From Hymenopus coronatus (lineage: Eukaryota; Arthropoda; Insecta; Mantodea; Hymenopodidae), in the NCBI GenBank assembly GCA_030762935.1, contig CM060900.1, positions 292,019,736-292,083,735 on the forward strand: a stretch of 64,000 nucleotides of DNA. Reading direction: 5' to 3'. The translations under genes and the position numbers were made by a program. This document shows positions 1-64,000 of the stretch, one piece after another (the first letter of the stretch is position 1; the number at the start of each line of letters is the position of its first letter). The notes below the pieces were generated by a model. The model did not search any database. It was not told where the DNA came from and saw only the letters and a list, made by a program, of their open reading frames with translations.

Positions 1-3797
<3,797 letters not shown>

Positions 3798-6263
3798 TCC
3801 TTTTTTTTTTCTTTTGTATGTGGTCGTGGCTTTGGAAAAACATTCATTACATACATTCAATAAAATCGTGTACAATTTTGAAGTTTATGTCAGGTGGGGT
3901 ATTCAAAGTTGGCAAATACTAGCAGAGAGTTCTTCTGGAATTTTCTGGAAACTCTTACGTCAGGATTGGTTTGTGTAGCTGTAAATGTATCAACACGTGA
4001 TTCCTGAATTTTGTAGGTTTTTGTTTATCAAGATATACACTTTTTACGAGAGATAAGACATCATTGTAACGCCTACAAATAGATGAGTACTATTTAGTAT
4101 AAGAATAATCTTAATATAGTTTTAAATAAATCAGGGAATATTAAAATAAGCCATCCTGTTGTCAAAGAAAATTTTTGTTTACCAATTCTGTACATTATAC
4201 AAGAAACTAATTTCTCTTCCCCCTGTGGTATATACTGCACAGTTTTAAAATTTAATCTTTAGGTGTACTACATTTTTATTAATTTTTTTTTAATTGCTAT
4301 AAATTTATTGTAAAATGGTTAGGTGAAATAAGAAATAACAAACAAAGAAATCTCTTGCAGCAAGAAAGAATGTAATAATTAGATGGCAAGCTAGCAAATG
4401 TGAGGTAGAAACCAGCAAAGTTTGGCCTACAGTAATTTTTCAGGAAGCAGGTTCAAGTGCCAAAAAATTTCTAGTATTGTAATTTAATTGTATAACCAAA
4501 GGTAAGACAACAAAAAACTTTCGTATTTATAGAAGTGAATATGAACAGGAGTCCTTGTAATTAACTGCTATAGAAGAAAATTTGGAAGGGATGTTTTCAA
4601 TTTTGGTATCTCTCGTACTCACTTGCGGTACAAATAATACTAAACAGTTATTCCGTCGCTTTTGGAAATAATAATTCCTCATATACAGTGATAAATGCAG
4701 GATTAGTGACTTGCGGTGTTTTCTGTTACAGGCATTATTAACTGGCATACGACACACTTTCCAAAGAAAGCAGACAAAGTCTGCTGTGAGGTTTTACCCT
4801 CTGCATGCTCGAAGCGGCACAAAATTAAGCTGCCATAGGCTATCTCTGTGAATGGTTTTCTCTAAATGCCACTGTAAATTTCCCTGTAACACTCAAGTAG
4901 TTGCATCTTATACAAAACTTATAGAAGCATGCCATTTTCCTGTAAATATTACAATTGCATTTCTCAACCAAAGTTGGCGTACGAAAATATACAGAACTTG
5001 AACCTTATGTTCAGTTTATGATGCTACTCACAACAACCATAGTCGTTACAGTTGTGGCGTTATCTGTCACCAGTGAATATCTGCCTCAAGTATATAGTAA
5101 TTAGTTTGTTTTGGATTTCTGAATCAGCAACTCTAACGTTTGTATTGCCTACACATACCTGTTGTCTCTTACCTTTGTTCTCAATGAAATATTCATTAAC
5201 ACGTTGATGAGCAACAAATATACATATACTCGTTTACATGGTGTGTAGATGCACTTATTATATATTAACTGTTAGCTCATTAGCGGGCATTACTGGATCA
5301 ATGCTTGGCGTATTGCGTGTTCTAGGACGCCCTTCCTTTCAGACAAAAGATTGGCGTCCATCACCGCCTCAGCATGCAACGTAAAAATAAATTTTTCCAG
5401 AACGCTTTCTTTTACTTTTATATGAGTGCGGGGATGTTGGTGCCACCAAACACCTTGCAGTATTAGCTCACACAAGTTTTGCCTTGAAGATTAATTAGAG
5501 TAGAAGAGCAAGCTACCTTGTATTTTACTCAAAGCACATGAAAATCAGAGAATTCCCAAATCATTTATGAAGTACTATAAACTTCTCAAACATACAACAT
5601 AATCGCAGTTAACTGACCACTATCACAGAACTATTAAATTCTGCACATCCATCAATACGGTTTAAATGTGTATTAATCAGCATTGTTTATGTAGTCATAC
5701 TACATTCTCAGATAAAATATTGTTTGAATGCCTTTAGTGTATAATAAATCTCTAGTTTTATTACAAAAAGGCTATTAACATAAAATTAAGATTTATGTAT
5801 ATATATAATTCTTAAATTTATGTTAATAGTCTCATATATATATTCGTCGTTATTAGTGCAGATCAAATATTATAATACAACAAAACTAGTGCCCTAAATT
5901 AATATGTCATATGTTTCATGACAGTTATGCATGTTAAATAATGATGTTATCGGATATTTCCTAATTCAGCTAGCTATGAGTCGTTTAACTTCTTGAGATG
6001 TTTTAATGCAGTTCAGTGGGATCACCTCTTGGACAGACCCGAATACGACAGGTATAAAACTTTTTATTTGATTTTGGGCAGGGAACACAACTGTTACTCC
6101 ATTCCCTAATAAACACCAAATTCTGTTGTTGCGCTATGTTCCTATACAGTCAAAGCTGTCTACAAATTGCGCAATCAATATCTATATTTGGATAGCAATG
6201 GTGAAATTTTCTTTCCCAATTAGGGATATAGCCCTGATATAACGTGTGATTACGTTGATGAGA
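3798..6263. other. AT-rich sequence, no gene recognised
   Basis: About 2.5 kb with only short open frames (76 codons or fewer) and no domain, RNA gene or repeat family that I recognise. It starts with a T-run and normal-complexity DNA just after the ATT array. Confidence 0.6.
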
Positions 6264-6333
6264 AGTAGCAGTAGCAGTAGCAGTAGCAGTAGCAGCAGCA
6301 GCAGCAGCAGCAGCGGCAGCGGTAGCGGTGGTA

Positions 6334-6364
<31 letters not shown>

Positions 6365-6400
6365 TGGTGGTGGTGGTGGTGGTGGTGGTGGTGGTGGTGG
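6264..6400. repeat. Compound (AGTAGC)/(AGC)/(GGT) microsatellite
   Basis: A run of AGTAGC units turns into AGC, then mixed GGC/GGT, then pure GGT repeats. Overlapping minus-strand open frames give poly-Ala/Thr or poly-Pro/Leu and are repeat artefacts. Confidence 0.95.
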
Positions 6401-6636
6401 CACTAGGAAACAATAGTAACGGAAGCTTAGGAAACAATTTAAATTTAAAGAAAGCAAATGAGTGCCCTGTTTATAAAAGAGCTTAAATAACGGAACCTAA
6501 ATTTGCTAGAAAACAAAAACTTCAGTGTTTCCTTTTCTGGCGAAACAACACACAGAAATACATATCACATGACGTTAAAATCTTACATCAATACCCTGAC
6601 AATGTGGTTGTGATTTATTTTTTTTTTCATTCACTG

Positions 6637-6663
6637 TTAACCCTGGAACACTTACCGGGATGT
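6637..6663. repeat. Possible piggyBac-type terminus (TTAA + CCCTGG)
   Basis: A TTAA at 6637-6640 is followed by CCCTGGAACACTTACCGGGA, which has the form of a piggyBac-family end (TTAA target, CCCT start, like the end at 63175). No matching inverted end was found nearby, so this may be a solo end, a decayed MITE or chance. Confidence 0.25.
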
Positions 6664-7334
6664 TTGAGTATCCCAGCGTTTTAAAAAACTATCGTTAGAT
6701 GCCAATAAACTCACATTAATGTGCTTGGGTTCCAAATGCTTTCAATTAAGACTCTTTTGATAGGCGTGACAGCTGGTTTATTGTTCTGGGTGAGCAGGAA
6801 CGTTAGAAATGTTAAACTATTGGTTACAATGTAGTGTGTGGGGAATCCTGGTACCCCTGTATTTTCTTTTTCCCCATTATAAGTAGAGGTAGTTTGTATG
6901 TCTGTTGTCTGTTACTTTAGCCGAAATAATGAATGAAAGAATTTAATCTTACTGTTATAGCAACAATGTAGCGAAAAAAGGAAATACAACCTCATTTCTT
7001 CCATATAGAAGGAAAGCAGTAGAAGTTCTGAATTAATGTTTGATGAAGAGAAGCCACTGGTTTAATATTGTCCAAAGAAAGGTAAAAGTGTAATGCCATT
7101 TTTAACTATGTGCTATAACAAAAGCATAACTGAAACGACAACACACCTGATATCATTTACATCTGCAATGATACCAAAAGTGGGGTTGATACTCTGGACT
7201 AGCCAATGAATACATGCACAGCAGCCAGAAAAACCAAATGCGGACCGCTGGAGTTTCTGTATGGCATTCTAGCATTCTAGCTGGAGTGAATAACATGGTG
7301 ATGTATAAGTTTTGCATAACGGAATCAACAGCAA
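6664..7334. other. No gene recognised
   Basis: Ordinary AT-rich sequence without supported coding or repeat features between the possible piggyBac-type end and the LINE tail. Confidence 0.5.
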
Positions 7335-7842
7335 AATGATGATGATGATGATGATGATCATTATGATGATGAATAGTTTTTAAGGGTCCTCAACTGCTAA
7401 GGTCATTAGCGGTCTAAGAAAACAAAATGGATTAACCACCAAATGTTAAAAGCAATATAAAATAGACGATAAAATAATAATCAGATGATTTATAAAACCA
7501 ATGGAATATAACGGGGGCAAAAGCCACAGATAAAACTAAAACGCATGTAAAAAGATACAACTCTGATACTAAAACGAAAGTTGAAACAGAATCCCCAGAT
7601 TAAAAAGCGCTTTAGATAAAACAAACCCATAACTAACGCCGCAAGAACTGCGGCGGTAGAAAAAAAAAATAAATTAAATGCGTAATGGTAATATCAGTTT
7701 GCATAAACAAGTGAAAACCATATTTCCTCACTGTGGTTGTCGGCCAGCAGTTTTAGGGATCAACGAAGTGCTGCTAGAGCGGTGCACCTTAGCGGCATAT
7801 GACATACCGAATTGCTGTTCCACAGAGCGGAGAGAAAGGTAT
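7335..7842 (-). mobile_element. 3' portion of an I-clade LINE, interrupted by the LTR element
   Basis: The left end is a GATGAT repeat followed by a tail (TTTTTAAGGGTCCTCAACTG) that closely matches the 3' end of the LINE at about 40.6 kb. Near 7.8 kb the minus strand encodes a decayed Cys-rich C-terminal motif (C-G-T-A-I-R-Y-V-I-C) like the one at 41.0-41.2 kb. The copy continues beyond the inserted LTR element at 27689. It has several stops and is dead. Confidence 0.7.
7839..7842. repeat. Target site duplication GTAT (left)
   Basis: GTAT directly abuts the TGTC terminus of the left LTR, and the same four bases follow the right LTR at 27689-27692. A 4-bp duplication is normal for Ty3/gypsy integrases. 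Confidence 0.9.
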
Positions 7843-8479
7843 TGTCACAGTCGGTGTTGGACCATGAACAGGAGGGCGTAGCGGGGTATAGTAATTGATA
7901 GAGCACACGCTAATTTGCATAAGCTGGATTTATTATCCTAGTGTCATCACAATATTCAAAAGGTTATTAGTACAAATGTGTCACTTTACCTTGGTTAGAT
8001 GTCGATGTGCTGGAGGTTGGGTGATGTTAGTACTTTGGCGTTGCCACCGCCCTGCAGACTCCGATCACGGAGGATCACACTCTTACTACCTCGAGAATAG
8101 AAGCCCAACAGACACTCGCCCTTCCGGTCAAAGCCTTATATTAACCATCTCTACCCTAGAGGGTACTCGGCCAATATGGCTGCACGCCCTACCACCTTTG
8201 GTACTCTCGTGCCTACGTGACCGGAGACAGCTCACCGGGATGAGCCTGTTGCTAGGCGGATGATGACGTACATATGTTAATCCCCATTGCTAAAGTACCC
8301 GGATGGGGTTAACCTCATCATCCTCCCTAGAGTGTCTCACCGGCGACTTGACGACGCCGGAGTGAATGTGAGCAAATAATACTGGCTAAGAATTTAGCTG
8401 TAATTTGGAATCCTAAAATGTTAATCAAAAGGTCCACAATATGCCCGCCAGTTAGGCAACCCTCCAGGCACATGCGACA
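7843..8479 (-). repeat. 3' LTR (637 bp)
   Basis: Direct repeat of 27052-27688 at an offset of 19,209 bp with no difference seen by eye. In element orientation it runs from 8479 to 7843 with TG...CA ends. A 95-122 codon frame inside it on the plus strand has a TTG start, is antisense to the element and is judged spurious. Confidence 0.97.
7929..7934 (-). promoter_or_regulatory. Candidate polyadenylation signal AATAAA in the 3' LTR
   Basis: The minus strand reads AATAAA about 545 bases into the 637-bp LTR. This fits an R-region poly(A) signal and lies 200 bases downstream of the TATA-like box. The same hexamer is at 27138-27143 in the 5' LTR. Confidence 0.4.
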
Positions 8480-8515
8480 TATCCCCGTCGGCTAAGATTC
8501 GCCGCCCCGGCGAAT
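8480..8515 (-). promoter_or_regulatory. Polypurine-tract candidate and adjacent hairpin
   Basis: Just upstream of the 3' LTR in element sense is GACGGGGA followed by the dinucleotide TA (8480-8481). The same TA separates the 5' LTR from the PBS, as expected if integrase trims two bases from each cDNA end. The purine run is short for a PPT. Beside it, 8497-8515 is a perfect 7-bp hairpin (ATTCGCC/GGCGAAT) with a 5-base loop. Confidence 0.4.
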
Positions 8516-9873
8516 AAAACTAAAAACAAAGAACAATCCAAAAGAAAGCCAAGGCGACAAATCACATTGATTGCAATCTAAAGGCGCTGAAGGCGCCAGA
8601 CATGTACATAAACACAGATAAGTGACTGTCTCAATGAAACAAACAAACAAAAATTACATACAAAGTGTGATAATACCAATGCTGATTACATACAAAAGTG
8701 TCCAGTGGACAACCTAATCAGTTCAAGTCCATCCATAGTCACATTAAAATATCTGAAAAAAAAAAAGAAAACAGGAACGGGAAAGAAAAAAAGGAAAAGG
8801 GAAAAAGGAACTCACGAGCACCAATAGAAACACAGTTTGAGTCGAAGCCAAAATCCAGTGTTCAGTAAAACCTTTCCCTTCCCGCACACGCCCCCTCACA
8901 GTTGGTGCCACAAGAGTATTGTGCACAAAGCACCAGCACACGTTCGTCCACACCGGCACCACACCACACGCACAAGTCAGCAATCCCCACTGGAAGAGTA
9001 AATGAGAACGATAAAACTGCAGTCATAAACAGCAGCAGAGGGCATGACACAATCACCCTCCGGCCAGCAGAAAGAAGATCAGCAAGTGCGCCTCCACTGG
9101 GCGCAGTGCAAGAGGATGAAGCATCCTATCGGTCCATCGGCAGCAACTCCATATGGGGGAAGCAGCGGTGTGGGACCCGGTGATGGTGGCGACGTCAGAG
9201 CCAGGCAGCGGTACTGGAGCCAGGCGGCGACACCGTGAGCACCAGGGGCGCGGCGAAACTCAGGGGAGGTCGGGCGTCGATCCACAGCGTGCAACAGGGA
9301 AATGAAGAGAAAAAGATTAACCAAGGAGAAATAAAAGGGGAAGAAACAGAAAGGAAGTTGAGGAGTAAAACAAATTGGGAGGACCAATACGAGTAGTAGG
9401 GAGTAAGGTTGCCCTAGAGTATTATACAACAACGTTAAATGTGGCTATAGTCACAGCATAAGTGCTACCAAATCACAATAAAGTAAGTCTGAGTTTAATC
9501 ACATGTGATGACACTAGAGTAAGAGATAATAAATGGAATAATTAACATGAATAAAGCAGAGCAATAAAATGTAAGTGATTACAAGCAGTGACGAACCAAA
9601 AGCGTCACGTAGTGTGCCTATAGAGAGCAAAAGGTCACACAATAGTAAAATAACAAACACAGTAGGCGTTATAACATAAGGAGAGGCATTGGTGAGGGGC
9701 CCGCAGGCATTGAAACAAAATAGTAAAAGCTAGGTAGTACAGTGATGAACTCAAAACAGGGTTCCTCGTCAATGCCTTGCCTGTACATGGAAGTAGAAAA
9801 AGTACATAAGGAAAAAAAATTACAAAAACATATGACGTGACGTGAATGGGTGACTGCCATTAACTATAAGCAG
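8516..9873 (-). other. 3' untranslated region of the element
   Basis: About 1.4 kb between the env-2 stop and the 3' LTR. It contains a purine-rich stretch near 8757-8815 and several antisense or low-complexity open frames, none resembling a known protein. I see no further gene. Confidence 0.5.
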
Positions 9874-11667
9874 TCACAGTTGCGTCCTGGATGTGTTGAC
9901 GTAAGGTGTGCCCATAGCACGCCCCGAAGCATGAGGATAGTCAACCTGTCGAGGGTAGGAATACCCATGCTCCTTCTGTCGAGGAACTTCATATAGGGTA
10001 GTGGGAGCACCTGTGCTTACTGGTGTAGGTGGCAAGGGAGGTGGAGCCAAAGGTGGATAGTCATCACATCCTCGTCGGCTACGAGAAACAGTAGAGGAAG
10101 GAGGGCTGTGAGCATTAAAATTCATGGACCACGGTGGACGGTTACTCCACCGAATGGGGTACAGCCCATTGGTAACAGCTAGCCAAATTAGGTAACTGAC
10201 AATCAAACAGTTTATAAAAAGTAGTATACCCATCAAAGTCATCAAAATAATCATGGAGTAGTCTTTAGGGAGCCACTTAGAGTTGTAACACTCAGCAAGT
10301 GAGGTATAGGTAGGGTACGCTGCTGTTTCGTATGCCGGAAGTATCGTGGTAGTAATCGACGACCATGGCGCCGGAATTAGTCGATGAATGTCAATGGAAG
10401 GATAGTCAACAGTGGAACATTGTCGGGGGGGTGTCAAAGTGTAGTGAGCAGTGGAAATGTTACAATGGCATGGGAGCCGAACACGATATGCTCCCACGTC
10501 ACTTTGTAAGTACAAAGTCCGTCGTGAACTCGGGCAATGTAATTGAAATGTCGAGACATGAGTAAAAGTGAAGGTGAAAGCGTCAAATAGGGACACCATG
10601 GGTCGTTGAGTTTTAATGCATGTCATCGGACAAACTTGAGACAAATTGGAGATGGAAGTTCCGTGCAAGATGGCTGCAGCGCATGATGTTAACAAAGCGG
10701 ACGTCCCGTAAGCCGGGGTCGCTAAACACAAGCTAGATTTTGAAGTGTCACATTGGGTTAACAATATCCGAAAGCTATTATGGGAATATAGGATGGCTAC
10801 CGCCCTTCCCTCCAAGTTAATCATGCAAGTTTGGTCAAAGAAAGCAAAGGGTGTGGGCGTAAAAAAACGTCCTACTGCCCGTTGTACGTTAGCCTGAACC
10901 AACGGAATTTGTAAACCCAACATGACATACTGTGGAGAAAAGAAGCAATCCACCACTGGTGTAGAGTAAAACTTGCCAATGGCATCCTTTCCCCAAACCA
11001 ATCGGAAATCGGGATTACTATCCAAAACAGAATCTAAAGCCCTAGTCAGCAAGGTAGGTGAAATTATTGATGGGTTCAAATATCGTGTAATGCACATATT
11101 ATACAGCTGGTTTACACGATCTTTTTGCTTTAAGAGCTCAAGTAAAGGACCAGCTCCTGTAAAACGTGATGGAAACGCATCAGGAAGACTAACTATTCTA
11201 TCACACAATGAAATGTTTAGCAGAGTAACTAAATGAGTAAACAGGCGTGCTTTTTCCAAGATTTCAACCATGGCGGCATCAGAAATAAACATATTTTCTA
11301 TGTGGGGTTTGTCCGCCAACAAAAATTGTGATCCAAAAATTGATCCATCACCCCGCAAGGGGTTACCATGGAAATTAAACAGAGAAGGAAGCTCATTCCA
11401 TGAGTTCCCAAACTGTGAAAACATCCAGTTGCAGAAAGCGGAAGTGTTAGCATTGAGTGCGCAGTATGATGATGATGGTGCTTGCATGGCACATCTCGAA
11501 GCAAAAAATAACACTGGGACTGAGTGTTCGTACACTGTTATATTGGGTAACGTATAAAAATCTCCGCCAGCCGTAACTTCAATGGGGGGATTTTCAAAAT
11601 CAAGCTGACATACCATAGGAGTTGTCAATGTCATTATTATAGCTAATATCCTGTTCGCGGAAGCCAT
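9874..11667 (-). CDS. env: Second envelope-like glycoprotein (env-2), divergent paralogue without cleavage site
   Basis: A 597-aa reading from ATG at 11667; the longer frame upstream starts only at TTG. The N-terminus MASANRILAIIMTLTTPMVC looks like a signal peptide. The middle aligns by eye with env-1: shared spacing of Cys around PFAF..TC / PFAWGPSTC, the QCD segment, CP..C, the LPC.C motif and P.PWSS/PAGWSS. It should therefore be an extracellular glycoprotein of the same F-like family. It lacks the RxKR furin site and the hydrophobic fusion-peptide segment seen in env-1. One membrane span lies at about 472-498, followed by a 99-aa cytoplasmic tail with a proline-rich run (PPLAPPPLPP). The frame is intact. 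A receptor-binding or accessory role is possible but is inference. Confidence 0.8.
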   Translation of the reverse strand: MASANRILAIIMTLTTPMVCQLDFENPPIEVTAGGDFYTLPNITVYEHSVPVLFFASRCAMQAPSSSYCALNANTSAFCNWMFSQFGNSWNELPSLFNFHGNPLRGDGSIFGSQFLLADKPHIENMFISDAAMVEILEKARLFTHLVTLLNISLCDRIVSLPDAFPSRFTGAGPLLELLKQKDRVNQLYNMCITRYLNPSIISPTLLTRALDSVLDSNPDFRLVWGKDAIGKFYSTPVVDCFFSPQYVMLGLQIPLVQANVQRAVGRFFTPTPFAFFDQTCMINLEGRAVAILYSHNSFRILLTQCDTSKSSLCLATPAYGTSALLTSCAAAILHGTSISNLSQVCPMTCIKTQRPMVSLFDAFTFTFTHVSTFQLHCPSSRRTLYLQSDVGAYRVRLPCHCNISTAHYTLTPPRQCSTVDYPSIDIHRLIPAPWSSITTTILPAYETAAYPTYTSLAECYNSKWLPKDYSMIILMTLMGILLFINCLIVSYLIWLAVTNGLYPIRWSNRPPWSMNFNAHSPPSSTVSRSRRGCDDYPPLAPPPLPPTPVSTGAPTTLYEVPRQKEHGYSYPRQVDYPHASGRAMGTPYVNTSRTQL

Positions 11668-12360
11668 TTTGCTTCTTGGTACTACAATAAGCTTTATATA
11701 TATATAAATCAATTCAACAATAGGGCGCCCTAATCCACATTCTAGTGGTTACTTATGTGTTCACTTAACTGGAGCGACCGGTGCTCCTACTTATAACACA
11801 TCAAAGAAAATCATATCCGTGCACGGAGAAAAAAAAAACTCTTTATTTTACTCAATTAACCAAATAGATGTGCGACTGGACCTCGCGGTACACTGCCGAA
11901 CAATCTATTTCACCTGGTAATTAGACCAATAAAACCTCGGCGAGACTATTTACAGGATCTCACGATATCCCTGCAAATCCAAAATTTCGCCCTTGATCAA
12001 CTCAAAACCGTTTTTACCACAAGAGTCTCGCGACTGTCTCCTGGTAAAACCGTATGTATCCTAGTTATAACTACATCGCCCAAAATGACAGATTTATGCG
12101 GTAATTATTGACAAATCCTATGTATAACGTAAAAATTTAATAATCTTGAAATGGTTTTTCTAACACAAAACTAAGTATTCTTTGTGGCTGGTTTATCCAA
12201 AGCACATAAACAGGAGGTCGTGGTCTCGCCACTTCCTTCTTAAAAAGTCCCAGCGCTGTTCTTGCGTCACTCAAAACTTTCCGAAGCAGTAAAGCACAAA
12301 GAAGACAGGAAGAGAGGAAAACAACAGATAATAAAAGACGTTACCAAATCAATCGTTGCT
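11668..12360 (-). other. Env-1/env-2 intergenic region
   Basis: About 690 bases without a sense gene. Directly upstream of env-2 the minus strand reads TTATTGTAG then ATG 14 bases later, a weak candidate splice acceptor. Nothing else is recognised. Confidence 0.4.
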
Positions 12361-14409
12361 TCAAGCCGATGATGTTTCCGGTATCGGATCCAAAGTGGCT
12401 GGTGGTGCCCTCCTGGCTGCCACTGGTGGTGTTGTTAATAAGATAACACCACTGGTTTGCTGTTCACTTCTGAAATTTTGTCCGGCCCGGCGCACTGCCC
12501 AATGTAGTGTGATTGTCTGCCAACATAACTTAAGAACTCTATAAGTCACAGCGCAAATGAACAATAAGAGCAGTATGCTAAAAATAATGACGAAACTGTC
12601 GTAGACAGTTCCCGACATATTTCCCGAGGCAGTTACGCCTGGTAATCGAGCCGTGATCAGTAGTTCCGGTCTACGAAATAAAATAACGGCTAATACAATT
12701 GTTAAGAATACCATCCAGATAGATAACACATGGGTTAACATAATTGAATCGTGCGACACCGAAGCAGTGTCCAACGATGGCACAACGTAAGGGAGGTGTG
12801 ATAAATTGAGGTGTGGCACATTTAATGACCAATTCGTATTTAAGCATTGAGAAAGATTGGTAAAGGTTAAATGTTCTGCATTGGCCCAGGGTGAAATTTT
12901 GAGCGACGCCAAAGAAGACCATCCCGCCGGGATTAGGTGAAGGGTTTTAGGTTCGCCTGCCTTGAAACTAAGACAAGGAAATCGTTTGGGTATGTGTATG
13001 ACACTGCCCAACTTCAGTTCACAAAAGCATGGGAGTGAAAGTTGAAGAGCCCCTGGGGAGTCTGGGGGTAAATTTGGAATAACCTGTGAATTATTATTAC
13101 ACCTTAATTCAATGGGTTCTAGGGGATGGGTGATAACATATTCATCCTGTGCCACTTCCGTGATCATCATTTTATTAGCGGAATGACATTGAAAAGGACA
13201 AAATTCGTTCATTTCCGCTGCAGTCATACCTTGCAGTAATTTAACTGCACATAAGGGGGTAAAAAGCAAATCATCACTGAAACGAGGTATATAGCACAGT
13301 CCGGTCTTAAATGGATCACATTGTTGCATCGCGGCACCAGTAATGGGACGGACCATTGAACCACTAACGGCTACAAAGGCCGTGTCATGAAGAATGGTGC
13401 AGGTAGAAGGACCCCATGCAAAGGGTGTACTCAGAAATTGATAAAGTTCCCAGTTCGAGCCTTTTTGTTTTACTGGAATTTTAACAGTTACCATAATGTA
13501 TGTGGAACTAAATGAACAGGAAGTGATTTCTAAATCAAAGTAACGGTGAATTTGAGAGTTATCAATAACTAACTCAAAATCCGTGTTGGCAAGGGTACGT
13601 TGTAATAGTAATAATTCATGCTCGAAAATATCAAAGGGAATGATGGAGAGAGGAAATAAATGATTACGGCATAACAGCATAGAATCCATTTGTTTTAACA
13701 GAAGTACGGTATGAACTGATCTCTGAGTGTTCTGTAGAATTTCCCATAAAGAAAAGAATTGATGATCGGAAATTTGGTTAAGGTTATTGCGGAGTGAGGT
13801 GTAGGAGTAATTAGCATCACTCATTGCGGATTTTAAGCGATCATTAATTTTGTCAAATGACTGAGCTAGCTGTGCGCTATAATCATTTAATTTATCCTGA
13901 GCAGATGAAAACCAGGTATGGTCTTCGGCAATAATTCGTTCCATAGCGGTATAATGATCCAATAGCTGTCGATCAGTGGCTGCCAAATCATTGATTTGAC
14001 TGGAAGTAGCCACGTCACAGCAAAAATTAAGCACATCACCAAAAAATGCAACTCCACGTTTAGCTCGATGTTCTTCTACATCGGTAAAGTTAAATACAGC
14101 ATCAAACAACTTACGCAATTCTCGGTCAAGAGTTTGCCCTATGACATTAATGTCATCTTCCAATTGGATGAGGGCCTGCGGGGGTGACCGTCTCCCCTCA
14201 GGTCTCTGAGTAGTCAATGGTTGGCGGTCCACTCGTTCTCGAAGTACTTTAAAAACCAATGGGACGGAAGCCTGATAAGCCACCGTTTTCGGCAGAGGCT
14301 TCATAGCCGCCCCCGTCGCTATTCGTATCGGCCTATCGCCGATATCCTGTCCACAGGTCGCCGGTAGAACCGCCGTAACCGAAAGAAGAATTGCACAGAG
14401 GTAAAGCAT
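12361..14409 (-). CDS. env: F-type envelope fusion glycoprotein (env-1)
   Basis: A 682-aa intact frame from ATG 14409. A signal peptide covers about residues 1-20. A furin-type site RAKR (115-118) is followed immediately by a hydrophobic Gly/Phe-rich segment starting GVAFFGDVL, which has the arrangement of the F1 fusion peptide in baculovirus F and insect errantivirus Env proteins. A heptad-like helical region follows (about 140-215). The Cys-rich ectodomain precedes two hydrophobic spans (about 558-578 and 605-628), so the C-terminus may be double-spanning or have a long membrane-proximal region. The cytoplasmic tail is about 54 aa. The expected role is membrane fusion of enveloped particles at entry. 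A splice acceptor abuts the start codon, consistent with expression from a spliced subgenomic RNA. Confidence 0.88.
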   Translation of the reverse strand: MLYLCAILLSVTAVLPATCGQDIGDRPIRIATGAAMKPLPKTVAYQASVPLVFKVLRERVDRQPLTTQRPEGRRSPPQALIQLEDDINVIGQTLDRELRKLFDAVFNFTDVEEHRAKRGVAFFGDVLNFCCDVATSSQINDLAATDRQLLDHYTAMERIIAEDHTWFSSAQDKLNDYSAQLAQSFDKINDRLKSAMSDANYSYTSLRNNLNQISDHQFFSLWEILQNTQRSVHTVLLLKQMDSMLLCRNHLFPLSIIPFDIFEHELLLLQRTLANTDFELVIDNSQIHRYFDLEITSCSFSSTYIMVTVKIPVKQKGSNWELYQFLSTPFAWGPSTCTILHDTAFVAVSGSMVRPITGAAMQQCDPFKTGLCYIPRFSDDLLFTPLCAVKLLQGMTAAEMNEFCPFQCHSANKMMITEVAQDEYVITHPLEPIELRCNNNSQVIPNLPPDSPGALQLSLPCFCELKLGSVIHIPKRFPCLSFKAGEPKTLHLIPAGWSSLASLKISPWANAEHLTFTNLSQCLNTNWSLNVPHLNLSHLPYVVPSLDTASVSHDSIMLTHVLSIWMVFLTIVLAVILFRRPELLITARLPGVTASGNMSGTVYDSFVIIFSILLLLFICAVTYRVLKLCWQTITLHWAVRRAGQNFRSEQQTSGVILLTTPPVAARRAPPATLDPIPETSSA

Positions 14410-14425
14410 CTGGAAACAATTTTAA
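14410..14425 (-). promoter_or_regulatory. Candidate 3' splice site directly before the env-1 ATG
   Basis: The minus strand reads AAAATTGTTTCCAG and then ATG with no spacer. The pyrimidine run and CAG make a good acceptor, as expected for env expressed from spliced RNA in gypsy-type retroviruses. The donor was not identified with confidence. Confidence 0.55.
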
Positions 14426-17400
14426 TAAACATTAATAACATGATTCAAATACATTACTGTGAACTTAACCTAATCTCGCAACCGAAGAACGAGAGAAAAC
14501 TAAAACGGGGGGGGGGGTCGAGGAAAAATTTAGCATTAACGAAAAGGAAAAAGAAAGAGAAGAGGAGAAGGGAGGGAAATTATTTAGGATTTTTATTTTT
14601 TTTTTTTTTGTAATGATTGGTAGGTGAATTTATAATTAAAGAAATTATACAAATGTTCACCCAAGAGCGCCTCTGCTCGGAAGAGGATGTGGTCCGCGGT
14701 AAGAAAAATTCCAGTGGCCAAGTGCAACAAATGACGTGCTCTTTTTTTTCTTTACTTCTTTACATTCATTTCTTTGTTCATTTTTTTTCATGTGTGTGTG
14801 TGTGTGTGTATGGCAAGAGGAGAAAGAATAAGCGAAAAAGAATCATAGAAATGGAAAAACCTTTGCTCATCCGGGAAAATAAAAAACAACGGATGAGATG
14901 TTGGGCACTCTGCAATGGTCAGTTCAGTAGAAGCACATCATAATGGAAGAAGGGATTGTACGGCAGCTCTTGTATCTTTTTATCACAGGCGCACCGCCTA
15001 TTGAACATCGCCCGGGTAAGTAATTAAATATCGACGAAAAATAAAATACAAGGGTCTCGTCAATATACTGACAAATACAATTACGCGCAAGTTTCAGAGG
15101 CACATAGCGGTAATGGACCGCACGGTGCGCGACGAAACAGCTCCGGCCTCACCCACGACTACTGAAGGTGAGGGAGAAGAGCGATCCCCGACTCCAAGAG
15201 AATCTCAAGCGAACGCCAACAGCTCTTCCCATATCAACCCTGCTGCCTTGTAGGGTACAACCGAAAAAAAAAAAAAGGGGGGGGGAATAGGCAGCTAGGT
15301 GAGTAGTAATGTCCATGAACACCTCGTGGTTTCTGCTCTCTCATATGCGAAGAGGTCAAGGGTTATTTTTCTTTAGTTTCTCTTTGTATATGTTTTTCTA
15401 ATTTGTGATTAGGTAATTTACGGATAAATGACATCACTAAATAAAGTAATGGAATATAAATGTTACAAGGGGGTTGAATGTCGAGAAGTAAAAATTATAA
15501 AGAAATCTCAAGTTTAGTAAACGTAAGTAAACATGGTCTATTATATGCATACTAACAATTCATATCACTAGAGGGAAGGAGAGAGAAAAAGAAAGAAAAG
15601 AAAAGAGAGGAAAATAAAATGACAAATGCATCTCTTTCATCTTAACAGAAATTAGAATGAAACGCGGTGAATAAATGCACCGTAGCATTTCGCTAGGAAT
15701 GTACAGGAAGTGCCTGTTCGCGCAGCCGACTAGTACTGGAAATTGGTAGCGGAAATGTGGAAGAGTGGGGAAGTGTAGATAGTAATAACAGTGGTGGAAC
15801 CCAAAATCTGTCCCAATTTGTGCGTAATTAGTGTAGCCACTGGACGTGGGTCTGATGTTCATGTGTGTCTAAAGTTAAGTGTAATAAATGTCAACAAAAA
15901 AAAATAACAGTGTTAAGTGAAATAGTGAGTTGTGAAAGTAAGATGTGTACACAGTGAATTACATCAGTGGTGCCTGTTTAATGGATATCATCAGTCAACG
16001 CATTTTCTGTAAGTACGACTCTTATTATGACAACAGGATATCGAGAATGAACGGGATGAATGAAACTAAAGGGTATGTGTGATATTTAAAGTAAGGAAGG
16101 CGAGAAAGAGGACTTATGATCCGAATTACATTTCAGGGAAGGAGGGAAAGGAGAAAAAAAAATTATTAGTGATTACCAAACAACTGAGAATAGAAATGAC
16201 TACTATGATGAATAATGTAAAAGGGGGGGGGGTGTTTACATGTCAAACTGACATATATGATGGTTCGCCAGTAACAATAATTAATTCCACAAAAATAAAA
16301 ATTGTTCGTATAGAAGTGCACCTTTAGTCAGATTTCGAAAATAAACTGGGGGGGCTGTTAAAGGTGCTTATGGGGGGAATATTTTAAGGGGCGCTCCGGA
16401 CCCAACCAACCAAGACGACTTCAAGTTCGACCACCAGATATGTAGGGCAAGCGTTGTAAACTTATACGCGTCTATCAGTTCATCTTAGGTTATACACAAA
16501 AGTAAACCTACAGATCCCGTCAGTGGACATTTGTTACTAATTGTCTTGAACCAGACTGATCACATTATCACTTGTATCGCACATTTACAAATTGTACAGT
16601 TGTTCTCTTACGCGGGTTGTTGTATATAAGGGATTTATCATACGAATAAACTCACGATAAAAATTATTGAGAATATTATGAAAAAGGCACGTATCTAATG
16701 AAATTTAAGGTTTTTCAGAACTATTAGATTCATAAAACTATTTTTAGAATGGCCAAAGGATTAAGACACTGTTATCTGGGTTGCAGTTACAGCTTTCCAG
16801 AACCAAGAGTTGGAAATTATAAATACTTGCATATGAGTAACACACGTAAATGCATCAAAACAGTTATCTACTGCTGCGGCGGTAGTAAATATAGAAAGAG
16901 ATAAGCAACCACATCATTTTACAGATTACCGCTCCAGAGAGAAACCTATTAATGTTTAAAGTGACAGTCCAAGAAATATAAACTAGCGATAAAATAGGCG
17001 CTGAAATAAACATATTTTGGTAAAGTGAATTGTTGGAAGATCACATGTGCAGATTAATACTCAAAATTTCCATTGAAGCACGAGCAATCAAATGTTTAGT
17101 GAAAACTTTACATCTCGTATGCATGTCACTGCATACATCTAAGTGAAAAAAAAAATGGTATTTAACCCAAGGATGGAAGGGGGGGGGAGGGATTACATTG
17201 ATGGTCAGTACAAATCGAATATATTCAAAGTGACATAATAATCGAAGCAATAAAATTAAACATTATGTTGCGAATCGCATATATAGTGCCATACTGAAAA
17301 AAAAATTATATTGACTGTTTATATTCCAATGGAAATCAAGCACTGCAGTAACACCGTAAGATATCTGCAAATTTTATTTCCATAAACTTTAGCATTTAAA

Positions 17401-18796
17401 AGCTAAATAAATTAATTATAAAATAGAAAAATGCAGTTGAATAAAGTGTTCTTTTGAAAAATCGAAAGCAACTAATTCGAGGCTAATGCAAACTGTGATG
17501 CTTAGGAGAAGAATCACCTTAAAGGTACTCTAAAGATTACAATTAAATAAAATTACAAAAGTATTTTAATTGCAAAATTTTGAATTTGTAAGCTACTGAA
17601 AGAAATTGAAAACAGAGGTATAAATTGAAACATCAGGCAAGGAGACTACATTTACGATATCCATTTCTGGCAATAATATAGTAAGAAAAGAAAGTGTCTG
17701 GAGAGTTGCAATGCATATGCAAAATCGAGGCAGGGTTTCTGTTGATTTTATTTTCTCCCATTACAGCATATAATCCACTGTATTCGGTGGAAACATGCTA
17801 TTGTAAAATATACATTCCCATATGTGTGCGGATGGTGTTCTTAACTTATTTCCACCTACGTCAGATTACGATAGTGGACAACTTTATGCAACATGGTCAA
17901 CCCACTGGCTTATACTCGCATTACATGGTGTGAAATCAAGTACCATGCTGTATTTATATTAATAAATCAGCAACAAATGAGGAATACTTTCACTGAAATA
18001 AAAGTTGTCTACTAGAAAAAAAACAACATACACGTCATGATTAAAATAATGAAAGTAATTAAAATGGTTATATGAATAACACATGTGCGACATTTCCGGT
18101 GCTACACCGTACTTAGCTTATGTTATATACATAACTATTCTAGCATTTTTATATATATTATGCAAGCTTTAATGCAAATACTTCCCGTTGTTTTACGAGT
18201 TTATTAGCATTATTGTTCAGATTCCTGGTTGGCTTATGCATTTGCAGTTAAAAACTATTGTAACAAAGAGATGTACATTGAATATATTTTGAAATTTGCA
18301 ATAGTTTCAAGAGCAAATTTGGTTAACTCACTACTTCCATAAAAAAAACAACAGTAAATTACATAGAAAATGGTATGAAAGATCATACTTATAAAGTTTG
18401 AAATGAAATAGTGAAATGAAATATTCATGTCCTCCAACTAACAAAGAGGCGTTATAACAATATGAAATAATTAGATTATTATAGTTTAAAAAAAAAGATA
18501 AGCGAAACATATAGTTTATGCATGGCTAAATAAGTGATTTTAAGGTTATGTAAATACAATGCGCATTGCATATAATCTATATAAACACATGTATTGCTCT
18601 CCACATCCTGGAATATGGTGTTAAGAATATAAATGTTCCAAAATTAGTTGCATTACTAAATATTGCTTAAATTTCAATGATAAATATAAATGAAAGCATT
18701 GAACAACAAAATAACAAAATGAGTGTTTATGTTAATTATATATAGAGTGTAAATCAACACAAACTACACAGCCAATTAAAATAATGGCGACATAAC
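14426..18796 (-). other. 4.4-kb internal region without sense genes
   Basis: Between the ADAM stop and the env-1 start no sense-strand frame exceeds about 100 codons, and none looks like a protein family. The region is AT-rich with homopolymers: G-runs near 14507, 15275, 16209, 16349 and 17178, A-runs, and a (GT)n at about 14792-14809. It could hold cis-acting RNA signals, another captured but decayed segment, or the antisense unit at 14.9-15.3 kb. Confidence 0.5.
14944..15253 (+). other. Possible small spliced antisense ORF
   Basis: On the plus strand, antisense to the element, an 82-base intron-like segment at 15016-15097 has a consensus donor (GTAAGT), a CTGAC branch-like motif and a TTTCAG acceptor. 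It joins two GC-richer stretches in phase and leads into a 46-codon frame from ATG 15113 to TAG 15251-15253 that is rich in Pro, Thr, Ser and Glu. Upstream in the same frame, before a stop at 14941-14943, is a Lys/Arg-rich stretch (GKRRKNKRKR). No homologue is recognised and chance is quite possible. Antisense genes do exist in some retroviruses, but that is only an analogy. Confidence 0.25.
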
Positions 18797-21058
18797 CTAG
18801 AAAAGTCTACGGGGTGGTGGGGGTGGGGGCGGGGGTCTTCGAGATGGAGGCGAGGAAACATTATGCTGAGAATGATAATCAACACGGGGTTCTGGTTGCA
18901 AAATTGGTGAAATACGCGATCGCGAAAATTGAAGCAACGGTACGTATTTCCACAGCGTAAATATTATCAGTATAAGTGGAAATAGTCCCAACAAAATGAC
19001 ATAAAACGATATTTTTAGTATTTCATGCTCATGGGTGGTTGGTGGTGGAGTGACAATAGGGAGATCATTTGTTATAGTAGGATTGGTCATTATTTGGGTA
19101 CAAAATGGAGGTTCAAAACCTGCATCACAATGACATTGGTTTTGATTAGTACAAACTCCATGTCCATTACACTGACATGTCCGACTCACAACAGTAGCAA
19201 TCGGAACACATGTTTGGTTTATACACAATTTATTTGTACCACATTTGGCACCATTTGGAACCATTCCCGGTTGGGGGACTTCTAATCCTAAATCAACTAT
19301 AGCAGTGGAACATTTCTCATTCGTGTCATAGTTCATGGTGTGACCAATTCTGGTATAGCGGTGCATCCCAAACTGAATGTCAGTATTTAGATGATTACAT
19401 TGTAATATACCGCACAGTAAGTCTGCTGTATGACAACGAAGATAACGATCTGAAGGATAGTTATAACCACAATTACCATTGATGGTTCCTCGGTCATTAT
19501 TTTCATAACATTGCTTATCCATACTTTTTGCAGTACGTCCCCATAATTTTTGACATTGATCTGTACGAGTTGTACATGCATTTTTATAGCAAAATGCTCG
19601 TCCCTTCCTACAACTAGTACCATCCCTTTTATACACGTCCATAGGACAATGTTCGGAGGTACCATCGCAAACATCTTCTATATCACATTCAGAAGTAATG
19701 GGACGACACACAGTGCCTTTAACTTTTGGTAAACAAGTTTTAGTATCACAACATTTGCCTGTAGCACATGAGGCATTCTGATACCATAAACAAGTATCTG
19801 GATTGCAGCAAGTGTTTGCAACATCACATTGTTCACCGGGTTCTACAAGACCATTTCCACAAATTGATCCAAAATAACTATTTACTGGCTTATTGCGAAG
19901 GCAAAAGTCAATGTGATGATTTAGTGAATTCTTTAATTCATATACATTACAGACACTCCACTGACTAGGTATACCGACGCCTAATGAGGCAGACATTATG
20001 CAACAATGTTTACATTGACAGCATCCTTTATCGTGTTCCATTCCCAAACTATGACCTAACTCATGAGCAATTGTGACTGCTGTGAACTCTTCCTGAAATA
20101 TGTCATCATGAATTATTGCACCTGAGTGCTCGTAGGTGCACATAGAAAATGGATATGCTTCACCTACGACTCCACGCCGAAATTTTGTCGAAGTAAGTAA
20201 CTGTGCATGATCATGGGGGTATGTTTGTACTAAAAATTCCCTACGATAGCGCAAGAAGTCATCTAAAACTTTATGGCTATCATCATGAAGATATATTTGA
20301 TTATTAGTTGACCACACTATAACATTTACTAGTGTAATCGATATATTTAGTGGAGCATACAAAGATTGAACAAGATGAACTAAATGTAAACAATGCTGAG
20401 TTACGCTGCGTTTGGCGAGTGTTAATTGTATATAAAGGGTGTAATCTACAACAAAAAGTAATTCCACTATTCGCGGCACATGGTTAGTGATGGAAGAAAT
20501 TTTGACATTAATGTTGACCTGTGAGAGTGGGGGGTTCATATACATCTGCCTATTTGATCTAGATGGATTGTCCATACTAGGTGCATCATAGCCACACATC
20601 CTCTTATGCTCATGAATTCTTGTGAAATGAGAGGTTTGCAATAGTCCTTCATTATTATGGACTTGTTTTGGCAACCGGAACGCATGAGTTCCGTTGTAAA
20701 CAATTCCTCGTAAGCCCTCACATGTAGAGATTGCAGCCCATGATTCATTTATGCCACGTATTTTCCCATAAAATTGACAGGGTGTGGTGATAGTATTAAA
20801 TGTTTGGTTATGTGGAATATGTTTTTCATGAAAACGTTTAGATATCAGAGCTCCATTTAACTGTAAATCTATCATGTAATTTATGTGTTGATGTCGGTAC
20901 GTTAGGGTGAAGGCAGTCCGATTTGTAGTGTGGTTTTCATGTGAATCAAGCTGAGGTTGCTGAATGGCATAATGCCTTGAGGTGTATAGTACTAAACATA
21001 AATACGTATGGCCACAGAATAGGGGTAGTAAACCAATGATAGGATTGATATAGCTCAT
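18797..21058 (-). CDS. Full-length ADAM metalloprotease-disintegrin carried by the LTR element
   Basis: An intact 753-aa frame from a true ATG (21058) to TAG, with no introns. Domains in order: hydrophobic N-terminus (about 5-25), prodomain with a Cys-switch-like RMCGYDAP (C155), furin site RSNR (167-170), reprolysin domain (about 197-388) with the complete zinc site HELGHSLGMEHD (332-343) and a Met-turn CIMSA (353-357), disintegrin domain (about 398-487) with the ECD-type loop, Cys-rich domain (about 488-620), EGF-like module (628-653), transmembrane span (about 683-703) and a Pro-rich cytoplasmic tail (SSPPSRRPPPPPPPP). All catalytic residues are present, so a membrane-anchored sheddase or adhesion protein is predicted. 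It sits between pol and env in the same orientation. Lack of introns suggests capture from a host mRNA. What it does for the element is unknown. Confidence 0.95.
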   Translation of the reverse strand: MSYINPIIGLLPLFCGHTYLCLVLYTSRHYAIQQPQLDSHENHTTNRTAFTLTYRHQHINYMIDLQLNGALISKRFHEKHIPHNQTFNTITTPCQFYGKIRGINESWAAISTCEGLRGIVYNGTHAFRLPKQVHNNEGLLQTSHFTRIHEHKRMCGYDAPSMDNPSRSNRQMYMNPPLSQVNINVKISSITNHVPRIVELLFVVDYTLYIQLTLAKRSVTQHCLHLVHLVQSLYAPLNISITLVNVIVWSTNNQIYLHDDSHKVLDDFLRYRREFLVQTYPHDHAQLLTSTKFRRGVVGEAYPFSMCTYEHSGAIIHDDIFQEEFTAVTIAHELGHSLGMEHDKGCCQCKHCCIMSASLGVGIPSQWSVCNVYELKNSLNHHIDFCLRNKPVNSYFGSICGNGLVEPGEQCDVANTCCNPDTCLWYQNASCATGKCCDTKTCLPKVKGTVCRPITSECDIEDVCDGTSEHCPMDVYKRDGTSCRKGRAFCYKNACTTRTDQCQKLWGRTAKSMDKQCYENNDRGTINGNCGYNYPSDRYLRCHTADLLCGILQCNHLNTDIQFGMHRYTRIGHTMNYDTNEKCSTAIVDLGLEVPQPGMVPNGAKCGTNKLCINQTCVPIATVVSRTCQCNGHGVCTNQNQCHCDAGFEPPFCTQIMTNPTITNDLPIVTPPPTTHEHEILKISFYVILLGLFPLILIIFTLWKYVPLLQFSRSRISPILQPEPRVDYHSQHNVSSPPSRRPPPPPPPPRRLF

Positions 21059-21711
21059 TTTCAGTTGAAAGTGGAAGGGTAAGAAATTGCAAATTAACCC
21101 TTACCCAGTGTATATGAGAAGCGGTGACTGCACAAATTGCCTCTTGTAATATTTACCAAGTGGTCATTCTGGGGTTGGGGTGACGCTAAAGAGACAAAAA
21201 AAAACAAAATGCCTATAGAAGTCATGTCGGACTAATGGGGATAGCGAAACTAATAATAATAATAATGATAATAATAAGGGTAATAATATTAATAGCAATA
21301 ATAATAATAAAATGCAAAAAATTTAAGGCACATAAAAAAATTAACTCACTCATGTAGTTCTCTTTTTTTTTTTCTTCTCTCTATTCATTAAACATTGATT
21401 GTACACTCCATTAGTTCAGGTCAAATAATATAGAACAATTACACAAGCTATATAATAAAAAGCATAATAAATCCATGAGGTTATGGCAAAAACAAGCGTA
21501 TTTTATATATGTATATATTATATATGTATGTACCTTCTTTTTTTGTATATGTATATATATATAGTAACAAAATCAAAATGCATCTATTACAATTACATAT
21601 ATATGTTAAATGAAATATAATTAAGGTTTCTGTGTACTATTTGAACAGGTGATCTGTTAAAGCAATAACTATAAACAGTTATATTACGTGTATCTAACAT
21701 TAAAGATTATT
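21059..21711 (-). other. Pol-ADAM spacer
   Basis: About 650 bases holding an imperfect TAA/ATA microsatellite (21252-21310) and TATATG-rich DNA (21505-21605). A pyrimidine-rich stretch lies just upstream of the ADAM ATG (about 21062-21090, minus strand) but I see no clean AG acceptor at its end. No gene. Confidence 0.5.
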
Positions 21712-24700
21712 CTAACCTCTTTTATAGGGTGCATAATAAGGATATAGACGAGATACATGCACTATCATATCTCTAATTTTAGGACCTGTTGTTTGCCTTA
21801 TCTGGTAATTAACAGGTGATGTCTGTTGTACTACAATATAAGGTCCTTGAAATCTGTGTAACAATTTAGTAGTCATGCCTTTCTTTCGAATTGGCGAAAA
21901 TAGTTTCACTGTTTGGCCAGGGGCGTATTGTAGTGTACGCCTCTTGCGGTCAAAAATACGTTTATCCCGTATTTGTCTTTGCGCGATATTATCCTTTGCA
22001 AGCTCACGTGCTTGGCGGATTCGAGTTTGAGTCTCTTTAAGGAAGAGGTTATCACTTGTGTGTTTTAATTGAACCTCTTCGGGTAGGGTGGGATTTCTAC
22101 CATAAATCAAATAAAAGGGTGACATTCCTGTGGATTCCTGTCGACTGGTATTATATGCGAACACGACATGCGGTACAGCAACATCCCAGTCATCTTGTTT
22201 AGTAGAGGTATAGTTAGAAATCATATTGATTATAGTTTGATTGGCTCTTTCACACAAACCGTTACAAGCCGGGTGATAAGCGGTAGTATATACAGACTTA
22301 ACTCCCATAAAGGCTAACAGGTGACGTGTAACTCCACTAAGGAATACCGCACCCCTATCGGAGAGAAGCATGGCAGGCGCCCCGTGGCGACAAATTATGT
22401 TTTCCAAAATAAATTGAGCCACATGCTCGATAGAGCCTTTCGGGATTGCCTTCACTTCTACCCATCTACTTGCAAACTCGGTGCCAACAATCAACATAGT
22501 GTTCCCCAGGCGAGACTTCCTGATTGGACCAACCAAATCAATGCCCCAACGTTCTCCAATACGGTTAACTGGTATTGGCTGCAGAAATCCTGCAGGTTTC
22601 ACATTTTTGGGACCTTTCCTTGTTTGGCAACTCGGGCACCCTTTAACATATTTCTCAATTTCTTTACGCATCCCTATCCAGTAATACCTGTTATTAATTT
22701 TTGTAAAGGTTTTGGTGAAACCTAAATGACCTGAAAGTGGGTCGTCATGACAAGAATGTAAGATTTCCTTCTTTAAAGATTCTGGAATAACTAACAAGTG
22801 TAAGGCACCTCTTGCACCTGCATTCTTGCGGTACAGCACCCCCTCTTTCAAAATGTAAGAGGCGGCCTGTCGCCTTAACTTAGGAGGTCCTGCATCCGGA
22901 TCTTCTAAGATTTGGATTATGGGTTTTAACTGGGAGTCTTTTAGTTGTTCCTGTGCTACAGCTACTGGAGAAAGTAGACAAGTGATAAGATCATCCATTT
23001 GTTCAAGAATGGATGGCTTAGGTGGGTCTACAGGATACCGTGATAATGCATCTGCATCCAGGTGTTTTGCACCAGATTTATAGATGATTGTGTAATCGTA
23101 TTCCTGTAATTTTAATGCCCATCGAGCTAATCTGCCAGTGACGTCTTTTAAATTTCGTAAATAGCAGAGAGCATGATGGTCACTCACAATATTGACTGGA
23201 TAACCATAGATATAGGGTCTAAAATGTGTTAGACCATAGACTATAGCCAATAATTCCAATTCGGAAATACTATAGTTCTTTTCGTGTTTATTTAGTGCCC
23301 TGGAACAATATGCAATGGGGTGTAATTCACCATCAATTCTTTGCAATAATGCACATCCTACGCCCACTGTACTAGCGTCAGTGTGCAATTCTGTGTAAGC
23401 ACCAGGGTGATAATGGGCCAACACTGGCGCTGTGGTTAGACAGCGTTTCAGAGCTTCAAATGAATTTTGATGTTGGGGTGTCCAAATAAAATCTTGGTTT
23501 TTCCTAGTCAAGTCATGAAGGGGTTGGGCAATTGATGCAAAGTTACAGACAAAACGTCTGTAGAAGCTAAACAACCCTAATACTTTGCGAACATCCCTTA
23601 CCGATTTGGGAACCGGAAGTTCAGTAATAGCCCTTAATTTGTCCGTATCGGGTTCAATGCCCTTGGCTGACACCTCAAAGCCTAATAACTTGATACGAGA
23701 CATTCCAAAGAAACACTTTTCGGGTTTAAGCTTGAAATTGTGTTCCTGCAACTTGCAGAACACTTCTTCCAGATTACTTAATAATTCTTCAAATGTAGGT
23801 GCAAATACAACAATGTCATCGAGATATACTAAAGCTTTCTTATATCTCAAATCACCCAGTAACTTACTGGCAGCTCTAGAGAAAAATCTTGGAGCATTTA
23901 CCAGTCCAAAGGACATGCGATTAAATTCGTATTGTCCATCTGGAGTTACAAATGACGTATACTTGCGACTGTCTTCTGCAATGGGTACTTGAAAATATGC
24001 ACTTAACAAGTCTAAAGAACAGTACCAACGGGATTCTCCCAAATAACTCAATAAGTCATCTATCAATGGCAAAGGATAGGAGGAGTCAACAGTAACTGAA
24101 TTTAATTTTCGATAATCTACACAAAACCGAAAAGAATTATCCTTTTTCCTAACCAACACTATCGGTGAGGCCCAAGGACTATCGGACTCATCGATAATAC
24201 CTGCATTATGCATTTCCTGTACTTGGGTTTGTATTATCTCACGCTGAGCCTGAGATACTCTGTAAGGTCGTTGTCTTATGGGTGTGTCTTGTGTAACTTC
24301 AATTTGAAATTCCCCAATATCTGCTGTCCCTAACTCATTTAACTGAGTTGCAAAAATATGTCGATAATGTGTCAATAGTGTTTGCAAATGTGTTTTCTGA
24401 TGGGGTGCAAGTTGTGAATTGAGATTAAAGGTAGCCCCCTGGATACCAACTGAGCACGACTCAGTTGTCGACCAGTTTGCTGATTGCACTAGTGCGACCT
24501 CATATGCCTTAGCCAAAGTAGTACCTGCAAAGATGGTTTTTGGTTCAGCAGTATTGTTGTGGAGAGGGATTACGCATTCCTTATCAGCTTCACAAAATAT
24601 AGGTGTTATGTCAATGTTCTTTTTCTGCATCACTCTCGTGTTAGGTTCCAAAAGGACTCTACCCATTCTATTAGAAGGGAGGTGAGCGTTAACAAGTAAT

Positions 24701-25287
24701 GATGTGAATGGGGGTATTCTAGTGTCTTTTGTGCAAGAAACTTTATAATCTTCCTCTGGGCTCTGGTCATGTTCTAAAGTGATTTGTGCTAATGGGCAAT
24801 CATTTTTTTCTTGGCATTGCAAAGTGACTTTTCTGGAATCGGGTAAATGGAGAGTTATTGAAAAGGATAACAAATCAATAATCGCCCCATACCGATTCAT
24901 AAAATCCATTCCCAATAAGAGATGACGTCCGAATTCTTTTACTACTAGGACATCCTCTGAGAATTGTACGCCACCAATTTCAAAACCTAGAGTTGTAGCA
25001 TATTGGACATCTAATAAGTGATTGTTTGCTGTGCGCAAAGTTAAGCTTACTGGAGCAGGATAAGTAGGGGTTGTAACAAAACTTTCGTGGACAATGCTTA
25101 CAGCACTGCCTGTGTCAAATAAAATATCCACCGATATATTCTTACCTAGTGTACCCCTGTATGTAAGTGTATTGACCGGTTGGATAAGTGAGGTTATGTG
25201 TTCTTGTGTGGGATTAGGTGGGGATGCCACGGAACTTATTCCCGTGACATTCCTGACCCGTTTGGGGGGTTGAGTTTCTGTCTGCAA
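21712..25287 (-). CDS. pol: Ty3/gypsy Pol polyprotein (PR-RT-RH-IN)
   Basis: About 1190 aa in the -1 frame relative to gag. The frame opens at 25308 without ATG (25287 is TTG), so it should be made by frameshifting. Counting from 25287: retropepsin DTGSAVS (58-64); RT with D391 region, CSLDLLSAY (D426) and YLDD (488-491); RNase H with HTDAST (D637), SELELLA and VSDHHAL (D703); integrase HHCC finger (H847, H854, C884, C887); DD35E core D917, D977, E1013; and a C-terminal FQGPY motif like the GPY/F module. The order PR-RT-RH-IN is that of Metaviridae. All key residues are present and there is no internal stop, so the gene appears active. The gypsy lineage was not determined. Confidence 0.95.
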   Translation of the reverse strand: MQTETQPPKRVRNVTGISSVASPPNPTQEHITSLIQPVNTLTYRGTLGKNISVDILFDTGSAVSIVHESFVTTPTYPAPVSLTLRTANNHLLDVQYATTLGFEIGGVQFSEDVLVVKEFGRHLLLGMDFMNRYGAIIDLLSFSITLHLPDSRKVTLQCQEKNDCPLAQITLEHDQSPEEDYKVSCTKDTRIPPFTSLLVNAHLPSNRMGRVLLEPNTRVMQKKNIDITPIFCEADKECVIPLHNNTAEPKTIFAGTTLAKAYEVALVQSANWSTTESCSVGIQGATFNLNSQLAPHQKTHLQTLLTHYRHIFATQLNELGTADIGEFQIEVTQDTPIRQRPYRVSQAQREIIQTQVQEMHNAGIIDESDSPWASPIVLVRKKDNSFRFCVDYRKLNSVTVDSSYPLPLIDDLLSYLGESRWYCSLDLLSAYFQVPIAEDSRKYTSFVTPDGQYEFNRMSFGLVNAPRFFSRAASKLLGDLRYKKALVYLDDIVVFAPTFEELLSNLEEVFCKLQEHNFKLKPEKCFFGMSRIKLLGFEVSAKGIEPDTDKLRAITELPVPKSVRDVRKVLGLFSFYRRFVCNFASIAQPLHDLTRKNQDFIWTPQHQNSFEALKRCLTTAPVLAHYHPGAYTELHTDASTVGVGCALLQRIDGELHPIAYCSRALNKHEKNYSISELELLAIVYGLTHFRPYIYGYPVNIVSDHHALCYLRNLKDVTGRLARWALKLQEYDYTIIYKSGAKHLDADALSRYPVDPPKPSILEQMDDLITCLLSPVAVAQEQLKDSQLKPIIQILEDPDAGPPKLRRQAASYILKEGVLYRKNAGARGALHLLVIPESLKKEILHSCHDDPLSGHLGFTKTFTKINNRYYWIGMRKEIEKYVKGCPSCQTRKGPKNVKPAGFLQPIPVNRIGERWGIDLVGPIRKSRLGNTMLIVGTEFASRWVEVKAIPKGSIEHVAQFILENIICRHGAPAMLLSDRGAVFLSGVTRHLLAFMGVKSVYTTAYHPACNGLCERANQTIINMISNYTSTKQDDWDVAVPHVVFAYNTSRQESTGMSPFYLIYGRNPTLPEEVQLKHTSDNLFLKETQTRIRQARELAKDNIAQRQIRDKRIFDRKRRTLQYAPGQTVKLFSPIRKKGMTTKLLHRFQGPYIVVQQTSPVNYQIRQTTGPKIRDMIVHVSRLYPYYAPYKRG

Positions 25288-26759
25288 TTTAAGGCTACGT
25301 GACCTGGTCTACGACATATAAAGCAGGTAGGACGACCATTTACAGTACGGCCGTTAGCATTGGGTCCGCGCCATCTTCTGCGATCGGGTGGAATGTTATT
25401 TGAACTGGAACTGAAAGTAACTTTCTGACCAAAATTTCTCTGATCAAAATTTCTCTGACCAAAATTTCTCTGATCAAAATTTCTCTGACCAAAATTTCCC
25501 TGATCAAAATTTCTCTGACCAAAATTTCCGCGGTTACCAAAGGTACCTCGGTTGGAGCCACGCCCTCGCTGAGAGCTAAATTGTCCCTGATTGCGGGGCG
25601 AGGTTTTATCCTCGTTACCACGCAACGCAAGCTTTTGAAACTGCTTATGTAGGCCCTGTATTTCTCGGGTCAAATCAGCTATGGGGTCCCTAGGGGTTGT
25701 AGTGCCCACAAAAGAAACTGGAGTTGGCGTGGGTGTTGGAAGAAGATCTACCCTCTGACCAGCAAGGTATCTAGCCGCCTCTATACGGCGAACTAGCTTT
25801 GTCAGATCTTTCACTGTTTGTGGATCTAACGGGAGAACCTGTTCCAAAAGAGAAGGCTTCAACCCTCGCATAATATAGCGAATGCGCTCTTTTTCAGGCA
25901 TTCCTGGGTTGATCTGATCACATAACACAAGTACATCATAGATGTACTTTTCTGTGGGCTCAGTTAGCTCCTGCATCCTCTGTCGCAAGCGACATTCCAG
26001 GATGTCTTCCTGAGCTGCAGGCACAAATGCGCCCTGAAGAGCAGCTTTTAAATCAGCCCAGCAATGTTGAACATGCCGGGGGGCAAAGGTTTTGAACCAG
26101 TTTGCCGCTGCTTCCCTTAGGTAGCAGGGTAAGTACTGCTTCTTGCAGTTGTCATCCCAGCCATTGGCTGCGGCAATAGTATCAAAATTGTAAAGATACG
26201 TGGACACATCTTGACCAGGTTTTCCCTCAAAAATCCCAGGATCTATAAATGGGCGGGCAAAAGGTACTGTAGGGTGGGAAAGTGGTTTCATATTTTGTTC
26301 CATGCCTGAAGACCCTGCCTGAGTCGCTGTAGTGGTCATAGTGGAAGTTGGTAAAATAGAAACAGAACCTGATCTCGATCGAGCGACTGAAGGTGTTTTA
26401 CTACCTGTGTGAGATGAATTTTCTGATCTACTGGCAAATTCTCCCAAATTACTGCCCTTATTAGCCAAGTCTACTGTGGTATCATCTACTTCAGATAAAT
26501 CACCCGCACTAAAACTTCTCTGTGTTAAAGGAAAATATTTAAGTGGTTGTTGTCCCCTGATTCTACGACTGCTTCTGGTTTGAATTTTAGACATGGATTT
26601 ATACAAATCACTTAGCTCCGAAGATAACACTTGAACATCTTGAACAGCAAGAGCATAAGTGTGAACATTGTCATCTAACGTCTGTTGATATTCTGCAATA
26701 AGCTTTCTGATTTCAGAACTAACAGGGCTGTTGCTTTGAAACTGGGATAATAAATCCAT
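25236..26759 (-). CDS. gag: Gag polyprotein with CCHC zinc knuckle
   Basis: 507 aa from the first real ATG (26759); the open frame extends 14 codons upstream to a TTG at 26801. A Ser/Thr-rich N-terminal region is followed by a capsid segment of Retrotrans_gag type (aromatic WADLKAAL and the EPTEKYIYDVLVLCDQINP stretch), then a Gly/Arg/Asn/Phe/Gln-rich low-complexity section with tandem NFGQR/NFDQR pentads, and a CX2CX4HX4C knuckle (CFICRRPGHVALNC) close to the end. It would form the particle and bind RNA. The knuckle separates it from classical Drosophila errantivirus Gag proteins, which generally lack it. Confidence 0.9.
   Translation of the reverse strand: MDLLSQFQSNSPVSSEIRKLIAEYQQTLDDNVHTYALAVQDVQVLSSELSDLYKSMSKIQTRSSRRIRGQQPLKYFPLTQRSFSAGDLSEVDDTTVDLANKGSNLGEFASRSENSSHTGSKTPSVARSRSGSVSILPTSTMTTTATQAGSSGMEQNMKPLSHPTVPFARPFIDPGIFEGKPGQDVSTYLYNFDTIAAANGWDDNCKKQYLPCYLREAAANWFKTFAPRHVQHCWADLKAALQGAFVPAAQEDILECRLRQRMQELTEPTEKYIYDVLVLCDQINPGMPEKERIRYIMRGLKPSLLEQVLPLDPQTVKDLTKLVRRIEAARYLAGQRVDLLPTPTPTPVSFVGTTTPRDPIADLTREIQGLHKQFQKLALRGNEDKTSPRNQGQFSSQRGRGSNRGTFGNRGNFGQRNFDQGNFGQRNFDQRNFGQRNFDQRNFGQKVTFSSSSNNIPPDRRRWRGPNANGRTVNGRPTCFICRRPGHVALNCRQKLNPPNGSGMSRE
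25260..25266 (-). promoter_or_regulatory. Candidate -1 frameshift heptamer CCCAAAC
   Basis: In the gag frame the minus strand reads C CCA AAC, an X XXY YYZ heptamer. A one-base backward slip puts the ribosome into the pol frame (CCC AAA CGG). It lies 22 bases before the gag TAA (25236-25238), inside the gag/pol overlap (25236-25308). An overlapping C CCC CCA heptamer is also present. Confidence 0.65.
25424..25528 (-). repeat. 15-bp tandem repeat within gag
   Basis: Seven near-identical 15-base units (CTGACCAAAATTTCT / CTGATCAAAATTTCT on the plus strand) encode alternating NFGQR and NFDQR pentapeptides. The array keeps frame and gives Gag a prion-like, RNA-binding-like low-complexity patch. 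It is likely variable in length between copies. Confidence 0.9.
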
Positions 26760-27051
26760 ATACTTAAAACAATTAGGAATTTGAATAATTACACTGATCA
26801 AGCGTATGTATAACTCCCGTAATACGTAGGGTCAGATAAATAAGACAGACCACTGTCGACCAGCACAAAAAGAGTAATCCTGTAGTAACAACATCAAATC
26901 TCATGGTGTACCAAAACTGATTTTACAACAAACAAAATATGAATCTAATACACATAATTTAGTAATTTTGAAATTATTTACAGAAATTTCGAAAGTACTG
27001 GGATTGAAACCATACTTTTCACCGATTGTGAAAAGCCGGGCCTCCACCATA
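26760..27051 (-). other. 5' leader of the element
   Basis: 292 bases between the PBS and the gag ATG. It presumably holds the packaging signal and a splice donor for the env and ADAM RNAs, but I could not single out a convincing donor. Confidence 0.5.
27035..27049 (-). promoter_or_regulatory. Primer-binding-site candidate
   Basis: Two bases (TA) after the 5' LTR the minus strand reads TGGTGGAGGCCCGGC, starting with the TGG that pairs with a tRNA CCA end. The complement ends GGGCCTCCACCA. I cannot assign the tRNA with confidence; a Thr-type acceptor end is one possibility if the PBS starts three bases later. Confidence 0.6.
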
Positions 27052-27688
27052 TGTCACAGTCGGTGTTGGACCATGAACAGGAGGGCGTAGCGGGGTATAG
27101 TAATTGATAGAGCACACGCTAATTTGCATAAGCTGGATTTATTATCCTAGTGTCATCACAATATTCAAAAGGTTATTAGTACAAATGTGTCACTTTACCT
27201 TGGTTAGATGTCGATGTGCTGGAGGTTGGGTGATGTTAGTACTTTGGCGTTGCCACCGCCCTGCAGACTCCGATCACGGAGGATCACACTCTTACTACCT
27301 CGAGAATAGAAGCCCAACAGACACTCGCCCTTCCGGTCAAAGCCTTATATTAACCATCTCTACCCTAGAGGGTACTCGGCCAATATGGCTGCACGCCCTA
27401 CCACCTTTGGTACTCTCGTGCCTACGTGACCGGAGACAGCTCACCGGGATGAGCCTGTTGCTAGGCGGATGATGACGTACATATGTTAATCCCCATTGCT
27501 AAAGTACCCGGATGGGGTTAACCTCATCATCCTCCCTAGAGTGTCTCACCGGCGACTTGACGACGCCGGAGTGAATGTGAGCAAATAATACTGGCTAAGA
27601 ATTTAGCTGTAATTTGGAATCCTAAAATGTTAATCAAAAGGTCCACAATATGCCCGCCAGTTAGGCAACCCTCCAGGCACATGCGACA
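27052..27688 (-). repeat. 5' LTR (637 bp)
   Basis: Identical by eye to 7843-8479, with TG...CA ends and GTAT at 27689-27692 outside. It would drive transcription leftward. A TATA-like ATATAAGG is at 27343-27350 on the minus strand, with AATAAA 200 bases downstream of it. Confidence 0.97.
27343..27350 (-). promoter_or_regulatory. TATA-like box in the 5' LTR
   Basis: The minus strand reads ATATAAGG about 340 bases into the LTR, which would place transcription start about 30 bases further left. Some gypsy LTRs are TATA-less, so this is tentative. The same motif is in the 3' LTR at 8134-8141. Confidence 0.3.
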
Positions 27689-27692
27689 GTAT
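27689..27692. repeat. Target site duplication GTAT (right)
   Basis: Matches 7839-7842 and abuts the outer end of the 5' LTR. Confidence 0.9.
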
Positions 27693-28190
27693 CGGCTTCC
27701 GGCTAAAAAGGTGACTATGAATATACTATACTTTGACCGATCCTTAAACGAGCCAGTATCATCTCCTCCCAACGAGCTACACGAGAGGAGGTCACCCAGT
27801 CTTTAGGGAGATCCATTACCTCCCGAAACCTGTCAACATCAAGAGAAGACTACTCTGTATGCCAGTATGAAAGCACCGCTCTTCGCACTACAAGCCTGAA
27901 GCCCGCAGAGGTTACAGACGGTGGAACAGTACTGTGCCCTTGCTGCTGTCTTAGCTGAACAAATCTCCCAATTCATTCCCCGGCAAGCCAACGTGACCAG
28001 GTATTCAGGCAACATTTGGAGAGCACCGTAAATGTGCTGCCCGATAGGATGGTAACTGTACAGCTCACGAAGGCTCCGAAGTGTAATAAGGGAATCATTC
28101 ATAATAAGGCAGTCACCCTAATGTCGACGGAAAGCACAACGAATGTATATTGCATACAGCTCAACACTATATCTATATATAATATAAAAG
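27693..28190 (-). mobile_element. I-clade LINE fragment (RNase H region), other half of the 7.3-7.8 kb copy
   Basis: The minus strand from 28102 to 27839 reads as a decayed RNase H-domain segment (SLRELYSYHPI..HIYGALQ; LVTLACRGMNWEICSAK). It matches, base by base in stretches, the copies at 41.2-41.55 kb. Together with 7335-7842 it forms one LINE split by the LTR element. Stops and indels show it is dead. Confidence 0.65.
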
Positions 28191-28194
28191 TAAA

Positions 28195-28370
28195 GAAAAT
28201 TGCCGCTGATTGGCTGAGGGGTGTCACGTTGATTGTGATGTCATCAATATTGGGCTCTTCTGCTAAACCTCACCTCCTTCTCTCCCATATGATTTTTATT
28301 TTATATGCTGCCCCCTCTGATTGGTTCCAGGTGGGCCATGGTCTTGCCCCGGACTAAAATTCTGGATATG
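28195..28370. repeat. Dispersed repeat of about 175 bp (copy 1)
   Basis: Matches, in reverse orientation, 55175-55350: shared blocks include GCTGATTGGCT, TTTTATATGCTG and GGTGGGCCATGGTCTTGCCC. It lies on opposite sides of LINE fragments at the two sites, so it is an independent short element, perhaps a SINE or MITE. Confidence 0.6.
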
Positions 28371-28990
28371 AAAAGGATGTAACCTATGATGTCTCATTGA
28401 ATAGGATAAGGATATACGAAAGTATGAGTAGATAAAATAAAAATATAGCCTGATATCAATTTGTAGGATAGAAGTGTGGAGTTTATTTCGTCACAAGTAA
28501 CTTCGCAGAAAAGGAAAGGTGAAGGAGAGTCTTTTGAGATTACAGAAACATTACTGTCTGAAGCGCGCAGAACATCTTTTACGCCGTTTGTGGCTAACAC
28601 CAATTTTCCAATTAAGTGTTGCATAATTTTGCATTGCACAATAGAAATAATATATCGTATAAACAAAGCACGACGTGTGAACTTTTACTTTGCATTCTTG
28701 CACGACAGCCACAGATGCTTTGTAGGCGAAACTGATCCTCGATACACCTGTACGACTGACCTTGACAGAGATGTTCGGTAAGTTTAGGTAGATGATTGAG
28801 CAGCGTTGTGAAGTAGTAAGATGAAGGAATGACTCTACCCTGTCTTACTCCAACAATTTCAACGTGAGCCTCGTAATTTTTTCTCTTGTAGAAACCAAAG
28901 CAGTTATATCTGGAGTAATGCTGGTTGAGGAAATACGTAAGTACGTTCTGCGATGCAGCACGGGCTCCGAAGTCGCAGATGGCGATTGGC
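28371..28990. other. No gene recognised
   Basis: Open frames of 90-101 codons occur on both strands, but neither resembles a known protein. This may be the decayed outer part of the Polinton. Confidence 0.4.
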
Positions 28991-29560
28991 GTAACATCTT
29001 GATTAGCTTACCTATGGAAGTCATAGCGACGATGTCTGGATACCTCTGCTTTTATATAGCTGAGACAAATGAAACATCGTGTTGATTAGAGGTATCAGAA
29101 GGACATCTGGTGTTACATTTTTGTAGGTGAGCGTGTTTGCGAGCACATGGATGTTGCTGGATTTGTGGCAAGGAAATCCACAGTGCATGTGATGATTGAG
29201 GTTTTCTGGATTTGGACAGTTAAATTCCTTGTTTAGATTAATAAACGTTCTGTCGCACAGTGCGGAAAGAACTTCACATTTATTTTCATCAAAAGCAAAG
29301 ACAGGGGTATGCCCAGCCACTGTTTCTTCAACTACAGCTTTTAGCATGGGACAAGGAATGTAGCCATCACTAAAATGCATTCCAGTTGTATTTTCTTTGT
29401 TAAAAGCATCCACTATTTTATTCCAAGGGTAGGGCTTGAAAAACGAAATGTTTGAACAAATTCTTTCCCTGCGATGACCATTTCCTTTATGATTAATTCT
29501 TTGCCATTTCCTTTAAGCGCTGCATAATCCACGACAAGACCTCCTTCCATCTTGAACGAA
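28991..29560 (-). pseudogene. Polinton-associated exonuclease-like gene, decayed
   Basis: A 130-codon minus-strand frame (29413-29021) plus an out-of-frame upstream part gives a start like MEGGLVVDYAALKGN, then ELIIKEM, and a distal segment with NCPNP..L..H...PCH and an AN..TY motif. This pattern resembles a family of insect virus- or transposon-borne proteins with a DFA..GN start and CP/H/C end, possibly nuclease-like. It lies next to the protease in the same orientation. At least one frameshift is needed. Family assignment is tentative. Confidence 0.35.
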
Positions 29561-29639
29561 GACTGAACATGTGAATACTACCTACTTTTATACCTGACAG
29601 GTAACCTTGTCCACAGTTGCACCTCCAGAATGAAACCTC

Positions 29640-30042
29640 ACAGCAGAACTTCTCTCTCGCCTGGATCGACAGAGTTGAAGAGCGCCACAAACTCTTTCAT
29701 GATGTATTCTCTGCTGCATATGTAGAGAGCACAGTGGCATGCGTACTGGCCACAAATGTCGTAGCAGAGGCCTTGCAGCTGGCGGTTGTTGAAGGTGAAA
29801 TTAAATGACAAAGGTTGTCAAGGCTTTTATAAAGGGGGCTGGCCTTAGGAATCGAAATACCATGCAAGAGAATTAGAATTTTGAGTTACAGATATCCAGT
29901 GTGAACCAGGTAGGTCATGAGGATCTAAATTTATTATGAATTAAGATGGTTTGTTAAATTCTTTAGGCAGCATATCTGAAGCAAAAACTCCTGCAAAATT
30001 TGGAATGCCGTGCAAAGTTTGTTCTATCTGTAAGGTGTTCAT
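29640..30042 (-). pseudogene. Polinton adenain-like cysteine protease, decayed
   Basis: From ATG 30042 the minus strand encodes MNTLQIEQTL then FAGVFASDMLP, the usual start of Polinton proteases. After a stop the frame resumes with LDPHDLPGSHWISV (catalytic His in GSHW, 29896-29907), a WYFDS segment and, after another break, YDICGQYAC with the catalytic Cys (CGQY, 29743-29754). The His-then-Cys order matches adenovirus protease, which matures capsid proteins in Polinton virions. At least two stops or shifts make it a fossil. It overlaps the end of the capsid gene. Confidence 0.75.
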
Positions 30043-31333
30043 ATATCTGAATAGAAATTTCGTATTCGCAATACATGAACCATGTGATGGCTTGCTTTAA
30101 TTTCCCTTTAAATCTCAGGTCTATTCTTATATTTCCATTGTTTAATAGAAACGGCACTGTAAGGCGTTAAATCGTAAAGCATTAAAAATAACCCGTTACC
30201 TACAAGTCGTGTGTGATTTGGCATCCACTGTTGTTATACTGAATGCCAGAACCACAAAAAAATGTTTGGTAAGCCATTGTTGTACCCTTTGCAGGAGAAA
30301 AGTCAATGGAAAGACTCTCTGCTGGAATTTGTTGTCCGTTAAGATATATTGCAAAATATTCCAAACTAAAATGCTTAAAACTGAAAGGGTTGGTGGCATG
30401 AGTTCACGAAAAGTGGGTATTGTCAGTCCTAACGATGAGTATTCTTTTTGGTAGCTGTTCTTGCACAGCGTTATCCACAGAGATTGTACTCCATCCTGCT
30501 GCGAAAGTGAAGGATCTGAGATCTAATCGCGTTTTATCGTATCTTGCATTTACCACTTCTAAAGTTTCCTATGAGACATTAAAAGATTAGGAGTTGGTTT
30601 CACTTTTTTAACGTGCAGAGTGATATCTAGAAATTGAAATCTAGGATGTTGATCTGCGCTTTAACTCATCACATAAAATGAGTCTTATGCTTTAGTTAAT
30701 TTGATGGGAAGACTAAGTTCCGGTAGTGGCAAAGTGGTTATATTGAAAATATCGCCAAGTAGCCTACGGAAAATGATTATTTCTTTAGACGTATTGCTTT
30801 TACTTATTCATTGCTTTCATCCAGAATTAGAATCCCCGACTCCCAAAGTTCCGTTTTTCGAAATATCGTCTCAGGAGAGACAATGGAGAACCACGTCTAT
30901 GTACCAAAAAGCATTACTAAGATGACCGTTTGCTGCATCGTGACTGTATGATAATAATATTTTTTCTAAACAACTGCGATAGTGATAAAGGTCCCCGGGA
31001 AGAGTGATGGATGCTCCGTTTATGGAAACACCCAATTGACTGAACAAGGAAAGCAATAACTTGTTAACACGTGTTGTTTTATCTGTTGGTGCTAAGTTTG
31101 AACCATTTGATTTCAAAAACTTTCTTTTCAGAATCAAATAAACATTTAAATCTACGTAATGTCCCTTTTCTCCAGGAATAAAACATTGCAAAAGACTTTG
31201 ATCTACTTGGACGATGGGTTTGATTAGTGTAGTAAAATTTCCTAATACTGCCGATTGAATTGTTTTCTTGTTTTTCTTTTTGTTTGTTTTTTTTTAGCAA
31301 AATGTCAAATTCGGATTTCGTACAGGCGGTCAT
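30025..31333 (-). pseudogene. Polinton jelly-roll capsid-type protein, decayed
   Basis: It starts at ATG 31333 (MTACTKSEFDILL). Later blocks match the insect Polinton capsid-like family often labelled F54H12.2-like: YVDLNVYL, LLSLFSQLGVSING, LYHYRSCLEKILLSY, FLDITLHVKKVKPTP, the LPKR..I block, an NGQQIP block and a C-terminal GNIRIDLRFKGKLKQAI. About 430 codons are recoverable over three frames, with several frameshifts and stops. Whether it is the penton/minor or the major capsid protein cannot be settled here. Confidence 0.7.
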
Positions 31334-31718
31334 CGTGTTATCTCTCTATCACCCTGAGTATATGTGTAGGTAACAGAGCGGCGCAGGAGGTATTTAACCG
31401 AAAACATCTCTAAATTTTTTAGTTTAAGCAGTTCTTTTTTAAGCTGCTCGCTTCCTCTTACCCTTTTCTTGCTGCAACTTACATGCAACATTTTTGTGCC
31501 TTCTGTGACTCGTCTTGCCACGATATCTTTGACTTTGGTACGTCCCTGTTTAGTGGCCATATCTGTCATGAAGTTTGCACCCGTGGAGAGGGCTTCCCTG
31601 CCCAACGATTTTAGTCCGGATAGGAAGATGGGCTTAATAATTCTGAATAGACTCCCCAAAAAATTACACAAACCCTTACCTTGTTGAATGAATGGACTTC
31701 CTCCAAACAGTGGTCCAA
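31330..31718 (-). pseudogene. Polinton minor-capsid-like basic protein, split by a LINE
   Basis: The minus strand reads GPLFGGSPFIQQGKGLCNFLGSLF with a following IIKPIFLSGLKSLGREALSTGANF block, the Gly/hydrophobic signature of the short basic protein preceding the capsid gene in insect Polintons. The C-terminus has basic SKKRVRGSEQ. The reading continues across the LINE target duplication: bases beyond 37144 give a short in-frame GCLGDYIGPLFGG-type junction before a stop. It overlaps the capsid ATG by 4 bases. Confidence 0.65.
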
Positions 31719-31733
31719 TGTAATCACCTAGAC
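31719..31733. repeat. 15-bp target duplication (left) of the Jockey-like LINE
   Basis: TGTAATCACCTAGAC here is repeated exactly at 37129-37143, flanking the LINE. Confidence 0.9.
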
Positions 31734-32126
31734 GACGCCAGACGCAAAACTGGTCGATCGGGACATGCCCCGGTCGTGTGTCGATGCTGCAGTACCCAGC
31801 CGCATGGCGGCTTTACCTGCGAAATGAGCAATTGTATATGTCTACTGGTTTTTGTGTTGAGAGATGGATGTATGTACTGAAGGATAATTGTTGGAACAGG
31901 GAATTTTGTGGGGAGAGGACACGCCCACGGGCGCTTGCGCGGGCCAATCAGGAGGCCGCGTAGTTTTCTCCCGCCTGGAGCAGAATTAATTGTTCTAATT
32001 TGGATTTTGAGTTCACCCGTTATGAGGACGACACGTTTTATTATTTTTACCCCGTTTTGGTTACGGGTTAAGGTCGCTTTGCCCTTTACAGGTTCAATTT
32101 AATGTATCTCAGGGGAGGGGGCGTGG
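31734..32126 (-). other. 3' UTR of the Jockey-like LINE
   Basis: About 390 bases after the ORF2 stop, without coding potential. It contains GGGTAAAAATAATAAAACG-type AT-rich sequence but no terminal poly(A). Confidence 0.6.
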
Positions 32127-34826
32127 CTAACCGAGAGGGCCAATGGCGTCTCTCGGCAGGCGGAAAGAGGGCAGGCGACGTACTTCTCTGGGATCATAAT
32201 TTCTCAGAGAATTCACCAGTTGTTTAGGGTGGGTTGGAATTTTGTCGTACAATGAACGGGTCCTCGTTCTGATGAGGTCGACAGTGTACGGGATACCGGA
32301 ATGCTCATGAAGGATATGGGCGGGAAATCTCCAGCCGGTACAGTAGATCATCCTTAGTGCCCGGTTCTGCAGCGTCTGGACTCTGAGGAGCACGTAGTTA
32401 GCTACGGTCCCCCAGACTTCGCAGCCGTACAGAACCAGAGGCGGAATGATCGCCCGGTACAGCTGAAGCTTTAGGGTAAGGGGCATGCTCTGTGAATTGA
32501 GCATGGGGTAAAGCTGCCTGAGAACAGCGTGCCCTAGGTTCACCTTGCCCCTGACATGCGGAGTGAAAGTCAGTCGTCGGTCCAGCGTCACTCCGAGATA
32601 CTTCACCGTGTTCACCCAAGGGATTCCACGGTGCCGTAAAACAAAGTTCCGCTGAAGCCGATTTCTAATGGTTTTCGCCAGGAGAATCGCAGAGCTTTTC
32701 TCCGGGCTAATGGCCTTTCGCCATCTCTCACTCCACCTGCCAATGGCATGGAGATGGGCTTGAATTTGCCGAAAGCTATACCTGGTGTTCCTGTTCACAG
32801 CGAAGATCATGAGATCGTCCGCGTACTGACATGTGTGTGTGCTGGCGTGGGTGGGGATGTCGGCCATGTAAGCTGCAAAGAGCGCCGGAAACAGCACGCT
32901 ACCTTCCGGCACTCCCGCGCCAATGGGCCGCTCTGTAGAAAGTGCCCCCTCCACCTTTACTCGGAAGCTTCGATTCTGAAGAAAGGAAGCTACCAAGGAA
33001 ATGTATGGAGAGGGAATTTCATGCTCTATGAGTTTGTAGATGAGCCCATCATGCCACGTAGTGGCGAAGGCCTTTTCCACGTCCAGCAATACCGCAACCG
33101 TTTTAGACCTCTCCTGGAAAGCCAGGGAGGCCTTCTCGGCCACACGCAGTAGTTGCACGGTCGTGGAGTGTCCAGGGCGAAAACCAAACTGATGCTCTGG
33201 TAGGAGGCCTCTTTCCTCGAGGTGAGGGCCGAGGCGGGCAAGGAGCAGTCTCTCGAATACTTTCGAGATGACTGGCAGGAGGCTGATGGAACGGTAGCTG
33301 GCCGGGAACACCGGGTTCTTCCCCGGCTTTAGAACGCATACCACACGGGCGGGAAAGTGGCGCATATGTAAGCATGCATTATAAATCCGGGTCATATGAA
33401 GTACGGCTTTTCGGGGAAGGTGCTGGAGCATTTCCGCTGTTACACGGTCCTGTCCAGGGAATTTTTTGGTTTTTAAAGAACGGATTTGGGTGGCTACTTC
33501 CTGTGGGGTAGCTACAGGGACGTGAAACTCCTCGTCGTTTGCGGGCGGGGCCTCTAGGAAGCCCTCTACCACCCGCTCGACGAGTTCAGTTTGGTCTTCG
33601 TCCTGGGGCTCTTCTCTGGGCTGGAATTGATTTTCCAAGTAGTCTGCAAATGCATCTGCTTTATCCCGGGGCTCGAAGGCAAGATGGCCCCGGGTGCCAT
33701 GGATAGGATGCCGGTATTCCAGTCTGTCTTTCCGCAGGCCACGGACTATTCGCCAAGGTTTCCTCTCATGGAGGTTAACATGCCTTAACGTATGCTCCCA
33801 GGCCTCTCTACGGTGTGCTCTAAGGAGACGACGGGCCAGGGATTTGAACCTCTGGTGTATGTCTCCTATCCTGGAATGGCGAAATCTCTGCCATAGCTTT
33901 CTGACAGCATTTTTTGCTTTAATAAGCTGTCGTAAATGTGTAGGAAGAACGGAAGTTTGAGGTATTTCGAAGGGAATGCGGTGTGTGTGAGCACGGACCG
34001 CATTTAGGACTGTGGTTGAGAACTGCGCGGCCGCTGCCTCGAGAGCCTCTATCGAGTCTATTCGAGGGTTAGCGTCCACAGAGTTCTGGAGGGATTGCAC
34101 AGCAGCATCCCAGTCGACTTCTTCTGTCCAGTCTGGTGTGACCAGAGCTGTAAGTGGAACGTCGGAGTCGACCACAACTGGGTTGTGGTCGGAGTCCAGC
34201 GCGTTCACAACCGAGAGATCCAGATGGAATGGAATGTTTTTGGTGACCATGAAATCAATGACGTCCGCCCTGCCGCGTGGCAGGAAGTACGTTGGACCTC
34301 TCGGACCGTGCGCGAAGAGGGCCGGGTCTCCGCTGATGAGGCGGTAGAGTCCGCGGCCCTTTCTTTTCTGGGTGCGGCTGTTCCAGTGTGGATGCTTCGC
34401 GTTGAAGTCGCCTGCGATGCAAACTCTGTGGTCGAGGTTGAGGAGTGCCTTCAGGTCCGCTTCATAGAAGAGGCCGTCTGGCGGGTCATAAACCGCTACT
34501 AGCACTATTTCCGACCCCCCCAAGGAGATCCTTATGGCGGTCGCCTCCAAGTGCTGTAGCGGAGGAATGGTGATAGGAGTGTGGGTAAGGTGATTTTTAA
34601 TATATATAGCCGTACCACCGCCCTGTCGGCCGGGTCGATCCGTCCGATGGGTGACGTAACTTGGCAGATAGAATGGAATACCAGCGTGCAGATGTGTCTC
34701 GCAGACCCATAGGATATCAATCCCGTGATCATCTACAAACTCCAAGACGCCCGGCCGCTGTTCCCGGACTCCGTTTGCGTTCCAGAACGCAACTCGCAAA
34801 GATCTACGGGTTCTAAGCGCCGCCAT
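32127..34826 (-). CDS. LINE ORF2: APE endonuclease and reverse transcriptase
   Basis: An intact 899-aa frame from ATG 34826. The N-terminal endonuclease has WNANG (15-19), the catalytic-type ET (43-44), GDFNAKHPHW (139-148) and SDHNP (212-216). The RT domain includes the KFPGQDRVTAEML block, QFGFRPGHST, GVPEGSVL and the catalytic YADD (668-671). There is no RNase H domain, consistent with the Jockey group. It nicks target DNA and reverse transcribes the element RNA onto it. All key residues are present, so this copy may encode active enzyme. It starts on the A of the ORF1 stop (TAATG), suggesting termination-reinitiation. Confidence 0.93.
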   Translation of the reverse strand: MAALRTRRSLRVAFWNANGVREQRPGVLEFVDDHGIDILWVCETHLHAGIPFYLPSYVTHRTDRPGRQGGGTAIYIKNHLTHTPITIPPLQHLEATAIRISLGGSEIVLVAVYDPPDGLFYEADLKALLNLDHRVCIAGDFNAKHPHWNSRTQKRKGRGLYRLISGDPALFAHGPRGPTYFLPRGRADVIDFMVTKNIPFHLDLSVVNALDSDHNPVVVDSDVPLTALVTPDWTEEVDWDAAVQSLQNSVDANPRIDSIEALEAAAAQFSTTVLNAVRAHTHRIPFEIPQTSVLPTHLRQLIKAKNAVRKLWQRFRHSRIGDIHQRFKSLARRLLRAHRREAWEHTLRHVNLHERKPWRIVRGLRKDRLEYRHPIHGTRGHLAFEPRDKADAFADYLENQFQPREEPQDEDQTELVERVVEGFLEAPPANDEEFHVPVATPQEVATQIRSLKTKKFPGQDRVTAEMLQHLPRKAVLHMTRIYNACLHMRHFPARVVCVLKPGKNPVFPASYRSISLLPVISKVFERLLLARLGPHLEERGLLPEHQFGFRPGHSTTVQLLRVAEKASLAFQERSKTVAVLLDVEKAFATTWHDGLIYKLIEHEIPSPYISLVASFLQNRSFRVKVEGALSTERPIGAGVPEGSVLFPALFAAYMADIPTHASTHTCQYADDLMIFAVNRNTRYSFRQIQAHLHAIGRWSERWRKAISPEKSSAILLAKTIRNRLQRNFVLRHRGIPWVNTVKYLGVTLDRRLTFTPHVRGKVNLGHAVLRQLYPMLNSQSMPLTLKLQLYRAIIPPLVLYGCEVWGTVANYVLLRVQTLQNRALRMIYCTGWRFPAHILHEHSGIPYTVDLIRTRTRSLYDKIPTHPKQLVNSLRNYDPREVRRLPSFRLPRDAIGPLG

Positions 34827-36850
34827 TACGAGCTGGAGTCAGGGAAGAGCAGTCGGGCCGTCTCATGCATGATGGTGACCTTCTGGAGGGCGGGGATGTG
34901 GGGGCTTGTCAATTGATCCCTGCAGCGCTTTAATATGGGGAGGGATCGCGATATGAGGTCGGCAAACCAGGCTGAGATCTCGGAAAACTCGGTCATATCA
35001 TCAGCAGGCACGGAGAGGTTCTCCCAAGGAGAAGCGACTACCTGGGCAGTGGCTGAAGCAGCAGCTTCGCTCTCATTGGTCGAGCCAATAGGAGCTGCTT
35101 GCTGCTCTGGAGGGGGAAGCTGCGTGGCTGGGCTGCCCGCCCGCGATCAGCGGGGCAGCTGGCTCGGCTGTTGCGGCCGCCGGTGCCGGGGTTTTGTTTG
35201 CCGCAGCGGCGGTCTGAGCCACGGGCTTCTTGGGAGGCCGTGCCAGTTTCTTGTTCTTCTGTTTTGGTCTCTGCTCCCTGGGGGGCGCAGGGGGGGGTGG
35301 TGACCTGAGTTTCCGAGCTCTCGGTCTGGTTTACTGGTACCGCCAGCGTTGCCTCAATCTGTCGAAGCACTTCTTCGTGCCTCGACATAGCGTTGGCAAA
35401 GCTGGTGCCTGGACGCACATTCGCAGGGTTTTTGATGGCTCTGCCCTGCCTTGCCTGGATTAGCTCCAGTTTTTTTGGGGCAACCGCCATAGATGCCTAT
35501 ATGGCGCCCCCCACAGTTCGCACACTTTGTGGCCTCTCTGGGGTGAGGGCAGTCTTCTACTTGGTGCTCACCTGAACAGCGCAAGCAAGCGGTCTTCCGC
35601 TCACACGCGTGGCTAGAGTGGTAGAAGCGCAGGCACTGATAGCGCTGCGCTGGCCCCTCTCTGCCGTGGTGTGGCTCGACTCGCACTCTGGTGCTGTACA
35701 GAGTGGTCACTGTGTCAATTTTGGGAATTCCCTCCCCATCTTTTTCGACAATGACCAAAAATAAGGGCATCTTGACCTTAGTGGGCTCAGCACCCTCGGG
35801 TCGGGAGGTTTTAGTCAGTTGGATAACGGTCCGCGGATTGATTCCGTGTTCCTCCGCCAGGCCAACACGGATGTCCTCGGGGTCGGTGTCAGAGTCAAGT
35901 CCTCTGATCACTCGTCGGACTAAGTTCGGTTTCTGGAGGGAATATGTGTGAAACTGAATTTCACACTTCCTCAGAATCTCCCTCGCCTTCTCATGATCGT
36001 CGGGGTTCTTGGTTCTGATGACGACCCTTTTGGGGTATCGGGTGGCCTGGTACTCTTCTGAGAGCGCTGCCTGTAATTCCCTCATGACTTTTACATGGTT
36101 GGGAAACGGGTCGGCCACAATAGGCGGTATTCTTCCCGCCCTTTGTGAGCGATGGCTCTCAGGAATGGTTGATGCTGCAGGGGCGGGGGAGGCGCGCCCC
36201 TTCGGCTTTGAACCGGAGGTCTTTCGGCGCCTGTGGACCACCGTGGTAAAGCCTTCTTGATCAGTTGTGCCCTCAGGCAACAGGGTAGACTGGGCCTTGG
36301 AGGGGGCGGGGGGAGCAAGTGGTGTGGAAGTGGGTTGTGCCACTTCCGGGGTGAGAGGGACTGCGGTCCCTTGGTTGATGAGGCGGGAGGAAGACTTCTT
36401 CTTACCAGAAGTCTTTGTTTTGCCCTTAAGGGCTAAAGCCCGTGGGCCGGGGTTTGATTTTGAGGAGGAGGAGCTTGGGCCGGGAGTGCTCATTTTGTCA
36501 GGTATTACCTTGACATTGGTACTCGGCTTGTCGGTGTCGTGTGCGGGTGCCACAGCGGGCCGGACGTTTTGCGACGCACCGATTGGGGCGAACCCCGGGT
36601 CCAAGCCTAAGCCCGGACCCTTGGCTGTGGCCTTGTGAGCCCGCGGTAACGTCAGTGCGTTAGTCGGTCCCAAGTACGTCTGGAGTACGGAGTGCAGCTC
36701 AGGAGGCGAGGGAAGAGAGAGTCGTCGCTCTCTTCCAGTGCAGGTTCCGGCCGGTCGAGTTGGTGTCGGCAGCAGATTAGAGGATGGCGCTGGTGGAGAA
36801 GCTCGACGAGCTTCCTCCAGGAAGCACGCTAGAAGGGGGCCAATGCCCAC
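34826..36850 (-). pseudogene. LINE ORF1 (gag-like, CCHC fingers) with two frameshifts
   Basis: The main frame runs from 36850 (GTG; first ATG is 36493) to 35354. It has Ser/Pro/Lys-rich N-terminal sequence, a conserved RRVIRGLDSDTDPEDI region and three Cys/His knuckles (YQCLRFYHSSHAC, CLRCSGEHQVEDC, CANCGGRHIGIYGGC). An A7 run at 35470-35476 carries one base too many: the correct continuation (LELIQARQG; NVRPGTSFANAMSR) is in the next frame, 35490-35038. A second shift near 35.05-35.2 kb returns to the first frame for the C-terminus (MTEFSEISAWFADLI) ending in TAA at 34826-34828, overlapping ORF2. Homopolymer length may be a sequencing error. Confidence 0.8.
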
Positions 36851-37128
36851 TGCGGTCCTCCCTGAAGCGCAAGTGTTGTTCTCCAGCTGTAGGGAATCTC
36901 CGGCGGATACGGCCGGAGGGAGACAAGGCTAGAAGAGGGGACTGCCCACTGCCAGTCTCCGCTAGGGGCGCTGATGTGTGGTACTTCCACTGAAGTCAGC
37001 TAGCTCACAGGCGTGACCTCGCAGGCGCTTGCAGGTGCTCTTCCAAACAAGATCTGGTAGAAGGCCAGGTCTGGTTTCCTCCTCGGTCAATCGACGAATG
37101 CGTGCCGCGTGTCGGCTGCGTGCGCGCG
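36851..37128 (-). other. 5' UTR of the Jockey-like LINE
   Basis: About 280 GC-rich bases ahead of the ORF1 frame, ending at the target duplication. Jockey elements carry internal promoters here, but none was recognised. Confidence 0.5.
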
Positions 37129-37143
37129 TGTAATCACCTAGAC
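37129..37143. repeat. 15-bp target duplication (right)
   Basis: Exact copy of 31719-31733. Confidence 0.9.
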
Positions 37144-38204
37144 ACCCTTCACCCTAATTTATATAGTACACTGTAAGCGGGTCCATTGCCAAATGCATGT
37201 TTTTTTTTATTTAGGATTCCAATTTATAATAGGACCAGCGCAAAAAATGAGCGAAAATTTATGAACTCGCAGCGTGCCATTGTATATTGGGCGCTAGATG
37301 TGCCTCATCAGGCTCTTTTATGACACGGCTTTACTTTCCTTCTAAAGGATGCCATTTTAAGATATTTACACCCGCTATTGTCGTCCACCGGGTTTGAACC
37401 AGAGATTAGGATATTACTCCTAGACCGCAGAGGACGACGCAAAATGGTTTGGACTATACATCAAAATCCTAACAATTTTCGTTCAGCGATCGCACTATTC
37501 CTAGTGTCTGTGACTTGGCACCACGAACAGTATTACAATTATACCACCGGCAATAAGGAGCAGTGACTAGAACTTCAATGATCACAGGTTTTCAATATTC
37601 CAAACGGAATAATCATCATTTTCACCAGGTTGCAACAACAATATTCAAGTGGGAATTCTGAAAGTGTTTGGTTCATGGTCTATATAACCCGATCACCTTG
37701 GAATTCCATGGAAGTTATTTGTCAATCATGTATTTGTTTGGCAATACTTTATAGGCCAAACGTTGCGGGAGACATCAGGTTTGCGAAACAGATGTGCATC
37801 ACTAACTACTCGCTTTCGTTCTCCACTACGGCTAACTCTTTAATAATTATTTCTCCTTGAGATTTATAAAACTCCTAAAATGCAGCTGTAAACTCAGGTA
37901 CTGTCTGAAACAAAAACAAATTACAACACTTTCTTAAAATGCAGCTCAACAATGATAAGCGCAACGCTTTAGCCGCGCTAAATCGCCAAACTTGTTGACT
38001 AATTCAATTGCTACGGTTTGAAAGTGATAATTTCTACCAGAACGTAAAATATTCTTAAACTTGTGATGAGTAGTGTAAGAGCGAAATTGAATTATTCTTA
38101 AACAGCAAACGTAAGAGTTGCCAAGCAGTTATTGTTGGATGAGATTGCAGTAAACAAAAATGGGCTCCGTTCCATAAATAAAGCGCAAAAAGCATTTCCT
38201 GTTG
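37144..38204 (-). other. Decayed Polinton interior, no gene recognised
   Basis: Continues the Polinton from the minor-capsid-like gene. Only the first bases can be tied to that gene. The rest has no protein I can name. Confidence 0.4.
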
Positions 38205-38580
38205 TCATCTAAGAAATAGAGATTTCTTATCGGTAGTTACATCTGAAAGCATGCTTTGATTCGCAACTTTGAGGACATTGAGGTTTGGAAGTGAATTTCT
38301 TACTTTGTCTGCAGTATCCCCTATAACATAATATATTCTAGTGGTAAATAAGGTTTTTCCATCAAAGGTCGTTTCCGACTTACCTCCTACCTTTCTAGCT
38401 ACCTTTAAATGGATGCTATTAGCTTTTGCCAGCAAGTTTTCTGGGATGGAATGGGATAGAACCCAATATTTCTTGGAGTCTTCTAATTGTTCTGTCTCTC
38501 TTTGATGAGAAAGGAGATAACCCTTAAGCTCCAATAGGAGCAATTCCTTATGTTCTTCGTCTTTTGCTGATTTTTAGAGA
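38205..38580 (-). CDS. Unassigned Polinton-associated ORF fragment
   Basis: A 112-codon frame on the minus strand between the integrase and minor-capsid-like genes. It has a mixed charged sequence (HQRETEQLEDSKKYWVLSH; VARKVGGKSETTFDGKTLF) with coding-like composition. Position and orientation suggest a Polinton gene. I do not recognise the family. It starts at a non-ATG codon and is probably truncated. Confidence 0.35.
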
Positions 38581-38789
38581 GGTTTAATGGTCTTTCAAAT
38601 TGTTAAATTCGGTTTCATCAAACACTATCCTAATAGCTCTGGTTACAGCATCATTTTTGGTCAGTTCTCCGGCTTCGTTGAGCATATTTTCACCTAATTT
38701 TCGTCAGCGTAGCAGTTGACCTACTACACGTTTATCCCTCTGAAGATTAACGGGTGGTGGTAAGTTGTTGCAAAAACTAGGGTGTGATT

Positions 38790-39880
38790 TTTCGGGATAC
38801 TAGTCCATGGTGGAATCGCTCTGTATGATTGCCTAAAACTGATTCATAGTGCATCGATCCAGCTGACAAAGTTAGGATCGTATCCTTTCCAACTAACGAG
38901 ATGTTGTTTGCTGCCGTTCCTCACCCTTGTTTTTAGCATTTAATTTATACAGAGTAAATTTGTTAGTTTTTGCAGGAGTAAGTTCGTGAGTGTAAAACTG
39001 TCCCTCAATAGAGGTTCCGTTAAGATCGTTTAGTTCGTATACGCGTTAAGCCATATGTTTTATTACCTTTGCTAGTTTCAAATATCCATTGAGAACTTTT
39101 TTTTTTTTTTTTGTAGCCTTTGGCAAATTCAATCTTCTCTTTACTTGTCCTTACTGTTTGTCCTTCAATAAACCTCATGGGTCTAGGTTTAATGTTAGCA
39201 CATTTTCTCTATAAGGTTTTCCATATTTTTAATACTTTTCTCTCATGTACTTTCATAAGAGCAACACCTATTGATGACCGGTTAAATTTATGAAGATCAT
39301 CTATATATCTATATGAATTCCTGTAAGTGAAATACATATACATTTTAGACTTGATAATACGATTAAATCTCTCAACCATAGCACACTTTTCATCGGGGTT
39401 TCTGCAAACTGATGCTCTACATCCTTCTCTTTGGAAAGTTTTGAAATGCGGATCCTAAAAATTCTTTTCCCCTATCAGATCTCACTGCGAGGGGAAAGAA
39501 GAAACCTAAGATCCATTCAAAGGCCTTGGCAGCTTCTGAACTAGTTTTCAATCTTTAGTGTTTACTTGTGCGAATATGAAAAACAATATATACAGGTTAG
39601 CAGATAACGACCTCCGTCGTTATACTTTTTAAGACTTTTATTACCTGCCAAGGCGATCTCCAAGACATGCTTAAGGCTATTCAGCGTCTACTGTTACCTC
39701 GGAAATTTTATCCACGCAGGCTTGTGCAAAGTATGCGCATTTTGTTGAAGAAGCCATTCCTCTGTTTTTCGTTTATTCTTTCCCGCAACATTTACAAACC
39801 TCAGTAAAGTGGAAAAAGTGGAAGGTTGTTCGGGATTGTATAAATACTTCTTATTCATTATTAATAAGTTGTCCACGTCT
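38790..39880 (-). pseudogene. Polinton retroviral-type integrase, decayed
   Basis: The N-terminal piece (39876-39694) reads YLYNPEQPSTFSTLLRF, KRKTEEWLLQQNAHTLHKPA and KFPR, the HTH/zinc-binding-like start of Polinton integrases. Further along, out-of-frame blocks give RSDRGKEFLGSAFQ (core D region), a C.NPDEKCAMVERFNRIIKSKM block (catalytic Glu region) and a chromodomain-like KGYDPNFVSWIDA. Stops and shifts are frequent. The enzyme would have integrated the 15-20 kb Polinton DNA. Confidence 0.75.
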
Positions 39881-40420
39881 CAACAGCCTTAGATGCAATC
39901 AACTGGTCAACTATTTATTTATATTTGCCACCGCTATTTGATTTTATTTGATTAAGGGTTTTGTTTTGTGCAAGTTCCCCTTTGGTTAAAAGAAGAATTT
40001 GTCCATATTTTTTCTTGACGGAAGGCGTGACTTTTTAGACATCTACCTTTTTCCTAGCTAATAATTCCCAGACACCGCAAGATCCTTTAGAATAAATCGT
40101 TGTCCTGTATACGAATAACGGAATCGCCCATATTAAACTTGCTATCTCTATCCTTGAAAATTACGAATAGGTATCTGTTGCCAAAAGCGTGTGTAGTTAA
40201 GGAGCCAAGTCAGAACCTGCTAGATACTCAAAGTCTGAATTGGTAAACTCCTCTGTTTCCTTTATCTCGTGGGCCGGTAAATATAGAGCCCTGGCTTGTT
40301 CTTCGTAAAGCTCTTCCTATTCCTTTCTTCTTCTTCTTCTTCTTCTTCTTCTTGTTCTTCTTCTTATTATTCTTCTTCTTCTCCCTCTTTCTCGTAGTTC
40401 GTTTCCGGAGAGGAGAAGAC
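39881..40420 (-). pseudogene. Polinton domain upstream of the integrase (DUF8207-like), decayed
   Basis: The minus strand has RLVFSSPERN, LYEEQARALYLPA, a GDS/I..ND block, YSKGSCGVWELLARKK and KKYGQILLLTKGELAQN. These match in order the conserved protein usually found just before the integrase in insect Polintons (G-GLWEL..K motif). At least two frame breaks. The family name is from memory. Confidence 0.5.
40325..40395. repeat. (TTC)n microsatellite
   Basis: TTC repeats with scattered variants. On the minus strand they encode a poly-Glu patch within the decayed Polinton frame. Confidence 0.9.
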
Positions 40421-40966
40421 GAGCCTCTTTTTGACCTTTATGTATATACTGCTCGACTTTAACTTAACCAGTTCCTCGTACCATATCTTTTCCTCTTCTT
40501 TCTCTATTTTGTTTTCTTTTTACAACAGTAGGTATCAATATACTGTTGAGATACCAAAAACTATTTTTGCAGCATTTAGCAATAATGCTGATTACGATGA
40601 TGATTATGGTTGGGGTTTAAGGGCGCTCAACTGCTGGGTTATCAGCCCCTTAACATAAAACAGTGAAGTAAACAGACCAAAGATAAAAGCACGCTAAAAG
40701 GAGTAAACAACGAGTATAAAACGAACAGCTAGGTAAAATATCTGCAAATACAGCTGGCAATAAAATCGTGGCATTAAAAGAGCTAATACATGAGGAAACG
40801 TAAAACAAATGTGTCGTTAAAAGATATTTCTAACAATTAAAACTTAGTTTTGGAAAAGAGCTGTTTAAAAGTAAAAAGTCCGCTACATTATTACAGTACA
40901 CAGCTACAATAGACTAAAACAGCAAGGTAAAAGTAACGTGAGCTAAAAATTTAAAAAGTCAGTCCA

Positions 40967-41520
40967 CTACTCCTGGATCATTTGCCAGGACCTTGGCAAG
41001 AGAGGCAGGCATTTAAAAGATGATCGAATGTGTGTCAGATGACCACACTCCAGCAACACATGACGGACTGACTGTGCTTCCGCATAGAAAGCACAGACAG
41101 GAGCAGGTTCTCGTTTAAAAGTGTAGATGTGGATAAAAATAAGTGACCAAGTCGTAGTCGAGCCAATATTGCCTCCTCCCGGTGGTATAAACAAAAGGAG
41201 GTAGGCTTGTTTCCGCGAAGAACTGACCAATCCACTCCGTATGCCAGCGTGAAACCACTGCTAGACGCACAAAAAGTCTTCACCAATTACAGAATTAACA
41301 GAAACGCTGAGTTCTGTAGTCGCCATATTTGCTGCCAAATCCGCCAATTCGTTCCCCGAGAACCCAACATGTCCAGGAAATCAGGTGCTGTCCATATTAA
41401 CGCCAGAAGCGTGCAAAATATGCAGCGTATCCTGGATGCGCTGTACAAAGGGATAATGGCTGTACAGCTCAAGGAAACTCTGAAGGGCAATTATCGGAAT
41501 ATCTCATAATAAGGCCGTCA
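40967..41520 (-). pseudogene. LINE copy A: RNase H and C-terminal region
   Basis: Blocks RVSLSCTAIIPLYSASRIRCIF, PDFLDMLGSRGTNW (RNase H end, like the GNE/ADxxA region) and CAFYAEAQSVRHVLLECGHL (terminal CCHC-like motif) are readable on the minus strand in different frames. Confidence 0.65.
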
Positions 41521-42319
41521 CACAGGTTTCAATTGCGTACATACAGAATGGCCTGGCATACGGCATAGAACTCTGCAGTATACACGGATATGCTATTGGA
41601 TATACCGAAAATATAGGTGCTGGTGTCAATAACAAAAGCTCATCCTGCACCCTCGGTGTACTTACTTTTATCGGTGTAGATACAAGGGTGGTCACTGTAG
41701 TGAGATAAATATTCTAAAATGCTAAAATGGATACATGGCACGGGCTGCGTAGATTTCTTTAGGCCGTTGTGGGATATAACACGTAAACAGAATGCCCGCC
41801 CCCCTGGAAAACAGGCCACTGATTTTTATATTCAGCTTCTCAAAGAGCTCACGAAAACGAAAACCTGCAGGGCTTGGACTAAGTGACAGGTTGCGATAAC
41901 GCTAATCAAGCTCCTTATATGTAAAAAGCGTAAACGTAGCATGCAAAGTTTAGCCCACCACCATAATTACACACCAGAACATAACGCCGAAATCGCAGAG
42001 GGACTTCTGCCGATTCGACGTAGAGGCTAACAACTGGATTGGTTGGAAAATCCCCAACAGCCACACCGATACCTGATTATGCTCTGTGTCTAATCTTTTA
42101 AGCACTGATGGTCATGCTGAACAATACACAATGCAACCATAGTCTAACGTGGATCAATTCAGTGTACGATAAAGACGAAGCAGCACTGTCCGACCTGCTC
42201 CCCAAGATTTGCCACTTAGTATCTGTAAAAGATTCAGAGAGCGGTCACACTGCGCTTTAAGTTGTGCTATATGTGGTGACCGGCATAGCTTCCGAACGAA
42301 TTACCAATAGGAATATCGC

Positions 42320-43282
42320 CTAATTGGTGAAGGGAAGTAAATGTGACCCGAGACAAAGAGTAGATGTCATTTGCAACCTACTTTGCCAGAAGTTAACGCA
42401 TACTGTCTTTTCAGTTGAAAAACTTAAGCTCCATTCATAAATATTATATAAACACGCTGGAGACAGCGCTCCAAAAAGAGCGCACTGAAAAGTGCAACAG
42501 ATTGCAATTCCTTCTACGAATAAACCGGTCGAGATAGCTGGAAGAACACATTGAAATATGGAGTTAATCGCTATATCAAACAGCGTCGTGCTCAGAAGCG
42601 ACCACTGTGGCACACCCTTCTCTTGAATAAAAAGATTATATAAAACCGAGCTGATCCTTACATGGAAATCACGGTCCCTCATAAATATTCGAATAAACAG
42701 CGGTAGGCGTCCATGTAGGATCCACCTGAGGAAGGACCGTAAGATTCCTGCTCAGCCAACAGGTATCAAAAGCCATCTACAGGTCAAAGAATGTTCCAGC
42801 TGTTTGACAGTTCTTAAAATCCGTCCATTATCTGCGTCGACAGCGATTCAAGATGGTCAGCTGCTGATCGACGTCGGAAAAAAAAGGCACTGGGTGTTGG
42901 TGAAACATTCGTGATTTTCAAGCCACCATACCAACCGTCCATTTCTCATGTGTTCCATCACCTTCCATACGCATCTAGTGCGAGAAATAGGGCGGTAGCT
43001 GGAAGGAAGTTGGCGGTTCTTTCCAGGTTTCAAAATTGGAATGATGGTGGCATCCCGCCACTTCTCTGGAAAACTGGCATCAATGCAGACACGATGATAC
43101 ACTTGGAGTAGGAAAGCCTCACCATCGGCAGAGAGATGTTGCAACATTTCGACGCGTATGCCATCTCGATTTTGTGCAGAGTTTCGCAAAGATGAAAGTG
43201 CAAGATCTACCTCCTCCACGGTGAAAAGGCGATATTGATCCTCAAATAAACCAGAACGAAAGGGGAACGCTAGAGATTCCAC
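42320..43282 (-). pseudogene. LINE copy A: reverse transcriptase
   Basis: RT blocks: VEEVDLALSSLRNSAQNRDGI, MLQHLS, FPEKWRDATIIPILKPGKN, LPSSYRPI, then in another frame GVPQWSLLSTTLFDIAINSIF and FVEGIAICC. The last block corresponds to the catalytic Y/FVDD box, so the Asp pair has become Glu-Gly and the enzyme is dead. Frame breaks separate the parts. Confidence 0.8.
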
Positions 43283-43644
43283 CTGAGTCTTGACTGACGG
43301 AACTCAGGGAAATAGTTATCTGAGCTAGACCCTTGGGTGAAGACACTGCCAAGAGCGCTAGTCAGGTCAAAAGGATCACCTACATGGTCTGCCGCTGTTT
43401 TGAGACCGACGATTGGCGCTTGGGTTAATTTTCCGGCCACACGCGCTAACTTATTCCATACGACAGAGGAAGGTGTATGTCGGTTAAAGGATACTAAAAA
43501 TTTACTCCAGAATGTGTTTTTGCTATCCTTTATAATTTGGATAAATTTGACACGCAGCTTTCTATAATGTATTAGTTTATCTATTGTAAGAAGACGTTAG
43601 GACATCCTGCGAACACGAATAGCATTCCGGCAGTCATCTGTCTA

Positions 43645-44520
43645 TCAGGGGACAGGAAAGCGAGGGAGTTTTCCAGTTGACCGTGGAATAGAAAGTTCGG
43701 AAGCATAAATAATAGTCTCTGTGAGGTGTTCGACTAAAAAGATCACCGAGTCATGCTCGTTGTAGTTTAAAACGGTTAGGGAGGAATAAAGGTTCCATTT
43801 GGCTCTGTCGAAACGCCATCTAGGCACAAGCACGGAACATAAAGCTTGCGTCACGAAACTAATAAGAATTGGAAAGTGGTCGCTAGATTGCAAATCAGAG
43901 ATGACCTTCCATTGTAAGGAAACTGCCAACAGTGGGGAACAAACCGCTATATCGAGCTGCGAAAAAGTATTGAAGGCGTCACAAAGAAAGGAAAGCTCTC
44001 CGGTATTCAAGAGAGAGGTTATTAGTGTCAACGAATATGGCGGGTATGTTACATCTCACACAAGCCCGAGGTGAGCCGCAAAGTGGATGGTGGGATTTCA
44101 CGTTCCCCACCAACAGAAATGGTGTTGGTAACCGGGAGACCAGATCTTCTAACTCGGTGCGCCAGAGGTCATTAGAGGGAGGCATATAGATACTACAGAT
44201 GGTAAATCTGCCAGATTGCAGCGTAATGCTTAAAGCGTCTTACTGGAGCTAAGACTGTAAGGAGTCGCAATCAGTTAAATGTCACCTCTGATGAACATCA
44301 TAGTGCTCCCGTGTGCTGGAATACCTTCTGCCGGTGCTAAATCAAACCGTAATCAAGATAAGTACCTCAATGCAACAATATTTTGTGCACGGATCTTGGT
44401 CTCTTGTTAGCAGACGACCAGGGGTTGATGCGCGTTGAGTAGCAGTTCAATCTCTGCTCGGTGTGGTCGAATGGCGCATATGTTCCACTGTAGGATAGCC
44501 GTGGTCTATATTATGGGATA
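43645..44520 (-). pseudogene. LINE copy A: APE-type endonuclease
   Basis: Minus-strand blocks FLLVGNVKSHHPLCG (GDFN box changed to GNVK), DIAVCSPLLA and SDHFPILISF (the SDHxP box). The linker toward RT follows. It matches copy B at 47.06-47.7 kb. Confidence 0.75.
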
Positions 44521-44559
44521 ATTTCTACAAAAAGAGAGACGTTTCTGCATGTTCGGCGC

Positions 44560-45944
44560 TGAAGTTCGGTTTACTTTATTCTTTTCTTCCGTCGGGTTAA
44601 ACTTTTTTCAGGAGCACAATTCTGCCACTTACGCATCGTCCGTCGGGCAGTCGTGGTAGAATCTTCATGTTCTATCTCCTCCACAGGGGAGACCTGTTAC
44701 CAATAGAGAATTTCGGTTCGAGAATTTCGATACTATTTAAGGTACTGAGCGACGAAGATGGACGTAGTCGTTCGGAGCTTCTCCCAGAAGATTCCTCAGT
44801 AAACAATCTGCGGGGAGGGTGACATGAACCTTTACCACCCTTGGATGTTTTGGGTGCAGGCGCAACACGCTCTTTAAGGAAGTCAGTCCTAACATAGCCG
44901 CTTTTGAAAGCTTTCTCTGGTGCAGATTACTTTACGGTTTTGCCATTCTTGTTGTCTGAGATCGACGATAGGGCTGTTAACTTTCCTGGAGGTGATTTAC
45001 ATTGACGTATTTGGCAGATGGTGAAGCCAACGCTGACGTAGTTTTTGAGGTCTTCGTAAGAGTTCTGGCGACGATAATTTTGTCAACAACTATGGTACCG
45101 TTCATATCCAGGTCTGTGATGCGATCTCCAGTCTCTGCACCGGTTTTGCTGTTACAGAGTAATAAAAACCAGACCGCGGGACCGAGGGTTGTTGGATACG
45201 CAGAAGCTTATGGGCTTCGGAGAAGGGCACCTTTCCATTCACCCGAATTTCCTATGTTGCTCTCTCCTCAGCAAAACGGGGGCAATCTCGGGCACTAGAT
45301 GGTCTTCCCAGATGCAGTTCATACAAGATGGAGGGATTCTACAATCCCCATCGAGCGAAGCGTGGTCACAGATAGAACATTTAGACCGATCACTTCAAAA
45401 TCCTCTGGTATGCCCAAACTGCTGGCACTTGTAACAACGTAAGTGGTTCCGAATGTAAGACCTGACCTCAATGGCTTCGTATCCGACCTTAATCCTTTGA
45501 GGGAGATCTACCCGATCGAAGTAAGGAAATGGGTAGGGTTAGGCACGAATTCACCATGAACTGTCCCTTGAACCCTGCCAGATCTTCTTGAAGCTGCTCA
45601 TTGGACATATCGTCCAGTGCGCGGGTGATGATAAAACCACGCGAGAAGTTCAAGGACCCTTACCCTTCGAACTTATCCGGGTAGCTGCCTAACATTTTCG
45701 CACGAAGGTTCTTCGCTACCTGAAATGCTGAAACTGCCCCATCCAGGAGGTTACCAATTTGGGCACGAACACAAGAATTAAACGGGCCAATTACGTTTTT
45801 TATTCACTTTTAGATGGAGAAAGGTCTCACAGACGTGGATTTTCTACCTTCCTCTGTCCTAGATATGAGTAAGTAGTGAGGACCAGTAGAGTCGACTGCT
45901 TCTTTTCCACATACATGTTGATGTTTGGTTTTATTGTTTGCCAT
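44560..45944 (-). pseudogene. LINE copy A: ORF1
   Basis: Start MANNKTKHQHVCGKE at ATG 45944 with PHYLLISRTEEGRKST is colinear with copy B ORF1 (MAKNEQKSSEMFGNE; YLVIYRTEEGQKYT). The remainder is broken into short frames. Confidence 0.65.
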
Positions 45945-46227
45945 AAAAATGGTGATGAATTTCAATCCCCAGTGCTCCACGCCCACCACGGAGACCGACG
46001 AAGTGTCACTAGTCTTCTGGGGTGACAGAGCTACACGGAGGATATAGCAGCCTCCCCATCGCACTCACCCTGGAGTTCGGTATAATACTTAGTCCCGATA
46101 GATTGACTTGGGTTGCGTTAGTCCCAAGCCTCCCGTTTAGGTGCAGCAGAAACCAAATGGGTGTATTAGGCTGCGCACCCTCCCCAGTTACTGAAGATCA
46201 GAAACCCAGGCTAAGATGTGTAACCAA

Positions 46228-46467
46228 TGGCCGGTAACTGGAAGGCAGTTGGCGGTTCTTTCCGGGTTTCAAAATAGGAATGATGGGCCTATCACCATTA
46301 ACTGGAAAATTGGCATCATTCCACCCACCTTTACAGACTTTGAGAAAGAAAGCATAACCTTCAGGTGAGAGATGTTGCAACATTTGGACGTGGATGTTAT
46401 CTGGATCTGGCGCAGAGTTAGGTGAAAACGGAGTACAATGTCTAGCTCCGCAATGATAAAAAGGCAA
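46228..46467 (-). pseudogene. LINE copy B: start of RT, truncated
   Basis: Encodes DPDNIHVQMLQHLSPEGYAF, RPIIPILKPGKNRQLPSSYRP and then ends at the junction with copy A. Confidence 0.75.
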
Positions 46468-47055
46468 ATTAAGTCTTCAAGGTTACTACGACGGAAGGAA
46501 AAACCTTCAGATTCCGCCTGAGTCTTAACTGGAAAAAAAATTGTGGAAATAGTTCACTGAGCTAGACCCCTAAGCGAAAATGCTGTCGAGAAGTTAGTCA
46601 CGTTAAGCGTATCAAAATGCAAAGCCTACAGTTGTCTTAGACCGGCTATCGCCTTATGGGTCACTTTTCCGGTTACACGCCGTAACTTATTCCCTACGAC
46701 ATACGAAAGGGTATGTTGATTTACAGATGCTACAAAGTTGCTCAATGATGTGTTCTTGCTATCCTATCTAGACTAGGCATGCAGATATTTATATTGTGTA
46801 AGATTATCCAGAGTTGGGCGACACTGGAAAGCACTGAGAGCACGACTGCGAGCACGATTGGCACTTCGAAATTCATATGTGCACCAAGGGACAGGAAATT
46901 GACGGAGAGGTCCAGTCGACTGCGGAGTAGAAAGCCGAGTAGTAGAATTAATTGTCTCGGTGAGGAGTTTGACTAAGAAGTCCACCACCATCGTGCTCGT
47001 TGTAGTGGAAAAAGTTTAAGTGGGAATAAAGGTTTTAGTTGGCCTGGTCTAGGCA

Positions 47056-47745
47056 CTATCTAGGTAAACATGTCGAACATACATCCTGTGCTAAAAGACA
47101 AATAAGAATAGGAAGATGGTCGCTTGAATGCAATTTAGAGATGACATTCCATTGTAAAGAAACTGCCAACTGTGGAGTGCAAACTGCTATATCCAGACGA
47201 GGAAAACCATTGAAAGCGTCAAAAAGAAATATAGGCTCACCTGTGTTCAGGAGAGGTAGATGGAATATTTCCAAGAATTCTGTGAAAACATGACCTCTCC
47301 CACACGCCCTAATAAGCTCTAAAGAGGGTGGTGGGAATTCATGTCTCCTACCAACAAAAGAGGAGTTGGTAACTAGGAGAAGAGGTCTTCTAAATCAGTG
47401 CGGGGGATGTCATCAGATGGAGGCACATACTTACTGCAAATGGTGAAGGTAAAGGACGGGAGCTTAGTGCCTAGAGCGATGGACTGTATGTCAGAGTGTA
47501 TGAGTACATATTCAGCGAAGACATCACCTATGATAAGAATCATGGTGACTCCATGTGAAGGAACACCATCCGCCGTTGATAACTCACACCAAATAGAAGA
47601 GTACTGCTTTATGTAAAGGTGGTCTTGGAGACGGAGTTTGGCTTCTTGCAAGCATAGATCAAAGGCTGGTACTGGTGGAGCAACAATTCAAGCTCTGGTC
47701 GACGTGATCTAATGCCACGAATGCTCCACTGTAGGATAGCCATGG
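47056..47745 (-). pseudogene. LINE copy B: APE-type endonuclease
   Basis: Starts MAILQWSIRGIRSRRPELEL (the QWN..G box), continues with a FTICSKYVPPSDD segment and LDIAVCTPQLA..SSDHLPILI. It matches copy A by eye at most positions. Frame breaks at several points. Confidence 0.75.
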
Positions 47746-47874
47746 CTAATTGTATTGGATAATGGTTAAATGGAAAGACGTTTCTACAAATTCGGCTGTG
47801 CCGGTCGGTTTTGTTTATTCTTCCTGACCGTCGAACTAACACTTCTTTTTTTTTCCGGAGCACGATCCTGCCGA

Positions 47875-49127
47875 TTACGTACTTGCTGTCTGGCAAAGAG
47901 GAACAATCCTCCTGGTCCATCTCTTCCATGGGACAGGTCCTATTTCCAATAGAGAATTTCGGTTTAAAGCCTCGAACCGATTAGAGGTGCTGATCGTCGA
48001 AGATGGTGGTCGCGGACTTTCTCTCTCCCCGGAAGATTTCTCAGAAGAGGATCTGCGAAGAGAATTATAGGGACTTGTTCTTCCCTTACATGATTTTGGA
48101 AGAGATGTTACCTTTTCTTTTAAGAAGTCTATCCTGACATAACTGGTCTTGAAAGTTTTCCCTGGTGCAGCATACTCAACGATCTTGCTAGTCTTAACGC
48201 CTGAAGTCGAAGGTTTCGGTGACTCCTTTATTCGCTTAACGGTGGCGGATGTGGCAGATGGCGGTATAAGCATAAATGTAGAATTGGAATTCTTCGGTAG
48301 CGGTCTGGCTGTGAGAATCCTTTCGGCGATGGTGGCCCCGTTTGTATCGCTGGTTGGAGCGGTGATTTCCCAATTCGTTACCGGTTTAGCTGCCATGGAG
48401 CTACAGATACCGGATGTCGTGACAGAGGATTGGCGAATGCGCAGGAGGTTTCGGGCTTCAGAGAAAAACACCTATTCCTTCACCCGTATCTCCTGGAATG
48501 CCCTCTCCTCTGAAAAACGGGGGAATTCTCGAGATCTTGATCGATGTGCAACGCCGCAGTTAACGCAAGATGGATTTGACGTAAAAGTTCTATTGTGTGA
48601 CGTTTCCGCAGTTGGAAAAGGTAGACCAACCACTACAGAACACACTGGTGTGACCAAAGCACTGGGACTTGCAGCATCTGAGTGGGTAGGCTTCGTACCC
48701 TGCCTTATTCCTTTGAGGGAGATATAGCCTATCAAAGGCAAGGAACAGGATACGCGTAGCAACAAATTCACCATACACTCCCTGCTGAACCCTGTAGACA
48801 TAGCTAACACTTTGTTCCGCAAGATTCTCCTGAATCTGCTCATTGTACAAACCGTCCAATGAGTGGGAGTTGACAACGCCTTGTGAGGACTTTAAGGTTT
48901 TGTGCTTTTCCACTTGGACCGGGTAGCTGCCCAACGAGCTGCCCGCGAGCGAGTACAGGTCTTCACTGGACCAGTTATCGTATCCAGGCCCTTTTGTTTT
49001 AGAAATTGACTAACCAATGTGTATTTCTGCCCTTCCTCTGTTCTATATATGACCAAGTAGCGAGGATTCCTGGACTTGACTACTTCGTTTCCAAACATTT
49101 CGCTAGATTTTTGTTCGTTTTTTGCCA
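47875..49127 (-). pseudogene. LINE copy B: ORF1
   Basis: From ATG 49127 (MAKNEQKSSEMFGNE) through several frames. Recognisable segments include a Cys/His knuckle region near 48.6 kb (CCKSQCFGHTSVFCSG) and a Ser/Pro-rich basic C-terminal part, ending at 47.9 kb next to the endonuclease start. The open frame of 192 codons on the plus strand (48149-48727) is a shadow. Confidence 0.6.
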
Positions 49128-49742
49128 TAAATATATGTTGCAATAACGACCCCCAGTTCTCCCCACACACCCCGGAGCCTAAAAAGGGGTCACCCCACTG
49201 GGGTGACAGGGATGTACAGGGGATGTAGGATATTCGCAGTCCCACTCACCCTGGAATTCCGTATAATACCTAGTCCTGGCCGATTGACTAAGGGGTGGGT
49301 TAGTCCCTAGCCTTCCGTTTAGGCGAAGCTGAAACCAAAGCAAGCAATGTATTAGTCTGCGCACCCTCCCCAATTACTGAAGATCAAAAGCCCAGGCTCA
49401 GGTGCGCAACCTTCAGCCAACCTGGATTTTCTTTTCCACCTACACGTGGGTGGGCATTTGAAACCAAAACTCCCTCACAACTCAGAGGTTGCCCACAGAG
49501 GGAGCTAAGTTTGGCTTGAGTCCTCGGGTGCACCTAACCCGTGTTTACATAGTAGGCCCCCTGAGAGACACCGTGTTCCACGCTGACCACACTTGTCGCG
49601 CTCAGGGTTTTTTTTTCACAAATAAAACAATATTGTTCCATAGAGAGTAGGTAGGGAATGTGGAGGTACGTATTGTCTCCAATTCCTCTGGTTACATTCT
49701 ATGTCGTAGAATACGTATAAAACCTTTTCGAAGATGGTACTT

Positions 49743-50099
49743 TTACTCTACGGGTTGGCATGAAACAGAAGTGACCTGGCATCTCATTACTTTTAAAATG
49801 TTTACAGTTTGACAACATACGTGATTAGGGTTTAGCTGCTTACTGAAAATTGAACAATTTCTCTTCCATTCACTTATTGGTGTATCACCAAGTCTATTCT
49901 GTACATAATTATTTATACAAGCTGGATTTCTAAAATATCCTTGACATGTGATGCAATATATATATAATATATATATTCTTTCAAAAATACTAGTTGAAAC
50001 TGAAAAATATCCTGAATTTTTATATTTGTATCTATGTCTTTTTGCTCCATTGAAAGACATTATTTTATTACACACTTCACATGAATCATCTTTAGCCAT
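49743..50099 (-). CDS. Unassigned 118-aa Cys-rich protein
   Basis: From ATG 50099 (the longer frame starts at TTG): MAKDDSCEVCNKI..., with CxxC pairs (CEVC and CITC), an aromatic YKYKNSGYFSVS stretch and NPACINNY. The pairs could form a zinc ribbon. I do not recognise the family. The frame is uninterrupted but no promoter or neighbour supports a gene. It could also be one exon of something larger. Confidence 0.3.
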   Translation of the reverse strand: MAKDDSCEVCNKIMSFNGAKRHRYKYKNSGYFSVSTSIFERIYILYIYCITCQGYFRNPACINNYVQNRLGDTPISEWKRNCSIFSKQLNPNHVCCQTVNILKVMRCQVTSVSCQPVE

Positions 50100-50169
50100 G
50101 GCAATTGTAAGACTCAGAATCACGCTACAATGTTTTTCCTGAATATCATACAGAAGATTCAAATACTTT

Positions 50170-51080
50170 TGTGAGTTTGATTTGCCATAATAGATTATAT
50201 TTTCACAGTATAGTCCTTCATAAACTTGGTTTCACACCTATTAATACCGTATCTAATAGTTGCTGCACGGTATTTCTAAAATACAAAATGGGACTTTCAC
50301 TTTCTCGAGCTCAGTTAATTTGAATATAATAATGCCCACCGTGAGCTCTGAATCGTGGAAATTGTGTTTCCATGATGCTTAGTATGTTAATATGATTAAA
50401 TTATATCGTAAATACTTAAGGTTATCTTTAAACATAAAATGTATTCTTTGATAAGGAAAACTAAATACTAAGTTTTTACTAAAACAAGTGGTTGAGTGTA
50501 GTCTGCGCAACGAAATTATTGCTGTCTGTTTCTGTTACTGTTGCTGACTGTGGTTATCGACAAACATTTTATCGGTTTATATAGCTTTGAGGGCGTTGAC
50601 TAGAAAATGCTTTTAAGGTCACATTCACGTAAATATAGGGGTCTGCTACGCTTAGCAACACAAACAAGCAACAATGCACCGTACAACACATTTCGTCCCC
50701 ACAAATCAGAAGCAAGGTAAGGGAATAATTTATAATTAACTCCTTTTTACCTTGTCATAAAAGCAAGACAATGGAGTTTCTTACGAGATTCAAACACATT
50801 ACCGCCTGCGGTGCCATAAGTAGTTAAAGCGGGCGTTAAACACAACAAAAAATATTCAAACACATCAAAATACTAGAACACTGCGAATCTGAGATGTAGA
50901 AATGCATACTTCATATAATGTAGTAGGCGCATTAAAAGTCGATACGCAGTATGGACCGCCGATGTGCATTAAGCTCCAAAAGGGTAGCGATGAAGATCAT
51001 GTAGAAATACTTTTACAAAGAAAATACAGGGATGTCTTTAATTAAACGGCATTAAAGACATTAATAACGCAAAACTTACT
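50170..51080. other. No gene recognised
   Basis: AT-rich DNA with short frames only. Confidence 0.5.
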
Positions 51081-51084
51081 TTAA

Positions 51085-52552
51085 GGGGACAGTGTACTCT
51101 GAAACGCTCAAAAATAACATTGTTTTGTTGTTTGTCTTAAGAATTCTCTGATATATCATTTATGTTGTTTTTACATCTATTACCATTTTTATAAGGATTT
51201 TAAGTTGAGCATGCTACACTTTAAATTCAGAAAGACATTTTGCCACGCCACCCCCCAATTTGTTTCATTTCATTCAAATTTGTGTATCTTTGGTCTTTTG
51301 TCTGAGAATTATCTGTGATAAATGTTAAATGTTTTCCATTCTAAGATGTTGTGATTGCCCTGCAGCTTGCCCTTTGGTTTCCTAATGTGCTTCAGTATGT
51401 TGTAAAAGGTAAACAAAGCTAGTATTTGCACTTTTTTCACATCATTGAATGCTTCTGTTAGATAATTAAATGCACCAATGTGCCTAGGAGTGCAAAAGCA
51501 TATAAAAATGCAAGTTTTGTAAAAAAGAAACAAATCTATTGAGAAAACTAACAGCCATAACCTTCAGGTTTCACAAGAACAATGTGCTAGTAGGGGGAAC
51601 AGCGAAGTATGTCTGAAGTTGTAAGTTCTTCAACAGAGAAGCTATCTAGTACAAACGGTCGATGTCCAGAAGGTGCCAATGGTGTAAATACACCTGTAAA
51701 TAGTAGCATTATTGTTAGTGTATATTTATTGTATTCCTTTATAATCTTAAACACAGAATGTAAATATTACAAGGCTGTGGGCTCTTTGTACATAGAAGAA
51801 AACGTAAATAATAGGTCAGCCGGTGCTCCCAAATAACTCTGTCTTGCACAAACTGTAAAGCAAGTAACTTCATCAGGACATCTGATACTACAAGGCACAG
51901 TTTCTATGATGTAAATGTAAGATTTGTTTATGGCTTAAGATGCATTGGAAAGGGTCAAAAGAGTGGAGAATTTCTGTGTGGTAAGCCAAACTTGCCAAAT
52001 ACTCCTTCAAGGTTTAGCGGCTATTCAGAATGGAATGGCGTTTCCAAAGGCTCAATGATACCATAAGGCTGCAATGTCATGTGAGTCTTATAAGCATACA
52101 AACCCTCTATCATATGCTTTAATATAGGCAATAAAGCCTATTCATAGGGAATTGAGTGACCCAAAACTACTGAGTAAGTGCTTGCTTGGACACACCCAAA
52201 ATATAAATTAAAGTTTTAACAATTTTATATGGAGGCATGTGCCTCAGACAGTGTTAGTGTCATCAGATGTAGCGAAAGTAGTTATCCATGATGTATTATA
52301 ACATCCAATGGTGGAGAAGTGAGCAGACTTCTTGTGCTAAATGAAATGGGGCTGAAAACAGGGATGGACACAGAAAAAGCTCTTCAGTGTATCGATAAGC
52401 AATGCCCAAAGAGTAGCACAAGCCTCAACAAAAGAGGCTAGAATGAAAAGGAGGCAAGTAGAAAAACAGCTAGAGGAGCTTATGAGGATAATGATGCCTA
52501 TGATCCTGGAATGTATTGCTGTAGGTTTGCAGAACATCACAAAACTTCAAAC

Positions 52553-52609
<57 letters not shown>

Positions 52610-52853
52610 GTCTGAGAGGCAGGATTTTTAAGTTGAATGTTTATTAAGTATATGTGATACTGAAATTTCAATGTAGCTGAATTCTGTAAAAAAACTATAA
52701 GAGCTATAATCATGAAACATAAACCAAAATTTGTCTCATTCCATTCTTAATGGGCAGTAAAATTTTCAAACATTTCAATTTAATAGTCTTTTAAGTATTG
52801 TAAGTTTTGTCAAGTGCTGTAGAACTGGCACTTGCTCAGAGTACGCTGTCCAC
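51085..52853 (+). mobile_element. Kolobok-like DNA transposon, internally deleted
   Basis: Flanked by TTAA at 51081-51084 and 52854-52857. Left end GGGGACAGTGTACTCTGA is the inverse of the right end (GTGGACAGCGTACTCTGA when read on the minus strand). TTAA targets plus this terminal type fit the Kolobok group. It encloses the remains of a Mutator-like-domain transposase and an (AT)n(GT)n microsatellite at 52556-52608. Confidence 0.7.
51840..52560 (+). pseudogene. Transposase remnant (Mutator-like element domain), deleted middle
   Basis: The plus strand has SCTNCKASNFIRTSDT, YDVNVRFVYGLRCIGKGQKSG, FLCGKPNLPNTPSRFSGY, the usual N-terminal part of this insect transposase family. After a large deletion the C-terminal end follows: RLLVLNEMGLKTGMDT, IDKQCPKSSTS, and an acidic AYEDNDAYDPGMY. 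The catalytic middle is missing and there are stops. Confidence 0.65.
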
Positions 52854-53237
52854 TTAAGGTTTATTTTTCAAGGGTTTAATTGAAATATCCGTATATTGTA
52901 TCATATGGAAAGAAATGTTTTAATATTTAGACCAAGAAGAAACTAAAGTAATTCTCTGCCTATATATAAAAATATTCCATATCATTTAACAAAAAATGTT
53001 AACACACAGAAAATGAATACATTTTTTATCCTTATGATTCAAATGAGACATGAAAATTCCATATAAGTATTTATGCTAAAGAGATAAACAGTTGTTTTAT
53101 AAGATTTAATGAAAATGTCTATGTTGTATTATTTGAAAAAAAATGTATTTATATTTAAGCATTGATGATAGTATCATATAATATTTTTAAAATGATGAAT
53201 GTCAGGCATTTAATAAAAGTCTCTGGTTCTTTTTCAG

Positions 53238-53426
53238 ATGACACTCCAAATTAAGATGCTTAATGGTAATATAGTAAGACACAAAAAAGTTAGTGATGAA
53301 GCTGCTGGGTTGGATATTGATTCCCCTCATTCTTATGATATACAACCTCAGCGAACTATACTTATCCCAATGGGAATATCTGCAAATCCTCCAACGGTCA
53401 CTTCCCTTCGTATACCTGAAAGATGA
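53238..53426 (+). CDS. dUTPase-like N-terminal fragment
   Basis: From ATG 53238, 62 codons: KVSDEAAGLDIDSPHSYDI then IPMGI and a P..SLRIPER ending before a stop. This resembles dUTPase motif I (AAG-D-S with an I.P..G spacing) running to where motif II (GR.APRS) would come. The ATG directly follows a strong acceptor-like TTCTTTTTCAG, so it may be an exon, and the rest of the enzyme is not found downstream. Viral and cellular dUTPases both fit. Confidence 0.35.
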   Translation: MTLQIKMLNGNIVRHKKVSDEAAGLDIDSPHSYDIQPQRTILIPMGISANPPTVTSLRIPER

Positions 53427-53569
53427 AGCTTAGCTCTTTTAGATTTATCAATCAGATGACGATATGTAAATAGAGATTTACAGGAGAAACTGAATAATGA
53501 CGTTAAAAATTTCAAGCAAAAAGTTAAATATTTTTAAAAATTAAAATAAAATTCCCAGTTAATATGTGT

Positions 53570-54340
53570 ACCTAAAGTACTAATTATATTTTTTTTATCT
53601 TCTCCAGATGAAGGGTGATTTTACGTTTCGCTGTAGCAATGTACTGACAAGAAGATATAATATGCCGCAAGAAAGTACCCATTTCAATACAATACTTTTG
53701 AAGAATTTACACCAATACGTTTCCCTGAACTTTGGACTGCTATTACATGGACAATGTTCTCATTATCTAGCGATAGCGTTTTTTTCACTTTAGTAAATGC
53801 ATGTCCCTGCTATGTAGCAGGTATATATGGCATTGAAACTTATATTCTTATATTAATGTATATGGTGCCATTACACAACAAAGCAAAGAAGCACAAATGT
53901 TAGAAGTCTCATTTTATCCACGTATTTGTAACTGAATATAGAATAATAATTAACATTAAATATATAGAGAACAAAGTCAGATATTCCATTTACAAACGGT
54001 ATCCTGTTATTGGAAAGAGATACGCAAGACATGAGAATTTAATATTAAGGTAACTCATATTCAAGTTAAACATCGGGACACCTTGCAAGAAAATTGGGTG
54101 GATTTTATGTGTTTTCTTTACAGACGCTTTAAATATAATTTTCAGAAACACGTAATTATAGGATCTTCTAACAACAAATCCTTTTCTTTAAAACAGCTTT
54201 GCCATACCTCAGCCAAGTTAAATTGTTGGTGGTCTAAACAAAACAGAAACGTAGAAAAATACAAAAAAAAATTTTCAATACAAAAACTTAAGAGACTTGC
54301 AATTTTAAATTTTGTGTTTAACACCTTCCCACATTAAAAG
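53570..54340 (+). other. Coding-like blocks with splice-type borders, unassigned
   Basis: Two blocks start after acceptor-like sequences: TTTTTATCTTCTCCAG|ATG at 53608 (61 codons) and GTTTTCTTTACAG at 54110-54122, followed by an open stretch with SSNNKSFSLKQLCHTSAKL. Neither matches a family I know. Could be decayed exons of one gene with the neighbours. Confidence 0.25.
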
Positions 54341-54377
54341 GTTTAGCTTCAAACCTTTTATTTGACAACACAGAATT

Positions 54378-54667
54378 AAACTTTCTATGTTCAGAAGCAG
54401 ATTATAACAATTAGGTACACATTCTTACAATTTGGTATTTCTGTAGAACAGATTATCCCCATCGAATTTCCTGCAAAACTTGTTGCCTACTACTGTACGT
54501 TTAAAGGTAACAAACGGTGTCGTCTTTTATGTCAGGGCGAAGAAAACGGTATACCCATGAAACATAGGGAACCAATAAGATGTGATGAATCATTTCTGAA
54601 TAAAATATATCGTTCTAATGAAAATTGGTGGTGTTTTATATGTAACAAGCCTTTATTTTATATATAA
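54378..54667 (+). CDS. Unassigned Cys-rich 96-codon open frame
   Basis: No ATG at the start. The frame reads IRYTFLQFGISVEQIIPIEF, then AYYCTFKGNKRCRLLCQGEE, a MKHREPIRCDESFLNKI segment and WWCFICNKPLF before TAA. Paired CxxC/CxxxC motifs suggest zinc binding. The composition looks coding, but the family is unknown. Confidence 0.3.
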
Positions 54668-55174
54668 TGTATAAACCTATATCTGTTTAAGATCAATATT
54701 TGTAATTACCAACTTATTATATATATATATTAAACCTTATAAAATCACTTTGTTTTTAGTGTTCTTCTGGCTCTCTTAAAGAACCCTTCTTTTCTGCTAT
54801 CAAGTCCTTTAAAAATTCCAATACATTGTCACGATACAAAATATGTTTCATATCTGAGGTGTAGTAAGTACCACAGTTGATATTCGTTAACATCGTTTAG
54901 CTTATATACACTCAAAGTTCATCTCAACATTTTTCGCTTTCACCGCAATTATTCTACAGGAAATGCACATGCAACTAATTGTGGGTGTGGTCTTACTAGC
55001 AAGCTATATCGAAGTGAGCAGGATAGAACGATCTTACAATGCCCACTTCGTAGACATTATAAATGTTCAGTCAGTTTGTATCCTATACAATTAATAAAAA
55101 GTTACTAAGAAATGTATATAATTTGTTTTTATTCATTCATATTTATTCTCTACCCATTTAAAAAAGAAAAAAAG
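54668..55174. other. No gene recognised
   Basis: AT-rich sequence without a supported feature. Confidence 0.5.
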
Positions 55175-55350
55175 AAAGTATCCTATCTAAAATTTCATCC
55201 GGGGCACTGCCATTGCCCACCTCGGACCAACCATAGGGAGCCAGCATATAAGGTAAATAAAATAAGCAGGTGAGCTTTGCTAGAAGACGGATTGCCTTAG
55301 ACGCCATATTGAGGATTGGCATGAGCCAATCAGAAGCAATTGTCTCTATA
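55175..55350. repeat. Dispersed repeat of about 175 bp (copy 2)
   Basis: Reverse-complement match to 28195-28370, diverged. Confidence 0.6.
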
Positions 55351-55352
55351 GA

Positions 55353-56060
55353 ACTGGTATTACTACTTATATATAGATGTGCTACTATGCGAAGCGAAGG
55401 TAAAAGATTCGCTACCATAAACAAAAACATAGTCAAGACCGTCACTACACTTACTGCTATCGGTGTAGATAAAAAGGCGGTCACTGTACTGGGATAAAAG
55501 TTCTAAAAAAACATAAATGGATTCTAGATACACGTACCGTAGATTTTTTGTATGCTGTCATTCCAAGATCTGCATGGGATGTAACACGTAACCAAGGTGT
55601 GTGCACCATTTCCCTCTTGAGCAACATGCCTGGCATGTAAATGTCGTGTTTTCGAAGCCGTTCTCGGAAATGGAAACCGGCTGATGTCGTACTAAGTGAG
55701 AGGGGCCGATAACGTTCGTCCAGCTTGGTAGGAAAAAAAAAGGGTAAAGATTGGATGCGAATACATGTGTTTAATCGCACAGCCATAAGTACCTAGCAGG
55801 GCATCACGTCGACACTGCAGAGGAACAGTAAAATGAGTCCACCTCACATCCTGACGGCTCAGCGTTAGAGCTGGTAAGGTTTATATGGAGCATTATATTT
55901 TCCAAGTCAATAACTAGAGAACTAAAGGAAAGGATTTGGTGCATTCTACGTATCACTGGTTCTACTACTACGCCAAAAGTTTCCAGAGGAAAGCCAATCA
56001 GTTGAGCTTTTTGTTCTAGAGAAAAGCAAGAAAAACTAAGACTATGGTAAGCACCATACA
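55353..56060 (-). mobile_element. I-clade LINE fragment C (between RT and RNase H)
   Basis: Bases 55440-55740 match the copy-A region 41640-41920 in blocks (TATCGGTGTAGATA, ATGGGATGTAACACGTAACCA, AGTGAGAGGGGCCGATAACG). Decayed minus-strand frames follow. No intact ORF. Confidence 0.6.
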
Positions 56061-56144
56061 ACTCTCTGTGCTGAGCATAAGTACAATTGTATTCTAACCG
56101 TGTAGATTGTAATGTATTTTTCTCCTGAGATTATATATGCATAT

Positions 56145-56146
<2 letters not shown>

Positions 56147-56203
<57 letters not shown>
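56147..56203. repeat. (TAA)n microsatellite
   Basis: About 19 perfect TAA/ATA units. Confidence 0.95.
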
Positions 56204-56204
<1 letters not shown>

Positions 56205-56809
56205 TACTGCAAGCGCAATAACTATATTGCATAGTGTTTTTCTTTTTAGTACATCATCTAGAACGCTAAGATAACATTACCTAAAGGTTATTCCTAAATA
56301 TTAATATTTATGTACACCAAACACATGTGATATTGATTTATACAATTAATTTTGATCAAAGATGATATGTACATGAAGTTGACAAAATAAAAGATTATTT
56401 AAATAGACAGTTTATTGGATTATTATCATGGGTACTTGTGTAACCAAGGTACAAGATGCAAGGGATGGTTGTGTTCCAGGGTAAAAGCGTTTTTGATAAT
56501 CTCAAATGTAGGTTCCTTAATTAATTAATTTTCCAATCATGAAATGGATTCACTTAGATTTAAATTATTTTAGTTGCACACTGTATAATATTAATAATTA
56601 ATGTTTGCACACTATGGTACTACACCACATAATGTTTAACAAAGCTCTACATTATAATGTTTTTAGTTTCCTTGAGTTATTTCACTCTACTTGCTTTATT
56701 GACCACTGAATAATCTGACTGTAAAGCTCATGGTGCTCAGAGGGATTATAATATAGAAACCTCTTAATGTATCGATTTTTTTTTATTTATTTTCACCATC
56801 TGCATTCAT

Positions 56810-56960
56810 TTGCATTTGACACATAAATATTATAATTCAAAGAACTGTGTAATGTGTAACGAAGCACAAACGTATACTTTTTATGGACGCCTTAAATTCG
56901 GATGTGATAGCTGTGCATTTTCTGGGGCTATAGCAGCGGAAGTTCATAACTTTGAAAATT
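56810..56960 (+). other. Possible exon with zinc-ribbon-like motif
   Basis: An open stretch reads CVMCNEAQTYTFYGRLKFGC then DSC, AFSGAIAAEVHNFEN and stops at a consensus donor GTAAGT (56961). Two CxxC pairs 14 residues apart suggest a zinc ribbon. No family recognised and no ATG. Confidence 0.3.
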
Positions 56961-57411
56961 GTAAGTTGTTGCTTCTGGTACGAGGAGTATTTCTATGCTG
57001 ATCTTCTAGATATAAGCAGCAGCTCTTTGTTTTTCTTAATGTTTTGGTTATTGACTTGAAGTTCAATACCTCGTTCCAGGCTACCATACTGACTTGAATT
57101 ACTGGTACACCTATAGGGGTAACCGATTTACATATTACTATGTGTTTATATCATGTATCTTCCTTCCTAATCACTCTTTTACCATATAATTCCGATCACA
57201 AGCAAGAAAGAAGTGACTTTGTACTGGAAATCTGTGAATATGTTTTTTAATTTATTAAAATCTGTAAGTGACAAACAGAATCTTAACATGCAATTATTCT
57301 TATTTTGGTCTACACATGAATCGTCGCAGAAGTGGGGTACTGTGACAGTTTGAGATACATTTTCATTTAAGAAATTATTGAGTAATGGACAAGATTCATT
57401 TGGCGACATAG

Positions 57412-57532
57412 GAAGAAACTCTTTTGCGGTTATGAATGGCTAAAAGGAATACAGAAATCTGGTAGAAAGAAAACTGCTCTTGAACCGGAATGGCATGCAG
57501 TAAAACGTTTAGCACGACGTCAACTTTTAATC
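57412..57532 (+). other. Possible internal exon
   Basis: An open stretch (KKLFCGYEWLKGIQKSGRKK then ALEPEWHAVKRLARRQLLI) lies between an acceptor-like GACATAG and a perfect donor GTAAGT (57533). It is not in phase with the block at 56810-56960, so another exon would have to lie between them, or these are unrelated. Confidence 0.3.
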
Positions 57533-58048
57533 GTAAGTTAAAATCGCTACCTTTGTGCATGCTTTTTATTCGTTTCCTACTATTGTAGAACTTGCTACTC
57601 CTTTAATGAACAGCAAACTGAGACCAGTCCATACGCTTGGCATAATCATTAGGTTTTTGGTCTTGTACCTCGACCTTCAGCTGTACACATTCAGTACAGC
57701 TATCAACCTTGTGTTATACCAACTGAAAATTGAATTTTTCCATAGACAACTTGTGGTATAAAGGGTACTTTACCTTTGAGCCAGGATACTTCTGTTTGAA
57801 CAAAGTGTTCATCTTTCTTATCTACAATTGTGCATCAAACTTAGACCAGCTGTTGCATACTTTGAAGGAAAATTAGGTACGTCTTCGCTGATTTGCAAAA
57901 CGATATCAGTATCGATTGATTTTATATTGTCTTATTTACTGGGAAAGTCCCTGGGAGATTTTCAAACTGGTAAAGATGTAATTTAATCTTCTTGCTCTTT
58001 AGCAAGTATTCTATGTAAGTGTATAGCTTATTTCTCGTAACCTTTCAC

Positions 58049-58237
58049 TCAGCTATCTTCAATCAGTATATGAAAGTGGAAGGACGAGGACCTGTTACCT
58101 AAATGGTCATTCTTCCGTGCTCCGCAATTATAAACAGGCACAGCTTCAATCAACCCTTTCATATTTTTCATTGTTGGTTGAAAAATCATTGCCCAGCATT
58201 GAGGCAGTTTGTGACTGTAATACCAAGATATTAACAT
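58049..58237 (-). other. Coding-like block, unassigned
   Basis: A 62-codon minus-strand frame with LPQCWAMIFQPTMKNMKGLI, VPVYNCGARKNDHLGNR and SSSFHFHILIED. Upstream is TATTACAG, acceptor-like, at the point where sense begins (SHKLPQ). Composition is coding-like; the family is unknown. Confidence 0.25.
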
Positions 58238-58905
58238 TTAATCATCTACTACGACAATTAAATACAATAAATAGTAATTATAAATCCGGGTTATAGATAA
58301 TTACCATCGAAATTGTAACTTGTTAGGAATTATTCGGATGTAAATATTAAAGAAATATTACTAGTGAGATTCTTTGCAGAAAGAGGCTGTTAAGTGAAAC
58401 TGTTAGGCAAAGAGAAAGTTGCAAGGTCTTTCAAACTATTTGAACACAGAACGTTAGGGAATGTAACAAAGCAGCAGATCTTGAGCTGAAAGGACAGAGT
58501 GTATTGTGACACTTTGTAAACTTAAAAGCCAGGTGGGCTAAATAACTAAAGTGTATGTTAAAGACGTAAAGGTTGACTAAAGAAATAGGACGTTACCAAG
58601 GGTGCCGAAGCAAAGCCAATCCATGGCCAGCTTTAACACTTAGGCAGATACAGGGAGGAACGTATATATTTAAATGTCGACGCATTAGGAACATAGTTCT
58701 CGAGATAAATCAACGAGAATTACATCGTAACAATTTACTTATAATCTCATAGGTGAAATTTTAAATTGCAGGTGTAACCTCAATGCGCAGAGTGTAGGAT
58801 ATAAATATAACAGCGTTATACATACGTTTCAACTAAGTTCTTTAAAGAATTTTTAAGATTTTCATTACCATGTTTAAATAAAATGCAACCCTCAACTCAT
58901 TACAT

Positions 58906-58906
<1 letters not shown>

Positions 58907-58960
<54 letters not shown>
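58907..58960. repeat. (CA)n(TA)n microsatellite
   Basis: CA repeats pass into TA repeats. Confidence 0.95.
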
Positions 58961-58964
<4 letters not shown>

Positions 58965-59430
58965 CTTGCCGAAGTTAACTGAAACTTAATATATCTTGAA
59001 TAATAAATAAAAGCAACGAATACATTTATATTACACAAGTGAGAGGAACGATCTCAGCATCAAGTAACATTTCTTTCTGTATAATATCAATTGTATAATA
59101 AATTGTTTGCACTACCTGAACAGAGAAAAGTACCTGTATTAATATTGTATAGGTCCAACTTGGTAATGCGTGTATATATATATATTTGTGATATTTCATA
59201 TTAAGTTATTAAAGCTTCGCAGCGATCAGCTAATTAATAATAATGTACTATCAGCAACACAATAAAATCTGTAATGTAAGGGACCTCTGCAAAATAGAGT
59301 AGACAATTAATAGATGTCTTAGCAGAAAATCTTGGTAAATAGAAGCTACAGGCTGATAATATAAGCATAACCAACTATAAGAGAGTCAAAGTTAGGTAGA
59401 AAAACCAGAAAACCATAGAAATCTAGAATA

Positions 59431-60620
59431 CGAGGGTCGGCTTATACTTCCCGGGCCTCACACAGATATGGCAGCTTGTTTAGTTTTCGAATGGCAGCAT
59501 TTTAAACAAAACAACTTTAGAGTTTTCACGAAAATGAAGGATTTGGAAAAACGAGTAGTGATTTAATATTTCCATTTTTAAGGCTTAACGCCTACAGAAA
59601 GCAACTCTGCCCCGTCATATTCAATGATTAAAAGGTGGGCTGCAGAGTTTGAAATGGGACCTACGAGCTCTGGTGTTGAACCTCGCTCTGGACGCCCTGT
59701 AGAAGTGGCAACTGCAGATATCATTGAAAAAATGCATCGTTTAGTACTTGAAGACTGCAGATTAAAGCTGTTTGAGATTGCAGAAGCTGTACACACATCA
59801 AAACAATATGCAGGTAATATTTTAAGTAATCTTTTGGGCTTTGACAAGGTCTGTGCATGATGGATGCCGCATTTGTATACACCTGATCAAAAGTTTCAAA
59901 GAAATACTGCTTCTGTTAAGAATGTGGAGCTCTGCCGCAAAACTCCCAGTGAATTTTTGAGACGGCTTATTACCATAGATGAAATTTCGATACATCACTA
60001 CACTAAAGAAAGTAAATCACGGTCAAAATAGTGGATTGCGCCAGGTGAACTAACTCCAAAAAAGGCAAATCCAATTTTGTCAGGTAACAAGATTTTGGCG
60101 AGTGTTTTCTGGGATGCACAGGGAATTATTTTTATTAATTACTTGGGAAAGGTAAAAGTATCACTATTGACTACTACGCAAGCTTACTGCAGCGTTTGAG
60201 TGATAAGGTGAAAAGAAAATATCCCTCCTTTGAAAAAAAAAAATCTTGTTTCATCAAGTTAATGCTCCAGCCCATCGTTCAGTCATTGCAATGACAAAAT
60301 GTGCGAATTAAAGCTCGAGTTGCCCAAACATCCACCCTATTTGCCATATCTAGCACCAGTGATTAACCCCTGTTCCCGAACCTAAAAGCATTTCTTAGAG
60401 CACGAAGATTTCACAGTAACGAGGAAGTCATTGATGCGGTAAACATCTATTTTGAGGACCTTGATAAATCACACTACACAGATGGTTTAATTAAATTAGA
60501 ACACCTATATGACCAATGTATTATTAGCCTTTCGTGAGGGTATGTTGAGAAATAATGTAGAAAAACGTTTTTTAAATGCTGTTTTCATTGAGAGGCCCGG
60601 GACTTATCAGCCGACCCTAG
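59431..60620 (+). mobile_element. Mariner-family transposon, inactive (1.19 kb)
   Basis: Inverted ends CGAGGGTCGGCTTATACTTC and, read from the other side, CTAGGGTCGGCTGATAAGTC, flanked by TA (59429-59430, 60621-60622). The transposase reading on the plus strand has IKRWAAEFEMG, EPRSGRPVEVAT, LLGFDKVCA, RRLITIDEISIHHYT, then IFVFWDAQGI-like blocks. It has stops (for example TGA after DKVCA and TAG in the SKSRSK*WIAPGE block). The HQDNAP box reads HQVNAP and the LAPSD box reads LAPVI, so the second and third catalytic Asp are lost. Confidence 0.9.
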
Positions 60621-60734
60621 TAGACTGCAAGAAGGCACTCAAGCAGACTTGACTCGAATAAGTCAGAAATTTAACGTGAATAAGAGGAACGCTTGGCACA
60701 TTTACCTGGGTTACATGCAACATATTCAGTTCAT

Positions 60735-61040
60735 CAGATGGTATCTTATAATAAGTAAAATGACTGATGCTACTGCTCCGGATAAATCAGCTACCCTTTG
60801 GCAGTGATTGGCACACACCAAGATTGTTGCGTTGATTTTGGATCTTTTTGCCCGACGAGAAAGGTTATGAACTACCATACTGTCTCTTCTCCCATGCAAA
60901 AAGGGTTGGTGCCATTCCAAAATCCGCGCTGTCACTCAGGGCGTCATCATTGTAAGCTTGTTTCATTTGAAATGATTCATTTAGAAATAAGCTTAAATGT
61001 TGGCAGAATTTCGTGTTTGCTTATTGCTCATTCTACAATA
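60735..61040 (-). pseudogene. Fragment of a second mariner transposase (N-terminal)
   Basis: Minus-strand blocks FQMKQAYNDDALSDSA, LEWHQPFLHGRRDSMVVHNL and a later V..VADLS segment match in order the HTH start of SETMAR-type mariner transposases (QAYGDDALS, EWHKRF..GR.S). It belongs to a different mariner lineage from 59.4-60.6 kb and is truncated with frame breaks. Confidence 0.55.
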
Positions 61041-63174
61041 TTTTCGAGTTCCGATTTGCGCATTAAAATCTCATTTAAAGTATCGCCCGTAGTCATGATT
61101 TCACTGACAGCAGTACAACTGCCTCTTTCTGGGACGGGAAAACAATCACTGACACGATACCATCCCACTATTGTAATGTACCGAAGCGACACTAAACCCA
61201 CAGTCCCTGCCTAGGGATAGTACATTGGATAGAATTAAAGTTAGCGCAGCATGTTACGATGTGTTGAAAATGTAGTGATACTAATGGAAGGAAAATGGGG
61301 AAGTGGTTGTGTGGTAGACTGTGGTGTTTTCACTAGCAGTGGAAGGCGATTGAGGTTGGGTGGGTGGTTAACACAACTACCAGTGATTTATGAGAACTAA
61401 CAATTCTAACATTGATATACATTCAATTGCTGCTGTGCAAGAGGTATCAGAATCATTATCCATTTCATTTTCTCTTAAGACACAAGGATTACATTGCACA
61501 ACAACATACATTCTTAGCGTCTCGAATGTGAATCGTCTCCGATTGGTAAGTAAACAGGCTTTATATTGTAAAAAACTTCGCTCCACATCACAAGATATGA
61601 TTGGAGAAAAACGGAAAAAGGAAACATCATCGACAATTGAATAAGGTAATCCATCAGCAATTATTTCCTTAGCAGCATCTCAGTGCACATTTAGTATTTC
61701 ACGCATTATTGAAAATGTGACATTTTTTCCAAACACTGTCTTCACCTTTTTTTCCTCGCCGTCTAAAACAGGTGTCATGGGTCTCTGAATAATTTCTTAC
61801 ACAGGTTCAGGGATCGAGGCATTTCAATGTGCGATGTTTTCAAATATATGTCGTTGTCGTGGATATATCTCCAAATTTCTTCTGTATGAATTGCAATGTT
61901 TATGCAATCCATTTGAAGGAAGAGATTTTATAATTTTGATTTAAGAGCATGCATTATCAGCAAAGGCATTAATTACCTGTAAGACGGTATTGTAATATAC
62001 AATATATCGAGGCACGTTCCCCAACGCAATACTACATGCGGCGAGTTTAGTCGCCAATGCAGGTCAGTCTCTACTGATATCCGCATGTGTCCCGCTATCG
62101 TTCCCCAAGATTTTATTCCTAATAATGACTGCTGTAGTAAGGCTATATAGCAATACAGAAGGGGCAGGGGGCTATTTCAATAGATTTCTATAACAAAACA
62201 TATTATATTAGTGTGTAGCGCGGGTACATATTATTGCTGCAAATATAGTTTCAATTATACTTTTCACTTATTTTAAGAATGTAAACAAGTCGCAATTAAC
62301 ATTTTCCCTCAGGAATGTTATTCTTTAATGTTACCCCAAGGTATCCGTTTGTCTGTGGCTCCAGAGAACGTTTTATGCTCATCTTGCATGTTACTGTCAT
62401 TTCCAGTTGGAATAGCTAATTACCTATATCTACAGCATCTGAGGTTTATGTTAAAACACGACTATCTTTCTGCTACCTGATTTGCCTACGAGGTGGATTG
62501 AGTTAATGACGGTCCGAGTGGTGATGAGCCCTGTCACAGCCATCCTTCACAGCCTATTACTCTCACAGAATCAGTTGTATTTTCGTTGTTACCAGTTGTT
62601 CATGTTTTTGACTGTGAAATATGGAAAATATGCTGATATCTTTTGCTGTCCTTGCTTTGCTGACTTTTGTATTGTTCCAAGTTGGTGTTGGGAAAGCACA
62701 GAAACCTTCGCAATCAGAGATAGAGAATAGGTATTTAAGTTAAACCACCATGAAGAATATAGTGCTATCTCATTCTACTTACCATATTTCAAGTTAAAGC
62801 AAATACACAACAGCAACGTATTTATTTCACATTTGCACCAACTTGCATCCTTTTCTCCTGGTAGGTTGGGAAAGCTGCTGCAAATCCGCTAAGCACAATT
62901 TACTTTTGGACCAAAATTATTCCCTTGTCAAACTTGAGAGATATTTTGGGACGCATTGAGGTAAAATAGGCTCACAAGGTAGATGTAATTCAAATTACTA
63001 CCACATTCTACCATTTAGTGGATCCCTCTACACTGGTATTCAATGTAAATGCAGTTAAAGGACACAACAGTGGTGAGGTAAGGGAAGAGTGTGTGTTCGC
63101 CTCGCGCAAAGTAGGTAACTTTTACTTGCTTATATAGATAATTTGCCTTCACAAGCAGCTCGGCATTGCGAATT
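61041..63174. other. No gene recognised
   Basis: Short frames up to about 84 codons on both strands. No domains, repeats or RNA genes identified. Confidence 0.5.
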
Positions 63175-64000
63175 TTAACCCTGCAGTGGTCGCGTGGTTC
63201 ATAGTTACCTTAAAGGTCGCGCGGAGTCTCACAGACACCGATACGCTTCTGCGCTGTCTATGTGCTTTTAACTCAGTCAGTTCAAATTTATGAGTGTAAA
63301 CGTAATATTTTGTATAAAACTAAAGAGCAGATTACATTCTCACTAGTACATATATTTTATTATTGTGATTTTTTATGCTGCATGAAACAACTTCTCATTC
63401 AATACAAGTTATGAGTGAAAATCCCTTATCGAAAAACAAATGTACTTTTAACATAATATACATAATGCAGTTTATATATTGAGCAGTACAATTAGCAATC
63501 AGCGCATACTTGCTGGGCATGTTCTAAACACAGAAATATGTTACAGCTGCGGCATTTATATCTGGTATATCGGTTCTTTGAACGACCACATTCACAGCAA
63601 CTCTGTTTTTTTGTGCCTCGGTCCTCTTCTGTAGTTTGCAATGCATGTTCATCTGGAAAAATACTTTGAATGTTTCGTTTGAGGTTTCTTGACAATGATG
63701 AACACTGAAAACGTAAACGCAAGTAATGATCTGCTAGATTACGTCCTAAAAGTTTCAAAAATTCTCTGCGCCTGCTGCTAACATCAGAATTATTTGCATG
63801 GTATATTATTTGTGCATTTACAGCTGCAATGTTCATCATGCTATACAATATTACCATAGGCCATCTCTTGGTTTTTCTGGATACATTGTACGTGCTGCAC
63901 AAATTGATCCACAGTATCAATGCCCGATTCGGTTGCAGTATAGAAGGTTATCATCTCCAGTTGTTTCTTATCGCCAGACGTTGCATCAATAGCATTATCA
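63175..64000 (-). mobile_element. piggyBac-type element, 3' end, running off the window
   Basis: TTAA at 63175-63178 is followed by CCCTGCAGTGGTCGCG and a second GGTCGCGCGGAGTCTCACAG block 40 bases on, the usual layout of piggyBac ends (terminal plus subterminal repeats). The transposase on the minus strand enters from the right edge. Confidence 0.7.
63492..64000 (-). pseudogene. piggyBac transposase C-terminal part, frameshifted, incomplete at window edge
   Basis: The frame 63920-63492 has LCSTYNVSRKTKRWPMVI, MNIAAVNAQIIYH, RRREFLKLLGRNL and a C-terminal Cys-rich finger (CCECGRS, YKCRSCNIFLCLEHAQQVC), the typical end of piggyBac-like transposases. Upstream, to the window edge, the preceding TFYTATESGIDTVDQ block is in another frame: one extra T near 63.905 kb breaks the gene between the TVDQ and CSTYNVSR blocks. 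The catalytic core is beyond the window. Confidence 0.75.

What the first reader, a model, noticed from the sequence alone, without database searches (positions are those of the whole stretch)
7843..27688. A 19.8-kb complete gypsy-type provirus with gag, pol, an ADAM protease and two env genes
Seen: 637-bp LTRs identical by eye, TG...CA ends, GTAT duplication, PBS-like and PPT-like sites in the right places, and five large intact co-oriented ORFs. Known: animal Ty3/gypsy elements are usually 5-10 kb with gag-pol and at most one env. Inference: this is a new type of giant insect endogenous retrovirus that has captured a host-type gene. I know of no described equivalent.
Basis: partly seen in the sequence, partly recalled or inferred. 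Interest (0 to 1): 0.96.

Follow-up and report, generated by a model that had tools for sequence, protein, structure and literature searches.

The report
Giant retroelement carrying captured ADAM protease
A 19.8-kb virus-like jumping element in an arthropod genome carries two envelope genes and an ADAM-type membrane protease of animal origin; whole five-gene copies have spread recently, and a distant sister family shows that the protease has been kept by selection.

Summary
Window 7843-27688 (minus strand) is a complete Ty3/gypsy provirus: identical 637-bp LTRs, GTAT duplications, gag, pol in the -1 frame with CCCAAAC, an intact ADAM, a 4.4-kb spacer and two paralogous envelope genes. In its own 3.13-Gb genome, all 22 close ADAM loci I tabulated have env1 and env2 downstream and 21 have pol upstream; 12 of 13 LTR-to-LTR copies measure 19.76-19.98 kb. 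Nine of ten other copies whose ends I read have perfect 4-bp target duplications. A second family (pol 61%, ADAM 52%, env1 54%, env2 45% identical) has the same gene order, frameshift heptamer and size, and LTRs differing at 1 of 651 sites. Three element ADAMs form one clade (100/100), share a disintegrin deletion, and show omega near 0.11. The second family's env1 is F-type (Baculo_F). Env2 lacks the furin site of Env1; 4 of 5 env2 sequences read carry RGD there. Likely an enveloped retrovirus-like agent with fusogen, attachment paralogue and sheddase; that function is inferred. Some related lineages lack or have cut the ADAM. Arthropod is supported; 'insect' is not shown. My searches found no described equivalent.

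The parts
27052..27688 (-). 5' LTR of the element, 637 bp
   Evidence: identical to 7843-8479; in 8 copies, this one included, both LTRs are perfect matches to it
7843..8479 (-). 3' LTR, 637 bp
7839..7842 (.). target site duplication GTAT, one side
27689..27692 (.). target site duplication GTAT, other side
27040..27049 (-). primer-binding-site-like TGGTGGAGGC, 2 bases inside the 5' LTR
   Evidence: the same 10 bases lie just inside the LTR of the second family; tRNA not identified
25236..26801 (-). gag ORF (521 aa, first Met at residue 15), capsid domain and a weak zinc knuckle
   Evidence: Retrotrans_gag E 3.1e-12, zf-CCHC E 0.012
25260..25266 (-). slippery heptamer CCCAAAC in the gag frame within the gag/pol overlap (-1 frameshift site by sequence)
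   Evidence: same heptamer in the same register in the second family
21712..25287 (-). pol ORF (1191 aa): protease, RT, RNase H, integrase
   Evidence: Pfam hits in the order PR-RT-RH-IN
18797..21058 (-). ADAM (753 aa): prodomain, reprolysin, disintegrin, cysteine-rich, EGF-like, TM-like stretch, proline-rich tail
   Evidence: Reprolysin 1.3e-46, Disintegrin 3.5e-13, ADAM_CR 1.8e-23, EGF_2 0.0017; TM-like stretch
20033..20065 (-). zinc motif HELGHSLGMEH of the ADAM
   Evidence: kept in the two diverged element ADAMs and the other ADAMs aligned
14410..18796 (-). 4.4-kb spacer between ADAM and env1 without a long ORF on the coding strand (longest about 100 codons)
   Evidence: a spacer of about 5.0 kb lies at the same place in the second family, sharing only a 30-base match
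12361..14409 (-). env1 (682 aa): signal-like N-terminus, furin-type site, fusion-peptide-like stretch, two C-terminal TM-like stretches
   Evidence: its counterpart in the second family matches Baculo_F at 5.1e-10
14056..14067 (-). furin-type site RAKR of env1
   Evidence: RRKR at the same place in the second family
9874..11712 (-). env2 (612 aa, first Met at residue 16), paralogue of env1 without a furin-type site at that place; one TM-like stretch
   Evidence: BLASTP to env1 E 8e-24
11347..11355 (-). RGD of env2, inside NPLRGDGSIFGSQF
8480..9873 (-). 1.4-kb 3' noncoding region ending in a weak polypurine-like stretch

Best explanation
SHOWN BY SEQUENCE: the stretch is a recently inserted, complete member of a multi-family lineage of Ty3/gypsy retroelements with the gene order gag-pol(-1 frame)-ADAM-spacer-env1-env2, and the five-gene unit has moved as a whole. 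WELL SUPPORTED: the ADAM descends from one old capture of an animal gene of the meltrin (ADAM12-like) type and has evolved inside the element under purifying selection. INFERRED: the products of the 3' half form a surface set made from spliced subgenomic RNAs. Env1 is the F-type fusogen (furin site, fusion peptide). Env2 is a paralogue that has lost cleavage and serves attachment, perhaps through its RGD. The membrane ADAM acts as a protease on the infected cell or the particle, trimming a host surface protein or an Env, so that particles are released, are not re-bound, or can reach and enter germ cells. I put about 0.4 on this division of labour, and about 0.3 on sheddase activity against Env or its receptor as against matrix penetration or signalling. 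The confidence below is for the shown and well-supported parts.
For: Provirus anatomy. Unit mobility: 22 of 22 tabulated close ADAM loci have env1 and env2 downstream on the same strand and 21 of 22 have pol upstream; 13 LTR-to-LTR copies could be paired, 12 of 19,756-19,978 bp and one of 25,252 bp, all 13 with ADAM, env1 and env2. Of 10 other copies' ends read, 9 have exact 4-bp duplications; the tenth has an extra inverted LTR, and its outer flanks share ATAC. Old association: the second family (C4, C7, C10) has all five genes in the same order; its C4 copy is 19,062 bp, with the same slippery heptamer and LTRs with 1 difference in 651. Selection: GY94 omega 0.108 (A vs B, 709 codons, 2dlnL 275) and 0.115 (A vs C18, 655 codons, 2dlnL 303) for ADAM. 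One capture: the three element ADAMs form a 100/100 clade and share a 6-residue disintegrin deletion removing two cysteines, absent from the four other ADAMs and the seven. Env type: Baculo_F 5.1e-10 for env1 of the second family, 39 bits against a cut-off of 24.1.
Against: No expression, virion or protease data were available. The window's own env proteins match no Pfam family above cut-off, and the env1 search of the protein collection found nothing (8000 candidates scored). dS is saturated or near it between families, so omega values are rough; what the fits show is that omega = 1 is rejected. Two C18 copies have gag-pol-ADAM but no env in the 9.8 kb next to it nor in 7 kb or more beyond. 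Two copies of a lineage with env1 70% identical keep only the ADAM C-terminus. A lineage at C21:99.4M seems to have no room for an ADAM. So ADAM is dispensable in some lineages, or these copies are decayed. One close copy (C10:50.52M) has env1 and env2 but no close ADAM among the scored hits. Env2's RGD is QGD in one lineage. The host's own ADAM gene was not found or compared.
Confidence: 0.85

Rival explanations
1. A one-off composite: an ordinary gypsy element with an ADAM retrogene and env genes inserted or misassembled into one copy.
For: The size is unusual, and the spacer is AT-rich (GC 0.345) and has no long coding-strand ORF.
Against: The same order and like spacing recur at 21 of 22 close ADAM loci and in a second family; LTR spacing is nearly constant; target duplications are intact in 9 of 10 other copies read.
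Confidence: 0.02
2. The ADAM is a passenger that rides without function.
For: LTR elements with extra ORFs of unassigned function are described (passages of PMC5408684 and PMC6431247). Some related lineages here lack or have cut the ADAM.
Against: ADAM is open and catalytically complete by motif in two families about half identical, and in a C18 copy, with omega near 0.11; shared derived deletion.
Confidence: 0.07
3. The ADAM serves the element inside the animal by signalling, adhesion or tissue remodelling near germ cells rather than entry or release.
For: Meltrin-type ADAMs act in cell signalling and cell-cell contact (recalled). Env1 already has fusogen features.
Against: Its place beside the two env genes and its co-conservation with them fit a surface role in the particle cycle, but do not prove it.
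Confidence: 0.3
4. Env2 is a decaying duplicate with no function.
For: No furin site or clear fusion peptide at the matching place; about 23% identity to env1.
Against: Open in many copies, present in several lineages, omega = 1 rejected between families (2dlnL 199; omega 0.048 but near saturation), conserved block around RGD.
Confidence: 0.05

Closest known systems
Errantiviruses (gypsy, ZAM; insect endogenous retroviruses)
   Same: gag, pol and an F-type envelope with furin site and fusion peptide (PMC12992720 passages); Ty3/gypsy pol order; short target duplications (recalled)
   Different: a single third ORF, env, in the passages read; here 19.8 kb, two F-type env paralogues and an ADAM; whether pol belongs to the gypsy/gypsy clade was not tested
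Burro giant gypsy elements of planarians
   Same: giant metazoan gypsy-like element with extra host-like domains and a region with homology to gypsy Env
   Different: Burro encodes a 4,873-aa polyprotein with BIR, BCL2-like, MATH and other domains and exceeds 30 kb with LTRs (PMC6431247 passages); here separate ORFs and an ADAM
Bdelloid rotifer LTR elements with captured ORF3
   Same: capture of an enzyme or env gene downstream of pol
   Different: there GDSL esterase, DEDDy exonuclease or a paramyxovirus-like env as different ORF3 types (PMC5408684 passages); here ADAM plus two env together
Arthropod meltrin (ADAM12-like)
   Same: prodomain, reprolysin, disintegrin, cysteine-rich, EGF, TM and zinc site; about 32-42% identity for named arthropod hits
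   Different: one open ORF in a retroelement, disintegrin deletion, two extra cysteines near the zinc site, short tail
Baculovirus F protein
   Same: Baculo_F profile matched by the second family's env1
   Different: encoded by a retroelement, as a diverged pair of paralogues

Membership tests
Metaviridae (Ty3/gypsy) | pol order protease-RT-RNase H-integrase | tested here: met
   same in second family
Metaviridae (Ty3/gypsy) | LTRs TG...CA with 4-6 bp target duplication (stated for most LTR retrotransposons in the abstract of PMC12440569) | tested here: met
Metaviridae (Ty3/gypsy) | tRNA primer binding site | tested here: inconclusive
   TGGTGGAGGC next to the 5' LTR in two families; tRNA not identified
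Errantivirus | F-type (baculovirus F-like) envelope | tested here: met
   second family's env1 is above the Baculo_F cut-off; window env1 is 54% identical to it but matches nothing above cut-off itself
Errantivirus | pol inside the gypsy/gypsy clade | not tested
   no named errantivirus pol was in hand; nearest named rows are mainly arachnid elements
Errantivirus | env as the one ORF beyond gag and pol (as described in the passages read) | tested here: not met
   two env genes and an ADAM
ADAM (M12B, reprolysin) | HExxHxxGxxH and Met-turn | tested here: met
ADAM (M12B, reprolysin) | prodomain-reprolysin-disintegrin-cysteine-rich-EGF-TM architecture | tested here: met
   the EGF match of the window copy is weak (0.0017, below cut-off), and the prodomain is seen by alignment, not by Pfam
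ADAM (M12B, reprolysin) | protease activity | not testable with these tools
   needs biochemistry
Burro | single giant polyprotein | tested here: not met
   five ORFs

The most novel reading that the evidence does not exclude
A hitherto undescribed lineage of enveloped arthropod retroviruses, still moving, in which a three-part surface set (F-type fusogen, RGD-bearing attachment paralogue, and a captured ADAM sheddase) works together: a retrovirus-like agent that carries its own cell-surface protease, much as influenza carries a receptor-destroying enzyme.
Probability: 0.35. Interest if true: 0.93.

Novelty: new variant of a known kind. Interest (0 to 1): 0.86.

Why it matters
An intact transmembrane metalloprotease of animal type has been kept in a retroelement through a deep split of families, beside a duplicated envelope, in an element about twice the usual size that amplified very recently. 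It gives a natural system for asking how virus-like elements gain surface functions, how large a retroelement RNA can be and still move, and what a viral ADAM is for.

Tried and rejected
Env1 folded from a single sequence gave a useless model (mean pLDDT 38.8), so no fold search was made. Pol, env1 and ADAM queries against viral contigs found no confirmed relatives. A PDB search with the env alignment found nothing. Rfam and tRNA scans of the window were empty. Misassembly, one-off insertion and passenger ADAM were considered and set aside on the multi-copy and two-family evidence. Window and second-family spacers share only a 30-base match. Splice sites were not tested. The ten completed paper searches listed no retroelement with an ADAM; I saw titles and starts of abstracts of the listed rows, only open-licence PubMed Central papers are in that library, and a relevant preprint (Chary and Hayashi, known by title from a reference list) was not held. 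Host identity was approached only through telomere repeats and names of relatives. In the tables, hits in several parts were collapsed by hand, five separate diverged ADAM loci were left out (C1:58.35M, C3:83.29M, C21:164.02M, C21:164.58M, C21:316.06M), and the inverted LTR at C8:66579569 was left out of the 41 LTR matches.
Full report
What is in the window. The stretch 7843-27688 is an LTR provirus read on the minus strand. Both LTRs are 637 bp and identical, have TG...CA ends and are flanked by GTAT. ORFs: gag (521 aa), pol (1191 aa), ADAM (753 aa), env1 (682 aa), env2 (612 aa). Gag has a retrotransposon capsid domain and a weak zinc knuckle; pol has protease, RT, RNase H, H2C2 and integrase core in Ty3/gypsy order. 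Pol lies in the -1 frame of gag, and the overlap holds CCCAAAC in the gag frame. The ADAM has reprolysin, disintegrin, cysteine-rich and a weak EGF domain, HELGHSLGMEH and a Met-turn, and a TM-like stretch before a proline-rich tail. Between ADAM and env1 lie 4.4 kb without a long coding-strand ORF.

It is a family that moves as one unit. The own genome (3.13 Gb, 384 contigs) was searched piece by piece: ADAM (64 matches, 60 of 268 candidates scored), LTR (41 matches, 40 of 73), env1 (69 matches, 65 of 353), env2 (77 matches, 72 of 536), pol (42 matches, 39 of 9167). Counts are therefore lower bounds. I took the 22 ADAM loci closest to the window (93% identity or more over the matched parts, split hits collapsed by hand) and asked what lies around them: 22 of 22 have env1 and env2 downstream on the same strand, 21 of 22 have pol upstream, 14 have a 5' LTR and 15 a 3' LTR among the scored LTRs. 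Thirteen LTR-to-LTR copies could be paired, 12 of 19,756-19,978 bp and one of 25,252 bp; all 13 hold ADAM, env1 and env2. Eleven of the 40 LTRs tabulated have neither partner nor close ADAM (solo LTRs, cut copies or unscored partners; not examined). One locus with close env1 and env2 (C10:50.52M) has no close ADAM among the scored hits, and one lies at a contig edge (C285). In eight copies, the window's included, both LTRs are perfect matches to the window's LTR, so the spread is recent; no rate was available to date it. Of ten other copies whose ends I read, nine have perfect 4-bp duplications (ATAT in six, ATAA, ATAG and CTAT in one each); the tenth has an extra inverted LTR, with ATAC on both outer sides. 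Many copies have open frames: 14 of the 16 full-length close ADAM hits have no stop.

A second family and the age of the capture. Copies at C4, C7 and C10 carry gag (45% identical over most of the match), pol (61%), ADAM (52%), env1 (54%) and env2 (45%) in the same order. The C4 copy is 19,062 bp with 651-bp LTRs that differ at one site and an ATAT duplication; it has the same heptamer, the same TGGTGGAGGC near the 5' LTR, and GGGGGGAGA before its 3' LTR. The table counts one TAG within the matched stretch of these pol hits, while the ORF from its own first open codon to its stop is 1182 codons in the C4 copy. Of 12 diverged ADAM loci whose pol side I fetched, 9 have gag-pol upstream on the same strand, one has it on the other strand, and two have none. 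Of 23 diverged loci tabulated (five more were left out), 10 had env1, 9 env2 and 7 pol in the scored lists, and 5 had all three. The picture is not uniform. Two C18 copies have gag-pol-ADAM and no env in the next 9.8 kb or the 7 kb or more beyond. Two copies with env1 70% and env2 61% identical (C21:268M, C16:28.6M) keep only about 250 residues of the ADAM C-terminus, the C16 one with a stop, while a C9 copy with an equally similar env1 has a nearly full-length ADAM with two stops. A lineage at C21:99.4M (pol 75%) has about 1.4 kb between pol and the extrapolated start of env1, too little for an ADAM. As that pol is closer to the window's than the second family's is, loss of ADAM there is the simpler reading; no tree was made of it.

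Selection and origin of the ADAM. Pairwise GY94 fits between the window and the second family reject omega = 1 for all five genes; for ADAM omega is 0.108 (709 codons, 2dlnL 275), and against a C18 copy 0.115 (655 codons, 2dlnL 303). Distances for gag, pol and env1 ran to saturation and that of env2 is near it, so those omegas mean no more than being far below 1. In a tree of 20 ADAMs the three element ADAMs form one clade (100/100, long stem of 2.38) among meltrin-type proteins of arthropods and some unnamed rows; enclosing forks have 92-93 support, put the spiders just outside and leave the exact place open. A first tree of 38 rows with the window's ADAM alone left it on a long, unplaced branch. 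All three share a six-residue gap in the disintegrin domain that removes two cysteines, and two added cysteines near the zinc site, against four other ADAMs; the seven non-element ADAMs also keep the six residues. One capture before the families split is the best reading.

Envelopes. Env1 and env2 are paralogues (E 8e-24; 23-24% in the alignment). Env1 has RAKR followed by a fusion-peptide-like stretch, and RRKR stands at the same place in the second family. The second family's env1 matches Baculo_F at 5.1e-10, above the curated cut-off, and its env2 at 7.3e-4, below it; the window's env proteins match nothing above cut-off. The family label of the window's env thus rests on its homology to the second family. 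At the place of the cleavage site env2 has NPLRGDGSIFGSQF. Of five env2 sequences read there, four have RGD (window, second family, C16, and C4:74.77M, which looks close to the second family) and one has QGD (C17). RGD as an integrin-binding motif is recalled, and its use here is a guess.

How it may work. Shown: movement as a unit, open coding capacity in the window copy, conservation. Inferred: spliced RNAs for ADAM and env (splicing of env in insect relatives is described in passages of PMC12992720), Env1 as fusogen, Env2 as attachment protein, ADAM as a surface protease that trims Env or a receptor. Rivals are a signalling, adhesion or matrix role for ADAM, or a passenger gene; the passenger reading is disfavoured by the selection result, though ADAM is absent or cut in some lineages.

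Comparison with what is known. In passages read, insect errantiviruses have an F-type env as a third ORF (PMC12992720); Burro elements are giant polyproteins with other host-like domains (PMC6431247); bdelloid elements capture enzymes or env as ORF3 (PMC5408684); Troyka elements carry no env (PMC12440569, abstract and passages). None of ten completed paper searches listed an ADAM in a retroelement, which is no proof of absence. The protein collection gave 46 ADAM-type hits, at 42% identity or less, and none for env1. Pol's closest rows are unnamed contigs at up to 50% and, by name, mainly pseudoscorpion, tick and spider elements, with a few fish, frog, amphioxus and choanoflagellate rows.

Host. 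TTAGG repeats occur 88,925 times against 23 for the reversed control, which with the relatives named above points to an arthropod; insect versus arachnid is open.

The confidence went from 0.8 to 0.85 only because it now covers the shown and well-supported parts, the mechanism having its own odds.

Noticed in passing
own genome C8:66579569-66600024: One copy has an extra LTR in inverted orientation joined to its 5' end by two bases (TA), and the outer flanks share ATAC, as if an element with an inverted third LTR had integrated in one event.
   Followed up: partly
own genome C21:268218669-268219385 and C16:28640691-28641407: Two copies of a related lineage keep only the C-terminal part of the ADAM (cysteine-rich to tail); in the C21 copy it lies about 0.5 kb after pol.
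   Followed up: partly
own genome C17:81.29M, env2: RGD of env2 is replaced by QGD in one lineage.
   Followed up: partly
own genome C21:507.34M and C21:508.60M: env1 and env2 relatives lie close together on opposite strands in both places.
   Followed up: no
own genome C10:50.43-50.62M: Env and ADAM matches of several families lie within about 0.2 Mb.
   Followed up: no
own genome C4:103.03-103.06M: The second family's C4 copy sits inside a tandem satellite; match spacing suggests a period of about 143 bp.
   Followed up: no
own genome, 11 places: LTRs without a partner or a close ADAM in the scored lists, perhaps solo LTRs.
   Followed up: no
32127-36850 (-): A G+C-rich non-LTR retrotransposon with an endonuclease-RT ORF (899 aa) and an upstream ORF with a weak PRE_C2HC match.
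   Followed up: no
2-3794: A 3.8-kb imperfect TTA repeat array.
   Followed up: no
31333-31812 (-): 160-residue open stretch with very weak similarity to adenovirus minor capsid protein VI (E 0.05, below cut-off); perhaps a relic of a Polinton-like element.
   Followed up: no
63495-63947 (-): Open stretch weakly matching the end of a DDE_Tnp_1_7 transposase, with a cysteine-rich C-terminus.
   Followed up: no
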